64,000 nt of DNA, taken from contig NZ_FNIR01000006.1 of assembly GCF_900103975.1 (NCBI RefSeq), positions 62,001-126,000 on the forward strand, read 5' to 3'. The notes under the pieces are model-generated. The model was not told the origin of the DNA. It searched no databases and saw nothing but the letters and a program-made list of their open reading frames with translations. The first letter of the stretch is position 1. Each line of letters starts with the position of its first letter. The position numbers were made by a program, and so were the translations under genes. The stretch is from Klenkia soli. GTDB lineage: Bacteria > Actinomycetota > Actinomycetes > Mycobacteriales > Geodermatophilaceae. Shown one piece after another: positions 1 through 64,000 of this stretch.

Positions 1-1
1 C

Positions 2-790
2 TGGGACGTCGTCCCCACCGAGGAGCCGGCCTACCCGGTCGAGAGCCTCTACGACGTCGTCCCCCCGGACAGCCGCACGCCCTACGACGTCCGCGAGGTC
101 ATCGCCCGGCTGGTCGACGGCAGCCGGTTCCACGAGTTCAAGGCCCTGTACGGGCAGACCCTGGTCACCGGGTTCGCCCGCATCCACGGCCACCCGGTCG
201 GCATCGTGGCCAACAACGGCATCCTGTTCGGCGAGTCCGCGGTCAAGGGCGCGCACTTCGTCGAGCTGTGCGACAAGCGCAAGGTGCCGCTGCTGTTCCT
301 GCAGAACATCAGCGGCTTCATGGTCGGCCGCGACTACGAGGCCGGCGGCATCGCCAAGCACGGCGCCAAGATGGTCACCGCGGTGGCCTGCGCCCGGGTG
401 CCCAAGCTGACGGTGGTCATCGGCGGGTCGTTCGGCGCCGGCAACTACTCGATGTGCGGCCGGGCCTACTCGCCCCGGTTCCTGTGGACCTGGCCCAACG
501 CCCGCATCTCGGTGATGGGCGGCGAGCAGGCCGCCGGCGTGCTCGCCACCGTCCGCCGCGACGGCCTGGAGGCCCGCGGCGAGGAGTGGTCGGCCGAGGA
601 CGAGGAGGCCTTCAAGGCCCCGGTCCGCGCGCAGTACGAGGAGCAGGGCCACCCCTACTACGCGACGGCCCGGCTCTGGGACGACGGGGTCATCGACCCC
701 GCCGACACCAGGACCGTGCTCGGTCTCGCGCTCTCGGCGTGCTCGCACGCCCCTCTCGAGGAGGTCGGCTATGGCGTCTTCCGGATGTGA
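2..790 (+). CDS. Acyl-CoA carboxylase carboxyltransferase (beta) subunit, methylcrotonyl-CoA type; 5' end outside window
   Basis: The reading frame is open from base 2 to the TGA at 788-790 (262 residues visible), so the start lies upstream. The visible part is the C-terminal carboxyltransferase domain: a GIVANNG segment, then [16 protein letters not shown] and a [15 protein letters not shown] block, all typical of 3-methylcrotonyl-CoA carboxylase beta subunits, and a C-terminal stretch with [14 protein letters not shown]. The enzyme transfers the carboxyl group from carboxybiotin to a branched acyl-CoA in leucine breakdown. The partner biotin carboxylase and an acyl-CoA dehydrogenase follow at 1604-4780. 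Choice of methylcrotonyl- over propionyl- or geranyl-CoA rests on the family resemblance and neighbours only. Confidence 0.9.
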
Positions 791-803
791 GTCAGGCTCC
801 GGC

Positions 804-1331
804 TCAGACGCCGGCGATGCGCGGTGCGGTGGGGTCGGCGCCCTCGCCGGCGGCCGCCTCCCGCTGCACGTAGTCCTCGATCTGCTCGACGTCGTGCGCG
901 CTGCGCTTGGCGACGGCCAGCAGGTCGCTCATCTTGCTGACCTCCTCGACCTGCTCCTTGATGAACCACTGCATGAACTGGTCGGAGGCGAAGTCGTTCT
1001 CGCGCCGGGCGATCGCGGTGAGCTCGTTGATCTGCTCCGTGACGCGCTTCTCCTGCTCGAGGGCCAGGGCGACCGGCGCGACCACGTCGGTGAAGTCGTT
1101 GATCGGGGCCGGCAGGGCCGGGATGCGCACGTCGGCGTCGGCGTCGAGCAGGTAGCGCACCATCATCATCGCGTGGCTGCGCTCCTCGGCGGCCTGGTCG
1201 AAGAACAGCTGCGCGGTCTGCTGCATCGTCTGCTGGTCGTAGTAGACCGCGCAGGCGATGTACTGCTGGTGCGCGGCGAACTCGTTGCCGATCTGCACGT
1301 TGAGCTGGTTCACGAAGGCTTCGGCGGCCAC
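804..1331 (-). CDS. bfrB: Non-haem ferritin (mycobacterial BfrB-like)
   Basis: 175-residue iron-storage protein that oxidises Fe(II) and stores it inside a 24-subunit shell. Ferroxidase residues are visible: E17 in NEFAAHQQY, E50 and H53 in EERSHAMMM, and further glutamates in the third and fourth helices (EQEKRV, EQVEEVSKM). The sequence closely resembles mycobacterial BfrB, including FMQWF-like FMQWFIKEQVEE. I chose GTG at 1331 because GAGGAG lies 5 bases upstream and the protein then starts like the family; the same frame is open further upstream but that part is low-complexity. It is convergent with the carboxyltransferase gene (13-base gap) and divergent from a Cys-rich small gene with which it shares a candidate iron box (1395-1413). 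A TACGGT -10-like hexamer lies at 1365-1370. Confidence 0.93.
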   Translation of the reverse strand: MAAEAFVNQLNVQIGNEFAAHQQYIACAVYYDQQTMQQTAQLFFDQAAEERSHAMMMVRYLLDADADVRIPALPAPINDFTDVVAPVALALEQEKRVTEQINELTAIARRENDFASDQFMQWFIKEQVEEVSKMSDLLAVAKRSAHDVEQIEDYVQREAAAGEGADPTAPRIAGV

Positions 1332-1394
1332 GGGGTCTCCTCGGTGCGGCTGGACGTCGCAGGAACCGTACCGACCTGCCCCTACCGAACCCGG

Positions 1395-1413
1395 ACAGGT
1401 ATGGCTAACCTCA
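1395..1413. promoter_or_regulatory. Candidate IdeR/DtxR iron box
   Basis: The 19-base site has AGGT at 1397-1400 and GGCTAACCT at 1403-1411. It matches the known IdeR consensus (TTAGGTTAGGCTAACCTAA) at 14 of 19 positions. It lies 64 bases upstream of the ferritin start on one side and ends 5 bases before the GTG of the small Cys-rich gene on the other. IdeR is known to activate ferritin genes from upstream sites and to repress promoters it overlaps, so opposite effects on the two genes are plausible (inference). Confidence 0.6.
1406..1411 (+). promoter_or_regulatory. Candidate -10 hexamer TAACCT for a leaderless transcript
   Basis: TAACCT fits the actinobacterial TANNNT -10 pattern and sits 6 bases before the GTG at 1418, so transcription would begin at or next to the start codon. 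The hexamer lies inside the candidate iron box, which predicts repression when the iron regulator is bound. No clear -35 is seen. Confidence 0.4.
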
Positions 1414-1417
1414 GTTC

Positions 1418-1579
1418 GTGGCCAAGCAGCGCATGCCGAAGAAGAAGTGCTGCGTCGACAAGCCGCGGTGCGGGCGCTGCCCGCTCCGCGCACTCGCCGA
1501 GGGCACGCTGCCGCCGGGGTACACCGTCAAGAAGCGCCGGCTGGTCAAGGCCGACAAGGTCCTGGGGCGCGCAGCCTGA
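1418..1579 (+). CDS. Small Cys-rich basic protein, 53 residues, unknown function
   Basis: A 54-codon frame starting at GTG 1418, ending TGA 1577-1579. The N-terminal half is Lys-rich and carries four cysteines in the pattern CC-x8-C-x2-C (KKKCCVDKPRCGRCP), which looks like a small metal-binding knuckle; the C-terminal half is basic. I recall similar short KKCC...PRC.RCP proteins in other actinobacteria, always uncharacterised. There is no ribosome-binding site, but a TAACCT -10-like hexamer 6 bases upstream suggests leaderless expression. The candidate iron box overlaps that promoter, so an iron-linked role is an inference from context. A gap of 24 bases separates it from the biotin carboxylase gene. 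Confidence 0.7.
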   Translation: MAKQRMPKKKCCVDKPRCGRCPLRALAEGTLPPGYTVKKRRLVKADKVLGRAA

Positions 1580-1603
1580 CCTGCTGACGGCGGTGAGCGC
1601 CTG

Positions 1604-3616
1604 ATGTTCACCACCGTCCTGGTGGCCAACCGCGGCGAGATCGCGGTCCGGGTCATCCGCACCCTCCGCTCCATGGGCATCCGGTCCGTCGCGGTGCACA
1701 GCGACGCCGACGCCGGTGCGCTGCACACGCGGGTCGCCGACCTCGCCGTCCCCATCGGTCCGGCTCCGGCCGCGCAGAGCTACCTGTCGATCGAGCGGAT
1801 CGTGGCGGCCTGCCGGGCCACCGGTGCGCAGGCCGTGCACCCCGGCTACGGCTTCCTGTCCGAGAACGTCGAGTTCGCCCGGGCCCTGGAGGCCGCGGGC
1901 ATCACCTTCATCGGCCCCCCGGTGGCCGCCATCGAGGCGATGGGCGACAAGATCCGGGCCAAGGCGACCGTGCGCGCGGCCGGCGTCCCTGTCGTCCCCG
2001 GGTCCTCGGAGCCGGGCATGGACGACGCCGCGGTCGCCGCGGCCGCCGTCGAGGCCGGGTTCCCCGTGCTGCTCAAGCCGTCGGCCGGCGGCGGCGGCAA
2101 GGGCATGCGGGTGGTCACCGCTGAGCACGAGCTGGCCGAGCAGATCGCCGGCGCCCGCCGGGAGGCCCGGTCCTCCTTCGGCGACGACACCCTGCTGGTC
2201 GAGCGGTACGTGGGCAACAGCCGGCACATCGAGGTGCAGGTGATGGCCGACAGCCACGGGGCCGTCGTCCACCTCGGCGAGCGCGAGTGCTCGCTGCAGC
2301 GCCGGCACCAGAAGGTCGTCGAGGAGGCCCCCTCGCCCCTGCTGTCGGCCCGCATGCGGGCCACGATGGGCCAGGCCGCCGTCGACGCCGCGGCCGCCGT
2401 CGGCTACACCGGGGCCGGCACCGTCGAGTTCATCGTGGACGCCGACAACCCGCGCGACTTCTTCTTCCTGGAGATGAACACCCGGCTGCAGGTCGAGCAC
2501 CCGGTCACCGAGGCGATCACCGGGCTGGACCTGGTCGAGCTGCAGGTACGGGTGGCCGCGGGCGAGCAGCTGCCCTTCGAGCAGGCCGACGTCGAGCTCG
2601 GCGGCCACGCCATCGAGGCCCGGGTCTACGCCGAGGACCCCGCGCGGGGCTTCCTGCCGCAGGCCGGCACGGTCGTCTCGTTGACCGAGGCCGACGGCGA
2701 GGGCATCCGGGTCGACAGCTCCCTGGTCGAGGGCGGGGTGGTGGGCTCGGACTACGACCCGATGCTGGCCAAGGTCATCGCCTGGGGCCCGACCCGCGAG
2801 ACCGCCCGCGGTCGGCTGGTCGCGGCGCTGGGCCGCACCGCCGTCCTCGGTGTCACCACGAACGTGCCGTTCCTGCGGGCGCTGCTCAGCGACCCGGCCG
2901 TCGTGGCCGGCGACCTGGACACCGGGCTGATCGAGCGGCGCGGCGAGCAGCTGACCCGGGCCGAGGACCCGCCGGCCGGAATCTACGCCGCGGTGGCGAT
3001 GGCGCTGCTGCTGGCCGACGAGCCCGGCGGGGTCGGGGGGCAGGGTGGGGCAGCCGTCGTGGACCCGTGGTCGGTGCCCGGTGGCTGGCGGGTCGGCGCG
3101 CACGCCTGGACCCCGCGCACGCTGGTGGTGCCCGGCGGCGAGCCGGTCGTCGTGCGCACCCGTGGCCGGGCCGGCGACGGCGAGGTGCGGGTCGGCGAGG
3201 GCGAGCCGCAGCGCGCGCGGGCCTGGCTGCAGGGCGACCGGCTCGCGGTCGCGCTGGACGACGTGACCACGTGGTACGCCCACGCGCGGGACGGCTCGAC
3301 CGTCTGGCTGGGCGCCGAGGGCTACGCGCTGCCGTTCCGGCTCGTCGAGCGCAGCACCGGCGCGGGGACGGCGGCCTCGGCCGGTGGTGCGGTGACCGCA
3401 CCCATGCCGGGCACGGTGACCGTGGTCCGGGCCGCGGTGGGCGACGAGGTGGTGGCGGGGACCCCGCTGCTGGTCGTCGAGGCGATGAAGATGGAGCACG
3501 TGCTGGTCGCGCCGCTGGACGGCGTGGTCACCGAGCTACCGGTGACGGTCGGCCACCAGGTCCGGCTGGACGAGCAGGTGGCCGTGGTGACCCCACGGGC
3601 GCCCGAGGGGGACTGA
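1604..3616 (+). CDS. Acyl-CoA carboxylase biotin carboxylase / biotin carrier (alpha) subunit, methylcrotonyl-CoA type
   Basis: 670 residues. Order of domains: biotin carboxylase N-terminal domain (about 1-110), ATP-grasp domain with the glycine-rich loop AGGGGKGMRVV near residue 165 and the FLEMNTRLQVEHPVTE block near 290, C-terminal biotin carboxylase domain to about 445, a variable linker, and a biotinyl domain at the end with EAMKMEH; Lys629 is the biotin attachment site. It carboxylates biotin with ATP and bicarbonate and hands the carboxyl to the beta subunit encoded at 2-790. It is followed after 3 bases by an acyl-CoA dehydrogenase gene, the usual arrangement of actinobacterial leucine-degradation clusters. 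Confidence 0.93.
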   Translation: MFTTVLVANRGEIAVRVIRTLRSMGIRSVAVHSDADAGALHTRVADLAVPIGPAPAAQSYLSIERIVAACRATGAQAVHPGYGFLSENVEFARALEAAGITFIGPPVAAIEAMGDKIRAKATVRAAGVPVVPGSSEPGMDDAAVAAAAVEAGFPVLLKPSAGGGGKGMRVVTAEHELAEQIAGARREARSSFGDDTLLVERYVGNSRHIEVQVMADSHGAVVHLGERECSLQRRHQKVVEEAPSPLLSARMRATMGQAAVDAAAAVGYTGAGTVEFIVDADNPRDFFFLEMNTRLQVEHPVTEAITGLDLVELQVRVAAGEQLPFEQADVELGGHAIEARVYAEDPARGFLPQAGTVVSLTEADGEGIRVDSSLVEGGVVGSDYDPMLAKVIAWGPTRETARGRLVAALGRTAVLGVTTNVPFLRALLSDPAVVAGDLDTGLIERRGEQLTRAEDPPAGIYAAVAMALLLADEPGGVGGQGGAAVVDPWSVPGGWRVGAHAWTPRTLVVPGGEPVVVRTRGRAGDGEVRVGEGEPQRARAWLQGDRLAVALDDVTTWYAHARDGSTVWLGAEGYALPFRLVERSTGAGTAASAGGAVTAPMPGTVTVVRAAVGDEVVAGTPLLVVEAMKMEHVLVAPLDGVVTELPVTVGHQVRLDEQVAVVTPRAPEGD

Positions 3617-3619
3617 GCG

Positions 3620-4780
3620 ATGGTGCTGGACTACCGGCTGGACACCGAGACCGAGGCGCTGCGGACGATGGTCCGCGAGTTCGCCAACGAGGTGGTGCGC
3701 CCGCAGATCGGGGCCTTCTACGAGGCCGACGAGTTCCCGACCGCGATCGTGCGGCAGATGGGCGAGCTCGGGCTGTTCGGGCTGCCCTTCCCCGAGGAGT
3801 ACGGCGGCTCGGGCGGTGACTACTTCACCCTGTGCGTCGCGCTCGAGGAGCTGGCCAGGGTCGACTCCTCGGTCGCCATCACGCTGGAGGCCGGGGTCTC
3901 GCTCGGCGCCATGCCGATCTTCCGGTTCGGCACCGAGGAGCAGAAGAAGGAGTGGCTGCCCCGGCTGTGCGCCGGCGAGGCGCTGGGTGCCTTCGGGCTG
4001 ACCGAGGCCGGCGGCGGCTCGGACGCCGGCTCCACCCGCACGACGGCGAAGCTCGAGGACGGCCAGTGGGTGATCAACGGCTCGAAGGCGTTCATCACCA
4101 ACTCGGGCACCGAGCTCACCGAGCTGGTCACGGTCACCGCCGTCACCGGCACGAAGCCCGACGGCGGCAAGGAGATCTCGGCGATCATCGTGCCGTCGGG
4201 CACCCCGGGCTTCGTCGTCGGCCAGCGGTACTCGAAGGTCGGCTGGAACGCCTCGGACACCCGCGAGCTGTCCTTCACCGACGTCCGGGTGCCCGAGGAG
4301 AACCTGGTGGGCGAGCGGGGCCGCGGGTACGCGCAGTTCCTCTCGATCCTCGACGAGGGCCGCATCGCCATCGCCGCGCTGGCCGTCGGGCTGTGCCAGG
4401 GCTGCATCGACGAGAGCGTGAAGTACGCCGCCGAGCGCGAGGCGTTCGGCCAGGCCATCGGCCGCAACCAGGCCGTGGCCTTCATGATCGCCGACATGGA
4501 GGTGCGCGCCTCGACCGCGCGGTTGGCCTACTACCGGGCCGCCGAGAAGATGCTGCGCGGCGAGCCGTTCAAGCGCGAGGCCGCCGTCGCCAAGCTGTAC
4601 AGCTCCGAGATGGCGATGGAGAACGCCCGGTACGCCACCCAGGTGCACGGCGGGTACGGCTTCATGAACGAGTTCCCGGTCGGCCGGTTCTACCGCGACG
4701 CCAAGATCCTGGAGATCGGCGAGGGCACCAGCGAGGTGCAGCGCATGCTCATCGCGAGGTCCCTCGGCATCGGCGCCTGA
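3620..4780 (+). CDS. Acyl-CoA dehydrogenase (isovaleryl-/short branched-chain type)
   Basis: 386 residues, the usual length of the family. It shows the N-terminal helical domain, the FGLTEAGGGSDAGSTRTTA flavin/substrate loop near residue 130, and the C-terminal signature around GGYGFMNEFPVGRFYRDAKILEIGEGTSEVQR, where the Glu of EGTSEV corresponds to the catalytic base of most family members. FAD-dependent alpha,beta-dehydrogenation of an acyl-CoA in the cytoplasm. The 3-base gap after the biotin carboxylase gene indicates one transcript, so the likely substrate is isovaleryl-CoA or citronellyl-CoA-type intermediates feeding the carboxylase. Exact substrate is inferred from context. Confidence 0.92.
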   Translation: MVLDYRLDTETEALRTMVREFANEVVRPQIGAFYEADEFPTAIVRQMGELGLFGLPFPEEYGGSGGDYFTLCVALEELARVDSSVAITLEAGVSLGAMPIFRFGTEEQKKEWLPRLCAGEALGAFGLTEAGGGSDAGSTRTTAKLEDGQWVINGSKAFITNSGTELTELVTVTAVTGTKPDGGKEISAIIVPSGTPGFVVGQRYSKVGWNASDTRELSFTDVRVPEENLVGERGRGYAQFLSILDEGRIAIAALAVGLCQGCIDESVKYAAEREAFGQAIGRNQAVAFMIADMEVRASTARLAYYRAAEKMLRGEPFKREAAVAKLYSSEMAMENARYATQVHGGYGFMNEFPVGRFYRDAKILEIGEGTSEVQRMLIARSLGIGA

Positions 4781-4798
4781 GGTGCGACGGGGCCGCAC

Positions 4799-5809
4799 TC
4801 AGGCGGTGACGTCGACGAGCACCTTGCCGACGGCGGCGTCCTGCACGGCCTGGTGCGCGGCGGCGGTGTCGGCCAGGGCGTAGGTGTGCAGCGGCAGCCC
4901 GGCGTCCTCGCCGACCCGGATCGCGCCGTCGGCCAGCGCCGCGGTGATGTCGGCGACCGCCTGGGCCTTGGCCTCGGCCGGCGCGGTGTAGACCATCACG
5001 AACTGGAACCGGGTGTTCAACGCCATGAACGCGCGGGTCGGCGCGCTGAACTCGGGTCCGCCGTCGTCGGCGTAGACCGCGATCGAGGCGTGCTGGGCGA
5101 CCACCTTCGTGTCCACCTCGGCGTTGGCCCGGATCGACACCTCGACGACCGCCCGGACGCCGTCCGGTGCGATCTCGCGGACCCGCGCGGCGACGTCCTC
5201 GGTCCGGTAGTCCACGACGTGGTCGGCGCCGGCCGCCCGGGCCAGCGCCGCCTTCTCGGGGGAGCTGACGGTGGTGATCACGGTGGCCCCGGCCCAGTGC
5301 GCGAGCTGGATCGCGGCGTTGCCGACCGCCCCGGCCCCGCCCTGCACGAGCACCGGGACGCCGGCCAGCGACCCGGGGGACAGCTGCCGGGGCAGGTGCT
5401 CGGCCACCGTCAGGCACCGGTGCGCGGTCATGAAGGGGATGCCCAGTGCTGCGCCGAGCTCGACGGGGTGGTCGCCCAGCGGCACGGCCTGCTCGGCCCG
5501 GACGACGGTGTGCTCGGCCGCGGTGCCGCCGGTCCGTTCCCAGGCGGCCTCCCAGACCCACACCCGCTCGCCCACGCGGTCGGCCGGGACGCCCTCGCCG
5601 ACGGCGTCGACGGTGCCCGCGCCGTCCTGGTTCGGGGTCTGCGGCGTGCCCCCCGGGGTCGCGGTGCTGCGGCGCTTCCAGTCGGTGGGGTTGACCCCCG
5701 ACAGGGCCAACCGCACCCGGACCTCGCCGGGGCCGGGGTCGGGGGTGGGCAGCTCGGTCAGCTGGAGGACGTCGGGGCCGCCGGACTCGGTGTAGGTGAT
5801 CGCTCGCAC
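4799..5809 (-). CDS. NADPH:quinone reductase-like MDR-family oxidoreductase
   Basis: 336 residues, GTG start at 5809. Medium-chain dehydrogenase/reductase fold without structural zinc ligands: GroES-like N-terminal half (GGPDVLQL, PGEVRVRL, GVNPTDWKRR, NQDGAGTVDAVG) and a Rossmann half with VLVQGGAGAVGNAAIQLAHWAGATVI near residue 155. This fits zeta-crystallin/QOR-type enzymes that reduce quinones or enones with NADPH; the substrate cannot be told. It lies 9 bases downstream of the DUF885 gene on the same strand and is probably cotranscribed with it. It is convergent with the acyl-CoA dehydrogenase gene. Confidence 0.88.
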   Translation of the reverse strand: MRAITYTESGGPDVLQLTELPTPDPGPGEVRVRLALSGVNPTDWKRRSTATPGGTPQTPNQDGAGTVDAVGEGVPADRVGERVWVWEAAWERTGGTAAEHTVVRAEQAVPLGDHPVELGAALGIPFMTAHRCLTVAEHLPRQLSPGSLAGVPVLVQGGAGAVGNAAIQLAHWAGATVITTVSSPEKAALARAAGADHVVDYRTEDVAARVREIAPDGVRAVVEVSIRANAEVDTKVVAQHASIAVYADDGGPEFSAPTRAFMALNTRFQFVMVYTAPAEAKAQAVADITAALADGAIRVGEDAGLPLHTYALADTAAAHQAVQDAAVGKVLVDVTA

Positions 5810-5818
5810 ACCACCTGC

Positions 5819-7474
5819 CTACAGGCGGGCCAGCTCCTCCGCCAGCGGGCCCAGGCCGAGGGGGCCCAGGTCGAGCACCCGGCGGTGCCAGTCCTTCAGG
5901 TCGAACGCCTCGCCGTGCCGGGCGCGGGCGTCCTCGCGGCACTGCAGGAACACCCGCTCGCCGACCTTGTAGACCGGCGCCTGGCCGGGCCACCCCAGGT
6001 AGCGGTGCAGCTCATCGACCAGCATCGCGTCCTCCATGGACACGTGGTCGCGGAGGAACTGCAGGGCCACGTCGTAGCTCCACCGCGTCGCGTCGAGCCC
6101 GTGCCCGGGCGGGATCGGGAGGTCCAGGTGCACCCCGATGTCCAGCACCACCCGGGCAGCCCGCAGCTCCTGGGCGTCGAGCATGCCCAGCCGGTCGCCG
6201 GCGTCGTCGAGGAACCCCAGCTCGCCCATGAGCCGCTCGGAGTACAGCGCCCAGCCCTCGGCGTGGGCGGAGCAGAAGTTCAGCAGCCGCTGCCACCGGT
6301 TCAGCGTCGCCGCGTTGTGCACGGTCTGGCCGATCTGCAGGTGGTGGCCGGGCACGCCCTCGTGGAAGACCGTCGTGGTCTCGCGCCAGGTGGTCATGTC
6401 GTCGACGTCGTCGGGCAGCGACCACCACATGCGGCCGGGCCGGCTGAAGTCCTCGGTCGGGCTGGAGTAGTAGACGCCGGCGCCGGAGGTGGGGGTCAGC
6501 CGGCCCTCGATCCGGCGCACCGGCTCGGGGATGTCGAAGTGGACGCCGTCCAGCGCGGCGATGGCCGCGTCGGCGGTGTCCTGCAGCCACCGCTGCAACG
6601 CGTCGCGGCCGCGGACCAGCCGGGCGGGGTCGGCGTCCAGCACGGCCATCGCACCGGCGACGCCCTGACCGGGGGCGATGGTCTCGGCGACGGCGGCCTT
6701 CTCGGCCACGACCCGGGCCAGCTCGGCCCAGCCCCAGGCGTAGGTCTCGTCCAGGTCGAGGTCGGCGCCGGTGAAGTAGCGGGACTCCAGCGCGTAGCGC
6801 TCGCGGCCGACGCCGTCGGCCTCGGGTGCACGCGGAAGCAGGGACCGCTCGACGTGGTCGGCGAAGTGCAGGAACGCGTCGTGCGCGCCCTCGGCTGCCC
6901 GGTCCAGCTCGCCGCGCAGCTCGACCGGTGCAGGTGCGGTGAAGGTGGTGAAGAAGCCGGGCAGGTGCGGCGTGCCGGCCCACTTCCGGGCCAGCGCGGC
7001 GGTGAGCCGGACCTGCCGGGCGGCGGCGACCTTGCCGTCGTCGGCGGCGGCGTCCAGCCCGGCCAGGTAGCCGTCGACGGCGGCGGGCAGGGCGGTGATC
7101 CGGCGGGCCACGGTGGCCCACTGCTCGGCGGTGTCCACCGGCATCAGGTCGAAGGTCGACCGGAAGTCCTGCAACGGGCACTCGATGGAGTTGAGGTCGG
7201 CCGCGGACCAGCCCGCGTCGAACCGGGCCAGCTCGGACTCCAGCCGCTCGACCATGGCGGCCCGGGCGACCTCCTCGCCGCGGTCGGCGGCCGGGCAATC
7301 GTGCAGCGCGGCCAGGGTGCGCCGCAGCAGGTCGGCCCGCGCCGCGCGGCCGGTGGGGGAGTGGTCGGGCCAGAGGTCGTCGTACCCGGGTACGCCCAGG
7401 AAGGTCGCCATCGTCGGGTCGGCGGCGGCGTACTCGTCGACGAACCGGTCGGCCAGCTGCTCCAACGGGGTCAT
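5819..7474 (-). CDS. DUF885 family protein, putative zinc-dependent hydrolase
   Basis: 551 residues. The C-terminal half has the family hallmark FHEGVPGHHLQIGQ, an HExxxHH-like motif that suggests a zincin-type metal site, followed by the conserved region around LYSERLMGELG. Members are often annotated as putative peptidases; no activity is established for this one. ATG 7474 is the likely start (sequence MTPLEQLADRF); upstream codons in the frame are low-complexity. The start codon lies inside a 13-base-pair inverted repeat (7471-7503) that also serves as the 3' hairpin of the upstream glycosyltransferase gene. No signal peptide is visible. Confidence 0.85.
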   Translation of the reverse strand: MTPLEQLADRFVDEYAAADPTMATFLGVPGYDDLWPDHSPTGRAARADLLRRTLAALHDCPAADRGEEVARAAMVERLESELARFDAGWSAADLNSIECPLQDFRSTFDLMPVDTAEQWATVARRITALPAAVDGYLAGLDAAADDGKVAAARQVRLTAALARKWAGTPHLPGFFTTFTAPAPVELRGELDRAAEGAHDAFLHFADHVERSLLPRAPEADGVGRERYALESRYFTGADLDLDETYAWGWAELARVVAEKAAVAETIAPGQGVAGAMAVLDADPARLVRGRDALQRWLQDTADAAIAALDGVHFDIPEPVRRIEGRLTPTSGAGVYYSSPTEDFSRPGRMWWSLPDDVDDMTTWRETTTVFHEGVPGHHLQIGQTVHNAATLNRWQRLLNFCSAHAEGWALYSERLMGELGFLDDAGDRLGMLDAQELRAARVVLDIGVHLDLPIPPGHGLDATRWSYDVALQFLRDHVSMEDAMLVDELHRYLGWPGQAPVYKVGERVFLQCREDARARHGEAFDLKDWHRRVLDLGPLGLGPLAEELARL

Positions 7475-7503
7475 CGGCCCACCGTAGGGGGGTGGGCCGA
7501 TGA
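7471..7503 (-). terminator. 13-bp inverted repeat, 7-base loop, covering the DUF885 start codon
   Basis: Arms 7471-7483 and 7491-7503 are perfect reverse complements (TCATCGGCCCACC and its complement). Read on the minus strand the hairpin begins 10 bases after the glycosyltransferase stop codon, so it can act as a terminator without a T-tract; the distal arm contains the ATG of the DUF885 gene, so on read-through transcripts the start would be base-paired. Confidence 0.55.
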
Positions 7504-7512
7504 CCGGCGACG

Positions 7513-9006
7513 TCAGACCTGGTAGCCGCGCTGGCGGCGGACCAGCTTCTTGAGCATGAACAGCGTCTGGAGCACCGTCAGCAGGTAGAGCACCGGCCAC
7601 CCGATGGAGAGGATGGCCGACTGCACGCCCACGCTCTGCTGGCTCCAGGCGAAGATCAGCACCGCGAAGGTGGCGACGGCGCAGACCAGCGGCATGACGT
7701 AGGCCGACCCGCGACCACGTTCCGCGGCGGCCTGGGCGGCCCAGTTGTCCTTGTCCGACCGGGCGAAGAACTGGGTCCACGCGGTGAGGAAGTGCCCCAT
7801 GCGCAGCCACATGTACAGCTCGGCCGGGGCCACCAGCAGCGCGTAGAAGATGTCCGACCCGCTCTTGTCGTGCATGGAGGCGGCGATGCGCAGGTTGAGC
7901 AGCGTCGCGACCGCCGGCGGGATGAGCCACACGGGGTTGAACACGAAGGCCCCGATGCTCAGCGCGGCGGCCAGGAGCAGCAGGAACGCCATGCGGCTGA
8001 AGATGTTCAGCACCATCGAGATGTTCTCGTACCAGCGCAGCCGCAGGTTCGGGTGCATCGGCTGGCCCTTGGTGTCACCGCGCTGGCCGGGCCAGAGCAG
8101 GTCGATGCCGCCGTAGTTCCACTTGACCTGCTGGCCGTGCAGCGACCGGAGGGTCTCCATCGGGCCCACGTTGGCCCGGGCGCGGGCGCTGATCTTCGTG
8201 CTGAAGCCGGCGTCCTTGATCTGCAGGGAGAGCTTGGAGTCCTCGACCTCGGAGTCGCGCACCCAGGGCGCGGCCTGGTGGTTCAGGTACATGACCTGCT
8301 CGAGGGCGCGCACGCTGAACAGCGAGCACTGACCGCCGAGCACGGCCATGTTGCGGCCGCGGACCAGGTTGTCCATGTTGAACCCGGCGAACTGCGCACG
8401 CTGGCCGGCCACCAGGAACTTGGCCATGGGGCCCTTCACGGTCGACTTGTCGAAGGAGTAGATCGCCGACAGACCGCCGATGCGCTGGTCGGTGACCATC
8501 TCCTTCTCCATCCACTCGACGCAGAAGCGGTCGAGGGTGGTGTCGCCGTCCACACCGAGGATGTAGTCGTGGCCGCGGCTGACGTAGTAGCCGAAGTTGA
8601 GGGCCCCAACCTTCTTGTCCGGGTTCACCCCGATGTCGTGCACGTGCACGACCGTCGAGTAGGTCTCGCCCTTCACGGTCCGCTCGTGCTCGCCGACGAA
8701 CTCCCCGGCGATCTCGCCGGTGTCGTCGTCGGTGTTGTTGATGACGACGTGGATCGTGTCCGGCGGCCGGGTCTGGGACAGGATCGAGGTGAGGACGGCG
8801 CGGATCGTGCCCTCCTCGTTGTAGGCGGGGATGACGCAGGCGATCGTGGCGTGCCGGCGGCTGGACGCGCTGCTCCAGTCGGCGAACTGCTCGGGGACCA
8901 GCGTGCTGACGTCGGGGACGTCGCCGCCGCTGCGGGCGAGCAGGGTGACGCGGTCGGTGGAGCGGCGCATGCCGCGCGCGACGTCGGGGATGGCGATCTC
9001 GGTCAT
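7513..9006 (-). CDS. Family 2 membrane glycosyltransferase, copy 1
   Basis: 497 residues. A soluble GT2 domain comes first: ACVIPAYNEEGTI near residue 55, the DGDTT nucleotide/metal site near 151, the acceptor-site ED in DSEVEDSKLS near 250, and QQVKW near 292 in the place of the QxxRW motif of processive synthases. Hydrophobic membrane segments follow at about 325-370 and 435-490. This architecture is that of hyaluronan/cellulose/NodC-like polysaccharide synthases at the cytoplasmic membrane; the polymer is unknown. Its ATG at 9006 overlaps the stop of the preceding lipoprotein gene by 4 bases (ATGA), so the two are translationally coupled. A second copy of the same gene pair lies at 9960-12121. 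Confidence 0.88.
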   Translation of the reverse strand: MTEIAIPDVARGMRRSTDRVTLLARSGGDVPDVSTLVPEQFADWSSASSRRHATIACVIPAYNEEGTIRAVLTSILSQTRPPDTIHVVINNTDDDTGEIAGEFVGEHERTVKGETYSTVVHVHDIGVNPDKKVGALNFGYYVSRGHDYILGVDGDTTLDRFCVEWMEKEMVTDQRIGGLSAIYSFDKSTVKGPMAKFLVAGQRAQFAGFNMDNLVRGRNMAVLGGQCSLFSVRALEQVMYLNHQAAPWVRDSEVEDSKLSLQIKDAGFSTKISARARANVGPMETLRSLHGQQVKWNYGGIDLLWPGQRGDTKGQPMHPNLRLRWYENISMVLNIFSRMAFLLLLAAALSIGAFVFNPVWLIPPAVATLLNLRIAASMHDKSGSDIFYALLVAPAELYMWLRMGHFLTAWTQFFARSDKDNWAAQAAAERGRGSAYVMPLVCAVATFAVLIFAWSQQSVGVQSAILSIGWPVLYLLTVLQTLFMLKKLVRRQRGYQV

Positions 9007-9689
9007 TCGGACTCCTGCGGGACGACGAGGGGAAGCACGAGGCTGTCGAGGACGGTCTGGCGGAAGTAGCGCTGCGAGCCGGGTTCGGTCTCGACCAGCA
9101 GGTCGAACTGCAGGTCGACGGTCACCGACGCGACGCCGGCGGTCGAGGCGGGCAGGGACAGCGCCGTCCCGTAGGTGTAGGGCGCCTGGATGGCGAACTG
9201 GCCCTGGTCGTCGGACACCGTGGTCCGGGTCGTGCCGTCGTCGAGCACGGCGGTGAACCGGGTGACGAGCACCTCGAGCTCCTCGTCGGGGTCGCCGCCC
9301 TCGAGGTGCGCCGACAGCTGCAGCGTCTTCTCGTCGGCGGCGGTCCAGGTGGTGGGCGACCCGGTGGTCCACCAGTCGACGACCAGCTGACGGTCGCCGG
9401 CGGCGACCACGTGGGTGACCGAACCGGGGTCGAGCTCACCGGCCGGGCGCGGGGTGGTGGTGGGCGCGGCCGTCTCGGCGGCCTGGAGCGCATCCACGGC
9501 CGAGGCCGGGGTCGGCTCCGCGGTGGCCGACGTCGTCGCGGCGGCGGAGGTGGACCGGTCGGCCAGCGACGGGCTCATGCTCACGTCCGGCAGCTGGCAG
9601 GCGCTGAGGGTGGCGGTGCCGACGAGGACGGCGCCGACGACCAGCGCCCTGGTCCGTCGGGGGCGGGGGGTGTGGGCGGGTGGCCGCAC
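9003..9689 (-). CDS. Secreted lipoprotein, partner of glycosyltransferase copy 1
   Basis: 228 residues. Arg-rich start, hydrophobic segment (about 16-30) and lipobox TLSAC, with the lipidated Cys followed by QLPDVSMS; then a Ser/Thr/Ala/Pro-rich linker to about residue 90 and a globular domain of about 135 residues without a fold I recognise. It is expected to sit on the outer face of the membrane. The gene is directly upstream of and overlaps the membrane glycosyltransferase gene, and the paralogous pair keeps the same order, so the lipoprotein probably works with the synthase in polymer export or anchoring (inference). Confidence 0.8.
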   Translation of the reverse strand: MRPPAHTPRPRRTRALVVGAVLVGTATLSACQLPDVSMSPSLADRSTSAAATTSATAEPTPASAVDALQAAETAAPTTTPRPAGELDPGSVTHVVAAGDRQLVVDWWTTGSPTTWTAADEKTLQLSAHLEGGDPDEELEVLVTRFTAVLDDGTTRTTVSDDQGQFAIQAPYTYGTALSLPASTAGVASVTVDLQFDLLVETEPGSQRYFRQTVLDSLVLPLVVPQESE

Positions 9690-9770
9690 GGGAGGTCTCC
9701 TGGCTGGCGACGCGGGTCGCCTCGGTCCGAAGGGGCTGCCCAGGGTCGCCGTCGTCCCGTGGGCTGTCGG

Positions 9771-9809
9771 TCATGACCCTGTGACCCCCCGTCATCGGGG
9801 TCAAGGAAC
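9771..9809 (-). promoter_or_regulatory. Promoter block of lipoprotein-glycosyltransferase operon 1
   Basis: On the minus strand TTGACC (9804-9799) and CAGGGT (9781-9776) are separated by 17 bases, giving a start of transcription near 9769, about 80 bases before the ATG at 9689. The block shares most bases with 12232-12270 in front of the paralogous operon, including an imperfect TGAC...GTCA dyad within the spacer that could be an operator. Confidence 0.5.
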
Positions 9810-9908
9810 CGAGGCCGCGGGCAGACCCGAAGGGGTGGGTTCGGACCGGGTTCCACCCGATCGGGTGCGTGCTCGCCCCGGCCGGGACACGCGGTGACCA
9901 GGAACGCC

Positions 9909-9943
9909 GACGGGGCCCGCGGTCGACGACCGCGGGCCCCGTC
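9909..9943 (-). terminator. Strong hairpin terminator after glycosyltransferase copy 2
   Basis: Arms 9909-9924 and 9928-9943 are perfect 16-bp reverse complements with a 3-base loop. The hairpin begins 17 bases after the minus-strand stop at 9960 and separates the two paralogous operons. No T-tract, as usual in GC-rich actinobacteria. Confidence 0.75.
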
Positions 9944-9959
9944 AGGGGTGGTGCAGGGG

Positions 9960-11441
9960 TCAGACCGTGAAGCCCCGCTGACGACGCACCAGCTTCTTGA
10001 TCATGAACAGCGTCTGCAGCACGGTGATCAGGTAGAGCACGGGCCACCCGATCGAGAGGATCGCCGACTGCACGCCCACGCTCTGCTGGCTCCAGGCGAA
10101 GATCAGCACCAGGAACGTGGCGACGGCGCACACCAGCGGCATCACGTAGGCCGACCCGCGACCGCGCTCGGCGGCGGCCTGGGCGGCCCAGTTGTCCTTG
10201 TCCGACCGGGCGAAGAACTGCACCCAGGCCGTCACGAAGTGCCCCATGCGGATCCACATGTAGATCTCGGCGGGGGCCACCAGCAGCGCGTAGAAGATGT
10301 CCGAGGCGCTCTTGTCGTGCATCGAGGCGCTGATCCGCAGGTTGAGCATCGTGGCCACCGCGGGCGGGATCAGCCAGATCGGGTTGAAGACGAACGCGTC
10401 GATCGACAGCGCCGCCGACAGCAGCAGCAGGAACGCCATGCGGGTGGTGATGTTGAAGACCATCGAGATGTTCTCGTACCAGCGCAGCCGCAGGTTCGGG
10501 TGCATCGGCTGGCCCTTGGTGTCACCGCGCTGGCCCGGCCACAGCAGGTCGATGCCGCCGAAGTTCCACTTCACCTGCTGGCCGTGCAGGGCCCGCAGGG
10601 TGGTCATCGGGCCCACGAACGCCCGGGCGCGGGCGCTGATCTTGGTGTTGAAGCCGGCGTCCTTGATCTGCAGGGAGAGCTTGGAGTCCTCGACCTCGGA
10701 GTCGCGCACCCAGGGTGCCGACTGGTGGTTGAGGTACATCACCCGCTCCAGCGCGCGCATGCTGAACAGCGAGCACTGCCCGCCGAGCACGGCCATGTTG
10801 CGGCCGCGGATGAGGTTGTCCATGTTGAACCCGGCGAACTGCGCACGCTGGCCGGCGACCAGGAACTTGGCCATCGGGCCCTTCACCGTCGACTTGTCGA
10901 ACGTGTAGATCGCCGACAGGCCACCGATCCGCTGGTCGGTGACCATCTCCTTCTCCAGCCACTCGACGCAGAAGCGGTCGAGGGTGGTGTCGCCGTCGAC
11001 GCCCAGGATGTAGTCGTGGCCCCGGCTGACGTAGTAGCCGAAGTTCAGCGCGCCGACCTTCTTGTCGGGGTTCTCGCCGATGTCGTGGCAGTAGACGGTC
11101 GTGGAGTACGTCGTGCCCTTGACGACCCGCTGGTGCTGGCCGACGAAGTCCGCGACCACCTCCGGGGTGTCGTCGTCGGTGTTGTTGATGACGACGTGGA
11201 TCGCGTCCGGCGGCCGGGTCTGCGACAGGATCGACGTGAGGACGGCGCCGATCGTGCCCTCCTCGTTGTAGGCCGGGATGACGCAGCTGATGGTGGCGTG
11301 CCGGCGCTGCTCCTCGGAGTGCCGGCCGCCGAACTCCTCGGGCACCAGCGAGCTGATGTCGGGGACCTCGCCGCCGCTGCGGGCGAGCAGGTTCACGCGG
11401 TCGGTGGCCCGCCGCATGCCGTGGACGACGACGTCGGTCAC
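9960..11441 (-). CDS. Family 2 membrane glycosyltransferase, copy 2
   Basis: 493 residues, closely similar along its whole length to copy 1 (7513-9006), with the same CVIPAYNEEGTI, DGDTT, DSEVEDSKLS and QQVKW motifs and the same C-terminal membrane segments. The differences concentrate in the N-terminal 50 residues and in scattered conservative changes. It starts with GTG at 11441, overlapping the lipoprotein stop (GTGA). A likely polysaccharide synthase of unknown product. The near identity of the catalytic core suggests a tandem duplication followed by modest divergence. Confidence 0.88.
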   Translation of the reverse strand: MTDVVVHGMRRATDRVNLLARSGGEVPDISSLVPEEFGGRHSEEQRRHATISCVIPAYNEEGTIGAVLTSILSQTRPPDAIHVVINNTDDDTPEVVADFVGQHQRVVKGTTYSTTVYCHDIGENPDKKVGALNFGYYVSRGHDYILGVDGDTTLDRFCVEWLEKEMVTDQRIGGLSAIYTFDKSTVKGPMAKFLVAGQRAQFAGFNMDNLIRGRNMAVLGGQCSLFSMRALERVMYLNHQSAPWVRDSEVEDSKLSLQIKDAGFNTKISARARAFVGPMTTLRALHGQQVKWNFGGIDLLWPGQRGDTKGQPMHPNLRLRWYENISMVFNITTRMAFLLLLSAALSIDAFVFNPIWLIPPAVATMLNLRISASMHDKSASDIFYALLVAPAEIYMWIRMGHFVTAWVQFFARSDKDNWAAQAAAERGRGSAYVMPLVCAVATFLVLIFAWSQQSVGVQSAILSIGWPVLYLITVLQTLFMIKKLVRRQRGFTV

Positions 11442-12121
11442 TGGGTGGTCTCCTGGAGGACGAGGGGCAGCTGGAGGGTGTCGATGACGGTCTGCCGGTA
11501 GAAGGCGTCGGTGCCTCGGCCGGTCTCGACCAGCAGGTCGAACTGGACGGTGACGGTCACGGTGCCGGCGTCGGGGTCGGTGGCCGGGAGGTCGAGGACC
11601 GTGCCGTAGGTGAACGGCGGCTGGAGGGCGAACTGGCCCTGGTCGTCGACGACGGTGGCCCGGGTGCTGCCGTCGTCGAGCACGGCGGTGAACCGGGTGA
11701 CGTTGACCGCGATGCTGGCGGCGGTCTGCTCCTGACCCTCCAGGTGGGCCGACAGCTGGATGGTCTTGGTGCTGGCCGGGGTCCACTCGTCGGCCTGCTG
11801 GGTGGTCCAGTAGTCGATCACCAGGGTGCGGTCGCCGGCGGACTGCTGGTGGGTGACCGAACCGGCGTCGAGCTCACCGGATGCCCGCACCGCGGTGGGC
11901 GCGGCGGCCTCCTCGGTGGCGGCGGCCGACGCGGAGCCGTGGGCGGCCGCGGTGCCCGGTGTCGTGGTGGACGCGGTGGACTCCGCCGCGCGGGGGTCGG
12001 TGCTCATGCTCACGTCGGGCAGCCAGCACCCGGAGAGCACGGCGAGCGAGACGGGCAGGGCGATCACCCCGGCGAGGGCGCGGGTCGCCCGTGGGCCTGG
12101 GCGGGGGTGCGGTCTCCGCAC
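11438..12121 (-). CDS. Secreted lipoprotein, partner of glycosyltransferase copy 2
   Basis: 227 residues from GTG 12121, chosen because GGAGA lies about 7 bases upstream and the N-terminus then aligns with the paralogue. Hydrophobic segment, lipobox VLSGC followed by WLPDVSMS, a Ser/Thr/Ala-rich linker, and a C-terminal domain clearly related to that of 9003-9689 (GELDxGSVTH, TRFTAVLDDG, DDQGQFA, VQFDLLVET, PLVLQ). The paralogues are much less alike than their glycosyltransferase partners, mainly in the linker. The role is unknown; an outer-surface partner of the synthase is an inference from the conserved pairing. Confidence 0.8.
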   Translation of the reverse strand: MRRPHPRPGPRATRALAGVIALPVSLAVLSGCWLPDVSMSTDPRAAESTASTTTPGTAAAHGSASAAATEEAAAPTAVRASGELDAGSVTHQQSAGDRTLVIDYWTTQQADEWTPASTKTIQLSAHLEGQEQTAASIAVNVTRFTAVLDDGSTRATVVDDQGQFALQPPFTYGTVLDLPATDPDAGTVTVTVQFDLLVETGRGTDAFYRQTVIDTLQLPLVLQETTQ

Positions 12122-12231
12122 GGGTGGTTCTCCTTCGATCGCGACCGGTGGCCGCGTGGGGTCCGACGCTGACGGTGGGGGCATCGACGACCCCGGGGGA
12201 CGCACCGGAGCACCTGCACCCTCGCCGCGTC

Positions 12232-12270
12232 GAGAGGTGACGATGTGACCCAGCGTCACCGCTGTCAAGG
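12232..12270 (-). promoter_or_regulatory. Promoter block of lipoprotein-glycosyltransferase operon 2
   Basis: On the minus strand a consensus -35 TTGACA (12268-12263) and CATCGT (12245-12240) are 17 bases apart; transcription would start about 110 bases before the GTG at 12121. A GTGAC-N5-GTCAC inverted repeat lies in the spacer. The block corresponds base for base, without gaps, to 9771-9809. Confidence 0.5.
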
Positions 12271-12386
12271 GATTCTCGTGCGGCTCGAAACCCCTCGTCA
12301 CGCTGCGCGTTCGCGTGATGCTGCAGGGTTCAACAAGTTGGTGCCGGTCGCCACATCCGTGACCGTTCGTGACGATCCGGATGCCC

Positions 12387-15008
12387 TCAGGCGGGGCTGA
12401 TCCGCAGGGTCAGCGCGCGGCGGCCGGCGTCCGTGCGGGCCGTGGTGAGCCGCTCGGGGGACGGCGTCCCGTAGTCGGTGGTGCGCTGGCGGGCCGGCCG
12501 GCCGATCTCCGCGGCCATCGTCTCGAGCTGCTCGACGGTCTTCAGCGAGCCGTTCTCGCTGCCGGCCATGCGGCTGATCGTCTCCTCCATGAGCGTGCCG
12601 CCCAGGTCGTTCGCCCCGCCCTGCAGCACGACCTGGGTGCCGGCGTCGCCGAGCTTGACCCAGGAGGTCTGGACGTGGTCGATGCGGCCGTGCAGCAGCA
12701 GCCGGGCGACGGCGTGCACGGCCCGGTTCTCGCGCATCGTCGGCCCGGGGCGGGCGACCCCGGCCAGGTAGACGGGGGAGTTGTGGTGCACGAAGGGCAG
12801 CAGCACGAACTCGCGGAACCCGCCGGTGCGGTCCTGCAGCGCGGCGAGGGTGCGCAGGTGGCCGACCCAGTGGTGCGGGGCGTCGACGTGGCCGTACATC
12901 ATCGTCGAGGTGCTCGGCAGGCCCACCTCGTGCGCCGTGGCCACGACCTCCAGCCAGGTCGCCGTCGGCAGCTTGCCCTTGGTGAGCACCCAGCGGATGT
13001 CGTCGTCCAGGATCTCCGCGGCGGTGCCGGGGATCGAGTCCAGCCCGGCCTCCTTCGCCGCGAGCAGGAAGTCCCGGAACGAGAGCCCGGTGCGGGCGGC
13101 GCCGTTGACGATCTCCATGGGCGAGTAGGCGTGCAGGTGGATGTCCGGCTGCCGGCGCTTCACCTCGCGGGCGAGGTCGAGGTAGGCGGTGCCGGGCAGG
13201 TCGGGGTGGATGCCGCCCTGCATGCAGATCTCGGTCGCCCCGCCGGCCCAGGCCTCGTCGACCCGGTCGCCGACCTGCTCCAGGGACAGCGTGTAGGCGT
13301 CGGCGTCGGTGCGCCGCTGGGCGAAGGCGCAGAACCGGCAGCCGGTGTAGCAGACGTTGGTGAAGTTGATGTTCCTGTTCACCACGTAGGTGACGTCGTC
13401 GCCCACGACGTCGCGGCGGACGGCGTCGGCCATGGCGGCCAGCGCGTCGAGGTCGGGGCCGTCGGCGCCCAGCAGGGCCAGGTACTGCGCGTCGGTGAGC
13501 CCGGCGGGGTCGGTCTCGGCGCGGGCGAGGGCGGCGTGCACCTCGGGGTCGCCGGCGGCGATCGCCGTGGAGACGCCGCTGCGGGCCTCGGTCGTGCGGT
13601 CGCGCAGCTCGGCCCAGTCGCCGTAGACGGCGTCGAAGTCGCTGCGCCGGTCCTCGGTCCGCCCGGTCGTGTCGATCTCGGTGTGCAGGTCGACCCGGCC
13701 CGACGCGCCCCAGGTGTCGTCGGGTTCCTGCCACGGCAGCCCGACCGGGGTCCGGCCCTCGACCGCCAGCCCGTCCGCGCCCGCCAGCGCGGTCACGTGC
13801 GGACGGACCCGGGGGTCGAGCCACGGCTCGGGCTGCTGCACGTAGCCCGGCCCTGCTGCCAGCCGCTCGCGCAGGGTGTACCCGGCCTGCGCGGTGAGCT
13901 CGGTGAGGGTGTCGATGTGCGGCCAGGGCCGCTCGGGGTTCACGTGGTCCGGGGTCAGCGGGGAGACCCCGCCCCAGTCGTCGACCCCGGCCCGCAGCAG
14001 CAACCCCAGCTCGGCCGGGTCGGTGAGGTTGGGCGGTGCCTGCACCCGGTGCTTCGGGCCCAGCAGGAGCCGGGTCACGGCCACCGCGGCCAGGTACTCC
14101 TGCAGCCCCAGGTCGTCGGCGGCGGCCATCGCCGTGCGCCGCTTGGCCCGGAAGTTCTGCACGATCGTCTCCTGCACGTGCCCGTGCCGCTGCGCCGACG
14201 CCCGGATCTGCAGGACCGCGTCCACCCGCTCGGCCGGGGTCTCGCCGATGCCCAGCAGCACCCCGGTGGTGAACGGGACGGCGGACCGCCCGGCGTCCTC
14301 CAGCACCCGCAGCCGCACGGCGGGGTCCTTGTCCGGGGAGCCGAAGTGCGGGCCGCCGGGCTCGGTGAACAGCCGGGTGGCGGTGGTCTCCAGCATCATG
14401 CCCATCGACGCCGACACCGGCTTGAGCCGCTGGATCTCCTCCCAGGTCAGCACGCCCGGGTTCAGGTGCGGCAGGAGCCCGGTCTCCTCGAGCACCCGGA
14501 TCGCCATCGCCCGCAGGTAGCCCAGCGTGGACTCGTAGCCGTGCGCCTCGAGCCACTCCGCCGCGACCGGCCAGCGGTCCTCGGGCCGGTCGCCCAGGGT
14601 GAACAGCGCCTCCTTGCAGCCCAGTGCCGCGCCGTCGCGGGCGATCTGCACGACCTCGTCGGGGGACAGGAACGGTGCCCTGCCCTCGGCCCGCAGCTGC
14701 CCCGGCGTGGTCACGAACGTGCAGTAGTGGCAGCGGTCGCGGCACAGGTGGGTCAGCGGGATGAACACCTTGCGGCTGTACGTGACCACCCCCGGTCGCC
14801 CGGCCGAGACCAGCCCGGCGTCGCGCACCCGGGACGCCGCGGTCAGCAGCCGGTCCAGCGGGTCGCCGTCGGCCAGCCCGCGGGCCGACAGCAGCGTCTC
14901 CGCCTCCAGCGCGTCCAGGGCCACCCCGCGCTCGGCCCGGACCAGGGCACGGCGGACGGCGGACTCGGAGAAGGGGGCCTCGGTCATCGAGGCCCAGTCA
15001 ACCCCCAT
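12387..15008 (-). CDS. fbiC: FO synthase FbiC (fused CofG-CofH, coenzyme F420 biosynthesis)
   Basis: 873 residues with two radical-SAM halves. The N-terminal CofG-like half has CRDRCHYC near residue 89 and the C-terminal CofH-like half has CYTGCRFC near 553; both are CxxxCxxC cluster motifs. The protein joins 5-amino-6-ribitylaminouracil and tyrosine to make FO, the chromophore of F420. Length matches mycobacterial FbiC (about 856). The ATG at 15008 overlaps the stop of the upstream flavin-reductase-like gene; a second in-frame ATG at 14987 is the alternative start. Its presence implies the organism makes F420, which may serve the luciferase-like enzyme at 22705. Confidence 0.95.
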
Positions 15009-15517
15009 CAGCGGCGGAAGGTGCGGCCCGCCCCGTCGGTCCACCGGCCGCGCAGCCGCAGCAGCGGGTCGCGGGTCTCCTCCAGCACCGGGACGTCGAC
15101 CACCTCGAGCAGCACCAGGGTGTGGTCGCCGGCCCCGACCAGCCGGTCCACCCGGCAGTCCAGCGCCGCCACCCCACCGGTCAGCACGATGCCGCCGCTG
15201 TGCCCCGCCCGCTGCCACGGCACGGTCTCCAGCAGGTGCCGGGCGCTGGGCCGACCGGCCGAGGCGAAGCGGCTCGCGACGATCTCGTGCTCGGCGGCGA
15301 GGAACGTCAGCGCGCCGGTGCCCACGGTCTCGAGCACCTCGAGGGGGTAGCCGCCGGTGGTCAGCGCCAGGGCCACCAGGGGCGGGTCGGCCGAGACGCT
15401 CATCACCGAGGTGACCGTCGTCCCGACGTCGTCGATGTCGTCCTGCACGCACAGCAGCGCGACCCCGGCGGCGTACTGGCGCAGTGCCTGGGCGAAGTCC
15501 CCGCGGTCGACCGGCAT
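15008..15517 (-). CDS. Flavin reductase-like (FMN-binding split barrel) protein
   Basis: 169 residues matching the flavin-reductase-like domain: [16 protein letters not shown] at the start, [17 protein letters not shown] near 35-50, and [22 protein letters not shown] towards the end. Such proteins bind FMN and supply reduced flavin, or are flavoproteins in their own right. The stop overlaps the fbiC start (TGATG), so the genes are coupled; whether the protein has a role in F420 metabolism is open. It is divergent from the disulfide oxidoreductase gene with 33 bases between starts. Confidence 0.82.
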
Positions 15518-15550
15518 GCGGCCAGTCGACCACACCCCGAGACTGGGCCG

Positions 15551-16969
15551 GTGACTGCGGACCAGACCTTCGACGTGATCGTGATCGGCGCCGGCTCGAC
15601 CGGCGAGAACGTGGCGGACGCCGTCGTGAAGGGCGGCCTGAGCGCCGCCCTCGTGGAGAGCGAGCTCGTCGGCGGCGAGTGCTCCTACTGGGCGTGCATG
15701 CCGAGCAAGGCGCTGCTGCGCGGCACCGAGGTGCTCGACGAGGCCCGCGCGGTGAAGGGGGCCGCAGCGGCCGTCACCGGTGACCAGGACGTCGCGGCCA
15801 CCCTCGAGCGGCGCAACTCCTTCACCAGCGGCTGGGACGACTCCGGGCAGGCGCAGTGGGTCGACGGCGCGGGCATCGCCCTCGTGCGCGGCGCCGGGCG
15901 GCTGGCCGGGGAGAGGACCGTCGTCGTCACCGCCGCCGACGGCAGCACCACCACGCTGACCGCCCGGCACGCCGTGGCGGTGTGCACCGGGTCCGCCGCC
16001 GCCGTCCCGCCCCTCGAGGGCATCGACGAGGTCGAGGTCTGGACCGCCCGCGAGGCCACCAGCGCCCAGCAGGTGCCGGGCCGGCTGGTGATCCTCGGCG
16101 GTGGCGTGGTGGGCGTGGAGATGGCCACCGCGTGGTCGGCGCTGGGCTCGCAGGTCACCCTGCTGCAGCGCGGCGGGCGGCTGCTGGCCGGGCAGGAGCC
16201 CGAGGCCGGGGACGCCGTGGCCGAGTCGCTGCGCGGCCGCGGGGTCGACGTGCAGCTCAACACGTCGGTCTCCGCGGTCCGCAAGGACGGCGACGACGTG
16301 GTCGTGGTGACCAGCGCCGGCGAGGTGCGCGGCGACGAGTTCCTGGTGGCCGCCGGGCGGAGGGCCCGCACCGAGGACATCGGCCTGGACACCGTCGGGC
16401 TGACCGCGGGGGAGTACCTCGACGTCGACGACACCCTGCGGGTGCGCGGGGTCGACTGGCTCTACGGCGTCGGCGACGTCAACGGCCGCCGGCTGCTCAC
16501 CCACATGGGCAAGTACCAGGCCCGCCAGGCCGGGGCGTCGATCGTCGCCCGCGCCACCGGCGAGCAGGTGTCGATGGCCGACTGGTCGCCGTTCGTGGCC
16601 ACCGCCGACGCCGCGGCCACCCCGCAGGTCACCTTCTCGGTGCCGCAGGTCGCCTCGGTCGGGATCACCGCGGCGCAGGCCGAGGAGCAGGGCCTCGCGC
16701 ACACCGTCGTCCGGTACGAGCTGGGCAACGTGGCCGGCTCCGCGCTGTTCGCCGACGGCTACGCAGGCAAGGCCGTCGCGGTGGTCGACACCGAGCGGCA
16801 GGTGCTGGTCGGCGTCACCTTCGTCGGCCCCGGGGTCTCGGAGATGCTGCAGGCGGCCACCATCGCCGTCGTCGGCGAGGTGCCGATCAGCCGGCTCTGG
16901 CACGCCGTCCCGGCCTACCCGACGATGAACGAGATCTGGCTGCGGCTGCTCGAGACGCTGAAGGGCTGA
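15551..16969 (+). CDS. FAD-dependent pyridine nucleotide-disulfide oxidoreductase
   Basis: 472 residues, GTG start. FAD-binding [14 protein letters not shown] at the N-terminus, redox disulfide C44-x4-C49 in [16 protein letters not shown](P) site [20 protein letters not shown] near 180, and the dimerisation domain with [13 protein letters not shown] at the end. This is the mercuric-reductase/dihydrolipoamide-dehydrogenase-like group common in actinobacteria; the C-terminal motif differs from the HPT.SE of true dihydrolipoamide dehydrogenases, so the substrate is uncertain. NAD kinase follows after 4 bases and is probably cotranscribed. Confidence 0.88.
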
Positions 16970-16973
16970 CCGG

Positions 16974-17900
16974 GTGCACGCCTCCGGGCGGATCGGGCTG
17001 GTCCTGCACCCGCGGCGGGACTGCTCGGCCGCCGCGGGGCAGGTGGCGGCCTGGACCACCACGCACGACGTCGACCTGGTCGCGGCCGCCCCGGACGTCG
17101 AGCGCCTGGGCGTGGCCGGGGTGCGCGCGGTCGACGTCGCCGAGCTGGCCGGGGACTGCGACGGGCTGATCGCCCTGGGCGGCGACGGCACCCTGCTGGG
17201 TGCCATGCGGCTGGTCGTCGACCGCCCCGTGCCGGTGCTCGGGGTCAACCTGGGCCGGCTGGGGTTCCTCGCCGAGGTCGAGGGCCGCGAGCTCGAGCAG
17301 GCGCTCGCCGCGATGGCTGCGGGGCGGTCGACCACCGAGTCGCGCAGCTGCCTGGTGGTGCGCGGGCCGGGCTGGGAGACCGTGGCGTTCAACGACGTCG
17401 TCCTCGCCCGGGTCCCCGGCGAGGGCCTGGTCGAGGGCACGCTGTCGGTGCACGGACGGCGCCACGGCCACTACCGCTGCGACGGGCTGATCATCGCCAC
17501 GCCGATGGGCTCGACGGCCTACAACTACGCCGCCGGCGGTCCCGTGGTCAGCCCCGGTGCCGAGGGCATCCTGGTCACGCCGTCAGCGCCGATGAACGGC
17601 ATCAGCCGGTCGCTCGTGCTCGGTCCGGGGGAGCCAGTGCGGGTCGACCTCACCGGGGGCCGTCCGGCGGTCGAGGTCGACGGCCTCCTCACGGGTCGCT
17701 GCGGTCCCGGTGACGCGCTCGAGGTGTCCTCGCGCGCCGAGGCGGGTCTGCTGGTGCGCATCGACGACTCGGTGGCCGCCGACCGCAGCCGGGTCAAGCT
17801 CTCGTTGCTGGACCTCCCGCTGCTGCCCGAGGAGCTGCTGGAGCTGGTACCCGAGGAGCTGCGCCGCCGGCACCCCGGCGGCGCGTCCACCCCGGGCTGA
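16974..17900 (+). CDS. nadK: NAD kinase
   Basis: 308 residues, GTG start 16974. GGDGT near residue 70 (phosphate-binding), NLGRLGFLAE, the conserved DGLIIATPMGSTAYNYAAGGPVVSP block, and the C-terminal VEVDG strand. It phosphorylates NAD to NADP with ATP. The 4-base spacing after the FAD oxidoreductase gene points to an operon, which would link an NAD(P)-dependent reductase with NADP supply. The C-terminus (about 30 residues) is Glu/Leu-rich and variable in the family. Confidence 0.95.
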   Translation: MHASGRIGLVLHPRRDCSAAAGQVAAWTTTHDVDLVAAAPDVERLGVAGVRAVDVAELAGDCDGLIALGGDGTLLGAMRLVVDRPVPVLGVNLGRLGFLAEVEGRELEQALAAMAAGRSTTESRSCLVVRGPGWETVAFNDVVLARVPGEGLVEGTLSVHGRRHGHYRCDGLIIATPMGSTAYNYAAGGPVVSPGAEGILVTPSAPMNGISRSLVLGPGEPVRVDLTGGRPAVEVDGLLTGRCGPGDALEVSSRAEAGLLVRIDDSVAADRSRVKLSLLDLPLLPEELLELVPEELRRRHPGGASTPG

Positions 17901-17904
17901 CGGG

Positions 17905-18690
17905 TCAGGCCAGGGCGAACGGCTCGTCGGAGGGCGCCGGGAGCTGGCCGTCCACCGTGGCGGTGACCGTCATCCGGCCCAGCGTCGCCCGCCCGCCGAA
18001 CAGCGAGAGGAACGCGGTGTCGGCGGCGTCCCGGCCGTGGCAGATCCGCACGAGCGAGGACGTCGGGGCCAGCCGCGTCGGGTCGACGGTCCTCCACACG
18101 CCGTCGACGTCGGCCTCGACCACCGCGTGGAAGTCCATCGGCGACAGGCCCGGGGCGTAGACGGCGACCAGCCGGGCCGGCACCTCCAGCGCGCGCAGCA
18201 GCATCACGGTCAGGTGCGTGTAGTCGCGGCACACGCCCGACCCGGCCAGCAGGGTGTCGATGGCGGTGTCGACCGGGCGGCTGGCCCCCGCGACGTAGAC
18301 CAGCCGGCCGCTGACCCAGGACGCCACCTGCGCGACCAGCTCGGAGCGGTCGATCGTCTGGTCGAACTCGGCGGCGGCGAAGCCCTCGACCTGGTCCGAG
18401 GGGCAGTAGCGCGAGGGCCGGACGTACTCCGCGCGGTCGGCCGCGGTCACCGTGCGCGGTGCGCCGCCGGACTCGACCGACGCCGAGTAGGCGATGGTGG
18501 TCTCGCCGGCGGCCACCTGCAGCTCGTGCACCCGGGCGCCGTGCACCTGGGTCTCGGTCGCGCTGCGCGCCTGCCCCGCCGACACGATCGTCAGCTCCTC
18601 GGTGGTGGGCGTCGCGACGGCCACCTGCAGCAGCGCGGTGGCCGGCACGGGCGAGGAGATGGTCAGGGTGCAGGCGACGTCGGTGCGCAT
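17905..18690 (-). CDS. Transglutaminase-like (papain-fold) protein
   Basis: 261 residues from ATG 18690; upstream codons in frame are not family-like. An N-terminal beta-rich domain of about 100 residues is followed by a transglutaminase core with the catalytic Cys in GSGVCRDYTHL near residue 154, His in MDFHAVVEAD and Asp in VDPTR. These proteins are cysteine hydrolases or amide-bond enzymes of mostly unknown substrate. No signal peptide. Convergent with the NAD kinase gene (4-base gap) and divergent from the SGNH hydrolase. Confidence 0.88.
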   Translation of the reverse strand: MRTDVACTLTISSPVPATALLQVAVATPTTEELTIVSAGQARSATETQVHGARVHELQVAAGETTIAYSASVESGGAPRTVTAADRAEYVRPSRYCPSDQVEGFAAAEFDQTIDRSELVAQVASWVSGRLVYVAGASRPVDTAIDTLLAGSGVCRDYTHLTVMLLRALEVPARLVAVYAPGLSPMDFHAVVEADVDGVWRTVDPTRLAPTSSLVRICHGRDAADTAFLSLFGGRATLGRMTVTATVDGQLPAPSDEPFALA

Positions 18691-18770
18691 GGGCGCTGAT
18701 GATCCGGCCCGCACCGCCCCGGTGACGAACCGGCGCGCTGTGTCGTGCCCCACCGGGTGAGGATGGTCCG

Positions 18771-19553
18771 GTGACGTGGCACCGGTACGTGGCCCTGGGC
18801 GACTCCTTCACCGAGGGCGTGGGCGACCCCTGTGGCGACCCCGGTGGCGACCCCGGTGGCGACCCCGGTGACCTCGTCGGGTGGGCCGACCGGCTGGCCG
18901 GTGAGCTCCGCCGGGCGCAGGGCGCGCTGGACTACGCCAACCTGGCCGTGCGGGGCAAGCTGCTGCAGCAGGTCGTCGACGAGCAGGTGCCCGCCGCGCT
19001 GGCGCTGGCCCCGGACCTGGTGAGCATCGTGGCCGGCGGCAACGACCTGCTCCGCCCGGGGGCCGACCCCGACGCCCTGGCCGCCGTCATGGAGGCCGCG
19101 GTGGTGCGGCTGCGCGGTGCCGGGGCGGACGTGCTGCTGGCCACCGGCGTCGACCCGCGGGCCACCCCGCTGATCGGCCGCACCCGCGGCCGGTCGGCGA
19201 CCTACAACGCGCACCTGTGGTCGATCGCGGCCCGGCACGGCGCCCGCGTGCTCGACCAGTGGGGCGCGGCCTGGGTGCACGACCCCCGCATGTGGGACGT
19301 CGACCGGCTGCACCTGGCACCCGAGGGGCACCGGCGCACCGCGCTGGCTGCGGCCGCCGTCCTCGGCGTGGACGTCGAGCCCGGCTGGGCCGTGCCGCTG
19401 GACCCGGCCCCGGCGCTCCCGCGCCGCGCGCGGCTGGCCGCGGAGGTCGCCTGGGTGCGGTCCTTCGTCGTCCCGTGGGTCGGCCGCCGGGTGCGCGGCC
19501 GGTCCTCGGGCGACGGCCGGACGGCGAAGCGGCCGCAGCTGCAGCCGGTGTGA
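18771..19553 (+). CDS. SGNH/GDSL-family hydrolase
   Basis: 260 residues, GTG start. Block I GDSFTEGVGD has the nucleophile Ser12; block III is VAGGNDLL; block V is DRLHLAPEGH, giving the Asp-His pair. An esterase/lipase-like cytoplasmic enzyme, substrate unknown. Between block I and the conserved LVGWADRLA segment lies a run of Gly-Asp-Pro-rich repeats encoded by four 12-base units (18822-18869); relatives have a short DPxxPNGxRGWADRLA-like linker here. A GAGGAT hexamer 6 bases before the GTG may be the -10 of a leaderless transcript. Confidence 0.88.
   Translation: MTWHRYVALGDSFTEGVGDPCGDPGGDPGGDPGDLVGWADRLAGELRRAQGALDYANLAVRGKLLQQVVDEQVPAALALAPDLVSIVAGGNDLLRPGADPDALAAVMEAAVVRLRGAGADVLLATGVDPRATPLIGRTRGRSATYNAHLWSIAARHGARVLDQWGAAWVHDPRMWDVDRLHLAPEGHRRTALAAAAVLGVDVEPGWAVPLDPAPALPRRARLAAEVAWVRSFVVPWVGRRVRGRSSGDGRTAKRPQLQPV
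18822..18869 (+). repeat. 12-bp tandem repeat, four units, in frame
   Basis: Units 18822-18833, 18834-18845, 18846-18857 and 18858-18869 are GGCGACCCCGGT; the first differs at two bases (ends TGT for GGT, i.e. GGCGACCCCTGT). Each unit adds Gly-Asp-Pro-Gly, so copy changes keep the frame of the SGNH hydrolase. Confidence 0.9.
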
Positions 19554-19557
19554 GACC

Positions 19558-21333
19558 TCAGCCGGCGGCGGGCAGCGCCGGGGTGCTGGGGGCCGGCAGC
19601 GGGGCGGGCCGGCCGAAGGCGTAGCCCTGGGCCATGGTGCAGCCGTGCTCACGCAGCCAGGTGGCCTGCTCCTCGTCCTCGATGCCCTCGGCGATGACCT
19701 CGAGCCCCATGCCCTGCCCGAGCTGCAGCAGGCCCTGGACCAGCGCCGCCGTCGAGGGCTCGGTCACCACGTCGGCGACGAACGAGCGGTCGATCTTCAC
19801 GGTGTGGATCGGCAGCCGGTGCAGCGCGGTGATCGCCGAGTAGCCGGTGCCGAAGTCGTCCAGGGCGAGGGTGACCCCGCTGGCGGTGACCTCCGAGACC
19901 GAGCGCAGGGTGGCCTCGGCGGCGAACAGCGCGGTCGACTCGGTGATCTCCAGCTCCAGCCGGCCCGACTCCAGCCCGGACTCCTCGAGCGCGGCGGCGA
20001 CCAGCTCCGAGAACCCGGGCTCGGCCAGGTGCCGCGCGGAGATGTTCACGTGCACCCGCAGGTCGTCGTCCCAGCCGGCGGCGTCGGTGCAGGCCCGGCG
20101 GAGCACCCAGGCGCCCAGCTTCGAGGTCAGCCGGTTGTTCTCGGCGGCCTCCAGGAACGCGCCCGGGGGCAGCAGCCCGCGGGTGGGGTGCTGCCAGCGG
20201 ATGAGCGCCTCGTAGCCCAGCAGCCGCTCGTCGGACAGCGCCACGATCGGCTGGTAGTACAGCCGCAGCTCACCGGCGTCCACGGCGTGCCGCAGGTCGC
20301 TCTCCAGCTGCAGCTGGTCGACGTCCCCGTCGCTCAGCGCCTCGTCGTGCACCTCGATGCGCCCGCGCCCGCCGTTGGCCTTGGCCCGGATGAGCGCGCC
20401 GTGGGCCTGCTTGAGCAGGGCGTCGGGGGCGGCGTCCTGGCCCAGGGTCAGGGTCAGGCCCATGCTGGCCGACAGCACGATCTCGCGGTCGTTGACGTGG
20501 AACGGGTCGTCCAGCACGCGCATCAGCCGGTCGGCCAGGGTGCGCAGACCCTCGACGTCGACGACCTCCTCGGCCAGCACCAGGAACTCGTCGGCCCCCA
20601 GCCGCACGGCGGTGTCCTCGACGCGGGTCGACCAGCGCAGCCGGTCGGCGACCTGGCACAGCAGCTGGTCCCCGGCCTCGTGGCCCAGGGAGTCGTTGAC
20701 CGCCTTGAACCGGTCGAGGTCGAGGTAGACCAGGCCCACCGGGCCACCGCGACGGCGGGAGATGTTGAGGGCGTGCTGCAGCCGGTCGGTGAGCGAACGC
20801 CGGTTGGGCAGCCCAGTCAGCGGGTCGGTGAGCGCGCGGCGGACGAGGTCCTCCTCGGCGCGCCGGCGGTCGGTGACGTCGACCAGCGAGAGGACGACGA
20901 AGTGCGGGTCGCCGTTGGTGCGGTGCACCAGCTCGCGGGCCTGCTGCACCCACAGCGTGCTGCCGTCGGCGCGCTGCAGCCGGCGCTCGCCCATCACCTC
21001 GAGGTGGGGGTCCAGCGGGGTCCGGCCGGGCACGGGCAGGCCGGGCTGGTCGCCCACCGGGGTGTCGTCGGGGTGGGCGAGCAGGTCCAGGTGCCGGCCG
21101 ATGAGCTCGTCGGCGGTGCGGCCGGTGAGGGTGCACAGCGCGGGGTTGACCACCAGCAGGCGGCCGTCGGTGGCGACGACGGCCTTGCCGATGGGGGCCG
21201 AGAGGAACAGCGCGCGGAACAGCTGGCCCCGGTCGGCCAGCAGGGTGTCGACCGCCCGCGGCCCGCTGGGGTCGCCGGACGCAGCCGGCGGGGTCGGCGG
21301 GACGGAGAGGCTCACCGGCACACTGTCGCCCAT
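19558..21333 (-). CDS. PAS-GGDEF-EAL cyclic-di-GMP signalling protein
   Basis: 591 residues from ATG 21333. PAS domain (about 35-155, VVNPALCTLTGRTADELIG), GGDEF domain (about 165-325) in which the signature reads GADEF near 245, with an RVED inhibitory-site motif in the normal place five residues before it, and an EAL domain (about 340-585) with intact YEALIRW near 372, DDFGTGYS and KIDRSF. The EAL domain looks catalytically complete; the GADEF change may weaken or abolish cyclase activity, so phosphodiesterase is the likelier net function. No membrane segments, so it senses something in the cytoplasm. Convergent with the SGNH gene. Confidence 0.9.
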   Translation of the reverse strand: MGDSVPVSLSVPPTPPAASGDPSGPRAVDTLLADRGQLFRALFLSAPIGKAVVATDGRLLVVNPALCTLTGRTADELIGRHLDLLAHPDDTPVGDQPGLPVPGRTPLDPHLEVMGERRLQRADGSTLWVQQARELVHRTNGDPHFVVLSLVDVTDRRRAEEDLVRRALTDPLTGLPNRRSLTDRLQHALNISRRRGGPVGLVYLDLDRFKAVNDSLGHEAGDQLLCQVADRLRWSTRVEDTAVRLGADEFLVLAEEVVDVEGLRTLADRLMRVLDDPFHVNDREIVLSASMGLTLTLGQDAAPDALLKQAHGALIRAKANGGRGRIEVHDEALSDGDVDQLQLESDLRHAVDAGELRLYYQPIVALSDERLLGYEALIRWQHPTRGLLPPGAFLEAAENNRLTSKLGAWVLRRACTDAAGWDDDLRVHVNISARHLAEPGFSELVAAALEESGLESGRLELEITESTALFAAEATLRSVSEVTASGVTLALDDFGTGYSAITALHRLPIHTVKIDRSFVADVVTEPSTAALVQGLLQLGQGMGLEVIAEGIEDEEQATWLREHGCTMAQGYAFGRPAPLPAPSTPALPAAG

Positions 21334-21515
21334 CGCAGCCCCAGGACGCCGCAACTCCGGTGGGTGCGTCGCGATCGGACCGGCATGTTCCGTCACAGGA
21401 TGGGGATCCTGCGCCCAGAAGTGACAACTGGGACCGGTGAGCCGACCAGCACGGATGTGGCAGGGGTCGCAGGAGTCGGCGGAATCGTGGGCCACCCGTC
21501 GCCGCTGCGCCAGGC

Positions 21516-22598
21516 ATGGATCTGTTCTCCCCCGTCCGGCTCGGCGACCTCGAGCTCGCCAACCGCGTCGTCATGGCCCCGCTGACCCGCACCCGCTCCG
21601 GTGCCGCCGGCGTCCCCGGCGACCTCGTCGTCGAGCACTACGCGCAGCGCGCGGGCCTCGGCCTGATCGTCACCGAGGGCACCTACCCCAGCCACGAGTC
21701 CCGGTCCTACCCCGGCCAGCCCGGCATCGTCACCGACGAGCAGGCCGCCGGCTGGGCCCGGGTGGCCGACGCCGTGCACGCCCGCGGTGGCCGGCTGGTC
21801 ATGCAGCTGATGAACGGCGGTCGCGTGTCGCACACCGCGATCACCGGCACCGACCGCATCGTCGCGCCGTCGGCCATCGCCGTCCCGGGCGAGGCGCACA
21901 CCCCCGAGGGCAAGCTGCCCTACCCGGTGCCGCACGCGCTGACCACCGAGGAGGCCGTCGCGGTCAAGGCGGAGTTCGTGGCCGCGGCCCGGCGTGCGGT
22001 CGACGCCGGCCTGGACGGCGTCGAGGTGCACGGGGCCAACGGCTACCTGCTGCACGAGTTCCTCGCCGCCGACTCGAACACCCGCACCGACGTCTACGGC
22101 GGCAGCCCGGAGGCGCAGGCCCGCTTCGTGGTCGAGGTCGTCACCGCGGTGGCCGAGGAGATCGGCGCCGGCCGGGTCGGCCTGCGCATCTCCCCGCAGC
22201 ACGGCGTGCAGGGCGTGGTCGAGCCCGACGCCGACGACGTCCGCGCCACCTACACCGCCCTGGTCGACGGCATCGCGCCGCTGGGCCTGGCCTACCTGTC
22301 GGTGCTGCACGCCGACCCGGCCGGCGAGCTGGTGCAGGAGCTGCGCCGCCGCTTCGGCGGGCCGCTGATGGCCAACACCGGCTTCGCCTCCCCGACCGAG
22401 CGCGGCGAGGCCATCGGCTTCGTCGAGTCCGGCCAGGCCGACGTCGTGGCCGTGGGCCGCGCGGTCATCGCCAACCCGGACCTGGTCGAGCGCTGGGTCG
22501 GCGGCCACCCGGAGAACACCCCGGACGGGTCGACCTTCTACGGCGCCGGCGCCGAGGGCTACACCGACTACCCGACGCTGGCCCTCTCGCAGAGCTGA
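21516..22598 (+). CDS. Old Yellow Enzyme-family alkene reductase (FMN oxidoreductase)
   Basis: 360 residues, TIM barrel. MDLFSPVRLGDLELANRVVMAPLTRTRS at the start, QLMNGGR, the substrate/FMN region VEVHGANGYLLHEFLAADSN, and ANTGFASPTE plus VGRAVIANPDLVERW at the end. This matches the NemA/XenA-type enzymes that reduce activated C=C bonds or nitro groups with NAD(P)H. No clear ribosome-binding site precedes the ATG. The 182-base divergent region before it holds no feature I can support beyond presumed promoters. A strong hairpin (22613-22647) ends the transcript. Confidence 0.92.
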   Translation: MDLFSPVRLGDLELANRVVMAPLTRTRSGAAGVPGDLVVEHYAQRAGLGLIVTEGTYPSHESRSYPGQPGIVTDEQAAGWARVADAVHARGGRLVMQLMNGGRVSHTAITGTDRIVAPSAIAVPGEAHTPEGKLPYPVPHALTTEEAVAVKAEFVAAARRAVDAGLDGVEVHGANGYLLHEFLAADSNTRTDVYGGSPEAQARFVVEVVTAVAEEIGAGRVGLRISPQHGVQGVVEPDADDVRATYTALVDGIAPLGLAYLSVLHADPAGELVQELRRRFGGPLMANTGFASPTERGEAIGFVESGQADVVAVGRAVIANPDLVERWVGGHPENTPDGSTFYGAGAEGYTDYPTLALSQS

Positions 22599-22612
22599 GC
22601 TCCGACCGTCCC

Positions 22613-22647
22613 GACGGGCCCGACCGCACCCCGCGGTCGGGCCCGTC
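22613..22647 (+). terminator. Hairpin terminator after the alkene reductase
   Basis: Arms 22613-22627 and 22633-22647 form a perfect 15-bp stem with a 5-base loop, starting 14 bases after the stop codon. Confidence 0.75.
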
Positions 22648-22704
22648 CGCGTCCGGAACACGGACAGGTGGTTGAGTGTTCAAGCGGGAGACCGAGGAGG
22701 TCAC

Positions 22705-23724
22705 ATGGACAAGAAGATCGGGTTCCTGAGCTTCGGGAACTGGAACCCCGGCCGCGGGTCGCAGGTGCGCACCGGCCGGGAGGCCCTGGTGCAGAGCGTC
22801 GAGCTGGCCGTGGCGGCCGAGGAGCTCGGGCTGGACGGCGCCTACTTCCGGGTGCACCACTTCGCCCGCCAGCTGGCCGCCCCGTTCCCGCTGCTGGCCG
22901 CCGTCGCCGCCCGCACGTCGCGGATCGAGATCGGCACCGGCGTGATCGACATGCGCTACGAGAACCCGCTGTACATGGCCGAGGAGGCGGCGATCACCGA
23001 CCTGCTCGCCGACGGGCGGCTGCAGCTGGGCATCAGCCGGGGGTCACCGGAGACCGCCCTGCGCGGCGCGTCGTTATTCGGCTACCGGTTCGACGACGAC
23101 GGCGGTGACCTGGCCCGGCAGCACACCGAGCTGTTCCGCGCCGCGATCGCCGGCGCGGGCGTGGCCGACGCCGATCCCCGCATGACCGGCGGGGTCGAGG
23201 GCCGGCTGGGCATCCAGCCGCGCTCCGACGGTCTGCCCGAGCGCATCTGGTGGGGGTCGGGTACCCGCGGCACCGCGGTGTGGACCGGCGAGCAGGGCAT
23301 GAACCTGATGAGCTCGACCCTGCTCACCGAGGACACCGGCATCCCGTTCGACGAGCTGCAGGCCGAGCAGATCGAGCGCTACCGCGCCGCGTTCGCCGCG
23401 GCCGGCCACGGTCGCGAGCCCCGGGTGTCGGTCAGCCGCAGCGTCATGCCGGTGACCACCGACGAGGACCGGATGTACTTCGGCGACCGGTCGGGCGAGG
23501 ACCAGGTCGGGATCCTGGACGGCATGCGGTCGCGCTTCGGCAAGACCTACGCCGGCCCGCCGGATCAGCTGGCCGAGGAGCTCTCCAAGGACGCCGCCGT
23601 GCGCGAGGCCGACACCCTGCTGCTCACGGTGCCCAACATGCTCGGCGTCGACTACAACGCCCGGCTGCTCGAGACCGTCGTCCGCGAGGTCGCCCCCGCC
23701 ATCGGCTGGACGCCGAAGGCCTAA
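22705..23724 (+). CDS. Luciferase-like (LLM class) flavin/F420-dependent oxidoreductase
   Basis: 339 residues from ATG 22705, which has GAGGAGG five bases upstream; a TTG 33 bases further upstream is rejected. Bacterial-luciferase-like barrel: GFLSFGNWNP at the start, AYFRVHHFARQ, IEIGTGVIDMRYENPLYMAEEAA and QLGISRGSPE. Enzymes of this type use FMN or F420; with fbiC 8 kb away F420 is possible but not shown. It ends overlapping by 4 bases the 3' end of the opposing pyridoxamine-oxidase-like gene. A short TTGA-N4-TCAA dyad at 22672-22683 could be an operator. Confidence 0.88.
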   Translation: MDKKIGFLSFGNWNPGRGSQVRTGREALVQSVELAVAAEELGLDGAYFRVHHFARQLAAPFPLLAAVAARTSRIEIGTGVIDMRYENPLYMAEEAAITDLLADGRLQLGISRGSPETALRGASLFGYRFDDDGGDLARQHTELFRAAIAGAGVADADPRMTGGVEGRLGIQPRSDGLPERIWWGSGTRGTAVWTGEQGMNLMSSTLLTEDTGIPFDELQAEQIERYRAAFAAAGHGREPRVSVSRSVMPVTTDEDRMYFGDRSGEDQVGILDGMRSRFGKTYAGPPDQLAEELSKDAAVREADTLLLTVPNMLGVDYNARLLETVVREVAPAIGWTPKA

Positions 23725-24320
23725 CCGGCCAGGTGCTGCCACCGCCAGCCGTCGTCCTGCCGCACGTAGCGCAGGCGGCGGCTGGCGGTGTCCGCGCCCC
23801 CGGCCCAGAACGTCAGCTCCACCGGGCGCAGCCGGAAACCCACCCAGGACGGCGCCGGGGTGGATCCGGCGTCCACGGGGACGTCGGCGGCCCAGCCGAG
23901 CCGGCGCGCGGCGAGGTCCTGCGCGGCGAGCTCGTCGGTGTTCAGCCACGCCAGCCGCCGCAGGTGGTCCGAGCGCGCCGACCAGGCCCGGGTCAGCGGC
24001 CCGGCCTCCTCGGCCACGACCGGTCCGCGCAGCACCAGCTGCCGGGTGAACCCCGGCCACAGCACGGTCATGCTCGCCCGCGGGACGGCGGCGAGCTGGG
24101 CCACCTTGCGGCTGCCGCGCGAGGTGTGGAAGGCGAACCCGCTGCCGTCGACGCCCGAGAGCAGCACGGTGCGGGCATCGGGGCAGCCGTCCTCGCCGAC
24201 GGTGGACAGCACGACCTGCGGCCGGTCGGGGTCGTCGTCGGCGGGCAGCCAGCTGCGGGCGAGGTCGAGGGGGTCGGCGGGAGGTGCGCCGTCGGCGTGC
24301 AGGTCGAACGCCGCGGTCAC
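23721..24320 (-). CDS. Pyridoxamine 5'-phosphate oxidase family protein (PdxH-like)
   Basis: 199 residues from GTG 24320. Split-barrel FMN protein: DPDRPQVVLSTVGEDGCPDARTVLLSGVDGSGFAFHTSRGSRKVAQL is the typical FMN-binding N-terminal half (residues about 35-85), and the C-terminus has PVELTFWAGG and a final RLRY...WRWQHLAG, the R-L-xx-P/W-type end of PdxH. Its start overlaps by 4 bases the stop of the FAD oxidase upstream. Either a genuine pyridoxine-phosphate oxidase or a relative recruited to the catabolic region; the overlap favours a shared role with the FAD oxidase. Confidence 0.82.
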   Translation of the reverse strand: MTAAFDLHADGAPPADPLDLARSWLPADDDPDRPQVVLSTVGEDGCPDARTVLLSGVDGSGFAFHTSRGSRKVAQLAAVPRASMTVLWPGFTRQLVLRGPVVAEEAGPLTRAWSARSDHLRRLAWLNTDELAAQDLAARRLGWAADVPVDAGSTPAPSWVGFRLRPVELTFWAGGADTASRRLRYVRQDDGWRWQHLAG

Positions 24321-25651
24321 CGCACGGCGCCCTTGGTGGGGCCGCCGTACCCCGGGTTCAGCTTGCCCGGGTTCAGCAGGCCCTGCGGGTCGGTGCGCCG
24401 GGCGGTCTCGACGGTCCGCTCGAGCTGGAAGTCGACGTTCCACTGGTGCGGGTCGTGCACGCCGACGCCCAGCGCGTTCAGCTCGAGGATGCCGGCGGCC
24501 ACCTGCTCGGGGCTCCGGTAGACCCCGGCGAGCATGCCGATTGGCCCGGAGTGCCCGATCTCGTTGTGCAGCAGGCCGCCCTCGAACACCGCGTGCACCT
24601 CGTCGACCCGGTCGATCAGCGCCTCGCCGCCGACCTCCAGGTGGAAGTAGACGCCGGGGGCGCTCTTCTGCAGCCACTCGATGGGGTGGTTGTAGCTGAG
24701 CACGCTCAACGACAACGGCACCTGGGGGCCCTCGCGCACGTCCTCGAGCCGGCCGCCGGCGGCCTCGACCAGCTGCGTCGCCCGGGCCGTCGTGGACACC
24801 TCGAGGATGCCTCGGACGCTGGCCCGCCCGGCCGGGAACGCGGGGTCCTCGGGCAGCGCGGCGGAGATCTCGGGGGTGTCGGCCGAGATCAGCCGCGGGG
24901 TGGGCTGCAGCGCGCCGAGGTCGCGCAGCACCGACTGCGCGCCGTGGAAGTCGGGGAAGCTGGCGTAGAAGCCGCACCACTCCTGCAGCGGCTCCAGCCG
25001 CACGGTGGCCCGGGCGATGATGCCGGCGGTGCCGTAGTTGTGCACGAACGCCTGGGCCTCCTCGCCCTCGACGTGCACCAGCTCGCCGGAGCCGTCGGCG
25101 AACACGACGTCCAGGGCGGCGACGAAGCCGGCGTCGTTGGTGCCGTGCACGATGCTGCCGGTGCCGCCCGAGCCGCCGGCGAGGAAGCCGCCGAGCGAGC
25201 TCTGCACGGTCGAGGGGTACATCCACAGCTGCTGCCCGGTCTCCTGCGCCGCCCGCTCGCAGGTCACCATCGGCGTCCCCGCCTCCGCGGTCAGCAGGCC
25301 GTCGACGACCTCGACCACCGCCCGCGCCCGGGACAGGTCGAGGACCAGGCCCCCGGACATCGGGATGCCCTGGCCGTAGTTGCCCGTGCCCTTGCCGCGC
25401 GGGGTGACCGGCACGCCCAGGCGCACGGCGGCGGCGACGGCCAGCCCGATCTGGTCGGCCGTGGTCGGGAACGCCACGAGGTCGGCGACGCCCAGCGGCA
25501 GCAGCTCGCTGATGATCGGGCTCATCCGCGAGCCGTCGACCGAGACCCGCTCGCGCACCCGCAGCTCGGTGCTGACGTTGCGCTCGCCGAGGAGGGCGGC
25601 CAGCTCGGACTCGAGCGCGGACAGAGCAGTGGCGGGCACGGTGGCGGTCAC
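24317..25651 (-). CDS. FAD-binding (GlcD/VAO-type) oxidase or dehydrogenase
   Basis: 444 residues from GTG 25651; an ATG at 25702 in the same frame is the alternative, and neither has a clear ribosome-binding site. N-terminal FAD_binding_4 domain: VTPRGKGTGNYGQGIPMSGGLVLDL and the SSLGGFLAGGSGGTGSIVHGT loop, with EAQAFVHNYGTAGIIARA; C-terminal cap domain ending LLNPGKLNPGY, a common end of lactate/glycolate- and vanillyl-alcohol-oxidase-like proteins. Substrate unknown. It is divergent from the reductase at 25740 and coupled to the PdxH-like gene. Confidence 0.85.
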   Translation of the reverse strand: MTATVPATALSALESELAALLGERNVSTELRVRERVSVDGSRMSPIISELLPLGVADLVAFPTTADQIGLAVAAAVRLGVPVTPRGKGTGNYGQGIPMSGGLVLDLSRARAVVEVVDGLLTAEAGTPMVTCERAAQETGQQLWMYPSTVQSSLGGFLAGGSGGTGSIVHGTNDAGFVAALDVVFADGSGELVHVEGEEAQAFVHNYGTAGIIARATVRLEPLQEWCGFYASFPDFHGAQSVLRDLGALQPTPRLISADTPEISAALPEDPAFPAGRASVRGILEVSTTARATQLVEAAGGRLEDVREGPQVPLSLSVLSYNHPIEWLQKSAPGVYFHLEVGGEALIDRVDEVHAVFEGGLLHNEIGHSGPIGMLAGVYRSPEQVAAGILELNALGVGVHDPHQWNVDFQLERTVETARRTDPQGLLNPGKLNPGYGGPTKGAVR

Positions 25652-25739
25652 GACTCGATGAGAACCCGCTGCGGTTACATCCGTGTGACCCTTCTGCGTC
25701 ATCTGCACCCGCGGGCCCGTGCATGTGCAGGATCGGCCG

Positions 25740-26696
25740 GTGAGCTTCTTCTCCGACGTCGAACGGGACCTCGTCGTGGCAGGCCGCACCGTGCTCGCCG
25801 ACGGGGTCCTCGCCCTGGACCTGGTGTCCCACAACGGCCGGGACCTGCCCGGCTGGACCCCCGGCTCGCACGTCGACGTCGTGCTGCGCCCCGGCCTGGA
25901 ACGGCAGTACTCCCTCTGCTCCGACGTCGCCGACCGGTCGCGGTGGCGGCTGGCGGTGCTGCGCGAGGACGGCGGCGCCGGCGGGTCCGTGGCCCTGCAC
26001 GACGAGGTCGAGGTGGGCCAGCGGTTGCGGCTGCGCGGCCCCCGGAACCACTTCGTGTTCGAGGTGACCCCCGGGACCCGCCACCGGTTCGTCGCCGGCG
26101 GCATCGGCATCACCCCGCTGCGGGCGATGGTGGCCGCCGCCGACGCGGCCGGGGCCGACTGGTCGCTGGACTACTGCGGCCGCACGCGGGGCCGCATGGC
26201 GTTCGCCGACGAGCTGCTCGCCGCGTACCCGGGGCGCGTGCGGCTGCACGTCGCCGACGAGGGCGACCGGCTCGACGTCGCCACCCTCGAGGTCGACGCC
26301 GCCACCGCGGTGCACGCGTGCGGGCCGGCCAAGCTGCTCGACGCGCTCGAGGCCGCCGCCACCGGCTGGGCGGGCACGCTGCACGTCGAGCGGTTCGAGG
26401 CCAAGGAGTTCGGCGCACCGGTGTGGCCCGGGCCCTTCGAGGTCGAGCTGGCCCTGACCGGCACCTCCGTGGTCGTCGAGCCGGGCACCAGCGTGCTCGA
26501 CGCGCTGGCCGGCGCCGGGGTCGACGTCCTGTCCTCGTGCCGGGTCGGTACCTGCGGCACCTGCGAGACCCCGGTGCTGGAGGGCGCCGTCGAGCACCGC
26601 GACTCCGTGCTCAGCCCCGGCGAGCAGGCCGAGGACACCGCGATGATGGTCTGCGTCTCCCGTGCCGCCGGCCCGCGGCTCGTGCTCGACCTGTGA
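25740..26696 (+). CDS. Phthalate-dioxygenase-reductase/VanB-type ferredoxin reductase
   Basis: 318 residues from GTG 25740 (AGGA about 8 bases upstream). FMN/FAD barrel with RQYSLCSD near 60, NAD domain beginning FVAGGIGITPLRAM near 120, and a C-terminal plant-type [2Fe-2S] domain with CRVGTCGTC near 266 and the fourth Cys in MMVCVS near 303. Such class IA reductases pass electrons from NADH to Rieske oxygenases, for example in vanillate or N-methyl demethylation. The only Rieske oxygenase in the window is at 35912-36994, its probable partner. The stop overlaps the start of the next gene (GTGA). Confidence 0.9.
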   Translation: MSFFSDVERDLVVAGRTVLADGVLALDLVSHNGRDLPGWTPGSHVDVVLRPGLERQYSLCSDVADRSRWRLAVLREDGGAGGSVALHDEVEVGQRLRLRGPRNHFVFEVTPGTRHRFVAGGIGITPLRAMVAAADAAGADWSLDYCGRTRGRMAFADELLAAYPGRVRLHVADEGDRLDVATLEVDAATAVHACGPAKLLDALEAAATGWAGTLHVERFEAKEFGAPVWPGPFEVELALTGTSVVVEPGTSVLDALAGAGVDVLSSCRVGTCGTCETPVLEGAVEHRDSVLSPGEQAEDTAMMVCVSRAAGPRLVLDL

Positions 26697-27703
26697 CGGC
26701 ACCGCTCACCGCACCGGCCTGCCCGAAGGCGATGACCCACGGGCCGTGCGGCGGGGTCGCCGAGGACGGCCGCTGCGAGGTCGCACCCGTGCCGTGCTCC
26801 TTCCTGCCCCTGCCCACGATGCGGTGGAGCGGTCCGACGGCGGTCCGCACGGCGCCGGAACCCCGCCTGCTGGCGCTCATGCGGCAACGGCCGGTGGTCG
26901 TCGCCGACCTGCCGGCGGTGGCGCTGGACCGGGCCTCCCTCGAGCGGTCCGCCGACGTGGTCGTGGGCCACGTCGACGCCGTGCTCCTGGGTGACCACGG
27001 TGCCGCGCGGGTGCAGTTCTCGCCCACCTACCGGGCCTCGGTCGTGCAGGCCCGCGGACTCCCGGTGTGGCAGGGCCTCAACTGCCGGGACCGCAACCGG
27101 GTCGCGCTGGAGGGCGAGCTGGCGGGGCTGGCCGACCTCGGTGTGGGCGCGGTGCACTGCGTGACCGGCGACCACACGGCCACCGGGGACCGGCCCGACG
27201 CCCGACCGGTCTTCGACTGGGACTCCACCCAGCTGGCGGCCGCGGCCCGGGCGGCCGGCGTGCTGGTGTCGGTGGGGGAGACCCCGCACGGCCCGCCTGC
27301 AGAACGCCGTCCGCACCGGCTCGTGGAGAAGGTCCGGGCCGGGGCCGACGTCTGCTTCGTCAACCACACCGGCTCGGTGCAGGAGCTGCGCGACTTCGTC
27401 GAGCGGGCCACCGACGCGGGGGCCGACGTCCCGTTCGTCGCCTGCGTAGCGGTGGCGACCGACCCCGGGTCGGTCGCCGAGCTGCGCCGGTTCACCGGGC
27501 TGCGGCTGCCCGCGGGCTACCTGGCCGGCATCGAGTCCGCCCACGACCCGGCCCGGGCCGGCATCGCCGCGGCCACCGCGCTCGCCGAGGAGTACCTGGC
27601 CGTGCCCGGCGTCCGCGGCGTCGACCTGTCCGGGGTGGCCGCCCCCGGCACCGAGCTGACCACCGCCACGGCCCTGGCCGAGATCGGGAGACGACTGAGT
27701 TGA
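26693..27703 (+). CDS. Methylenetetrahydrofolate reductase-like protein with N-terminal Cys motif
   Basis: 336 residues, GTG 26693 overlapping the reductase stop. The first 40 residues carry C10, C19, C28 and C35 in CPKAMTHGPCGGV...GRCEV...C, the signature of the MTHFR C-terminal-domain (MetV-like) family; a barrel related to methylenetetrahydrofolate reductase follows (LNCRDRNRVALEGELAGLADLG, VHCVTGDH, residues about 120-160). The domain order, Cys motif first, is the reverse of what the family name implies. Known relatives move one-carbon units on tetrahydrofolate, so a place after oxygenase demethylation is a fair inference. Coupled with the amidohydrolase gene downstream. Confidence 0.8.
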   Translation: MTAPLTAPACPKAMTHGPCGGVAEDGRCEVAPVPCSFLPLPTMRWSGPTAVRTAPEPRLLALMRQRPVVVADLPAVALDRASLERSADVVVGHVDAVLLGDHGAARVQFSPTYRASVVQARGLPVWQGLNCRDRNRVALEGELAGLADLGVGAVHCVTGDHTATGDRPDARPVFDWDSTQLAAAARAAGVLVSVGETPHGPPAERRPHRLVEKVRAGADVCFVNHTGSVQELRDFVERATDAGADVPFVACVAVATDPGSVAELRRFTGLRLPAGYLAGIESAHDPARAGIAAATALAEEYLAVPGVRGVDLSGVAAPGTELTTATALAEIGRRLS

Positions 27704-27705
27704 GC

Positions 27706-28938
27706 ATGCTGCTGAGGTCGGTCACCGACCTGGACGGACGACTCCTCGACGTCCGGACCGACGACGTCGTCACCGACGTCGCGCCGGCCGGTGCGTTGGA
27801 GGTGCGCCCGGACGACGAGGTGCACGACCTGGCCGGCCACCACCTGCTGCCGGCACCCGCCGAGCCGCACGCCCACCTGGACAAGGCGCTCACCAGCCAC
27901 CGCGCGCCAAACCGCACCGGTGACCTGGCCGGTGCGATCGAGGCCATCCGCACGATCGCCGCGGCCTTCACCCACGAGGACCTCGTCGACCGGGCCACCC
28001 GCGCCGCGCACGAGTACCTGGCGAACGGGACGACGGCGATCCGCACCCACGCCGACGTCGGCGCCCACTCGGGCACCCGGCACGTGCGCGCACTGCTCGA
28101 GGTGCGCGAGGCCCTGGCCGGGCTGGTCGACGTCCAGGTGGTCGCCCTGGCCAGCGCGCCGTGGGCGCCGGGCGAGGCCCAGGCGAACGCCCGGCTGCTG
28201 GAGGAGGCCGTGGACCTCGGCGTCGACCTGGTCGGCGGGGCGCCCCACATGTGGCCCGACCGGGCCGCCGGGTTGGAGCTGTCCTTCGAGGTCGCCGCCC
28301 GTCGCGGGCTGCCGCTGGACCTGCACACCGACGAGACCCTCGACCCCACCGCGCAGGGCCTGCTGCACCTGGCGCAGCGCGTGCGGGCCACGGGGTTCGC
28401 GCACGGGGCCACGGCCAGCCACTGCGTCTCGCTCGGCGTGCACCCCCTCGAGGTCGCCCGGGCCACCGCGGCGGAGGTGGCCGCGGCGGGGGTCGGGGTC
28501 GTGGCGCTGCCGCAGACCAACCTCTACCTGCAGGGCCGGGAGTCCACGGTGGCCACCCCGCGCGGGCTGACCGCCGTCCGGGCGCTGCTGGACGCCGGGG
28601 CGACGCTGGGCGCCGGCGGGGACAACCTGCGCGACCCGTTCAACCCGATGGGCCGGGCCGACGCCTGCGAGGCGGCATCCCTGCTGGTCACCTCGGGTCA
28701 CCTCTCGACCCGCGAGGCCTGGCACGCCGTGAGCTCCGGTGCCCGGCGGTGCATGGGCCTGCCGGTGCCCGCCGTCGCGATCGGCTCGGTGGCCGAGTTC
28801 CTCGCAGTCGAGGCGGAGAGCCTCGACGCGGCCGTGGCCGGGGCCGGGACCTCGCGCACGGTGATCAGCCGCGGGCGGGTGGTGGCGAGCACGACGGTGC
28901 AGCGGGTGTTCCCCGCGAGGGCTGTGGCCCAGTCGTGA
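27706..28938 (+). CDS. Cytosine deaminase-like amidohydrolase
   Basis: 410 residues from ATG 27706; a TTG at 27700, overlapping the upstream stop and better spaced (9 bases) from GGGAG, is an equally good start. Metal and catalytic residues of the CodA group are in place: HAH in EPHAHLDKAL, HTDE in LDLHTDETLD, His in ASHCVSLG and Asp in GAGGDNLRDPF. It should deaminate or hydrolyse a cyclic amidine or amide such as a pyrimidine or creatinine-like ring. Third gene of the reductase / MTHFR-like operon. Confidence 0.87.
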   Translation: MLLRSVTDLDGRLLDVRTDDVVTDVAPAGALEVRPDDEVHDLAGHHLLPAPAEPHAHLDKALTSHRAPNRTGDLAGAIEAIRTIAAAFTHEDLVDRATRAAHEYLANGTTAIRTHADVGAHSGTRHVRALLEVREALAGLVDVQVVALASAPWAPGEAQANARLLEEAVDLGVDLVGGAPHMWPDRAAGLELSFEVAARRGLPLDLHTDETLDPTAQGLLHLAQRVRATGFAHGATASHCVSLGVHPLEVARATAAEVAAAGVGVVALPQTNLYLQGRESTVATPRGLTAVRALLDAGATLGAGGDNLRDPFNPMGRADACEAASLLVTSGHLSTREAWHAVSSGARRCMGLPVPAVAIGSVAEFLAVEAESLDAAVAGAGTSRTVISRGRVVASTTVQRVFPARAVAQS

Positions 28939-29056
28939 CCAGACGGTCGACTCCGTTCACCGACGGCACACGCAACCGAAACAGACCCGGCCCATCGTGA
29001 CGACATCGCCCGGTACCGCCGGGCGCACCGACTCCCTTTTCGCACCGGAGGTGACC

Positions 29057-29830
29057 GTGAGCGCTCCTGCGCCCACCGCCCCGCCCGCCGCCACCGGCAC
29101 CACCGTCCTGCAGTTCACCGACGTGGCCCGGCAGTTCCCGGACGGCACCGTCGCCCTGGAGGGCGTGGACCTGACGATCCAGCGCGGTGAGTTCGTCACC
29201 GTCGTCGGCCCCTCGGGCTGCGGAAAGAGCACCCTGCTGCGGATCGCCTCCGGACTGGACGAGGCCTCCGCCGGCACCGCGACGGTCGACGCCCGGCGGA
29301 TCGGCTACGTCTTCCAGGACGCCACGCTGCTGCCCTGGCGCAGCGTGCAGAAGAACGTCGAGCTGCTCGCCGAGCTGCACGGCATGAGCAAGACGGCCAC
29401 CAACCAGGCCGCCCTCGACGCGATCGAGCTGGTCGGGCTGCGCGGGCACGAGAAGAAGCTGCCCCGGGCGCTGTCGGGGGGCATGAAGATGCGTGCCTCG
29501 CTGGCCCGCTCGCTGACCCTCGACCCCGACCTGTTCCTCTTCGACGAACCCTTCGGCGCGCTGGACGAGATCACCCGCGAGCGCCTCAACGACGAGCTGA
29601 TCCGGCTGTTCGTGGCCAAGGGCTTCGGGGCGCTGTTCATCACCCACTCGGTCTCGGAGGCCGTCTACATGTCGACCCGGGTGCTGGTGATGTCCGGCCG
29701 GCCGGGCCACATCGTCGACTCCTTCGAGGTGCCGTTCGGCACCGACCGCACCCCCGAGCTCCGGTTCACCCCCGAGTTCGCCAAGCTCGCCGGCGAGGTC
29801 TCCCACGCGCTGCGCGAGGGCCACTCGTGA
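29057..29830 (+). CDS. ABC importer ATPase (nitrate/sulfonate/thiamine-precursor type)
   Basis: 257 residues from GTG 29057, which has GGAGG five bases upstream; an upstream GTG at 28997 would add 20 residues. Walker A GPSGCGKSTLL, Q-loop FQDATLLPW, signature LSGGMKMRASLARSL, Walker B LFLFDEPFGALDE and switch His ITHS. Belongs to the SsuB/TauB/NrtD/ThiZ-like group. Coupled to the permease gene by a 4-base overlap and followed by the binding lipoprotein, making a complete importer in the middle of the catabolic region, so it probably brings in the substrate of that region. Confidence 0.92.
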   Translation: MSAPAPTAPPAATGTTVLQFTDVARQFPDGTVALEGVDLTIQRGEFVTVVGPSGCGKSTLLRIASGLDEASAGTATVDARRIGYVFQDATLLPWRSVQKNVELLAELHGMSKTATNQAALDAIELVGLRGHEKKLPRALSGGMKMRASLARSLTLDPDLFLFDEPFGALDEITRERLNDELIRLFVAKGFGALFITHSVSEAVYMSTRVLVMSGRPGHIVDSFEVPFGTDRTPELRFTPEFAKLAGEVSHALREGHS

Positions 29831-30732
29831 CCGCCACCCTGCCCACCGCCGAGGAGACCCGCGTGACGACCACCCTGGAGAGCCCGACCCAGGCCCCGGT
29901 GGCCGCCGGTGCCACCCCGGCCCCGCTGGTGCGACGGCGCCGCCGGAACAAGCTGACCAGCTACCTGCTCCCGGTCGTCGTCTTCGCGGCGCTCATCGGG
30001 GTCTGGTACGCGATCACCTACCTGTTCCTGGAGCCGGGCAAGCGGTTCCTCATGCCGGCCCCGCACACCCTGATCACCGACGCGCTGCTCGACCCGGTCA
30101 TCACCGACAAGGTCTGGCCGGCGCTGGGCCGCACCATCGTGGTCAGCTTCGCCGGGCTGGGCATCGCCATCGTGATCGGCATGCTGTGGGCGATCGCGAT
30201 GAGCCAGAGCAAGGCGGTCGAGGCGTCGCTGTACCCCTACGCCGTAGCCCTGCAGTGCATCCCGATCCTGGCCCTGGTGCCGCTCATCGGGTTCTGGTTC
30301 GACTTCGGCTTCGAGTCCCGGGTGATCGTCTGCGTGATGATCGCGCTGTTCCCGATCGTGTCGAACACGCTCTTCGGGATCCAGTCGGTCGACCGCGGGC
30401 ACCACGAGCTGTTCACGCTGCACCGGGCGGGCCGGATCACCCGGCTGGTGAAGCTGCAGCTGCCGGCCGCGCTGCCGGCCATCTTCGCCGGGTTCCGCAT
30501 CTCGGCCGGGCTCTCGGTCGTCGGCGCGATCGTGGGTGACCTCTTCTTCAAGAAGGGCGACCCGGGCCTGGGCATCCTGCTGTCGAACTTCAGCTCGCGG
30601 CTGCAGGGCGCTCCGCTGTTCTTCACCATCGTGGTCACCGCGGTGCTCGGCTTCGCGGTCTTCTTCCTCTTCGGCCTGCTGGCGAAGCTCGCCGTCGGCC
30701 GCTGGTACGACCAGTCCCGCGACGCCGGCTGA
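29827..30732 (+). CDS. ABC importer permease
   Basis: 301 residues with about six membrane segments after a 35-residue cytosolic tail (first segment about 38-60) and the BPD_transp_1 coupling loop near residue 195-215 (GIQSVDRGHHELFTLHRAGRITRLVKLQLPAALPAIFAGFR, with the conserved A-G pattern). Typical permease of the SsuC/TauC/NrtB group. The GTG start overlaps the ATPase stop. The basic RRRRRNK just before the first membrane segment fits an inside N-terminus. Confidence 0.92.
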   Translation: MTATLPTAEETRVTTTLESPTQAPVAAGATPAPLVRRRRRNKLTSYLLPVVVFAALIGVWYAITYLFLEPGKRFLMPAPHTLITDALLDPVITDKVWPALGRTIVVSFAGLGIAIVIGMLWAIAMSQSKAVEASLYPYAVALQCIPILALVPLIGFWFDFGFESRVIVCVMIALFPIVSNTLFGIQSVDRGHHELFTLHRAGRITRLVKLQLPAALPAIFAGFRISAGLSVVGAIVGDLFFKKGDPGLGILLSNFSSRLQGAPLFFTIVVTAVLGFAVFFLFGLLAKLAVGRWYDQSRDAG

Positions 30733-30800
30733 GCCGGCCGGTCCGCCCGTCCCCCCTGTACTGCACCACCCGGAGCCCCGCCGCCGTCGGCCCCGGTCCA

Positions 30801-30826
30801 CCGGCACCCCGAGCCTGAGGTGCCGG
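30801..30826 (+). other. Small hairpin between permease and binding-protein genes
   Basis: Arms 30801-30808 and 30819-30826 (CCGGCACC and its complement) with a 10-base loop, in the 118-base gap. It may moderate read-through or stabilise the upstream mRNA 3' end, so binding protein and permease can be made in different amounts. Confidence 0.35.
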
Positions 30827-30850
30827 CCCCACCCCTCCCTAGGAGCACGT

Positions 30851-32026
30851 GTGCGCATCACCCGGACCACGTCGGCCCTCGCGGCCACGGCACTGCTGGC
30901 CCTGTCCCTGGCCGCCTGCGGCAGCGACGACGGCGACTCGGCCGCGGCCGCCCCGTCCGGCGAGGTCGGCAGCAACGACCTCGCCGCCGCGGGGTGCCCC
31001 AGCAACATCGTCGTCCAGACCGACTGGAACCCCGAGGCCGAGCACGGCGGGCTCTACGAGTCCCTCGGCGACGACTACGTCGTGGACGCCAGCAACAAGT
31101 CCGTCAGCGGGACGCTCATCGACGGCAACGGCGACAGCACCGGGGTCACCCTGGAGATCCGGGCCGGCGGCCCGGCCATCGGCTTCCAGACCGTCACCGC
31201 GCAGATGTACTCCGACACCGACATCGACCTGGGCTACATCGCCACCGATGAGGCCATCCAGAACTCGGCCGACCAGCCGACGACGGCGGTGCTGGCACCT
31301 CTCGAGAAGTCGCCGACCATGATCATGTGGGACCCGGCCACCTACCCCGACGTGAAGGGCATCGCCGACCTGAAGGCCGCGGGCACGACGGTCCGCTACT
31401 TCGACGGCTCGGCCTACATGGCCTACCTGACCGGTGCCGGGATCCTCGACGCCGACCAGGTCGACGGCTCCTACGACGGCACCCCGGCCGGCTTCGTGGC
31501 CGCCGGCGGTGAGGTCGCGCAGCAGGGCTTCGCCTCGGCCGAGCCCTACATCTACAAGAACGAGGTCGCCGACTGGGGCAAGGACGTCGACTACCAGCTC
31601 GTCTACGACGCCGGCTTCCAGCCCTACCAGAGCTCTATCTCGGTCCGCTCCGACGACCTGGACGGCATGTCGGACTGCCTGACCGCGCTGGTGCCGCTCA
31701 TGCAGCAGGCCGACGTCGACTACCTGGCCGACCCGGCCCGGGCGACGGGGATCATCCTCGACCTGGTCGACCAGTACGACACTGGCTGGGTCTACTCCCA
31801 GGGCGTGGCCGACTACTCGGTGCAGACCCAGCAGGAGCTCGGCCTGGTCGGCAACGGCCCGGACGACACCCACGGCAACTTCGACACCGACCGCGTCGAC
31901 ACGCTGATCGAGCAGACCACGCCGATCTTCGACGAGCAGGGCACGCCCCCGAAGGAGGGCCTGACCGCCGACGACCTGGTGACCAACCAGTTCATCGACG
32001 ACTCCATCGGCGTCCCCGCCAGCTGA
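30851..32026 (+). CDS. ABC importer substrate-binding lipoprotein
   Basis: 391 residues from GTG 30851 with AGGAG five bases upstream. Signal peptide and lipobox SLAAC, mature start CGSDDGDS. The body has the NMT1/SsuA-like type II binding fold (VVQTDWNPEAEHGGLYESLG, IGFQTVTAQMYSDTDIDLGYI, DLKAAGTTVRYFDG). Relatives bind sulfonates, nitrate, or pyrimidine precursors of thiamine. VQTDWNPEAEHGG resembles the LDWxPNxxHxG start of hydroxymethylpyrimidine-type binders, which fits a heterocyclic ligand, but this is only suggestive. Confidence 0.88.
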   Translation: MRITRTTSALAATALLALSLAACGSDDGDSAAAAPSGEVGSNDLAAAGCPSNIVVQTDWNPEAEHGGLYESLGDDYVVDASNKSVSGTLIDGNGDSTGVTLEIRAGGPAIGFQTVTAQMYSDTDIDLGYIATDEAIQNSADQPTTAVLAPLEKSPTMIMWDPATYPDVKGIADLKAAGTTVRYFDGSAYMAYLTGAGILDADQVDGSYDGTPAGFVAAGGEVAQQGFASAEPYIYKNEVADWGKDVDYQLVYDAGFQPYQSSISVRSDDLDGMSDCLTALVPLMQQADVDYLADPARATGIILDLVDQYDTGWVYSQGVADYSVQTQQELGLVGNGPDDTHGNFDTDRVDTLIEQTTPIFDEQGTPPKEGLTADDLVTNQFIDDSIGVPAS

Positions 32027-32038
32027 TCCCGCACACCC

Positions 32039-32072
32039 CTCCGGCGCCCCGTCACCCGACGGGGCGCCGGAG
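32039..32072 (+). terminator. Hairpin terminator after the ABC importer operon
   Basis: Arms 32039-32053 and 32058-32072 give a perfect 15-bp stem with a 4-base loop, 12 bases after the stop of the binding-protein gene and 15 bases before the next start. Confidence 0.75.
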
Positions 32073-32087
32073 TCGTGCCACCCGACC

Positions 32088-33497
32088 GTGAGGACGCCGA
32101 CGATCGACACGCATGCCCCGGCCACCGCGATGCTGGCCGCCCTCGCGTCCGGCGAGGTGTCCGCGGTCGAGCTGACCCGGGCGCACCTGGACCGGATCGC
32201 CGGTCCGGGGGCCGCCCTGAACGCCGTCGTGGTGGTCGACGCCGAGGGTGCGCTCGCCGCAGCCGGGCGCGTCGACGCCGACCGGGCCGCCGGTCGGCCG
32301 CCCGGTCCGCTGGCCGGCCTGCCGATCACGGTCAAGGACTCCGTCGACGTCCGGGGGCTGCCCAGCTCGCACGGCCGGGCCGACGACCGGCGGGTGGCCG
32401 TCGCCGACGCGCCTGCGGTCCGGCGGCTGCGGGAGGCCGGGTGCGTGGTGCTCGGCAAGACCAACGTGCCGGTGTGGCTGGCCAGCATGCACAGCGAGAA
32501 CGACCTGTTCGGCGCGACGCTCAACCCGTGGGACCTCTCGCGGTCCAGCGGCGGGTCCAGCGGCGGGTCCTCGGCGGCCGTCTCCGCCGGCCTGGCGGTG
32601 GCCGACCTGGGCAGCGACCTGGCCGGGTCGCTGCGGGTGCCGGCCGCCTGGTGCGGGCTGTTCGGGCACCGACCCAGCAACGGCGCGGTGTCCAAGCTGG
32701 GCAACCTGCCCTGGCCGGACGGCGGCCTGCTGGAGCCGATGGTGTCCGCGATCGGCCCGTTCACCCGGTCGGCGGCCGATGCCGAGCTGTTCAGCGAGGT
32801 GCTGTTCGGCGCCGACGGCCTGGACGCCGTGGGCTGGCAGCTGCGGCTGCCCCCGGCCCGGGTCACCGACCTGGCCGGCACCCGGGTCGCGGTGTGGACC
32901 GACGACCCGGCGCTGCCCGTCGACCCCGAGGTGCGGACGGCGATCCGCGGCTTCGCCGACCGGCTGGCCGACGCCGGCGCCCGGGTCACCGAGCTGGCCG
33001 CCCCGCCGGTCGGCGGGTCCGACGACCTCGCGCTCTACCAGCGGCTGCAGGCGGCGGAGGTGGTGCACGGCTTCACCGCGCAGGACCTCGCCGACGCCCC
33101 GGCCGCCTACCACCAGTCGGTCTGGGCGGCGCTGCACGACCTGGAGGCCCAGCGCGCGGCGACGGCCCGGTGGGCCGAGGTGTTCGGCGGGGTGGACGTC
33201 GTCCTGTGCCCGGCGGTGTCCCGCACCGCCACCGCCTACACGCCCGACCGGAAGGCCCCGGAGCTCGTGGACGTCGACGGCCGCCGGGTCCCGATCGACA
33301 CCGTGTGCGACTGGGCCCGGCTGTCCAGCCTCGGTCGGCTGCCGGCCACCGTGGTCCCGCTGGGCCCCGGTGCCGACAGCGGTCTGCCGGTCGGGGCGCA
33401 GCTGCTGGGCGCCTACCTGGAGGACCGCACCCCGCTCGCCGTCGCCCGCCTTGCCGAGCAGGCCGGGCTGGTCACCTTCCGAAGTCCGCCTTCCTGA
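32088..33497 (+). CDS. Amidase-signature family hydrolase
   Basis: 469 residues, GTG 32088. Catalytic Ser-cisSer-Lys set is visible: Lys in ITVKDSVDV (near 84), cis-Ser in SSGGSSGGSSAAV (near 150), nucleophile Ser in GSDLAGSLRVP (near 178). Substrate unknown; amidases of this group cleave small amides, carbamoyl compounds or nitrile-derived amides. The last 26 bases overlap the 3' end of the opposing acetamidase gene, an antisense overlap that is unusual in this window where other convergent pairs overlap by 4 bases or not at all. Confidence 0.9.
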   Translation: MRTPTIDTHAPATAMLAALASGEVSAVELTRAHLDRIAGPGAALNAVVVVDAEGALAAAGRVDADRAAGRPPGPLAGLPITVKDSVDVRGLPSSHGRADDRRVAVADAPAVRRLREAGCVVLGKTNVPVWLASMHSENDLFGATLNPWDLSRSSGGSSGGSSAAVSAGLAVADLGSDLAGSLRVPAAWCGLFGHRPSNGAVSKLGNLPWPDGGLLEPMVSAIGPFTRSAADAELFSEVLFGADGLDAVGWQLRLPPARVTDLAGTRVAVWTDDPALPVDPEVRTAIRGFADRLADAGARVTELAAPPVGGSDDLALYQRLQAAEVVHGFTAQDLADAPAAYHQSVWAALHDLEAQRAATARWAEVFGGVDVVLCPAVSRTATAYTPDRKAPELVDVDGRRVPIDTVCDWARLSSLGRLPATVVPLGPGADSGLPVGAQLLGAYLEDRTPLAVARLAEQAGLVTFRSPPS

Positions 33498-34542
33498 TGG
33501 TGGCGTGCACGCCCTTGACCACGTCGACCACCTGGCTGATCCGGAAGTCGGTGGCCGCCGAGAGGTAGGCGTAGGCCAGCGACGGGTCCATCCCGAACCG
33601 GGCCTGCAGCAGGGCGACGGCGGCCCGCACGCAGTCGGCGACCGCGACGTCGAGGTCCTCGTCCAGCCCGGTGGGCACCAGGAACTCCGCGGTCTCCGCC
33701 AGCGGTCCGGCGAGGTCGCCGAACCGGGCGAGCGCGTCCTTCCGCGGCACGACGTCGAACCGGACGGTGGCCCGGAGGCTGGCCTCCATCGCGGTCAGCG
33801 ACACCTCGCCGTCGCCCTGCGCGAAGTGGGGGTCGCCCACGTAGGCCAGCCCGCCGTCGACCTGGACCGGCAGGTACAGCGTGGCGCCCGTGGTCAGCAG
33901 GTTGATGTCGAGGTTCCCGCCGTGCGATCCGGGTGGTACCGAGTGCGGCCGGTCGGGGCCCGGGACGGCGACGCCCATGATCCCCAGGAACGGCCGCAGC
34001 GGGAACCGCACGGTGGGCGGGGCGCCGGGGGTGAGCGGGAGCAGGCCGTGCTCGCCGTCGTCGGACACCGCGGCGAACGTGCTGAACAGCGGGGCGCCGT
34101 CCCGCGGGTGCTCACCGGGCAGGGCACCCTTGCCGTGCCGGTTGGAGATGACGCCGTAGGGCACCCGCGGGGTGGTGTGGAGCACCGTCATCGCGAGCAG
34201 GTCGCCGACCCGGGCGCCGTGCACCGCGATCGGCCGGCTCACCACGTGCGGACCGTCCACGCCGAACCGGTGCGGGTGGGCGCTGCCGGCGAGGGCGACG
34301 GCGTCCTCGAGCACCTCGGCGACGCCGTGCCGGCCGAAGAACGCCGCCGGGTCGCGGCCCTGGTCCTCCAGGATGCCCTCGTGGCTGACCGTGTCGAGGG
34401 TGACCGACGTGCCCGGTTCCACGGTCAGCACCGGCTCGTCGGCGGCGCACGGCAGCCGGCCCCAGAGCACGTGCTCGGGGGTCGAGGGCAGGTAGGTGGC
34501 GGCCGGGATCGGCCCGCGCCCGGGCTGGAGGACCGACGTCAC
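33472..34542 (-). CDS. Acetamidase/formamidase family protein
   Basis: 356 residues from GTG 34542. FmdA/AmdA-family features: EPGTSVTLDTVSHEGILEDQGRDP near 45-65, GARVGDLLAMTVL, SVPPGSHGGNLDINLLTTGATLYLPVQVDGGLAYVGDPHFAQGDGEVS near 210-250, which is the conserved core of the family. It would release ammonia from formamide or a related small amide. The start overlaps the amidohydrolase stop (GTGA), so it is the last gene of the Rieske operon; formamide-like fragments from ring cleavage are a reasonable substrate (inference). Confidence 0.87.
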   Translation of the reverse strand: MTSVLQPGRGPIPAATYLPSTPEHVLWGRLPCAADEPVLTVEPGTSVTLDTVSHEGILEDQGRDPAAFFGRHGVAEVLEDAVALAGSAHPHRFGVDGPHVVSRPIAVHGARVGDLLAMTVLHTTPRVPYGVISNRHGKGALPGEHPRDGAPLFSTFAAVSDDGEHGLLPLTPGAPPTVRFPLRPFLGIMGVAVPGPDRPHSVPPGSHGGNLDINLLTTGATLYLPVQVDGGLAYVGDPHFAQGDGEVSLTAMEASLRATVRFDVVPRKDALARFGDLAGPLAETAEFLVPTGLDEDLDVAVADCVRAAVALLQARFGMDPSLAYAYLSAATDFRISQVVDVVKGVHATIRKADFGR

Positions 34543-35915
34543 CGGGCCGCGACCTCGGCGGCCAACCGGGCCATGCGCTCGTGCACCTGGTCGACCACCT
34601 CGTCGGCCCGCGGGTCGGTCAGCACGGCTCCGTCGGCGACCATCCGGCCCCCGACCCAGACCGAGCGCAGGTTGCGCAGCGAGCAGGCCAGCACGTAGGT
34701 GCCGACGGCGTCCCAGACCGGCCCGGTGTCCGGGTTGCGGGGGTCGACGACGCAGAAGTCGGCGAACCGGCCCACCCGCAGCGAGCCGACGTCGCCGTCC
34801 ACCCCGAGGGCCTCGGCGCCGCCGCGGGTGTGCATCATCAGCACGTCGGCGACGGGTGCGGCCAGCGGGTCCTTGTACTGCGCGCGGAGCATGGCGATGC
34901 CGGTGCGCATGTTGTTCCACGGGTCGGCGACGTCGGTGCACGACTGGTCGTCCAGGCCCATGCCCACCCGCATCCCGGCGGCCCGCAGCTCGGGGATCGA
35001 GGCCACCCCGCTGGCCAGGCGACCGTTGCTCATCGGCTGCCAGCTCATGCCGCAGCCCCCGGCGGCCGCCGCGGCGATGATCTCCGGGGTGGTCTGGATG
35101 AAGTGGCCGAACACCAGCTGCGGGGTGAGCGCGCCGGCGTCGGCGTACCAGGCGAACTTGGACCGCTGCAGCTCCAGCATCTCCGCGGTCTCCAGGAAGT
35201 GCGCCTGGTTGACCAGCCCGTACTCGCGCATCACCTGGACCTCGAGGGCGGCGGTGTCCGGGCTCGGTGCCCACTGCACGGCGCCGCTGACCGCGACCCC
35301 CAGCAGCAGCGACGGATCGGCGTCCGCGGCGCTCGCGACGACGTCCTGCACGTGGGCCAGCGCCTCGGACCGGGGGACCGCACCCTGGGCCAGCATCACC
35401 GAGTGCAGGCTGCGCAGGCCGGCGTCGAGCTTGGCGCGGAGCTGGGCGTCCTGGCGGGCGGTGTCGGGCAGCCGGTCGCCGAAGCTGGCGATCGTCTTGT
35501 CGAACTGCAGGCCGCCGTCGGTGAAGTCGTAGGCGGTGGTGATGCCGTTGCGCAGGAAGTCCTGGGCGCCGTGCCGGGTGGACCAGTACATGTCCTCCGG
35601 GGTCGCCGGCATGACGTAGCGCAGCATCGCCTCGATCCAGCCGTACAGCGTCTCGTCCATGCCCAGGCCGCGGCTGCCCGAGGTGAACAGGTGGCTGTGC
35701 GCGCTGACGAAGCCCGGGCCGATCAGGGTGCCGGTGGCGTCGAGCACCTCGTCGGCGTCCGCGAGCTGCTCCGGGGTCGGCGTCCCCGGCTCGACGGCGG
35801 TGAGCCGGCCGTCGGCGCCGACGGCGAACCAGCCGACGAACGGCGTCGGTCGGTCGGGGTCGACGGTGAGCAGGGTGGCGCCGTGCACGAGCAGGGTGGT
35901 CATGCTGGTGGTCAC
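34539..35915 (-). CDS. Amidohydrolase / aminohydrolase (TrzN-SsnA-like), metal site intact
   Basis: 458 residues. GTG 35915 is chosen because GGGAG lies 7 bases upstream and the codon overlaps the Rieske stop (GTGA); ATG 35903 is the alternative. Metal/catalytic residues are all present: HSH in SAHSHLF, His and Glu in QAHFLET, His in VFGHFIQT and Asp in GMGLDDQSC. A subtype III amidohydrolase acting as a deaminase or dechlorinase-like hydrolase on a heterocycle. Middle gene of the Rieske-amidohydrolase-acetamidase operon. Confidence 0.87.
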   Translation of the reverse strand: MTTSMTTLLVHGATLLTVDPDRPTPFVGWFAVGADGRLTAVEPGTPTPEQLADADEVLDATGTLIGPGFVSAHSHLFTSGSRGLGMDETLYGWIEAMLRYVMPATPEDMYWSTRHGAQDFLRNGITTAYDFTDGGLQFDKTIASFGDRLPDTARQDAQLRAKLDAGLRSLHSVMLAQGAVPRSEALAHVQDVVASAADADPSLLLGVAVSGAVQWAPSPDTAALEVQVMREYGLVNQAHFLETAEMLELQRSKFAWYADAGALTPQLVFGHFIQTTPEIIAAAAAGGCGMSWQPMSNGRLASGVASIPELRAAGMRVGMGLDDQSCTDVADPWNNMRTGIAMLRAQYKDPLAAPVADVLMMHTRGGAEALGVDGDVGSLRVGRFADFCVVDPRNPDTGPVWDAVGTYVLACSLRNLRSVWVGGRMVADGAVLTDPRADEVVDQVHERMARLAAEVAAR

Positions 35916-36994
35916 TGAGAGGCTCCCGGGGTCCACTGGCCGGTGACCAGCTCGGTGTACATGCGGCGCAGCAGCAGGCTGTTCCTGTCTGCCTTGGCGT
36001 GCGCGTTGAGGTGCTGGGCCAGCGGGAACTCGTCGGGCAACCGGTCCAGCAGGTCCTTGTCCTCGAGCTCGACCTGGTGGTCGAAGGCGCGGATGTCGGC
36101 GGCCGGGCGGTCGGCCTCGGTGTCGGTGCGCAGCACGACCTGGTGGATCACGCAGCTGCGGTCGTCGACCGGGGTGATGGCCTTGAGCATCACGTGGCCC
36201 AGTCCGTCGGGGTAGCGGATGAGCAGGTGCATGAAGAACGGCAGGTGCACCTGGCTCCAGGTGTGCCGCACGGTCGCGCCGTCCTCACCGGGCCGGCCCT
36301 CGACCGGGACGTCGGTCCACGTGACGAGCCCGTACGGCCTGCGCTCGACGTTCTGGTCGGTCAGCTCGGGGTTGTCCGGGTTGCCGAAGGAGTTCCGGTG
36401 CACGAAGGCCACGTGGCCGGGGTCGATGTTGTTCTCCACCAGGTGCATGGCGGTGCAGTCGAAGTCCCACGAGCCCTCGGGCACCCGCCGCCAGGCCGGG
36501 TCGTCCCACTCCGCGACCTCGGGGATGCCGGCCACCGGCCCGCCCTCGGCCTCGGTGGCCAGGCACACCCAGACCAGCCCGTAGCGCTCGGCGCTGGCCA
36601 CCATCGTCAGGCCGGACTTCGTGGGGTGCGGGGAGTCGGGGAACTGCGGGATCCGCTTCGTCGTCCCGTCGGCGTCCCACTCCCAGCCGTGGTAGGCGCA
36701 GACCAGGTGGCACCCGGTCACCCAGCCCATCGACAGCGGGGCGTCCCGGTGGGCGCAGCGGTCGTGCGCGACGCTCACCGGCCCGGCGGGGTCCGGGCGC
36801 CAGACGACGAGGTCGGTGCCGAGCACGCGGCGGTGCAGCGGGGCGACACCGCGGCGGCCGGGCTCGGGCTCGGTGGTGAGGTCGTCGACGGAGCAGACGA
36901 CGTACCAGAAGTGGCGGAAGACGGGGTGCTCGGAGAGCACGAGGTGGTCGGGGCCGGCGTGCCGGGTGACGCGGTTCTCCTGCAGTGCGGTCAT
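35912..36994 (-). CDS. Rieske non-haem iron oxygenase, alpha subunit (demethylase/hydroxylase type)
   Basis: 360 residues. Rieske centre: C-x-H in DRCAHRDAP and C-x2-H in LVCAYHGWEW (residues about 80-105). Mononuclear iron site in HLVENNIDPGHVAFVHRN (near 185), with the bridging Asp and two His. Length and layout match vanillate O-demethylase, caffeine N-demethylase and related oxygenases lacking a beta subunit. It would insert oxygen or oxidise a methyl group, released as formaldehyde. The reductase at 25740 is the likely electron donor. First gene of a minus-strand operon; its own promoter region is 36995-37078. Confidence 0.9.
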   Translation of the reverse strand: MTALQENRVTRHAGPDHLVLSEHPVFRHFWYVVCSVDDLTTEPEPGRRGVAPLHRRVLGTDLVVWRPDPAGPVSVAHDRCAHRDAPLSMGWVTGCHLVCAYHGWEWDADGTTKRIPQFPDSPHPTKSGLTMVASAERYGLVWVCLATEAEGGPVAGIPEVAEWDDPAWRRVPEGSWDFDCTAMHLVENNIDPGHVAFVHRNSFGNPDNPELTDQNVERRPYGLVTWTDVPVEGRPGEDGATVRHTWSQVHLPFFMHLLIRYPDGLGHVMLKAITPVDDRSCVIHQVVLRTDTEADRPAADIRAFDHQVELEDKDLLDRLPDEFPLAQHLNAHAKADRNSLLLRRMYTELVTGQWTPGASQ

Positions 36995-37014
36995 GGGTCG
37001 TCCTGGTCTCGCAC

Positions 37015-37041
37015 GGGCCGCTCGCGTGGTTCGCGCGGCCC
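37015..37041 (-). terminator. Possible hairpin between flavoprotein and Rieske genes
   Basis: Arms 37015-37021 and 37035-37041 (GGGCCGC and its complement) with further partial CGCG pairing inside. It lies 38 bases after the flavoprotein stop on the minus strand and 21 bases before the Rieske start, so it could terminate the upstream transcript. Confidence 0.35.
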
Positions 37042-37078
37042 CGCGGTCACGCTGCCCTCCGCGGGTTGCGGCACCGTT

Positions 37079-38632
37079 TCAGGCCCGTTGCACGCCCGCG
37101 AGGACGACGGCCGCGGCGTTCCGACCCGAGGCGCCCCACACGCCGGCGCCGGGGAAGGTGCCGGCGCCGGTGAGGTACAGCCCGCGGACCGGGGTCGCGT
37201 ACCGGGTGAGCTCGCGGTCCCGGCCGACCAGCGCGGCCAGCGGACCGCCGGAGAAGGACGGCGCCCACCCCCGCGGCATGCCGAGGTCGCGCTCGTAGTC
37301 CTCGGGGGTGACCACCCGCCACCGCCGGATGCCCGCGGCGAACCCGGGACCCACCTGGGCGGCGAGCAGGTCCAGCCACCGCTGCGGTTCCGCCGAGGAC
37401 GCCCAGCCGCCCGGCACGGCGTACGGGGTCCAGAGCACCTCGAGGGACAGCAGGTGGTCCGCGCCCACGCGCATCGTCGGGTCCAGCACCGACGGGGTGT
37501 TGACCAGAGCCATCGGGCGGGCCGCGACGGTCCCGGCGCCGTGTGCGGCCTCGATCGAGGTCAGGGACGGCGCGAGCGTCGTCGTCGGCACGTGGCCGTC
37601 GAACGGGCCGACCCGGTCCTGCAGGCGGGCGACCTGCGGGAGCACCGGCAGGGTGCCCATCACGGCGTCGAGCTTGGACTCGTAGCCGTCGGGCTGCGGC
37701 CGGCCGGTCCACCGGGCGACCATCGCCTCGGCACCGGACGGCGGGTGCGGGCCCAGCCAGTCGACGACGGTGGTGCGCGGGTCGACCGAGCTGACGACGA
37801 CGTCGGCGCGGACCTCCTCCCCGGTGTCCAGCAGCACCCCGCGGACGGCTGGCCCCTCCACGAGCACGCGGGCGACCCGCGCGCCGGTGCGGACGACGCC
37901 ACCCGCAGACTCCAGCGCCCCGCGCAGGGCCGTCGGCAGCGCGCCGGACCCGCCGACCGGGCGGCCGATCCCGACCAGGTGCCGCATCGCGATCCCGGTC
38001 GCGCCCAGCCCGGTGCCCGGGGTGGACGGCGCGACGCCCCAGACAGCGGGGCCGGTGGTGAACGCACCGGCCACCAGGAACTCGTCGGTGAGGTACCGGC
38101 CCAGCACGTCGGCGACGCTGCGGCGGGACCAGTCCAGCAACCGGGGGAGCGCGAGCGCCTTGCGGTCGGCGAGCTTCCGCAGCACCCGGCCGGGGGTGGG
38201 CGGGGTCGAGGTGAGCTCGACCAGCAGCCGGGCCACCGGGGTGGCGTCGGCCAGGTAGCGGCGGTACCCGGCGACCTGGGTGGGGTGGGTGACCGCGAGG
38301 GCGTCGAGGGTGCGCTCGGTGTCGCGGAACTGCACGAACGCCGGGCCCGCCGCGTCGTCCCAGCTCACGTGCAGCGCCTGCGGGTCGACGTCCAGGTAGC
38401 GCAGGCCGTGCGCGGCCAGGTCCAGCTCGTCGGCGATGGTCGTCGTCCGGACCATCGTGTGGTCGCAGTTGCAGATGTTGACCCGGGCGCCGTCCAGCGC
38501 GTCGACGGTGGCGGCGCAGCCGCCGGTGTCCGGGCCGGCCTCCAGCACGGTGACGTCGAGCCCGGCCCGGGCCAGGTACGCCGCGCAGACCAGCCCGTTG
38601 TGCCCGCCCCCGACCACCACCACCGTCGTCAT
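37079..38632 (-). CDS. Phytoene-desaturase-like FAD-dependent oxidoreductase
   Basis: 517 residues from ATG 38632, overlapping the upstream amidohydrolase stop (ATGA). Dinucleotide-binding VVVVGGGHNGLVCAAYLARAG at the N-terminus, a CAATVDAL GG-doublet region (VLEAGPDTGGCAA), and the C-terminal FAD motif RGLYLTGAGTFPGAGVWGASGRNAA. This is the carotenoid-desaturase/amine-oxidase superfamily, but no carotenoid genes are near; in this setting an oxidative step on a heterocyclic or amine intermediate is likelier. Several similar proteins occur in natural-product and catabolic clusters. Substrate unknown. Confidence 0.85.
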   Translation of the reverse strand: MTTVVVVGGGHNGLVCAAYLARAGLDVTVLEAGPDTGGCAATVDALDGARVNICNCDHTMVRTTTIADELDLAAHGLRYLDVDPQALHVSWDDAAGPAFVQFRDTERTLDALAVTHPTQVAGYRRYLADATPVARLLVELTSTPPTPGRVLRKLADRKALALPRLLDWSRRSVADVLGRYLTDEFLVAGAFTTGPAVWGVAPSTPGTGLGATGIAMRHLVGIGRPVGGSGALPTALRGALESAGGVVRTGARVARVLVEGPAVRGVLLDTGEEVRADVVVSSVDPRTTVVDWLGPHPPSGAEAMVARWTGRPQPDGYESKLDAVMGTLPVLPQVARLQDRVGPFDGHVPTTTLAPSLTSIEAAHGAGTVAARPMALVNTPSVLDPTMRVGADHLLSLEVLWTPYAVPGGWASSAEPQRWLDLLAAQVGPGFAAGIRRWRVVTPEDYERDLGMPRGWAPSFSGGPLAALVGRDRELTRYATPVRGLYLTGAGTFPGAGVWGASGRNAAAVVLAGVQRA

Positions 38633-39909
38633 GAGCGGGCCGCGAGGAGGGTGGTGAGCTCGCGGACGACGTCGGACTCCTCGCGGGTGACCAGCCGGCC
38701 GTCGCGGACCACCACCCGGCCGCCCACCACCACGTGCTTCGGGCGGCGCCCGGGCGAGGCCCAGAGCAGCCCGGCGACCGGGTCGGCGACCCCGGTGTCG
38801 GCCACCCCGGTGACGTCCCAGCAGACCAGGTCGGCGCGGGCGCCGGGCGCGATGCGGCCCAGATCGGGCCGGCCCAGCCCGTCCGCCGAACCCGTGGTCG
38901 CCCAGCCGAGCACCTCGCACGCGCTCACCGGCCGGCCGACCAGCGGGGCGACCTGCATGGCCAGCCGGGCGTCGGCCAGCAGGTGCCCGGCGTCGTTGGA
39001 CCCCCCGCCGCTGGTGCCCAGCCCGACGGTGACCCCGGCGTCGGCCAGGGCGGCCACCGGCGCGATGCCCCAGCCCATCGGCAGGTCGCAGCCGGGCGCG
39101 TGGGTGGCGGTGACCCCGGAGCCGGCGACCAGCTCGAGCTCGGCCGGGGTGAGGTCGCACAGGTGGGCCAGCGTGACGTCGGGGGCCAGCCAACCCCACT
39201 CGTCGAGCAGGTCCAGCGGCCGCCGTCCGTACTTCTCGACGGCGATCGCGACGTCGACCTGCTCGTTGGCCTGGGTGCGCCGGCGCAGGCCGCGGGCCGC
39301 GGCCACCTCGGCCATCAGCCGGAAGGTGTCGGGGGAGTCGGAGTGCACCCCGGCCGGGCCGACGGCGACCTGGACGACGCCGTCGTCGGACACCCCGCCG
39401 TGCGGCACCAGGGCCGCGGCGATCGCGTCGGCCGAGGCGGCGGCGGTCTCGGCGTCGTCCCGGGCGCTGCCGCGGACGAACGCCACCCGGGCACCCAGCT
39501 CCCGGGCGGCCGCCGCGGTGGCCGAGGCGATGCCCACCCCGCCGTCGGTCAGCGCGGGCCAGGTCAGGTGGTGGTCGGCGACGGTGGTGACCCCGCACAG
39601 CAGCGCCTCGGCCAGCCCGGCCGAGGCAGCGGCGTGCGCCAGCTCGGCGTCCACCCCGACCGCGGTGTAGGCCGCGGCCATGGTCGGCAGCCACTGCGCC
39701 ATCGGCACGCCGCGGGTCGCGGGCAGCGTGCGGAACGCGGTCTGCAGCAGGTGGTGGTGGGCGTTGACCAGGCCCGGGGTGACGACGCAGCCGGTCGCGT
39801 CGAGCACCTCGGCGCCGGACGCCGGCCCGAACCTGCCGTCGTCCCCGCAGGTGATGTCCCCGGCACCGTCCCCGCCCAGCACGGCCACGGCGCCTCGCAC
39901 GGTCAGCAT
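38629..39909 (-). CDS. 8-oxoguanine-deaminase/SsnA-like amidohydrolase with altered metal ligands
   Basis: 426 residues from ATG 39909 (a GTG at 39918 is possible). The N-terminal HHH in NAHHHLLQTAFR is normal and the segment LAHLCDLTPAE supplies one His, but where relatives have a T-H-L-A-E motif this protein has RTQANE (His to Gln), and where they have G-L-G-V-D-G it has GLGTSGGGSND (Asp to Ser). Both residues normally bind the metal or activate water. So the protein is either inactive or works with a changed site. It is the first gene of a two-gene operon with the flavoprotein and is divergent from the creatininase operon. Confidence 0.83.
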   Translation of the reverse strand: MLTVRGAVAVLGGDGAGDITCGDDGRFGPASGAEVLDATGCVVTPGLVNAHHHLLQTAFRTLPATRGVPMAQWLPTMAAAYTAVGVDAELAHAAASAGLAEALLCGVTTVADHHLTWPALTDGGVGIASATAAAARELGARVAFVRGSARDDAETAAASADAIAAALVPHGGVSDDGVVQVAVGPAGVHSDSPDTFRLMAEVAAARGLRRRTQANEQVDVAIAVEKYGRRPLDLLDEWGWLAPDVTLAHLCDLTPAELELVAGSGVTATHAPGCDLPMGWGIAPVAALADAGVTVGLGTSGGGSNDAGHLLADARLAMQVAPLVGRPVSACEVLGWATTGSADGLGRPDLGRIAPGARADLVCWDVTGVADTGVADPVAGLLWASPGRRPKHVVVGGRVVVRDGRLVTREESDVVRELTTLLAARS

Positions 39910-39989
39910 GCGCAGCACCCTGGCAGCCCCGTGTTCCGCGCAGGTGACGGCTGGAACGCCGCCGACACCCGGCCGCAATCACCCGGCCC

Positions 39990-39995
39990 TAGCGT
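39990..39995 (+). promoter_or_regulatory. Candidate -10 TAGCGT for leaderless creatininase operon transcript
   Basis: TAGCGT fits TANNNT and ends 7 bases before the GTG at 40003, so transcription would start at the initiation codon. No ribosome-binding site is present, in agreement. An identical hexamer precedes the amidase GTG at 62876. Confidence 0.45.
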
Positions 39996-40002
39996 CCCCG
40001 GC

Positions 40003-40782
40003 GTGACCGTCCGACTGCTCACCGAGCTCTCCGCCCCCGCCATCGCCGACGCGCTCGGCCCGGACTCGGTGCTGGTGCTGCCGACCGGGGCCATCGAGCA
40101 GCACGGTCCGCACCTGCCGGTCGCGACCGACCTGATCACCGCCCAGAGCATGGCCGAGCTGGCCGTCGCCGAGTTCGGCGAGGAGCTGGACCTCTGGCTG
40201 CTGCCGCCGCTGGCCTACACCAAGAGCAACGAGCACCACTGGAGCTGCGGCACCTTCTGGCTCTCGGCGCAGACCATGCTGAGCGTGCTGCACGACCTGG
40301 GTGCCTCGATGGTCAAGACGCCGGCCCGCCGGTTGGCCTTCCTCAACGGGCACGGCGGCAACTCCGCGCTGCTCCAGGTCGCCGCCCGCGACCTGCGCAT
40401 CGCCCACGGCCTGCGCACCTTCACCCTGCACCCCTCGCTGCCGGCCGACCACGGCGGGAAGAGCCCGGAGAGCGAGCTGGGCCTGGGCATCCACGGCGGC
40501 CACGAGGAGACGTCGCTGATGCTGCACCTGCGCCCCGAGCTGGTGGACATGGAGAAGGCCCAGCGCTGGGTGCCCGAGCAGCTCACCGAGTACCGGCACG
40601 TGCGGTTCGGCGGGTCGGTGAGCTTCGGCTGGACCTCGGACGACTTCGGGCCCGACGGCGTGATCGGCGACGCGAGCACCGCCACCGCCGAGCACGGCAA
40701 GGAGAAGGTCGAGGCGATGCTGGCCTACCTCGGGGAGGCGTTCGCCGAGGTCGCCGCCTTCGACCCCGGCCCCCGCGCGTGA
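40003..40782 (+). CDS. Creatininase (creatinine amidohydrolase) family protein
   Basis: 259 residues, GTG 40003. Metal ligands of the family: Glu and His in TGAIEQHGPHLPVATD with the Asp at its end, His in LNGHGGNSAL near 113 and Glu in HGGHEETSLML near 170. Family members hydrolyse cyclic amides such as creatinine, or act in mycofactocin maturation (MftE) and riboflavin-linked pathways. No mycofactocin genes are near, so a ring-opening or amide-hydrolysing step is favoured. First of five tightly packed genes (40003-44309). Confidence 0.88.
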   Translation: MTVRLLTELSAPAIADALGPDSVLVLPTGAIEQHGPHLPVATDLITAQSMAELAVAEFGEELDLWLLPPLAYTKSNEHHWSCGTFWLSAQTMLSVLHDLGASMVKTPARRLAFLNGHGGNSALLQVAARDLRIAHGLRTFTLHPSLPADHGGKSPESELGLGIHGGHEETSLMLHLRPELVDMEKAQRWVPEQLTEYRHVRFGGSVSFGWTSDDFGPDGVIGDASTATAEHGKEKVEAMLAYLGEAFAEVAAFDPGPRA

Positions 40783-41534
40783 GGCTGGCCGGCAAGCGGG
40801 TCGTCGTCACCGGGGGTGCCCGGGGGATCGGCGCGGCGATGGTCCGCACCTTCGCCGCCGAGGGCGCCGTCGTCGCGGTGCTCGACCGGCTCGCCGACGA
40901 GGCCGGGAAGCTGGCCGCCGAGGTCGGCGGGCACGCGGTCGAGGTCGACCTGGCCGACGTCGTTGCCACCCGGGCGGCGACGTCGACGGCCATCGACGCC
41001 CTGGGCGGGGTCGACGTGCTGGTCAACAACGCCGGCATCCTCCGGTTCGCCTCGCTGCTGGACCTCGAACCGCACGAGTGGGACGAGGTCTTCGCGGTCA
41101 ACGTGCGCGCGATGCTGGTGACCACCCAGGTCGCCGCGACGGCGATGGCGGCCGAGCGGGCACCGGCGCACCCGGGGGACGTCGTCGGCAAGATCGTCAA
41201 CACCGCCTCGATGGGCGGCAAGGCCGGCGGGGCCGGGCAGGCGCACTACGCGGCGTCCAAGGCCGCGGTCATCGGCCTCACCCGGGCCACCGCCGAGGAG
41301 CTCGGCCCGCTGGGCATCACCGCGACCTGCCTGTGCCCGGGGTACGTGCTCACCGAGATGGGCGCCGGCACCCGCACGCCTGCGGACGTCGCCCGGTGGG
41401 CCACGAAGTCGCCGCTGGGCCGGCTCGGGGAACCGGAGGACGTCGCCCGGGTCGCGCTGTTCCTGGCGTCGTCGGACTCGGACTACCTGACCGGCGACGC
41501 GCTCAACGTGGCCGGCGGGATGGTGACCCACTGA
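40779..41534 (+). CDS. Short-chain dehydrogenase/reductase
   Basis: 251 residues; GTG 40779 overlaps the creatininase stop. Classical SDR: TGGARGIGAAM nucleotide site, NNAGIL near 85, active-site Ser in NTASMGGKAGG, YAASK (Tyr, Lys) near 155 and a C-terminal GGMVTH. NAD(P)-dependent oxidation of an alcohol or reduction of a ketone. Its position between a creatininase homologue and a cysteine hydrolase suggests it handles an intermediate of the same pathway; substrate unknown. Confidence 0.92.
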   Translation: MRLAGKRVVVTGGARGIGAAMVRTFAAEGAVVAVLDRLADEAGKLAAEVGGHAVEVDLADVVATRAATSTAIDALGGVDVLVNNAGILRFASLLDLEPHEWDEVFAVNVRAMLVTTQVAATAMAAERAPAHPGDVVGKIVNTASMGGKAGGAGQAHYAASKAAVIGLTRATAEELGPLGITATCLCPGYVLTEMGAGTRTPADVARWATKSPLGRLGEPEDVARVALFLASSDSDYLTGDALNVAGGMVTH

Positions 41535-42271
41535 CCCGCAACGACTGGACCCTGTCCCGCGACGCCGTCGACCTGCGCCGGCCGGTCCTCGAACCGCGGC
41601 CGGTCGATGTGGGCGCGCTGCCGCAGCGGCTGACCCTGGACCTGGCCCGCACCGCCCTGGTCGCGGTCGACCTGCAGAACGACTTCTGCCACCCCGAGGG
41701 CTGGCTGGCCTCGATCGGGGTCGACGTGTCCGGGGCGGCCGGGCCGATCGGTGCCCTGGCCACCGCGCTGCCCCCGCTGCGCGCAGCCGGCGTCCCCGTC
41801 GTGTGGGTGAACTGGGGCAACCGGCCCGACCGGGCCAACCTCCCACCCGGCGTCCGGCACGTCTACGACCCCGACGGCGCCTCGACCGGCATCGGCGACC
41901 CGCTGCCCGGTGGCTCGCGCGTGCTGGAGCTCGGCTCCTGGTCGGCCGGGCTGGTCGACGAGCTGGTCCCCGAGCCCGGTGACCTGCAGGTCGCCAAGTA
42001 CCGGATGAGCGGGTTCCCCGACACCCCGCTGGACTCCGTGCTGCGCAACCTGCGGGTGGACACCCTGCTGTTCGCCGGCGTCAACACCGACCAGTGCGTG
42101 CTGGCCACGCTGGTGGACGCCGCGAACCTGGGCTACGACGTCGTCCTCGTGGAGGACCTCTGCGGCACGACGTCCCCCGACTTCTGCACCGCCGCGACCC
42201 TCTACAACGTGCGGCAGTGCTTCGGCTTCACCACCACCTCGGCCGAGCTGCTCGCCGGCCTGCACCCGTAG
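41531..42271 (+). CDS. Isochorismatase-family cysteine hydrolase; probable CTG start
   Basis: 246 residues. The catalytic triad is visible: Asp in VAVDLQNDFC, Lys in VAKYRMSGF and Cys in AGVNTDQCVLATL. The NWGNRPDRANLPP and YRMSGFPDTPLDSVLRNL segments mark the subgroup that includes ureidoacrylate- and biuret-hydrolase-like amidases. The family's conserved N-terminus (W-x8-DLRRP) begins two codons after position 41534, and no ATG, GTG or TTG lies before it in frame back to the stop; the only fitting initiator is CTG 41531, overlapping the SDR stop (CTGA). The first GTG, at codon 26 or so, would delete this region. Confidence 0.83.
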   Translation: MTRNDWTLSRDAVDLRRPVLEPRPVDVGALPQRLTLDLARTALVAVDLQNDFCHPEGWLASIGVDVSGAAGPIGALATALPPLRAAGVPVVWVNWGNRPDRANLPPGVRHVYDPDGASTGIGDPLPGGSRVLELGSWSAGLVDELVPEPGDLQVAKYRMSGFPDTPLDSVLRNLRVDTLLFAGVNTDQCVLATLVDAANLGYDVVLVEDLCGTTSPDFCTAATLYNVRQCFGFTTTSAELLAGLHP

Positions 42272-42279
42272 GAGACCCC

Positions 42280-42717
42280 GTGGCCCTCGCCCCCGTCGTC
42301 AAGTCCCTGGCGGACATCACCCCGCACTACATCGGCGAGAACCGGTCCGTGCGGCTGGCCGTGCTCTCCGGTCCCGCCGACGGCTCCGGCACGACCGTCG
42401 TCCTGGAGATCTGGGAGCCCGGCGGTTCGCAGCCGGACAACTCGCACGAGGCCTCCACCGAGACCTTCGTGGTGCTGCGCGGCACGGCGCGGGCGCACAG
42501 CGACCAGCACGTGGCCGACCTGGGCCCGGGCGACGTCATCGTCCTGCCGGCCACCTCGGTGCACCACATCGTCAACACGTCGGAGTCCGAGCGGCTCTAC
42601 ACGATCACCGTGATGGAGAACGACGGCGGTTTCGCCGACCTGATCCTGACCGGCCCCGAGGCCTTCCTGGACGCCGCGGACGCCGCGGTGCTCGGCGCCG
42701 TCCTGACCCCGGCGTGA
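42280..42717 (+). CDS. Cupin-domain protein
   Basis: 145 residues from GTG 42280, GGAG five bases upstream. A single cupin barrel with SHEASTETFVVLRGTARAH (His, Glu, Glu of motif 1) and the second motif PGDVIVLPATSVHHIVN. Possibly a metal-dependent isomerase, dioxygenase or binding protein; no specific function can be assigned. It lies 8 bases after the cysteine hydrolase and overlaps the amidase start by 4 bases, so it belongs to the same transcript. Confidence 0.85.
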   Translation: MALAPVVKSLADITPHYIGENRSVRLAVLSGPADGSGTTVVLEIWEPGGSQPDNSHEASTETFVVLRGTARAHSDQHVADLGPGDVIVLPATSVHHIVNTSESERLYTITVMENDGGFADLILTGPEAFLDAADAAVLGAVLTPA

Positions 42718-44309
42718 CCATCGCGGACGTCGGCGGCTGGGACGTCGAGGACGAGGTCCGCGCGGCCGTCGGGCGGTACGAGTCCGCGCTCGCCGCGGAC
42801 GACCTGGCCGAGCTCGACGCGCTCTTCGCCCCCGGGGACACGACGCTGCGGGCCGACGCCGGGGGAGTGCTGGTCTCGCACGGCGCGATCAGCGACTACC
42901 GCCGCGGCCGGGGCGGTGCCCCGGCGCGCACGGTGACCGCGCTGCACGTCGTCGTGCACACCGGCGACCTCGCGACGGCGGTGGCGGAGACGCTGCGCCC
43001 GGACGGCACCCGCGGCCTGCAGACCCAGGTGTGGGAGCGCGGTGCGGTGGGCTGGCAGGTGCGGGTGGCGCACGTCAGCTCCGGCCCGGCCCCCACGACG
43101 AGGACGGCGGCCGACGCCTCGTGCGAGCGGGCCGACCCGGCGACCTGGCGGGTGGTCGGCTCGCCGCTGGTCGCGCCCTCCTCGGGTGGCCCGCTGGACG
43201 GCGTGTCGATCGCGGTCAAGGACCTGGTGGACGTCGCGGGGCACCCGGTCGGCGCGGGCAACCCGGTCCGGCTGGCGCAGGCCGTGCCCGCGGGCGCGCA
43301 CGCCCCGGTGCTGGCCGACCTGCTCGCCGCGGGCGCGCACGTGCGGGGCATCGCGCGCACCGACGAGCTGGCCTACAGCCTGTCGGGCACCAACGTGCAC
43401 CACGGCAGCCCGGCCAACCCGTGGGGCGCCGGACTCGTGGTCGGTGGGTCGACGAACGGCCCGGCGTCGGCGGTCGCGCGCGGGCAGGCCGACCTGGGCC
43501 TGGGCACCGACACCGCCGGGTCGATCCGGGTGCCGGCGAGCTACTGCGGGCTGCACGGGCTGCGGCCCACCCACGGGGTGCTGAGCCTGGACGGCGTGCT
43601 GCCGCTGGCCCCCTCCTTCGACACCGTGGGTTGGCTGACCCGGGACGCCGGCCTGCTGCACCGGGTGGCGTCGGAGCTGCTGCCGGCGGCCACGCCGATC
43701 ACCGCGCTGGTGCTGGCCTCCGACCTGGTGGCACTGGCCGACGAGGCGGTGGCGTCGGCGCTGTCGGCGGCGGCTGCCGAGCTGGCCGCCGCGTCGGGAC
43801 TCGCCCTCTCGCGGCAGGCGCTGGTCACGCCGGAGGAGCACGCGCGGTGGTTCACCGCGTTCCGCACCGTGCAGGGCGCGCAGGCGTGGGCGGCGCACGG
43901 GGCGTGGATCACCGCGAACCCCGGCGTGCTGGGGCCGGGCATCGCCCAGCGCTTCGTCGACGGGTCGAAGGTCGGCTCGGACGACCTGGTCGAGGCGGCG
44001 GCGGTGCTCGCCGAGGGTCGCGCGGCGCTCCGGGCGCGGCTGCCCGGGGGCACGGCGGTGCTGCTGCCGGCCGCCAGCTCGACCGCACCGCTGGTGGGCG
44101 CGACCGCCGAGCGCAAGGCGACCTACCGTGCTGCGACGCTCCGGCTGACCTGCCTGGCCGGGGTCGGCGGACTGCCCTCGGCGGTCGCCCCCGCGGCGCT
44201 GGTCGACGGCCTGCCGGTGGGGCTGGCCCTGCTCGGTGCTGCGGGCGGCGACACGGCGCTCACCGGTCTGCTGGCGGCCTGGGACCGGCGGCTCGCCCCG
44301 CCGTCCTGA
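42714..44309 (+). CDS. Fusion of AtzH-like (NTF2-fold) domain and amidase-signature domain
   Basis: 531 residues, GTG 42714 overlapping the cupin stop. Residues about 1-125 form an NTF2/AtzH-like domain (VRAAVGRYESALAADDLAELDALFA, VSHGAISDYRRGRGG). Residues about 150-531 are an amidase: Lys in IAVKDLVDV, cis-Ser in VGGSTNGPASAV and nucleophile Ser in GTDTAGSIRVPASY. AtzH and the amidases AtzE/AtzF act on carbamoyl-urea intermediates of cyanuric acid breakdown, so the natural guess is the hydrolysis of a ureido or carbamoyl fragment. Last gene of the creatininase operon; tRNA-Arg follows. Confidence 0.88.
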   Translation: MTIADVGGWDVEDEVRAAVGRYESALAADDLAELDALFAPGDTTLRADAGGVLVSHGAISDYRRGRGGAPARTVTALHVVVHTGDLATAVAETLRPDGTRGLQTQVWERGAVGWQVRVAHVSSGPAPTTRTAADASCERADPATWRVVGSPLVAPSSGGPLDGVSIAVKDLVDVAGHPVGAGNPVRLAQAVPAGAHAPVLADLLAAGAHVRGIARTDELAYSLSGTNVHHGSPANPWGAGLVVGGSTNGPASAVARGQADLGLGTDTAGSIRVPASYCGLHGLRPTHGVLSLDGVLPLAPSFDTVGWLTRDAGLLHRVASELLPAATPITALVLASDLVALADEAVASALSAAAAELAAASGLALSRQALVTPEEHARWFTAFRTVQGAQAWAAHGAWITANPGVLGPGIAQRFVDGSKVGSDDLVEAAAVLAEGRAALRARLPGGTAVLLPAASSTAPLVGATAERKATYRAATLRLTCLAGVGGLPSAVAPAALVDGLPVGLALLGAAGGDTALTGLLAAWDRRLAPPS

Positions 44310-44314
44310 CCGCG

Positions 44315-44390
44315 TGGTGCGCCCGGCAGGAATCGAACCTGCGACCAAGGGATTAGAAGGCCCCTGCTCTATCCGCTGAGCTACGGGCGC
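44315..44390 (-). tRNA. tRNA-Arg, anticodon TCT
   Basis: On the minus strand the acceptor 5' arm GCGCCCG (44390-44384) pairs with CGGGCGC and is followed by an encoded ACCA end (44318-44315). D-loop GCTCAGCGG, anticodon loop CTTCTAA with anticodon TCT (reads AGA), and TpsiC arm with GGTTCGATTCC are all in place. 76 bases including CCA. The 3' end points to the catabolic region. Confidence 0.95.
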
Positions 44391-44564
44391 TCGGCGGCGC
44401 CGATCATCCCATCCGCTCTAGCTGCTCCGGGTGCGACGTGCTCGCCGTCGTCCACATCCGGGGTGCTCGTCCACAGATCACCGCCGAGGGCCCCGCAGCA
44501 GGGCACCGGCGGCGACCGTCAGCGGTGTCCGGCGGACGTCGCCGGCCCACCCTGGAGGAGCGCC

Positions 44565-45035
44565 ATGAGCAACCAGATCACCGTCGTCGGCAACGTCGTC
44601 GACTCGCCCATCCGTCGTCGAGCGGGCTCCGGGGAGGTGACGAAGTTCCGGATGGCGGCCACCGACCGGTACTTCGACTCGGCCGCCGGTCAGTGGGTCG
44701 ACGGCGACACCTTCTACGTCGACGTCGACGCCTGGAACGCCCTGGGTGCGAGCGTGTCGGCGAGCGTCTTCAAGGGCGACCCGGTCGTGGTCGTCGGCAA
44801 GATCGCTACTTCCGAGTACGAGGTCGACGGCGCCAAGCGCAGCCGCCCGGTGATCAAGGCCGCGGCGGTGGGTCACGACCTCAGCCGGGGCAGCGCGGTC
44901 TTCAAGCGCACCCCGCGCGCGACGGCCGACCCCGTGCCGGCCGCCGACGAGCCCTCGCACGTGGTCACCGAGGACGGCGAGCAGGTGGACGCACGCACCG
45001 GCGAGCTCGCCGACGCGGCCGCGGCCCCGTTCTGA
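44565..45035 (+). CDS. ssb: Single-stranded DNA-binding protein
   Basis: 156 residues from ATG 44565, with GGAGGAG directly upstream. OB-fold: MSNQITVVGNVV, KFRMAATDRYFDSAAGQWVDGDTFYVDVDAW, VVVVGKIATSEYEVDG. It binds single-stranded DNA in replication and repair. The C-terminus ends AAAAPF and lacks the acidic DDDIPF-type tip that recruits partner proteins, so this may be an accessory SSB (for example a SsbB-like one) and not the essential copy next to rpsF. The 174 bases upstream hold only presumed promoters. Confidence 0.88.
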   Translation: MSNQITVVGNVVDSPIRRRAGSGEVTKFRMAATDRYFDSAAGQWVDGDTFYVDVDAWNALGASVSASVFKGDPVVVVGKIATSEYEVDGAKRSRPVIKAAAVGHDLSRGSAVFKRTPRATADPVPAADEPSHVVTEDGEQVDARTGELADAAAAPF

Positions 45036-45184
45036 GCCAGGTGCCGGGGCCGGGCCTCCCGGTCCCGGCGCCGTCGGGGTTGCCCGGGGCTGGGAGACTG
45101 GACCCCAGGCGTGGCGTGCGGACCCTGGTGGGTTGCCCCCGCCGACGAGACCAGCACGATCCCCGATCCCGACGGAAGGCTCCC

Positions 45185-46855
<1,671 letters not shown>

Positions 46856-46863
46856 GCGAGGGC

Positions 46864-46910
46864 GACGGCTGAGGGGGCGTGCACCGGTCGGGCACGCCCC
46901 CTCAGCCGTC
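46864..46910. terminator. 19-bp perfect bidirectional hairpin terminator
   Basis: Arms 46864-46882 and 46892-46910 are exact reverse complements with a 9-base loop, placed between the convergent ends of ettA (46855) and the phosphatase (46909); the right arm overlaps the phosphatase stop codon. Confidence 0.85.
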
Positions 46911-47337
46911 ACCCGGCGATGAACCGCCGCACGAAGCGCTGCTGCGGCCACGTCTCGACGGCGCGCGGTCGGTAGCGGGCGCGCACCCAGTCGACGGCCC
47001 CGGACGGCGGCACCCCGTCCAGCACCGCCAGGCAGGCCAGCGCCGTCCCGGTCCGCCCGGTGCCACCCCGGCAGGCGAGCTCGACCCGCTCCTCGGCGCA
47101 CCGGGCCAGCGCGTCGACCAGGACGGTGCGCAGCAGCTCCGGCTCGGCCGGCAGCCGGAAGTCCGGCCACCGCACCCACCGCTCCTCCCAGTCGACGGGG
47201 TCGGGTCGCCGGCCGAGCAGGTACACCCCGAGCTGGGGGAGCGGCCCCGGGGGCAGCCGGTCGCGGCGCCCGCGGCCGCGGACCAGCCGGCCCGAGGGCA
47301 GCTCGACGACACCGGCGTCACCCAGGTGCCAGCTCAC
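46909..47337 (-). CDS. Dual-specificity/tyrosine phosphatase-like protein
   Basis: 142 residues from GTG 47337; the frame continues upstream to 47421 but those residues are not family-like. The Cx5R loop CRGGTGRTGTAL near residue 97 marks the phosphatase active site; WVRWPDFRLPAEPELL resembles the region carrying the general acid. Compact dual-specificity phosphatases of this kind act on phosphoproteins or small phosphate esters. No membrane segment. Divergent from the thioesterase gene, 43 bases between starts. Confidence 0.82.
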   Translation of the reverse strand: MSWHLGDAGVVELPSGRLVRGRGRRDRLPPGPLPQLGVYLLGRRPDPVDWEERWVRWPDFRLPAEPELLRTVLVDALARCAEERVELACRGGTGRTGTALACLAVLDGVPPSGAVDWVRARYRPRAVETWPQQRFVRRFIAG

Positions 47338-47380
47338 CGGGTCACCGTAGGACGACCCCCGTACGGCAGGGTGTCCTCCC

Positions 47381-47797
47381 GTGAGGTTCTCGGTGCAGGT
47401 GCCCATGCGCTGGGCGGACATGGACGCCTACCAGCACATCAACAACGTCGCGTTCCTCGGCTACTTCGAGTCCGCGCGCGTGGCGCTGTTCTTCGACCAG
47501 CCCACCCACGACGCCGAGACCGGCATGCGCCGCGGCCTGGTCGTGCACTCCCACCAGGTGCAGTACAAGCGGCCGGTGGTCTACGACGCCGAGCCGCTGA
47601 CCGTGCAGATCTGGGTGTCCACCGTCCGGGCCGCCGCACTGACCTGCCACTACGAGCTCTTCGACCACGGCGTCCTGGCGGTCACCGGGAGCACCGTGCT
47701 GGTGCCCTTCGACTTCGCGCTGAACCGACCCCGGCGGATCACTCCCGACGAGAAGGCCTGGCTGCAGCAGTGGCTGGACGAGCCGGCCGCGGGGTGA
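47381..47797 (+). CDS. Acyl-CoA thioesterase (hotdog, 4-hydroxybenzoyl-CoA thioesterase type)
   Basis: 138 residues, GTG 47381. WADMDAYQHINNVAFLGYFESAR near 10-32 holds the catalytic Asp and the helix of the hotdog fold; the rest fits the family length. It should release a free acid from an acyl-CoA. The stop overlaps the start of the adenylate-forming enzyme (GTGA), and a thiolase follows, so the three genes form an acyl-CoA module with unknown acyl group. Confidence 0.9.
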   Translation: MRFSVQVPMRWADMDAYQHINNVAFLGYFESARVALFFDQPTHDAETGMRRGLVVHSHQVQYKRPVVYDAEPLTVQIWVSTVRAAALTCHYELFDHGVLAVTGSTVLVPFDFALNRPRRITPDEKAWLQQWLDEPAAG

Positions 47798-48804
47798 CCG
47801 CACCGGTCGACGTCCTGGCCGCCGCGGACCCGGTCGCCGCGGTGCTGGCCGCCCACGCGGCCGGGGGACCGATCGCCCTGCGCACCTCGGGGACCACCTC
47901 GCAGCCGCGCGCCGTGGTCCGCAGCACCGCGTCCTGGTGGACCTCCTTCCCGGCGGTGTCCGAGCTGACCGCGCTCGGGACGGGAGCTCGCCTGTGGCTG
48001 CCGGGCCCGCTGCAGGCGTCCATGAACCTGTTCGCCGCCGTGCACGCCCGTTGGGCGGGCGCCCTGCTCGTGGACGGCCCGGACGCGGCTACGCACGCCG
48101 TCCTCACCCCGGCCGCGCTGTCCGCGGCGCTGGACGACGGCGTCCCGCTCGCCGGCCGGCAGCTGGTCGTGGCCGGCGACCGGCTGGGCCGTGTGCTCGC
48201 CGACCGGGCGATCGCCGCGGGCGCCCGGGTCGGGCACTACTACGGGGCCGCCGAGCTGTCCTTCCTGGCCTGGGGCACCGCCGAGGACGACCTGCGGGCC
48301 TTCCCCGGTGTCGAGCTGTCCGTCCGCGACGGCGTCGTCTGGGCCCGGTCGCCGTACCTGTCGGCGGGCTACGCCCCGGGGCAGGACGGCCCCTTCCGCA
48401 CCGCTCCCGACGGCTGGGCCACGGTGGGCGACCGCGGGACGCTCACCGAGGACGGCGTGCTGCTGGTCGCCGGGCGCGGGGCCGACGCCGTCACCACGGC
48501 CGGCGCGACCGTGCTGGTGGCCGAGGTGGAGCAGGCGCTGCGCCGGGCCGGGGGAGGGGACGTCGTCGTCGTGGGGGTACCGCACCCCCGGCTGGGTCAG
48601 CTGGTGGCCGCCGTCGGCACCGATGCGGCCGCCCTCGCCGCCGCCCGGGCCGGGGTCGCGGACCTGACGGCGGCCCAGCGCCCGCGACGGTGGTTCCACC
48701 TGCCGCGGTGGCCGCTGACCGCCGCGGGCAAGGTCGACCGCCGCGCGGTGGCCGACCTGGCCGCCGACGGTCGCCTCGAGCGCCTCGCGGCAGGCGTCAC
48801 ATGA
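47794..48804 (+). CDS. Short AMP-binding (acyl-CoA ligase-like, MenE-like) enzyme
   Basis: 336 residues, GTG 47794. Adenylate-forming motifs: RTSGTTSQPRAVVRS near 34 (the ATP phosphate loop, but with SQPR where most have GxPK), GHYYGAAELSFLAWG near 147, GWATVGDRGTL near 205 and the C-terminal catalytic Lys in LTAAGKVDRRAV near 312. About 150 residues of the usual N-terminal domain are missing, as in the short actinobacterial MenE proteins. No other menaquinone genes are near, so an unknown carboxylic acid is activated to its CoA ester. Confidence 0.8.
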   Translation: MTAPVDVLAAADPVAAVLAAHAAGGPIALRTSGTTSQPRAVVRSTASWWTSFPAVSELTALGTGARLWLPGPLQASMNLFAAVHARWAGALLVDGPDAATHAVLTPAALSAALDDGVPLAGRQLVVAGDRLGRVLADRAIAAGARVGHYYGAAELSFLAWGTAEDDLRAFPGVELSVRDGVVWARSPYLSAGYAPGQDGPFRTAPDGWATVGDRGTLTEDGVLLVAGRGADAVTTAGATVLVAEVEQALRRAGGGDVVVVGVPHPRLGQLVAAVGTDAAALAAARAGVADLTAAQRPRRWFHLPRWPLTAAGKVDRRAVADLAADGRLERLAAGVT

Positions 48805-48810
48805 CGCCCA

Positions 48811-48838
48811 GGACCCGTTCGAGCCCGGGAACGGGTCC
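48811..48838 (+). other. Hairpin between ligase-like and thiolase genes
   Basis: Arms 48811-48820 and 48829-48838 (10 bp, 8-base loop), followed by a second small stem 48841-48846/48851-48856. The 67-base gap would allow partial termination or separate control of the thiolase. Confidence 0.4.
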
Positions 48839-48871
48839 CTGCCGTCGGATGACGGCCCGGCAGGGGCGGGC

Positions 48872-49954
48872 GTGAGCGGCGGGCCCGTCGTCGTCGCCGC
48901 ACTGCGGAGCGCGATCGGCACCGCGGGGAGCTCCTTCGCCGACGTCCCGGCCGCCGAGCTCGCCGCGCCGGTCCTCGCCGCGGTCGCCGCCGCGGTGCCG
49001 GAACTGCCGCGCGAGGTGGTCCTGGGCAACTGCACCGGTCCCGGCGGCGACCTGGCCCGGGTGGCCGCGCTGACCGCCGGGCTGCCGGTCGAGGTGCCCG
49101 GGCTGACCGTGGACCGGCAGTGCGCCAGCGGCCTGGCCGCCGTCGTCCTCGGCGCGCAGCTGCTGGGTGCCGAGCCCGGGCTGGTGCTGGCCGGCGGGGT
49201 CGAGTCGGCCTCCACCTCGCCGCGGCCGGGGCGTGCCTCCTTCGCCCCCGCGGAGCTCGGCGACCCCGACATGGGCCCGGCGGCCGACACCCTGGCCAGG
49301 CAGTTCGGCATCACCCGCGCCGAGCAGGACGCCTACGCCGCCCGCTCCCACGCCCGGGCCTCCGCCGCGCAGCAGGCCGGCGTGTTCGACGCCGAGATCG
49401 TGCCGGTGCGCGGGGCCACCCGCGACGACCGGCCCCGGCCCGGGCTCACCGAGCAGCGACTGGCCCGGCTGCGGCCGGCGTGGGGCGGCACGGGGACGGC
49501 CGGCAACTCCTGCGGCGTGAACGACGGTGCGGCAGCGGTGGCGCTGGTCGACGCGGCCACCCACGCCCGGCTCGGCGTCCCGGGGTTGCGGGTGCTCGCC
49601 ACGGCCACCGCGGGTGCCGACCCCGCGCTGCCCGGGCTCTCGCTGGTGCCCGCCGTCCGCCTGGCGCTGCAGCGCGCCGGGCTCGGCCTGGCCGACCTGG
49701 ACGTCGTCGAGCTGAACGAGGCGTTCGCCGGGCAGGTGCTTGCCTGCTGCCGGGCGCTGGACCTGGAGCCCGAGCGGGTCTGCCGGGAGGGCGGCGCACT
49801 GGCGCTGGGGCACCCGTGGGGTGCGTCGGGTGCGGTGCTCGTCGTCCGGCTGTTCAGCCAGCTCGTCCGCGCGGCCGGCGGCCGGTACGGGCTCGCGGCG
49901 GTCGCCGCCGGCGGGGGCCAGGGGGTCGCGGTCGTGGTGGAGTCGGTCGGCTAG
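48872..49954 (+). CDS. Thiolase-family protein lacking the second catalytic cysteine
   Basis: 360 residues, GTG 48872 with AGGGG upstream. Nucleophile Cys in TVDRQCASGLAA (near 88), NEAFAGQV near 283 and catalytic His in LALGHPWGASGA near 313 are present. In the last motif, where thiolases have C-x-GGGQG, this protein has AAGGGQG (Ala345, codon 49904-49906). That Cys normally moves the proton in Claisen condensation or cleavage, so ordinary acetyl-CoA acetyltransferase activity is doubtful. Shorter than the usual 390. Overlaps the convergent EcfT gene by 4 bases. Confidence 0.88.
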   Translation: MSGGPVVVAALRSAIGTAGSSFADVPAAELAAPVLAAVAAAVPELPREVVLGNCTGPGGDLARVAALTAGLPVEVPGLTVDRQCASGLAAVVLGAQLLGAEPGLVLAGGVESASTSPRPGRASFAPAELGDPDMGPAADTLARQFGITRAEQDAYAARSHARASAAQQAGVFDAEIVPVRGATRDDRPRPGLTEQRLARLRPAWGGTGTAGNSCGVNDGAAAVALVDAATHARLGVPGLRVLATATAGADPALPGLSLVPAVRLALQRAGLGLADLDVVELNEAFAGQVLACCRALDLEPERVCREGGALALGHPWGASGAVLVVRLFSQLVRAAGGRYGLAAVAAGGGQGVAVVVESVG

Positions 49955-50568
49955 GCCGTGTCGGCGCCGCGGGCGTCCAGCGCCTCGCCCACCGTGTGCG
50001 CCAGCTGCAGCACCGAGACCAGCAGCGGCACGACCAGCCGGACCAGCGCCCGGGGCCCGCGCACCCGCCCGCCGCGGGCCGCCTGGGCCTCCCGGATCCG
50101 GTCGGCCCGCTCGGCGACCAGCGGCACGAACCGCAGGGCCATGGCCAGCGCCAGCCCGATCCGCGCCGGCCGGACACCGAACACCCGAAGCGGGGCGCAG
50201 AGCCGCTCGACGACGGCGACCAGCGCGGTCACCCGGGTCGTCGCCGTGACCACGGCGGCGGCCAGCACCAGCGCCAGCAGCCGGACGGCGGTGGCCGCCC
50301 CGGTGAGCACGTCGGTGGCCAGCGCGTGGAACACGAAGATCGCCGCCGCCCACACCGCGACGGCCCGGGCCTGCCGGAGCAGCAGCCCGACCGGCAGCCG
50401 GGCGGCGCCCAGCCCGACCAGCACCACCGCGAGCAGCGTGCCCAGGGCCGCCGGCAGGGTCGGGACGACGAACACCACCACGCCCAGGACCAGCAGCACG
50501 AGCAGCTTCACCCCGGCGGGCAGCCGGTGCACCGGGCTGGTGCGCGGGACGTACAGGGCCAGCGTCAC
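49951..50568 (-). CDS. Energy-coupling factor transporter membrane subunit (EcfT/BioN-like)
   Basis: 205 residues with five or so membrane segments and the cytosolic coupling motifs typical of EcfT: GVRPARIGLALAMALRFVPLVAERADRIREAQAARG near 130-165 (the A-R-G helix). GTG 50568 overlaps the ATPase stop (GTGA). Together with the ATPase and BioY it forms a biotin ECF importer at the cytoplasmic membrane. Confidence 0.9.
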   Translation of the reverse strand: MTLALYVPRTSPVHRLPAGVKLLVLLVLGVVVFVVPTLPAALGTLLAVVLVGLGAARLPVGLLLRQARAVAVWAAAIFVFHALATDVLTGAATAVRLLALVLAAAVVTATTRVTALVAVVERLCAPLRVFGVRPARIGLALAMALRFVPLVAERADRIREAQAARGGRVRGPRALVRLVVPLLVSVLQLAHTVGEALDARGADTA

Positions 50569-51299
50569 CGGTCGGCCATCAGCGCGCGGTAGGCGGCCAG
50601 GGCGGGGGTCGGGCGGTCGTCGGCGACCACCCGCCCGCCGTCGACGACCAGCACCCGGTCGAAGCCGGCGAGCAGCTCCAGGTCGTGGGTGACCACCACG
50701 ACCGCCTGGTCCAGGCCGTCGACCAGCCGGCCGATCCGACGGGTGTTCACCAGGTCCAGCAGCGTGGTCGGCTCGTCGAACACGATCCGCGCGGGCCGCA
50801 TGACGAGCACGCCGGCGATCGCCAGCAGCTGCTTCTGGCCCCCGGAGAGCAGGTGTGCGGGGTGGTCGGCGTGGTCGGCCAGCCCGTACCGCGCGAGGAC
50901 CTCGGCCACCCGCTCGGCGCGCTCGGCCGCGGGCACGCCCTGGTTCTCCAGGCCGTACCCGACGTCCTCTGCGACGGTGGGGTGCACGATCTGGGCGTCG
51001 GGGTCCTGGAAGACGAACCCGACCCGGCGGCGCACCTCGCGGGCCGCCGTCGCGGTGTCCAGCCCGTCGACCAGCACCCGGCCCGAGGTGGGGACGACGA
51101 GGCCGTTGAGCAGCCGGGCCAGCGTGGACTTGCCCGACCCGTTGGCCCCGACCACACCGATGCGGCGTTCGGTCAGCCGCAGGTCCAGGTCGGCCAGCAC
51201 CATGCGCTCGCCGTAGGCGTGCCCGACCCCGAGCAGCTCGATCCCGCGGGACGGGTCGGGCGTGGGCGTCGGGCCGGCAGGCCCACGGCGCAGCCTCAC
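50565..51299 (-). CDS. ECF transporter ATPase (BioM-like)
   Basis: 244 residues, GTG 51299 overlapping the bioY stop. Walker A GANGSGKSTLARLLNG, Q-loop VFQDPDAQIVHPTVAEDVGYG, signature LSGGQKQLLAIAG, Walker B IVFDEPTTLLD, switch VVTHDLE. The QDPDxQ pattern is typical of ECF (CbiO/BioM) ATPases. It powers biotin uptake through EcfT and BioY. All three genes are chained by 4-base overlaps. Confidence 0.92.
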   Translation of the reverse strand: MRLRRGPAGPTPTPDPSRGIELLGVGHAYGERMVLADLDLRLTERRIGVVGANGSGKSTLARLLNGLVVPTSGRVLVDGLDTATAAREVRRRVGFVFQDPDAQIVHPTVAEDVGYGLENQGVPAAERAERVAEVLARYGLADHADHPAHLLSGGQKQLLAIAGVLVMRPARIVFDEPTTLLDLVNTRRIGRLVDGLDQAVVVVTHDLELLAGFDRVLVVDGGRVVADDRPTPALAAYRALMADR

Positions 51300-51862
51300 G
51301 GGGCGGTGGCTGCCCGCCGGGGCCGCTCGACCACCGGGTAGGCGCGCCGCACGGCCACCGCCAGCACCGCGGCGATCACCGCCTTGACCAGGTCGCCGGG
51401 GACGAAGACCAACGACCCGGTGGCCGCCGCGGCCAGCGAGGTGTCGGCGTAGAGGCTGAGGAAGGGGATGCCGATCGCGTAGACGACGCCGATGCCGCCG
51501 ACCACGGTGGCCACCAGCGCGGTGACCACGTTCAGCCGGCGCCAGAGCAGCTCGACCAGCAGCCCGGTGACGAGGGCCGCGACAGGCCAGGAGTAGAGGA
51601 ACCCGGCGCTGGGGCCGACGAAGACCGCGAGCCCGCCCCGCCCGCCGGACAGCACCGGGAGGCCGACGGCGACCAGCACCAGGAACAGCAGCAGGGCCAG
51701 GAACCCGCGGCGGGCACCCAGCACGGCCCCGGCCAGCATGACCCCGAGGGTCTGGGCGGTGATCGGCACCGGGAGCGCGGCCACAGGGATCGCCGGCAGC
51801 AGGCCGAGCGCCGCGGTGAGCGCGGCGAACAGGGCGATGTAGGCCAGGTCGCGGGTCTTCAC
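51296..51862 (-). CDS. bioY: Biotin transporter substrate-binding subunit BioY
   Basis: 188 residues, GTG 51862 with GGAGAGG upstream. Six membrane segments; the conserved PVPITAQTLGVMLAGAVLGARRG and FVGPSAGFLYSWP blocks identify BioY, the S-component that binds biotin from outside. First gene of bioY-ATPase-EcfT. Biotin is needed by the carboxylase encoded at 1604-3616. A possible BioQ-like operator lies at 51938-51951. Confidence 0.95.
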   Translation of the reverse strand: MKTRDLAYIALFAALTAALGLLPAIPVAALPVPITAQTLGVMLAGAVLGARRGFLALLLFLVLVAVGLPVLSGGRGGLAVFVGPSAGFLYSWPVAALVTGLLVELLWRRLNVVTALVATVVGGIGVVYAIGIPFLSLYADTSLAAAATGSLVFVPGDLVKAVIAAVLAVAVRRAYPVVERPRRAATAP

Positions 51863-52267
51863 GGTGGGCCTCTCCGTCGGTGTCGGGTGTCGACCGCGGA
51901 AGGTATCCGGTGGCCGGTGGCGAGCCCGCCGCGGGGTTGACCAGCGGTTACCCAGCCGGGTTGCCCGGGTGCTGAGCGTGAGGTTGTCTGGGTGCACGGG
52001 GTCCGCGACGAACGGCGAAGAGGAATGGCATCCGGATGGTGGTCCTCGTGGTGGCAGCGCGTGCTGTCGGCGCCCGAGGTGGCCGAGCGCGCGGCCCTCC
52101 CGGCGCCGCGCGTCCCGGTCGAGGACCCGCAACCGGAGGAGAGACCGGTTGCGCGCGAGCACGTCCCCTCGCCGCGGAGCGCCCCGGCAGGACCGCCCCC
52201 CGGTGACCCACCGACGGGCGGGGACACACCAGCACGTCCCCCCGCAGAGACGACAGGAGTTCCACCC
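51863..52267. other. 405-base region between bioY and the roadblock-like gene
   Basis: Contains the bioY promoter region, a dyad at 51938-51951, a weak plus-strand TTGCCC-N17-TTGTCT at 51961-51989, and, from an ATG at 52025, 81 codons in frame with the downstream gene. That extension (MASGWWSSWWQRVLSAPEV, then Pro/Glu-rich) has AGAGGA abutting the ATG and no recognisable domain. It may be an N-terminal tail of the roadblock protein or untranslated leader; I cannot decide. Confidence 0.4.
51938..51951. promoter_or_regulatory. Possible BioQ-like operator of bioY
   Basis: TGACC-N4-GTTAC, 76 bases upstream of the bioY start. It resembles the TGAAC-N3-GTTAC operator described for the actinobacterial biotin regulator BioQ, with one mismatch and one extra spacer base. 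Suggestive only. Confidence 0.3.
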
Positions 52268-52636
52268 ATGGCTCAGCTCGACAGCGTCATCACCTCACTG
52301 CTGGAGATCGAGGGCGCCAGCGGTGCCGCCATCGTCGACATCGACAGCGGCATGGCCCTCGCGGCCGGCGGCAGCCCCGGCTTCGACCTCAACGTCGCCG
52401 CGGCCGGCAACTCCAACGTGGTGCGGGCCAAGCTGCGCACCATCGCCGACCTAGAGCTCCAGGACGAGATCGAGGACATCCTCATCACGCTCAAGGGTCA
52501 GTACCACCTGATCAACGTGCTCAAGGGCGCCGGCAACACCGGTCTGCTGATCTACCTGGTGCTCAACCGCTCGACGGCCAACCTGGCCCTGGCCCGGCAC
52601 AAGCTGCGCTCGGTCGCCACCACCGTCAGCGTCTGA
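52268..52636 (+). CDS. Roadblock/LC7-like small protein
   Basis: 122 residues from ATG 52268, with AGGAG eight bases upstream. Pattern of a roadblock/LC7 or profilin-like alpha-beta domain: LLEIEGASGAAIVDIDSGMALAAGG at the start and ILITLKGQYHLINVLKGAGNTGLLIYLVLNRSTANLALAR in the second half. Such proteins regulate small GTPases or form scaffolds in actinobacteria, usually beside a GTPase or sensor gene, none of which is here. It stands alone between the biotin transporter and a convergent ABC gene. Confidence 0.72.
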   Translation: MAQLDSVITSLLEIEGASGAAIVDIDSGMALAAGGSPGFDLNVAAAGNSNVVRAKLRTIADLELQDEIEDILITLKGQYHLINVLKGAGNTGLLIYLVLNRSTANLALARHKLRSVATTVSV

Positions 52637-52643
52637 CGGAGGA

Positions 52644-52670
52644 CCCCTCTCCCCGCCGCGGGGGGAGGGG
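52644..52670. terminator. Bidirectional GC hairpin terminator
   Basis: Arms 52644-52654 and 52660-52670 (11 bp, one mismatch, 5-base loop) between the convergent roadblock gene (ends 52636) and ABC ATPase gene (ends 52674). Confidence 0.6.
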
Positions 52671-52673
52671 GCC

Positions 52674-54197
52674 TCAGGCGGCGGCGAGGATGCGGGCGCG
52701 GATGTCGACCGCGGTCATCTCGTGGGTGTCCAGCCACTCGTCGACCCGGCCGTCGGTGACCACGCCGATCCGGTCGCAGCACTCGGTGAGCTCGTCGGGG
52801 TCGACCGACACCACGACCACCGACCGGCCGTGCGCGGTGGCCTCGTCCAGCAGCGTGCGCACCTCCCGGCGCGAGCGGGCGTCCAGGCCCCGGGTCGGCT
52901 CGTGGACGACGACCACGTCGCCGTCGTGGGCGGCCAGCCACCGGGCCAGGGCCAGCTTGTGCTGGTCGCCCCCGGACAGCGCGCCGAAGACGGTCTTGAT
53001 GCTGAGGGTGGCCACGTTCATGCGGTGCACGGTGTCGATCACCCCGCGCAGGCTGGCGATCTCCGACCGGAGGTCCGAGGGCCGGCCCCACTCCTCGTCG
53101 GTCAGGGTGCGGGCGATGGTCGCGCCCGGGTCGACCCCGTAGGCGTCGTCGTCGGGCCGGTAGGCCTCCAGCCGGAGCGCCGCGGAGCCGGCCGCCGTGG
53201 GCACCGGGCGGTCCTCGCCCCCCACGGTGACGCCGTCGCACTGGGCGGGGATCTCCCCGGTGAGGGCGCCGGCGATCTCCCGCAGGCCCGAGCGCCGTCG
53301 TCCGGTCAGCCCCAGCACCTCACCCCGGCGCAGCCGCAGGTCCAGCCCGGTCGCGGTGCCGGCCACCCGCAGGTTGCGCACCTCGAGGGCGACGTCCGCG
53401 GAGGGCTGCGGGCGGGTGGTCGTGGTCGATGCGTCGTCGGGGGCGGGGCGGGCCGTGGGGATGCGCACCGGGGTGGCCGGTCGGGGCAGCGCGCCGTCCA
53501 GCGTGGCCACCACCAGCCGGGCGGGGTCCAGCTCGGCCGCCGGGGCGTCGAGGGCGATGCGGCCCTCGCGCAGCACGAGCACCCGGTCGACCACCTCGAG
53601 CATCTCGGGCAGCCGGTGGCTGATGTAGAGCACGCCACGACCCTCGTCGCGCAGCCGCCGGGCCACCGCGTGCAGGCCCTGCACCTCCCCGGGCGTCAGC
53701 GACGCGGAGACCTCGTCCATGACGATCAGCTTCGTGTCCTCGGCGAGCACCCGGGCGGCCTCGACCAGGCCGTGCACGAACCGGGGGACGTCGGCGACCA
53801 GGGCGTCGGGGTCGAGGTCCAGCCCGATCTCGGCGAGCACCGCCCGGGCCCGGGCCCGCACCCGGGGTTCGGGTGCGTCGGCGAGCTCGGTGCCGCGCAG
53901 CACCGCCCGGGCGACGGTGAGCGACGGGTCGATCCGGATGAGCTGCTCGACCCGGCCCACGCCCAGGTGCCGGGCGTCGTGCGCCGAGAGCGGGGCGTAG
54001 GCGTGGCCCAGGACGGTCATCCGCCCCGCGTCCGGGGCGTAGGTGCCGGCGACCACGTCGCCCAGCGTCGACTTGCCCGCGCCGTTGGCGCCGACGAGGC
54101 CGACGACCTCGCCGGCCTCGACGGTGAACGAGACGTCGCGCAGCACCCGCCGGCCCCCGAAGGCCTTGGCGACACCCTCCACGTGCAGCACGGACAT
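52674..54197 (-). CDS. Sugar-type (RbsA/MglA-like) tandem ABC ATPase with degenerate motifs
   Basis: 507 residues, two ABC domains. Domain 1 has Walker A GANGAGKST and Walker B LIVMDEV, but its signature position reads PRFVHGLVEAAR where relatives have LSxGxxQ. Domain 2 keeps a signature LSGGDQHKLALARWL, has no Walker A Lys (GLTGRRRSGLRE, as often in this family) and carries His in place of the Walker B Asp (VVVVHEPTRG). No permease or sugar-binding protein gene is adjacent. Either it serves a transporter elsewhere or has lost transport function. The upstream GH13 gene is on the same strand, 112 bases away. Confidence 0.85.
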   Translation of the reverse strand: MSVLHVEGVAKAFGGRRVLRDVSFTVEAGEVVGLVGANGAGKSTLGDVVAGTYAPDAGRMTVLGHAYAPLSAHDARHLGVGRVEQLIRIDPSLTVARAVLRGTELADAPEPRVRARARAVLAEIGLDLDPDALVADVPRFVHGLVEAARVLAEDTKLIVMDEVSASLTPGEVQGLHAVARRLRDEGRGVLYISHRLPEMLEVVDRVLVLREGRIALDAPAAELDPARLVVATLDGALPRPATPVRIPTARPAPDDASTTTTRPQPSADVALEVRNLRVAGTATGLDLRLRRGEVLGLTGRRRSGLREIAGALTGEIPAQCDGVTVGGEDRPVPTAAGSAALRLEAYRPDDDAYGVDPGATIARTLTDEEWGRPSDLRSEIASLRGVIDTVHRMNVATLSIKTVFGALSGGDQHKLALARWLAAHDGDVVVVHEPTRGLDARSRREVRTLLDEATAHGRSVVVVSVDPDELTECCDRIGVVTDGRVDEWLDTHEMTAVDIRARILAAA

Positions 54198-54309
54198 GGG
54201 GTGTTCTGGCCTCCCGGGCCGGCTCCCCGCGAGGGTCCCCGACGTCGTCCCCGTGACGGTGAGTGGTCAGGTGGAGACTACCCGCGGTCCGGGCGCGCGC
54301 CTCCCGGGA

Positions 54310-55875
54310 TCAGACCGCCAGCCACACCGCCGCGTCGTCGGGCAGGTGCCCGCCGGTGAGCTCGGCGCTGGCCAGCAGGACCTCCCCGGCCGGCAGCGGG
54401 ACCGGTGCCCCCGAGAGGTTCACCAGCACCGCGTGGTCACCACGCCGGAACGCCAGGCAGCCCTCCGGCGCGGACTGCCAGGTCAGCTCGCCGGCCAGCG
54501 AGCGGCGCAGCTGCAGGGCGCGTCGGTACAGCGACAGCATCGAACCGGGGTCGCCGGCCTGCGCCTCCGCGGTGAGCGCACCCCACCCGGCCGGCATCGG
54601 CAGCCACGTCTCGGTGCCGTCGCTGAAACCGTAGGGCGGGTGCTCGCCGCTCCACGGCACCGGGATGCGGCAGGCGTCGCGCCCGCGCTCGGCCCCACCC
54701 GAGCGGAACCACACCGGGTCGGTGAGGGCCTCGTCGGGCAGCTCGACGTCGGGCATGCCGAGCTCGTCGCCGTTGTAGACGAACGCCATGCCGGGCAGGG
54801 CCAGCTGCAGCAGGGCCGCCGCGCGGGCCCGTCGGGTGCCCAGCTCGCCGTCGCCGTAGCGGGTCACGTGCCGGGGCCGGTCGTGGTTGGACAGCACCCA
54901 GCACGCCGGCGCCGGGGTGGCGGCCACCGCGGCGAGGGAGTCGACCACGGCGGCCCGCAGGTCGGTCGCCGTCCAGTCGGCGGTGAGCAGCCGGAAGTTG
55001 AACGCCGAGTGCAGCTCGTCGGGGCGCAGGTAGCGGGCCAGCCGCTCCTCGCTGGACACCCACACCTCGCCGACGGTCATCGCGCCCGGGTACTCGTCGA
55101 GCACCCGGCGGACCAGCCGGTGGATGTCGTGCACGCCGTCCTGGTCCAGCCGCGGGTCGTCGGGACCGTGGTCGTCGAAGATCCCGGTCTCCTCGTCGAA
55201 GGCCACGTCGGGCAGCCCCGGTGCCTTCGCCATGCCGTGCGCGACGTCGATGCGGAAGCCGTCGACCCCGCGGTCCAGCCAGAACCGCAGCGTGTGCTCG
55301 AGGTCGGCGAGCACCTCGGGGTGGGTGAAGTCGAGGTCGGGCTGCTCGGGGGCGAACAGGTGCAGGTACCACTGCCCGTCGGGGACCCGGGTCCAGGCCG
55401 GCCCCCCGAAGATCGAGGGCCAGTTGTTCGGCGGGGTGGCGCCGTCGGGGCCCCGGCCCTCCCGGAAGACGTACCGCGCGCGCTCCGGTGACCCCGGGCC
55501 TGCGGCCAGCGCCTGCTGGAACCACTCGCGCTGGTCGGAGGTGTGGTTGGGCACCAGGTCGATGGTCACCCGGATGCCCAGCTCGTGCGCCTGCGCCAGC
55601 ACGGCGTCGAACTCGGCCAGGTCGCCGAACACCGGCTCGACGTCGCGGGGGTCGGCGACGTCGTAGCCGTGGTCGGCCATGGGGGAGGGGTAGAACGGGT
55701 TGATCCACAGCGCGTCGACGCCCAGGGCGGCCAGCTCGGGCAGCCGGGCCCGCAGGCCGGCGAGGTCGCCCACGCCGTCGTCCCCGCCGTCGGCGAAGGA
55801 CCGGATGTAGACCTGGTAGAAGACCGCGTCCCGCCACCAGTCGGTGGACGGCGGCGCGGGCAGGGTGGTGGTCAC
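54310..55875 (-). CDS. GH13 alpha-glucosidase / oligo-1,6-glucosidase-like enzyme
   Basis: 521 residues, GTG 55875 with GGGAG 7 bases upstream. TIM-barrel motifs: DLVPNHTSDQ, nucleophile Asp in GFRIDVAHG near 210, acid/base Glu in TVGEVWV near 269 and Asp in LSNHDRPR near 331; starts DWWRDAVFYQVYIRSFADG. Subfamily features (YQVYIRSFADGGDDGVGDLAGL) fit intracellular alpha-glucosidases acting on maltose, isomaltose or sucrose-like sugars. No signal peptide. It ends the mscS-MFS-globin-GH13 run; a 55-base gap separates it from the globin gene. Confidence 0.92.
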   Translation of the reverse strand: MTTTLPAPPSTDWWRDAVFYQVYIRSFADGGDDGVGDLAGLRARLPELAALGVDALWINPFYPSPMADHGYDVADPRDVEPVFGDLAEFDAVLAQAHELGIRVTIDLVPNHTSDQREWFQQALAAGPGSPERARYVFREGRGPDGATPPNNWPSIFGGPAWTRVPDGQWYLHLFAPEQPDLDFTHPEVLADLEHTLRFWLDRGVDGFRIDVAHGMAKAPGLPDVAFDEETGIFDDHGPDDPRLDQDGVHDIHRLVRRVLDEYPGAMTVGEVWVSSEERLARYLRPDELHSAFNFRLLTADWTATDLRAAVVDSLAAVAATPAPACWVLSNHDRPRHVTRYGDGELGTRRARAAALLQLALPGMAFVYNGDELGMPDVELPDEALTDPVWFRSGGAERGRDACRIPVPWSGEHPPYGFSDGTETWLPMPAGWGALTAEAQAGDPGSMLSLYRRALQLRRSLAGELTWQSAPEGCLAFRRGDHAVLVNLSGAPVPLPAGEVLLASAELTGGHLPDDAAVWLAV

Positions 55876-55930
55876 GTGGGTGCTCCCGGGGAGGTTCGGA
55901 GGGGCACGCCGACGGCGCTGTCAGCGAGGG

Positions 55931-56356
55931 TCAGGGGGCGAGCTCGGTGGGGTCGTCCCACCGGTTCTGCATGCTGCGGGCAGCCATCTCCAGGTAGCCC
56001 CACAGCGTGGCGTCCTGCTCGGCGGTGAGCCCCAGCGAGTCGACGGCCGCGCGCATCAGCGCCAGCCAGGCGTCGCGCTCGCGCTCGCCGATGGCGAACG
56101 GGGCGTGCCGCATGCGCAACCGGGGGTGGCCGCGCTGCTCGGAGTAGGTGGTCGGGCCGCCCCAGTACTGCTCCAGGAACCTGCGCAGGCGCTCCTCGGC
56201 GCCGTCCCAGTCGTCCTGCGGGTACAGCGGGGACAGCACCGGGTCGCTGCGGACGCCGGCGTAGAAGTGCGCCACCAACGCGCGGAAGACCGGTTCACCG
56301 CCGACCTCGGCGTAGAACGTGCGTGCCGAGGGCAGGGGGCGGCTCGACTCGCTCAT
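55931..56356 (-). CDS. glbO: Group II truncated haemoglobin
   Basis: 141 residues from ATG 56356. [34 protein letters not shown] at the start, and the [19 protein letters not shown] block with the proximal His (near 89) and the conserved Trp of the G8 position, identify a GlbO-like protein. It binds oxygen or NO-derived ligands for protection or delivery. Its start overlaps the MFS stop (ATGA). Confidence 0.93.
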
Positions 56357-57645
56357 GGTCCCGATGGTCCCGCAACGGGGACGCCGGCCGGCGGCCGGGT
56401 GCGCACCAGCCCGAGCAACGGCCCGACCACCAGCGGCAACCCCACCAGACCGGTGAGCAGCACGACGGTGCTCGCCGGGACGAGGTCGGCCGCGGCCCCG
56501 GCCGCGAGGGCGCCCAGCCCCTGTACGGCGAACATGCCGGCCATCGCGATGCCGAGCGCGCGCCCCCGTGCCGCGGGCGGCACCGCCTGCACGAAGGCCA
56601 CGTTCAGCGGGATCGACCAGGCGCTGCCGAACCCGGCGACGGCGAGCGCGGCGACGAAGAGCGGGACGGCGAGGTCGCGGTCGGGCAGGCGTGCGGCCAG
56701 CCCGGCGGCGGCGGTGGCGGCCACCGACAGCACCACCAGCGGCGTGACCAGCCGCTCGCGCAGCTGCGGCGGGCAGAACCGGCCCACCACCACCCCGCCG
56801 ACGACGGCCCCGGCGGGGTGGACCGCCAGCAGCACGCCGACCAGGGACTGGCCGCCGGAGAGCTCGTCGGACAACGCCGGCCCGATGCCCTCGTGCGCGT
56901 TGTTCAGCAGCACGCCGACCCACAGCAGGGTCACGACGGCGACGAGCCGGCGGTCGCCCAGCACGAGCCGCAGGCCGGCAGCGGTGTCGCGCCAGACCGA
57001 CTGGGCCGCGGGCGCGTCCGGGTCCAGCGGCGCCGGCCGGCTCCGCAGCCCGCCCAGCAGCCAGAGGCCGGAGACGGCGAACGTGGCCGCGTTCAGCAGC
57101 AGCCCGAGCGAGGGGGACAGCGCGGTGACCAGCAGCCCGCCCAGGAGGAAGCCGACGACCTGGGCCAGCTGGAGCACGATCCCGGCCACCGAGGTCGCCA
57201 CCACGTACCGGTCGCCGGTGAGGATGTCGGCGGTCAGCGCCGCGCGGGCGGCCTCGTAGGGCGGGGCGCCGACCGAGACCAGCAGGAGCAACCCGAGCAG
57301 GGCCGGCAGCGGCACCCCGGGGATGGCCATCACCGCCACCAGCCCCGCGCGGGCCAGGTCGCTCACCACCATCACCCGGTGCCGGGGGAGGCGGTCGGCC
57401 AGGGCCGCGAGGACCGGTCCGCCGACGACCCACGGCAGGTAGCCGATCGCGAAGGTCAGCGCGCTGAGCACCGGGGAACCGGTGCGCTGGAACACCAGCA
57501 CCGTGAGGGCTAGGCGGGCCAGCTGGTCACCGATCGTGGCCAGCACCAGGGACCCGAACAGCGGGCGGTACTCGGGCACGGCGAAGACCGACCGGTAGGT
57601 GGCCGGTCGGTCGTCGCGGTGCTCGGTGGGGGCCCGGTGGGTCAG
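56353..57645 (-). CDS. Major facilitator superfamily transporter; probable CTG start
   Basis: About 430 residues with twelve membrane segments. The N-terminal [42 protein letters not shown] region is typical of MFS drug or metabolite exporters of the MDR group in actinobacteria, with [15 protein letters not shown] in the 2-3 loop. No ATG, GTG or TTG precedes the conserved TYRSVFAV in frame; CTG 57645, overlapping the mscS stop (CTGA), is the likely initiator. The only downstream choice, the GTG inside FAVPEY, would cut the conserved segment. Substrate unknown. Confidence 0.83.
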
Positions 57646-58643
57646 GTCGGACCCACCGCGGTCGGGGCCACCACCACGGGGATCCGGATCCCCTCGGCGG
57701 CGAAGCGCTCCTGCAGCCGCATGCGCAGCTCGCGGCCGACCCGCCACTGGTCGGCGTTGGTCGTGCGCACCTGCAGCCGCATGACGATGGCCTGCGGGGT
57801 GATGGCCTCCACGCCCAGCGACTCGGGCTCGCCGAGGATGACCTCGGCCCACTCGGGCTCGGCGTACACGGCGTCGCCGACCTCCTGCATGACCGTGCGG
57901 CAACGCTCGAGGTCGGTGTCGTGGGTGACCGGCAGGTCGATGACGACCTGGGCGTAGCCCTGGCTCTTGTTGCCCACCCGGAGCACCTCGCCGTTGCGGG
58001 CGTACCAGACCACGCCGTTGACGTCGCGCAGCCGGGTGATGCGCAGCCCGACGGCCTCGACGGTGCCGCTGGCCTCGCCCAGGTCGACGACGTCACCCAC
58101 GCCGTACTGGTCCTCGAGGATGATCCCGATCCCGGCGATGAAGTCCTTGATCAGGTTCTGCGCGCCGAAGCCCAGGGCCACGCCGACGACCCCGGCCGAG
58201 GCCACGATGGGCGCCAGGTTGATGCCCAGCTCGCCGAGCACCATCACGATCGCGATGAAGAACACGACGATCGAGGCGAAGCTCCGCAGCACCGAGCCGA
58301 TGGCCTCGGCGCGCTGGGTGCGCCGCGCCGCCACCTGCTCGACCACCTGCTGGTGGTTCTGGTTGCCGTTCTTGGTCCGGCGCGGCTTGAGGATCGTGGG
58401 GACCTGGCCGCTGGCGGTGCGGCTGGTGAGCCGGCGGATGGAGCGGTTGATCAGCAGCCGCGCGACGGCGGCCACGACGATGATCAGCAGGATGCGCAGC
58501 GGGGTGGCCACGAAGGCCTGCGCGTTGTCGGCCAGCCAGTCCAGGCCGAACCAGTCGTAGACCCGCGCGCACAGCGACGAGGTGTCCTCGGTCACGCAGC
58601 TCGGCACCTCGGCGGCTGTGACGGACAGTGCAGAAGTCATCAC
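57642..58643 (-). CDS. MscS-family mechanosensitive channel
   Basis: 333 residues from GTG 58643 (GGGAG 8 bases upstream; an ATG follows as the next codon). Three membrane segments: about 45-65, 115-140 and a pore helix with ASAGVVGVALGFGAQNLIKDFIAG near 150, then the beta domain EDQYGVGDVVDLGEASGTVEAVGLRITRLRD and a C-terminal alpha/beta domain. It opens under membrane tension and releases solutes on osmotic downshock. First gene of the minus-strand run down to 54310. Confidence 0.92.
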   Translation of the reverse strand: MMTSALSVTAAEVPSCVTEDTSSLCARVYDWFGLDWLADNAQAFVATPLRILLIIVVAAVARLLINRSIRRLTSRTASGQVPTILKPRRTKNGNQNHQQVVEQVAARRTQRAEAIGSVLRSFASIVVFFIAIVMVLGELGINLAPIVASAGVVGVALGFGAQNLIKDFIAGIGIILEDQYGVGDVVDLGEASGTVEAVGLRITRLRDVNGVVWYARNGEVLRVGNKSQGYAQVVIDLPVTHDTDLERCRTVMQEVGDAVYAEPEWAEVILGEPESLGVEAITPQAIVMRLQVRTTNADQWRVGRELRMRLQERFAAEGIRIPVVVAPTAVGPT

Positions 58644-58731
58644 TCAGGAGTCTCCCATGTGGATCATGGTGGGGACCAGGTCCTCGGGGCGCGGGCGGCG
58701 GTGCGCCTCGGCGCGGGGGACCGGTCGACGG

Positions 58732-60837
58732 TCAGCGGGGCTCGAGCCCGGTGTGGGCCGCGACGAAGGCGAGCTGGTCGGCGGCCAACCCCACCGTACG
58801 GCTCACCGCCCGGGCCCCGTGGCCCACCGCCAGCTCGCGGCGCAGCACGACCGGGGCCGAGGACGACGTCGCGTGCTGGAGCGCCGCGGCCAGCTTGCGC
58901 GCGTGCAGCGGGTCGACCCGGGTGTCGGACTCGAAGGTCGTGAGGAGCACCGCCGGGTAGGCCGTGCCCTCGACGACGCGGTGGTAGGGGGAGTAGTCCA
59001 GCAGCCAGCCGAGCTCGTCGGGGTCGGTGGCGGTGCCGTACTCGTCGTTCCAGGTGCGGCCCAGCCCGAACAGCTCGTACCGCACCATGTCCAACAGCGG
59101 GGCGCTGCACACGACGGCGGCGACCAGGTCGGGGCGCTGGGTGGTGGTGGCACCCACCAGCAGGCCGCCGTTGGAGCCGCCGAACACCGCCAGCTGCGCC
59201 GGCGTGGTCCAGCCCTGCCCCACCAGGTGCTCACCGGCGGCGGCGAAGTCGTCGAACACGTTCTGCTTGTGCTCCCGCATGCCGGCCCGGTGCCACTGCT
59301 CGCCGTGCTCGGAACCCCCGCGCAGGTTCGCCACCGCCCACACCCCGCCGGCGGCGACCCAGGCCAGCGCCTGCGCGCTGTAGCCCGGGGTCAGCGACAC
59401 CCCGAACCCGCCGTAGCCGTAGAGCACCGTCGGCCGCGGGCGGCTCGGCGCGCTCTCCAGCGAGAGCACGAACAGGTGCACCGGCGTGCCGTCGGCCGAG
59501 GTCGCGTGCGTCTCGGTGACGACGACGTCGGGGACGGCGCCGGCCACCGGGGCCTGCTCCCACGGCGTGAGGGTGCCGGGGTCGGCGGCGTCCCACCGCA
59601 GCACCGACGGCGGGGTCGCGTAGTCGGTCCAGCCCACCCACGCGCTGGTGCCCCCCTCAGGAGGCGCGCTCACGCCGGCGATGCTGCCCGGCGGGACCGC
59701 GATGTCGCCCAGCCGGCCGGACCCGTCGGCCGCCCAGACCGACAACCGGTCGGTGGCGTCGACGGCGTGGACGGCGAGCACCCGCAGGTCGCCCTCGGGG
59801 CCGTCGACCAGCGCGAGGTCGGAGAGCACCGCGCCGTCGGCCTCGGGCACCACCGTGGTCCAGGCCGCCGGCTCCCAGGTGGCGGGGTCGGCCGGGTCGG
59901 CGACGGCGACCCGCCCGCGCGGTGCGTCTCGGTCGGTGGACAGCCACAGCCGGCCGTCCCGGGCCACCCAGGCGCTGGTCTGCGCGTCGACGCCGACCTG
60001 CAGGGGGGCCAGCACGCCGTCGCCGTGCAGGTCGGCCAGCCACACGTCGTCCCGGGGTGCGGTGCCCGCCGAGGCGGACACGACCAGCCAGCGGCCGTCG
60101 CGGGACAACCGCACCCCGTAGTAGTTGGTGGGGTCCAGCCCCTCGCCGTGCACCAGGACGTCGGTGGCCGGGTCGGCCCCGACCCGGTGCCGGAACACCC
60201 GCCGGTGGAACTGCTCCTCGCCCGCCGGCACCTGGTCCGGGGCGAGCCGGCGGACGTAGAACAGCTCGTCGCCGCCGGGCAGCCAGGCGACCGGGGAGTA
60301 GCGGCACCGGTCGACCGGCCCGTCGAGCAGCTCCCCGGTGCGCACGTCCAGCACGAACAGCTGCGACTCCTCGTCGCCCCCGACCGAGACCTGGTAGGCC
60401 AGCCGGTCGCCCTCCCAGGACGGCGACCACGCGTCGAGGGTGGTCGTGCCGGCCGGGTCCAGGGCCATGGGGTCCACCAGCACGCGCTGGGTGGCCGCTG
60501 CATCCCCACCCTCCCGACCGACGGCCTCCCGGACCCGCAGCACCGCGTGCTCCTGGCCCGGGTCGCGGCGGGTCGAGAACGCCCGCCCCGCCCGCCACAC
60601 CGGGATGCCGACCGACCCCGACCGCACCAGCTCACCCAGCTGCTCGGCGAAGGCCGCCCGCCCGGGGAGGCCGGCCAGCAGCTGCCCGGCGTACTCGTCC
60701 TGCGCAGCCGCCCATGCCGTCGTCCGGGGGTCGGCGGGGTCCTCGAGCCAGCGGTACGGGTCGGCCACCGCGCGCCCGTGCAGGTCCTCGACGAGGTCCA
60801 GGCGGGGGGCGAGCAGCGGGTCAGGGATGGCGGTCAC
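58732..60837 (-). CDS. Prolyl oligopeptidase family serine peptidase (S9A)
   Basis: 701 residues, GTG 60837. N-terminal beta-propeller (about 75-400) and a C-terminal alpha/beta-hydrolase domain with catalytic Ser in [12 protein letters not shown] near 554, Asp in [12 protein letters not shown] near 640 and His in AVGHGARAV near 673. Also the [19 protein letters not shown] oxyanion region. Cytosolic enzyme cutting proline-containing peptides; no signal peptide. A TACCGT hexamer six bases before the GTG suggests leaderless transcription. Confidence 0.93.
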
Positions 60838-60843
60838 CCGGCG

Positions 60844-60849
60844 ACGGTA
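60844..60849 (-). promoter_or_regulatory. Candidate -10 TACCGT for leaderless prolyl oligopeptidase transcript
   Basis: Minus-strand TACCGT, 6 bases before the GTG at 60837; TANNNT pattern with no ribosome-binding site between it and the start. Confidence 0.35.
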
Positions 60850-60957
60850 ACCAGGACGTCGGACAACTCACTTGCCCCCTGGTGGCCGATCCGGGGCAGG
60901 ATGGGGGTGCCCGTGGGTCGCAGCACACCGGCGGTCCGGGGCGCATGGAGGTGCCCC

Positions 60958-61560
60958 GTGCCGCTGACCGCACTCGGGTCGTCGTCCCCAGCCGGCCCGC
61001 CGGGCCCGCGGCGCGACCCCCGCCCCGGCTCGACCGTGCCCGCAGCCCCGGCCCTGACCGCGGCCTGCCTGCTGCTCAACGCCACCTACGAGCCGCTGTG
61101 CGTGGTCTCCAGCCGCCGGGCCGTCGTGCTGGTCCTGGCCGGCAAGGCCGACCCGGTCGACGTCTCCGACGTGCTCTGCCACGCCGAGCTGGTGGCCCTG
61201 CCGGTGCCCGTCGTCGTCCGGCTGTCCCGCTTCGTGCGGGTGCCCTACCCGGCGCAGGTGCCGCTGTCCCGGCGGGCGGTGTTCACCCGGGACGGCTCGA
61301 CCTGCGTCTACTGCGGGGCCGCCGCGACCAGCATCGACCACGTCTGGCCGCGCAGCCGGGGCGGCACCCACAGCTGGGACAACGTCGTCGCGGCCTGCCG
61401 GCGGTGCAACCACACGAAGGCCGACCGCTCGCTCGCCGAGCTGGGGTGGACCCTGCCGCAGCCGCCCCGGGCGCCGTCGGGCTCGGCGTGGCGGCTGCTC
61501 GGCCACCGCACCGTCGACCCCCGCTGGCGCACCTGGCTCGGCCTCCCCGACGCCGCCTGA
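60958..61560 (+). CDS. HNH endonuclease family protein
   Basis: 200 residues from GTG 60958 with GGAGG six bases upstream. The C-terminal third has the zinc-bound HNH fold: STCVYCGAAATSIDHVWPRSRGG and NVVAACRRCNHTKAD, with two CxxC pairs, the catalytic His and the Asn of the second strand. The first half (LLNATYEPLCVVSSRRAVVLVLAGKAD) is typical of the widespread actinobacterial HNH proteins whose biological role is unknown. It lacks a restriction or phage setting here. Confidence 0.9.
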   Translation: MPLTALGSSSPAGPPGPRRDPRPGSTVPAAPALTAACLLLNATYEPLCVVSSRRAVVLVLAGKADPVDVSDVLCHAELVALPVPVVVRLSRFVRVPYPAQVPLSRRAVFTRDGSTCVYCGAAATSIDHVWPRSRGGTHSWDNVVAACRRCNHTKADRSLAELGWTLPQPPRAPSGSAWRLLGHRTVDPRWRTWLGLPDAA

Positions 61561-61577
61561 AGAAGGGGGCGGTTCCG

Positions 61578-62858
61578 TCAGGTCACGCGCGAGCGCGTGG
61601 CCGGGTACCGGAGGTGGTCGTCGGCGGCGAGGATCTCCGCGAGGCGGTCGACGGCGTCCCAGACGTCGACGAACCGGGTGTACAGCGGGGCCGGGCCGAA
61701 CCGCACCCGGTCCGGCGTGCGGAAGTCGGGGACGACGCCGTGGTCGACCAGCGCCTGCGTCAGCTGCCACGCCTGCGGGTGCTCCAGGCTGACGTGGGCG
61801 CCCCGGTGCGCGGCGTCCCGGGGGGAGGCCAACCGGAGCTGCGGCAACCGGTCGTCGGCCAGCTCCACCAGCAGGTCGGTCAGCGCGCGGCCCTTGGCGG
61901 CGATCGCGGCCATGCCGGCCTCCGTGGTGATGGCCACCCCCACCTCGACGGCGGTGGTGGCCAGCACCGGCGGGGTGCCGACGGCGAACCGCTCCACACC
62001 GTCGACCGGCTCGTAGTCCGGGCCCATGGCGAACTGGTCGCTGGCCCCGAACCAGCCCTGGATCGGCTGCCGCAGCTCGGCCTGCAGCTCGCGCCGCACG
62101 TAGAGGAAGGCCGGCGCGCCCGGACCACCGTTGAGGTGCTTGTAGGTGCACCCCACGGCCAGGTCGGCGGCCGACAGGTCCACCTCGACCGACCCGGCGG
62201 CGTGGCTGAGGTCCCACAGCACCAGCGCGCCGTGCTCCCTGGCCAGCGCGGTGACCGCGACGAGGTCGGCCAGCGCCCCGGAGCGGTAGGCGACCAGCGA
62301 GAGGACGACGACGGCGACCCGGTCGTCCAGCACGGCGGCGAGGTCGTCGAGCACCAGGCCCTGGTCGACGTCGACGGGCACCTCGCGCACCGTCATCCCG
62401 CGCCGGCGGGCCACCCCGGCGACGACGTACCGGTCGGTGGGGAACTCGTCGGCGCTGCACACCACGACGTCGCGGCCCGGTCGGGCGTCGACGCCGGCCT
62501 CCAGCAGCTTGAACAGGTTCACCGACGTGGAGTCCGAGACGAGGACCTCCCCGGGCCGGGCGCCGAGCACCCCGGCGGCCAGGGCATCGCCGGCCCGACC
62601 GGCCTGGCCGACCCAGTCCGACCACGAGCCGACGAGCCCGCGCCCCCACTCCTGCTCGACCACGCGGGCCACGGCCGCCGGCGTCGCGCGGGGGAGCCGG
62701 CCCAGCGAGTTGCCGTCCAGGTAGATCCGGCGGCCGGGGCCGTCGTCCCACGTCCCGTCGGGGCCGTCACCGGTGAAGCGCTCGCGGAACCCGGCGAGGG
62801 GGTCGGCGGCGTCGAGCTGCTGGGCGTCGGATCGGGTGCGCACGGGACCATGCTGCAC
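61578..62858 (-). CDS. kynU: Kynureninase
   Basis: 426 residues; GTG 62858 gives the full frame, GTG 62843 is an alternative five codons in. PLP enzyme of fold type I: DGNSLGRLP near 48, DSTSVNLFKLL, DEFPTDRYVV, LWDLSHAAGSVEVDLSAADLAVGC and the PLP Lys in TYKHLNGGPGAP near 240. It cuts kynurenine or 3-hydroxykynurenine to anthranilate or hydroxyanthranilate plus alanine in tryptophan degradation. No other tryptophan-degrading gene is in view. Convergent with the HNH gene, divergent from the amidase. Confidence 0.93.
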   Translation of the reverse strand: MQHGPVRTRSDAQQLDAADPLAGFRERFTGDGPDGTWDDGPGRRIYLDGNSLGRLPRATPAAVARVVEQEWGRGLVGSWSDWVGQAGRAGDALAAGVLGARPGEVLVSDSTSVNLFKLLEAGVDARPGRDVVVCSADEFPTDRYVVAGVARRRGMTVREVPVDVDQGLVLDDLAAVLDDRVAVVVLSLVAYRSGALADLVAVTALAREHGALVLWDLSHAAGSVEVDLSAADLAVGCTYKHLNGGPGAPAFLYVRRELQAELRQPIQGWFGASDQFAMGPDYEPVDGVERFAVGTPPVLATTAVEVGVAITTEAGMAAIAAKGRALTDLLVELADDRLPQLRLASPRDAAHRGAHVSLEHPQAWQLTQALVDHGVVPDFRTPDRVRFGPAPLYTRFVDVWDAVDRLAEILAADDHLRYPATRSRVT

Positions 62859-62861
62859 CGC

Positions 62862-62867
62862 TAGCGT
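62862..62867 (+). promoter_or_regulatory. Candidate -10 TAGCGT for leaderless amidase transcript
   Basis: TAGCGT followed by 8 bases and the GTG at 62876; same hexamer and a similar following sequence (TAGCGTCC...CGG) as before the creatininase gene at 40003. Confidence 0.4.
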
Positions 62868-62875
62868 CCGGCGGT

Positions 62876-64000
62876 GTGACCGCGCTGCACGAGCTGACCG
62901 CGACGGGGATGGCCGACGCCGTCCGGGCCCGGCAGGTGAGCCCCACCGAGCTGGTCGAGCACCACCTGGCGCGCATCGAGGCGCTGGACCCCGGCATCGG
63001 CGCCTTCATCACCGTGACCCCCGAGCGGGCCCGGGCCGCGGCGCGGGACGCCGAGCGCCGCCTGGCCGCCGGCGACCCGGCGCCGCTGCTGGGCGTGCCG
63101 ACCGCGATCAAGGACCTCAACCTCACGGCCGGGGTCCGGACGACGTTCGGCTCCGCCGCGATGGCCGACCACGTGCCCGCCGTCGACGACCACGTGGTCA
63201 CGGCGCTGGCCACCGCCGGGACGATCAGCCTGGGCAAGACCAGCACGCCGGAGTTCGGCTTCCCCTGCTACACCGACAACGACCTGGTCGGCCCCACCCG
63301 CTGCCCCTGGGACACCACCCGGCTGGCAGGCGGCTCCAGCGGCGGGGCGGCCGCGGCGGTGGCGCTGGGCATGCTGCCGTTCGCGCAGGGCTCGGACGGC
63401 GGCGGGTCGATCCGCATCCCGGCCGGCATCAACGGCCTGGTCGGCATCAAACCGGCCCGCGGGCGGGTCAGCAGCGCCCCGCTGGGGGCCGAGATCACCG
63501 GCCTGGGCGTGCAGGGCCCGCTGGCCCGCACCGTGCGGGACGCAGCCGCGATGCTGGACGCGATGGCCGGCCCGGTCGTCGGCGACCCCACCTGGGCCCC
63601 GCCGCCGGCGACCAGCTTCCTGGCCGCGGCCGACCGCCCGGCGGGCCCGCTGCGGATCGCGCGCTACCGGGACAGCGGCATGCCCGGGGCGCAGCTCTCG
63701 ACCGAGGTCGGGACGGCGTTCGAGGAGGCCTCGGCCCTGCTGGTCGACCTCGGCCACGAGGTGGTCGACCTGCCGAGCGCTCCCCTCACCGAGGAGGTGC
63801 TGGCGGCCTTCGAGGTGGTGTGGTCGCTGACCGGCGCCACGCTCCCGGTGCCCGAGGACCAGGTGCACCTGCTGCGGCCGCTGACCCGCTACCTGCGCGA
63901 CCGGGGGCTGGCGCTGTCGGCCGGGCAGGCGATGGAGGCGCTCACCGCCCTCCGGGTGTTCAGCCGTCGGTTCCTGCAGGCCACCGCGCCCTACGACGTC
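62876..64000 (+). CDS. Amidase-signature family hydrolase, 3' end outside window
   Basis: 375 codons visible from GTG 62876; the frame runs off the window at a length where about 80-100 residues are still expected. Lys in TAIKDLNLTAG near 80, cis-Ser in LAGGSSGGAAAAV near 150 and nucleophile Ser in GSDGGGSIRIPAG near 178 are intact. A canonical amidase, for example of aryl or alkyl amides. Third amidase-signature gene in the window; it lies well outside the 24-44 kb cluster, beside kynureninase, so no pathway link is clear. Confidence 0.9.
   Translation, partial: MTALHELTATGMADAVRARQVSPTELVEHHLARIEALDPGIGAFITVTPERARAAARDAERRLAAGDPAPLLGVPTAIKDLNLTAGVRTTFGSAAMADHVPAVDDHVVTALATAGTISLGKTSTPEFGFPCYTDNDLVGPTRCPWDTTRLAGGSSGGAAAAVALGMLPFAQGSDGGGSIRIPAGINGLVGIKPARGRVSSAPLGAEITGLGVQGPLARTVRDAAAMLDAMAGPVVGDPTWAPPPATSFLAAADRPAGPLRIARYRDSGMPGAQLSTEVGTAFEEASALLVDLGHEVVDLPSAPLTEEVLAAFEVVWSLTGATLPVPEDQVHLLRPLTRYLRDRGLALSAGQAMEALTALRVFSRRFLQATAPYDV

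Follow-up and report, generated by a model that had tools for sequence, protein, structure and literature searches.

Nineteen genes were called by a codon-usage gene model between positions 23721 and 44309 (~20,600 letters) of the window, i.e. the whole 64,000-nucleotide stretch of Klenkia soli DNA that was analysed. They comprise one importer and many N-heterocycle enzymes, and seven of the gene junctions are 4-bp overlaps.

At the left end, a PNPOx/PhzG-like FMN protein of 199 aa (23721..24320; PF01243, PF10590) and an FAD_binding_4 flavoprotein of 444 aa, FADb4 (24317..25651), are encoded on the reverse strand. The forward strand then carries a PDR/VanB-type reductase, FdR, with an FNR domain and a C-terminal [2Fe-2S] domain (25740..26696; PF00970, PF00111), an MTHFR-like protein (26894..27703; PF02219, E 1e-9) and a cytosine-deaminase-like amidohydrolase, AHcodA (27706..28938; NCBIfam cytosine deaminase, E 4e-65, below cut-off). 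These are followed, on the same strand, by the ATPase (29057..29830; PF00005), permease (29827..30732; PF00528) and lipoprotein substrate-binding protein (30851..32026; ThiY/NMT1-type fold, no Pfam family above cut-off) of an ABC importer, and by an AS-family amidase with Ser-cisSer-Lys motifs (32130..33497; PF01425, E 1e-84). The reverse strand encodes an FmdA/AmdA formamidase/acetamidase-family hydrolase (33472..34542; PF03069), the 8-oxoguanine deaminase-like amidohydrolase AH2, in which the E/H/D deaminase residues are kept (34539..35915; PF01979), a VanA_C-type Rieske oxygenase (35912..36994; PF00355, PF19112), a CrtO/phytoene-desaturase-like FAD protein (37079..38632; PF01593; CrtO model E 6e-57, below cut-off) and the TrzN/8-oxoguanine deaminase-like amidohydrolase AH3 (38629..39918; nearest solved protein TrzN, E 2e-63). 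Forward genes complete the block: a creatininase-family amidohydrolase, Crn (40003..40782; PF02633, E 6e-66), a short-chain dehydrogenase (40779..41534; PF13561), a RutB/BiuH-like isochorismatase-type cysteine hydrolase (41609..42271; PF00857; RutB model E 1e-38, below cut-off), a small cupin (42280..42717; PF07883) and an AtzH/HpxZ-like domain fused to an amidase (42714..44309; PF11533 and PF01425; HpxZ 68.6 bits, below cut-off).

Every gene class named in the first-pass annotation, including one complete importer, was recovered with Pfam or NCBIfam. Its two flavoproteins became three (PNPOx-like, FAD_binding_4 and CrtO-like); both of its amidases are present, the second with the additional N-terminal AtzH/HpxZ-like domain. 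Relatives of the MTHFR-like protein are 323-332 aa long against the 269 aa called here, so that this gene probably begins upstream of 26894.

Metal-hydrolase HxH/HxxE/D motifs occur in two of the three amidohydrolases, and the Rieske CxH..CxxH, isochorismatase D/K/C and amidase K/S/S motifs are present. In AHcodA, whose nearest solved proteins are cytosine deaminase and AtzC, H55, H57, H207, E210, H239 and D306 are invariant (22 sequences), as are H73, H75, H239, E242, H271 and D322 in AH2 (7 sequences). In AH3, Ser303 replaces the usual Asp, and Q216, E219, H252 and S303 are invariant (20 sequences). Besides TrzN, a triazine hydrolase, the matches of AH3 and AH2 include 8-oxoguanine-deaminase-type proteins and proteins of the type of 2paj, an isoxanthopterin deaminase. 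When the motifs were aligned by eye with the catalytic Q, E, H and D that poNdmH has among the 8-oxoguanine/N2-alkylguanine hydrolases of the AtzB cluster (PMC13054789), AH2 was found to keep E242, H271 and D322, with Q absent, and AH3 to keep Q59, E219 and H252, with S303 in place of D. Neither curated score was reached by Crn against true creatininase (TIGR04448, 100.7 bits, cut-off 235) or by the isochorismatase against RutB, its nearest solved relative (132.8 bits, cut-off 378). Crn resembles the MftE model more than that of true creatininase, and reaches the cut-off of neither.

Insertion beside a tRNA gene and recurrence of a gene core

In five Klenkia genomes without the block, the luciferase-type gene and the tRNA-Arg that flank it here, and that served as flanks for the comparison, lie only ~55-530 bp apart. 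Homology to these genomes stops at 23713-23719 on the left and returns at 44314-44319 on the right; the flanks are contiguous in all five, and the break points differ by at most 6 bp on each side. The right edge abuts the 3' end of tRNA-Arg(TCT) (44315..44390, reverse strand; ARAGORN, Rfam). Like tRNA-integrating genomic islands, the block is inserted precisely at the 3' end of a tRNA gene, and related genomes have this site unoccupied. No integrase was annotated in the block by Pfam or NCBIfam, and no exact copy of the final 12 or more bases of the tRNA turned up in the rest of the window. These sequence comparisons show an insertion next to tRNA-Arg as one unit, and the block can be described as a movable catabolic island.

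The block occupies this same site in three Klenkia genomes, and three others (G001, G002, G007) carry the same genes in the same order at another place. Most block-bearing genomes of the genus keep the genes together, whereas in G004 they are split. Because the first-pass annotation had drawn almost exactly the coordinates of the insertion, its grouping of these genes is not due to chance.

A search for the same set in other genomes, which that annotation had proposed, identified a core of six genes: importer ATPase, permease, binding protein, AHcodA, Crn and FADb4. FADb4 relatives were found in 119 contigs. Among the best 80 of these, from which the counts out of 80 are taken, the whole core occurs in 63, and in 55 of the 61 for which at least 20 kb was examined. 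FdR is present in 66/80 loci and the core-associated PNPOx-like gene in 52/80. The MTHFR-like gene is found in 16/80 (two of them several kb off the core) and an FTCD-like gene in 7/80, always with the MTHFR-like gene. A compact 12-gene version occurs in another family (G150), relatives also carry a DIOX_N gene, and three relatives have within their blocks a luciferase-type monooxygenase gene that is absent from the K. soli block.

Plasmid records were matched by FADb4 (132) and by the binding protein (2). Five of these loci, all proteobacterial, were inspected (four found via FADb4, one via the binding protein), and each had the core; the minimal core there consists of Crn, AHcodA, FADb4 and the importer, accompanied by a RidA-family gene. 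When the isochorismatase was used as anchor, 8 of the 13 loci fetched had at least one core gene nearby (L193-L200) and five had at least three (L193, L195, L196, L199, L200).

On sequence grounds, then, the core is found as a group in many actinobacteria and in some proteobacteria, and in other families the add-on genes occur alongside core genes. Beyond Klenkia the block does separate into core and add-ons, yet the two still occur together. The precise insertion, the two sites within the genus and the retention of the core across families and phyla lend good support to the earlier proposal of one catabolic unit for an N-heterocycle. The abundance of FADb4 relatives (119 contigs, 132 plasmid records), with the core usually whole, suggests a common nutrient.

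The Rieske oxygenase and a possible methylation of the substrate

The nearest solved relatives of the Rieske oxygenase include SxtDIOX (E 1.5e-35) and NdmA (5e-35), and so hydroxylases (SxtT) as well as N-demethylases. The protein has the CxH-CxxH motif, the mononuclear-iron domain and a relation to NdmA over most of its length; SxtT-type hydroxylases score equally, and N-demethylation is a possible activity. Among solved proteins, FdR is nearest to P450-fused reductases and phthalate dioxygenase reductase.

An N-methylated substrate of the methylxanthine type, from which the Rieske protein would remove the methyl group and the MTHFR-like protein capture the one-carbon unit, would fit the presence of NdmA and NdmB among the nearest solved Rieske relatives and of an MTHFR-like gene within the block. 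Against it, only one of 16 core genomes searched whole has a close Rieske relative (73%); two have relatives at 35-37%, six weak ones and seven none. No Rieske relative was seen in the flanks of the best 80 of 119 loci, which extend at most 10 kb and stop short of the Rieske gene even in Klenkia. Formaldehyde-oxidation genes (frmA/frmB) were not recognised in the block by Pfam or NCBIfam. We consider such a substrate unlikely. The first-pass description of the substrate as probably methylated finds no support, since the Rieske gene does not regularly accompany the core, its nearest solved relatives include SxtT hydroxylases, and HpxDE oxidises unmethylated purines (PMC7373994). Demethylation by the block is possible but not required.

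Candidate substrates

The reading that we tentatively prefer, at somewhat less than an even chance, is that the block breaks down an imported heterocycle with an aminopyrimidine ring, most likely a pteridine, e.g. the pterin part of folate. The ThiY-type importer would take up the amino-substituted ring compound, and AHcodA, AH2 and AH3 would replace ring amino groups by oxygen. The ring might be oxygenated by FADb4, by the Rieske protein with FdR and by the other flavoproteins; Crn could open a ring lactam and the isochorismatase release a carbamoyl or ureido fragment. Small amides left over (e.g. oxamate- or oxalurate-like) may be hydrolysed by FmdA and the two amidases, and the MTHFR-like protein, joined by the FTCD-like protein in some relatives, would handle a one-carbon unit or folate itself.

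This reading draws on FADb4, which is related to the folate-catabolism flavin oxygenase 6V42 over its full length in both sequence and fold; 6V42 is its top match by sequence and also by model, where it leads the next entry by 7.5 Z units. It draws also on the importer being nearest ThiY, on the 8-oxoguanine-deaminase-type and 2paj-type matches of AH3 and AH2, on the folate-enzyme relatives (MTHFR, FTCD-like) in core loci and on XdhC, near 22 of the best 80 of 119 loci; xanthine dehydrogenases hydroxylate pterins too. Against a pteridine, FADb4 and 6V42 share only 26% identity, and the MTHFR-like protein is absent from most core copies. Two amidases were seen in the block, but no clear candidate for the cleavage of folate into pterin and p-aminobenzoyl-glutamate.

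Pteridines probably rank first and purines next. Import and oxidation of a guanine- or xanthine-type purine, possibly damaged or alkylated, is a possibility that we regard as doubtful. The Rieske protein and FdR would, if so, act like HpxDE, the amidohydrolases would do the work of 8-oxoguanine or N2-alkylguanine hydrolases, and FmdA and the AtzH-amidase might finish oxalurate-like products. Uricase, HIUase or OHCU decarboxylase genes lie in the examined flanks of 10 of the best 80 of 119 core loci, in several families, and in one of the five proteobacterial loci (L201) a ureidoglycolate lyase, an enzyme of allantoin breakdown, is annotated; by these genes a purine fits at least as well. OHCU decarboxylase was present somewhere in 10/10 core genomes searched against 4/14 control genomes. 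In Nocardioides (L151) the AtzH-amidase, FmdA, a Rieske protein (32%) and a reductase neighbour a urate hydroxylase HpxO above cut-off, and at L116 FmdA and the AtzH-amidase stand beside AllB, an M20 hydrolase and a class-V aminotransferase. On the other side, an apparently complete canonical urate cluster lies elsewhere in Klenkia, which has a second uricase/HIUase/OHCU set as well, and the 13 isochorismatase-anchored loci contain no urate gene. The xanthine riboswitch RF03054 had no match in region 23500-44500, even at E 5, in nine loci scanned against Rfam, or in five whole plasmid records, where no positive control gave a match either. FADb4, PNPOx and Crn are not known to take part in the described purine routes.

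The binding protein is nearest ThiY and a thiamin-binding protein, and has the ThiY fold of ThiXYZ systems. With AHcodA and FmdA/AmdA, this would suit a 2-methyl-4-aminopyrimidine (HMP or formylaminopyrimidine) being deaminated, oxidised and opened to acetamide or formamide for FmdA. We judge this improbable: no thiamine or thiamine-salvage genes were recognised in the block by Pfam or NCBIfam, and three deaminase-type enzymes exceed the need of such a substrate. ThiY-type proteins also occur in purine systems, so that the fold does not fix the ligand, and NMT1/THI5-like annotations pointed wrongly to thiamine in the xanthine system (PMC7373994). Least probable is a cyclic guanidine or iminohydantoin (creatinine-like, or an oxidised-guanine product), with AHcodA as iminohydrolase, Crn as lactam hydrolase and ureido products. 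The proteobacterial minimal core would agree with it, as would Rhizobium, in which the core sits between urea amidolyase/amidase and isochorismatase genes, and the resemblance of the Rieske protein to SxtT, which acts on a guanidinium compound. Crn, however, is nearer MftE, as described above, and creatinase and sarcosine genes were not seen in the block.

To extend the pteridine reading, the six-gene core may represent a widespread, undescribed route for pteridines or equivalent bicyclic vitamin or nucleobase fragments, common to actinobacteria and proteobacteria and extended from lineage to lineage by different oxygenases (Rieske, 2-oxoglutarate, luciferase-type) and amide hydrolases; we put this forward with more reserve than the reading itself. 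The Klenkia island would then be its most complete single-locus form among the loci examined. Pathways for soil recycling of cofactors and nucleobases are only now being worked out, and the binding protein and flavoprotein offer direct, cheap tests of the substrate.

Comparison with described systems

In agreement with the first-pass annotation, a full-text search of the open-access literature found no described pathway with the whole set. Systems resembling parts of it are the HpxDE/hpx clusters and the proteobacterial xanthine-riboswitch regulon, which, according to PMC7373994, have NMT1/TauA-type importers, Rieske and PDR proteins, 8-oxoguanine-deaminase-like (PRK12393) amidohydrolases and DIOX_N, the last shared with relatives of the block. 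The block differs from these in having no riboswitch match and in its extra FADb4, PNPOx, Crn, isochorismatase, cupin and amidases, and the canonical urate genes are elsewhere in the genome.

Caffeine N-demethylation by NdmABCDE (PMC4408171) shares a Rieske protein near NdmA/NdmB and a PDR-type reductase; no NdmC, NdmE, frmA or frmB was recognised in the block, and the additional cluster that NdmD carries is absent from FdR (318 aa). The Rut pathway shares the RutB-like isochorismatase, here under the RutB cut-off, and the luciferase-type monooxygenase of the three relatives, which the block lacks. RutA and RutC were not found in the block by Pfam or NCBIfam, and RutA is not among the 25 matches listed for the relatives' luciferase-type protein. 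Lumichrome (vitamin B2) catabolism by the Lum genes (PMC12746152) shares Rieske chemistry and pyrimidine-ring hydrolysis; no P450, thiamin-dependent decarboxylase, molybdenum hydroxylase or catechol dioxygenase was recognised in the block. The folate-catabolism flavin oxygenase of PDB 6V42/6V43, a role given by the entry title, is 26% identical to FADb4.

With the s-triazine and cyanuric acid enzymes the block shares AH3 (nearest TrzN), AHcodA (near AtzC), an AtzH domain fused to an AtzE-like amidase and a BiuH-like isochorismatase; cyanuric acid hydrolase was not recognised in it, and the scores lie below curated cut-offs. Since its proteins have diverged within the genus (65-98% identity), the block is not a recent herbicide cassette. 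Its amidohydrolases may be kin of the stock behind herbicide-degrading enzymes (compare PMC13054789).

Gene content of the block

A codon-usage gene model built for this analysis, combined with Pfam and NCBIfam scans, placed 19 genes at window positions 23721-44309, with seven 4-bp overlaps among them, and bore out the gene classes which the first-pass annotation had assigned there. Every NCBIfam match listed for these genes falls below its curated cut-off; therefore their exact functions cannot be read from family names. The G+C content of the block (74.9%) is like that of its surroundings (73.5 and 75.3%).

The amidohydrolase AH3 (window 38629-39918) and all of its 19 aligned relatives carry Ser at the position of the deaminases' catalytic Asp and Gln in place of a metal His: on these sequence grounds, the active site is conserved and unusual for an amidohydrolase. 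The AtzH/HpxZ-like domain fused to an amidase (42714-44309) is a candidate oxalurate or oxamate hydrolase on a single polypeptide, and the gene for this fusion, the AtzH-amidase, adjoins that of the acetamidase/formamidase FmdA in several urate-gene clusters.

Presence and absence of the block in Klenkia

In five Klenkia genomes (G001, G002, G003, G004 and G007) the luciferase-type gene on the left directly neighbours the tRNA-Arg and the ABC-F gene on the right, the block being absent between them. At these empty sites homology to the window stops at 23713-23719 and restarts at 44314-44319, with 55 to ~530 bp between. The block was found at the window's site, beside tRNA-Arg, in G000, G005 and G006, and its genes were found in identical order at a different place in G001, G002 and G007. 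Searched for in five other genomes, the two genes flanking this second location were mostly missing, with a single match, in G000. Two extra block genes, identified by Pfam on the G001 copies, were observed. G001, G002, G006 and G007 each have a DIOX_N 2-oxoglutarate-type oxygenase gene; three of these genomes (G001, G002 and G006) also have an intact gene for a luciferase-type monooxygenase, of which G007 shows a fragment or a miscalled version. In genome G008 the block was seen on fragments. G003 has neither the flavoprotein FADb4 nor close Rieske relatives. In G004 the reductase FdR, FADb4 and the PNPOx-like gene stand by themselves, with a Rieske relative (71%) in a separate location.

No integrase is annotated in the block, and a repeat of the tRNA 3' end, sought at its left edge, was not found; an origin as a mobile element with integrase or attachment repeats is unsupported.

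The six-gene core and the genes that accompany it

An alignment of FADb4 was scanned against one genome per species, yielding 119 relatives, of which the best 80 loci were kept. These loci are mutually related, so that their counts are not independent; 19 of the 80 span less than 20 kb, and the anchors used (FADb4, isochorismatase and AH2) bias neighbourhood counts toward the anchor. Read with these limits, the complete core (creatininase-like Crn, cytosine-deaminase-like AHcodA, FADb4 and the importer ATPase, permease and binding protein) was present in 63 of these best 80 loci, FdR in 66, AH3 in 55, PNPOx in 52 and a helix-turn-helix/cupin regulator in 50. Lower counts in the same 80 loci were obtained for the amidohydrolase AH2 (28), XdhC (22), the MTHFR-like gene (16), HIUase and OHCU decarboxylase (9 each), uricase (8) and an FTCD-like gene (7). 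The Rieske, CrtO, isochorismatase and cupin genes were seen in none of the 80, where the flanks (at most 10 kb) are too short to reach these genes even in Klenkia. G000 has three OHCU decarboxylase matches and two uricase/HIUase/OHCU sets (contig C18, 384802-388011; contig C19, 24104-24562).

Among the hosts of these loci are Blastococcus, Modestobacter, Microbacterium, Cellulomonas, Curtobacterium, Amycolatopsis, Nocardioides and Rhodococcus. A compact version, made up of the core with FdR, MTHFR, AH2, Rieske (71-73%), AH3 and PNPOx, occurs in G150, a genome from a different family. Among plasmid records, FADb4 matched 132 and the binding protein 2. All five plasmid loci opened contain the six core genes, and four of the five an annotated Rid/RidA-family gene; in the fifth (Rhizobium) we read an older product name as the same family. 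A heliorhodopsin gene (locus L067, 13827-14582) lies near the core cluster of a Microbacteriaceae genome.

Sixteen core genomes were searched whole with the Rieske protein, and nine had a match with an E value of 1e-8 or lower: G150 at 73% identity, two at 35-37% and six weaker. Both 35-37% copies adjoin a reductase, FmdA and the AtzH-amidase, beside the core locus. Relatives of 70-71% identity in G004 and G016 sit away from block genes, and a close Rieske relative alone is therefore no pathway marker. The G004 relative (locus L008, contig C20) is near a TypA/BipA gene, with no block gene there; genes matching by size alone adjoin that of G016 (locus L009, contig C45).

The isochorismatase search across 345 genomes of the class found a strong match in 19 of them, own genome counted. 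In the 13 neighbourhoods fetched, the AtzH-amidase occurred in 12, the cupin in 11 and FmdA in six; eight held at least one core gene and five held three or more. This co-occurrence, together with the Rieske copies beside the core, indicates that the add-on genes belong with the core, though they are often separate. In Luteimicrobium a LOG-family (TIGR00730) gene (locus L152, 15683-16312) stands between a Rieske-reductase pair and FmdA, and the actinobacterial sRNA Ms_IGR-7 (RF02469) falls within a core-plus-add-on cluster (locus L200, 12421-12538).

Candidate substrates and known systems

A pteridine is our tentative choice for the substrate of the block, and a purine is the less probable rival: three lines of evidence favour the former, one the latter, and two are compatible with both. 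Because the two compounds have the amino-oxo-pyrimidine half in common, most of the machinery would suit one as well as the other. ThiY, Thi5 and 6V42, a flavin oxygenase of folate catabolism and the top match of FADb4, are prominent among the structural matches listed, a listing in which the absence of other families does not exclude them; the role of 6V42 is taken from its entry title, no paper naming it having been found in the open-access literature. On the side of a purine, an annotated ureidoglycolate lyase lies beside the core in a proteobacterial plasmid locus (L201). A xanthine riboswitch was sought, with no match in the block or the scanned loci and none in five whole plasmid records, where the positive control was also silent. 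The first-pass annotation had called the substrate probably methylated; this is not supported, methylation not being a common property of the core. A methylated substrate is possible, given the NdmA-like Rieske protein.

Thiamine catabolism, raised by the ThiY-like fold of the binding protein, was ranked lower, because none of the block's genes was recognised as a thiamine gene and because, according to PMC7373994, NMT1/THI5 annotation was misleading in a purine system. An s-triazine reading was dropped: no cyanuric acid hydrolase was recognised in the block, which has diverged across the genus. Lumichrome catabolism was set aside, as the gene set described in PMC12746152 differs from that of the block.

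No paper describing this gene set was found in the open-access literature, which misses most subscription journals and was judged by title and start of abstract. Riboflavin breakdown is the subject of PMC12746152 and PMC12752717, caffeine of PMC4408171 and triuret hydrolase of PMC7948467, and N2,N2-dimethylguanine hydrolases are members of the amidohydrolase superfamily (PMC13054789). The xanthine riboswitch regulon (PMC7373994) resembles part of the block.
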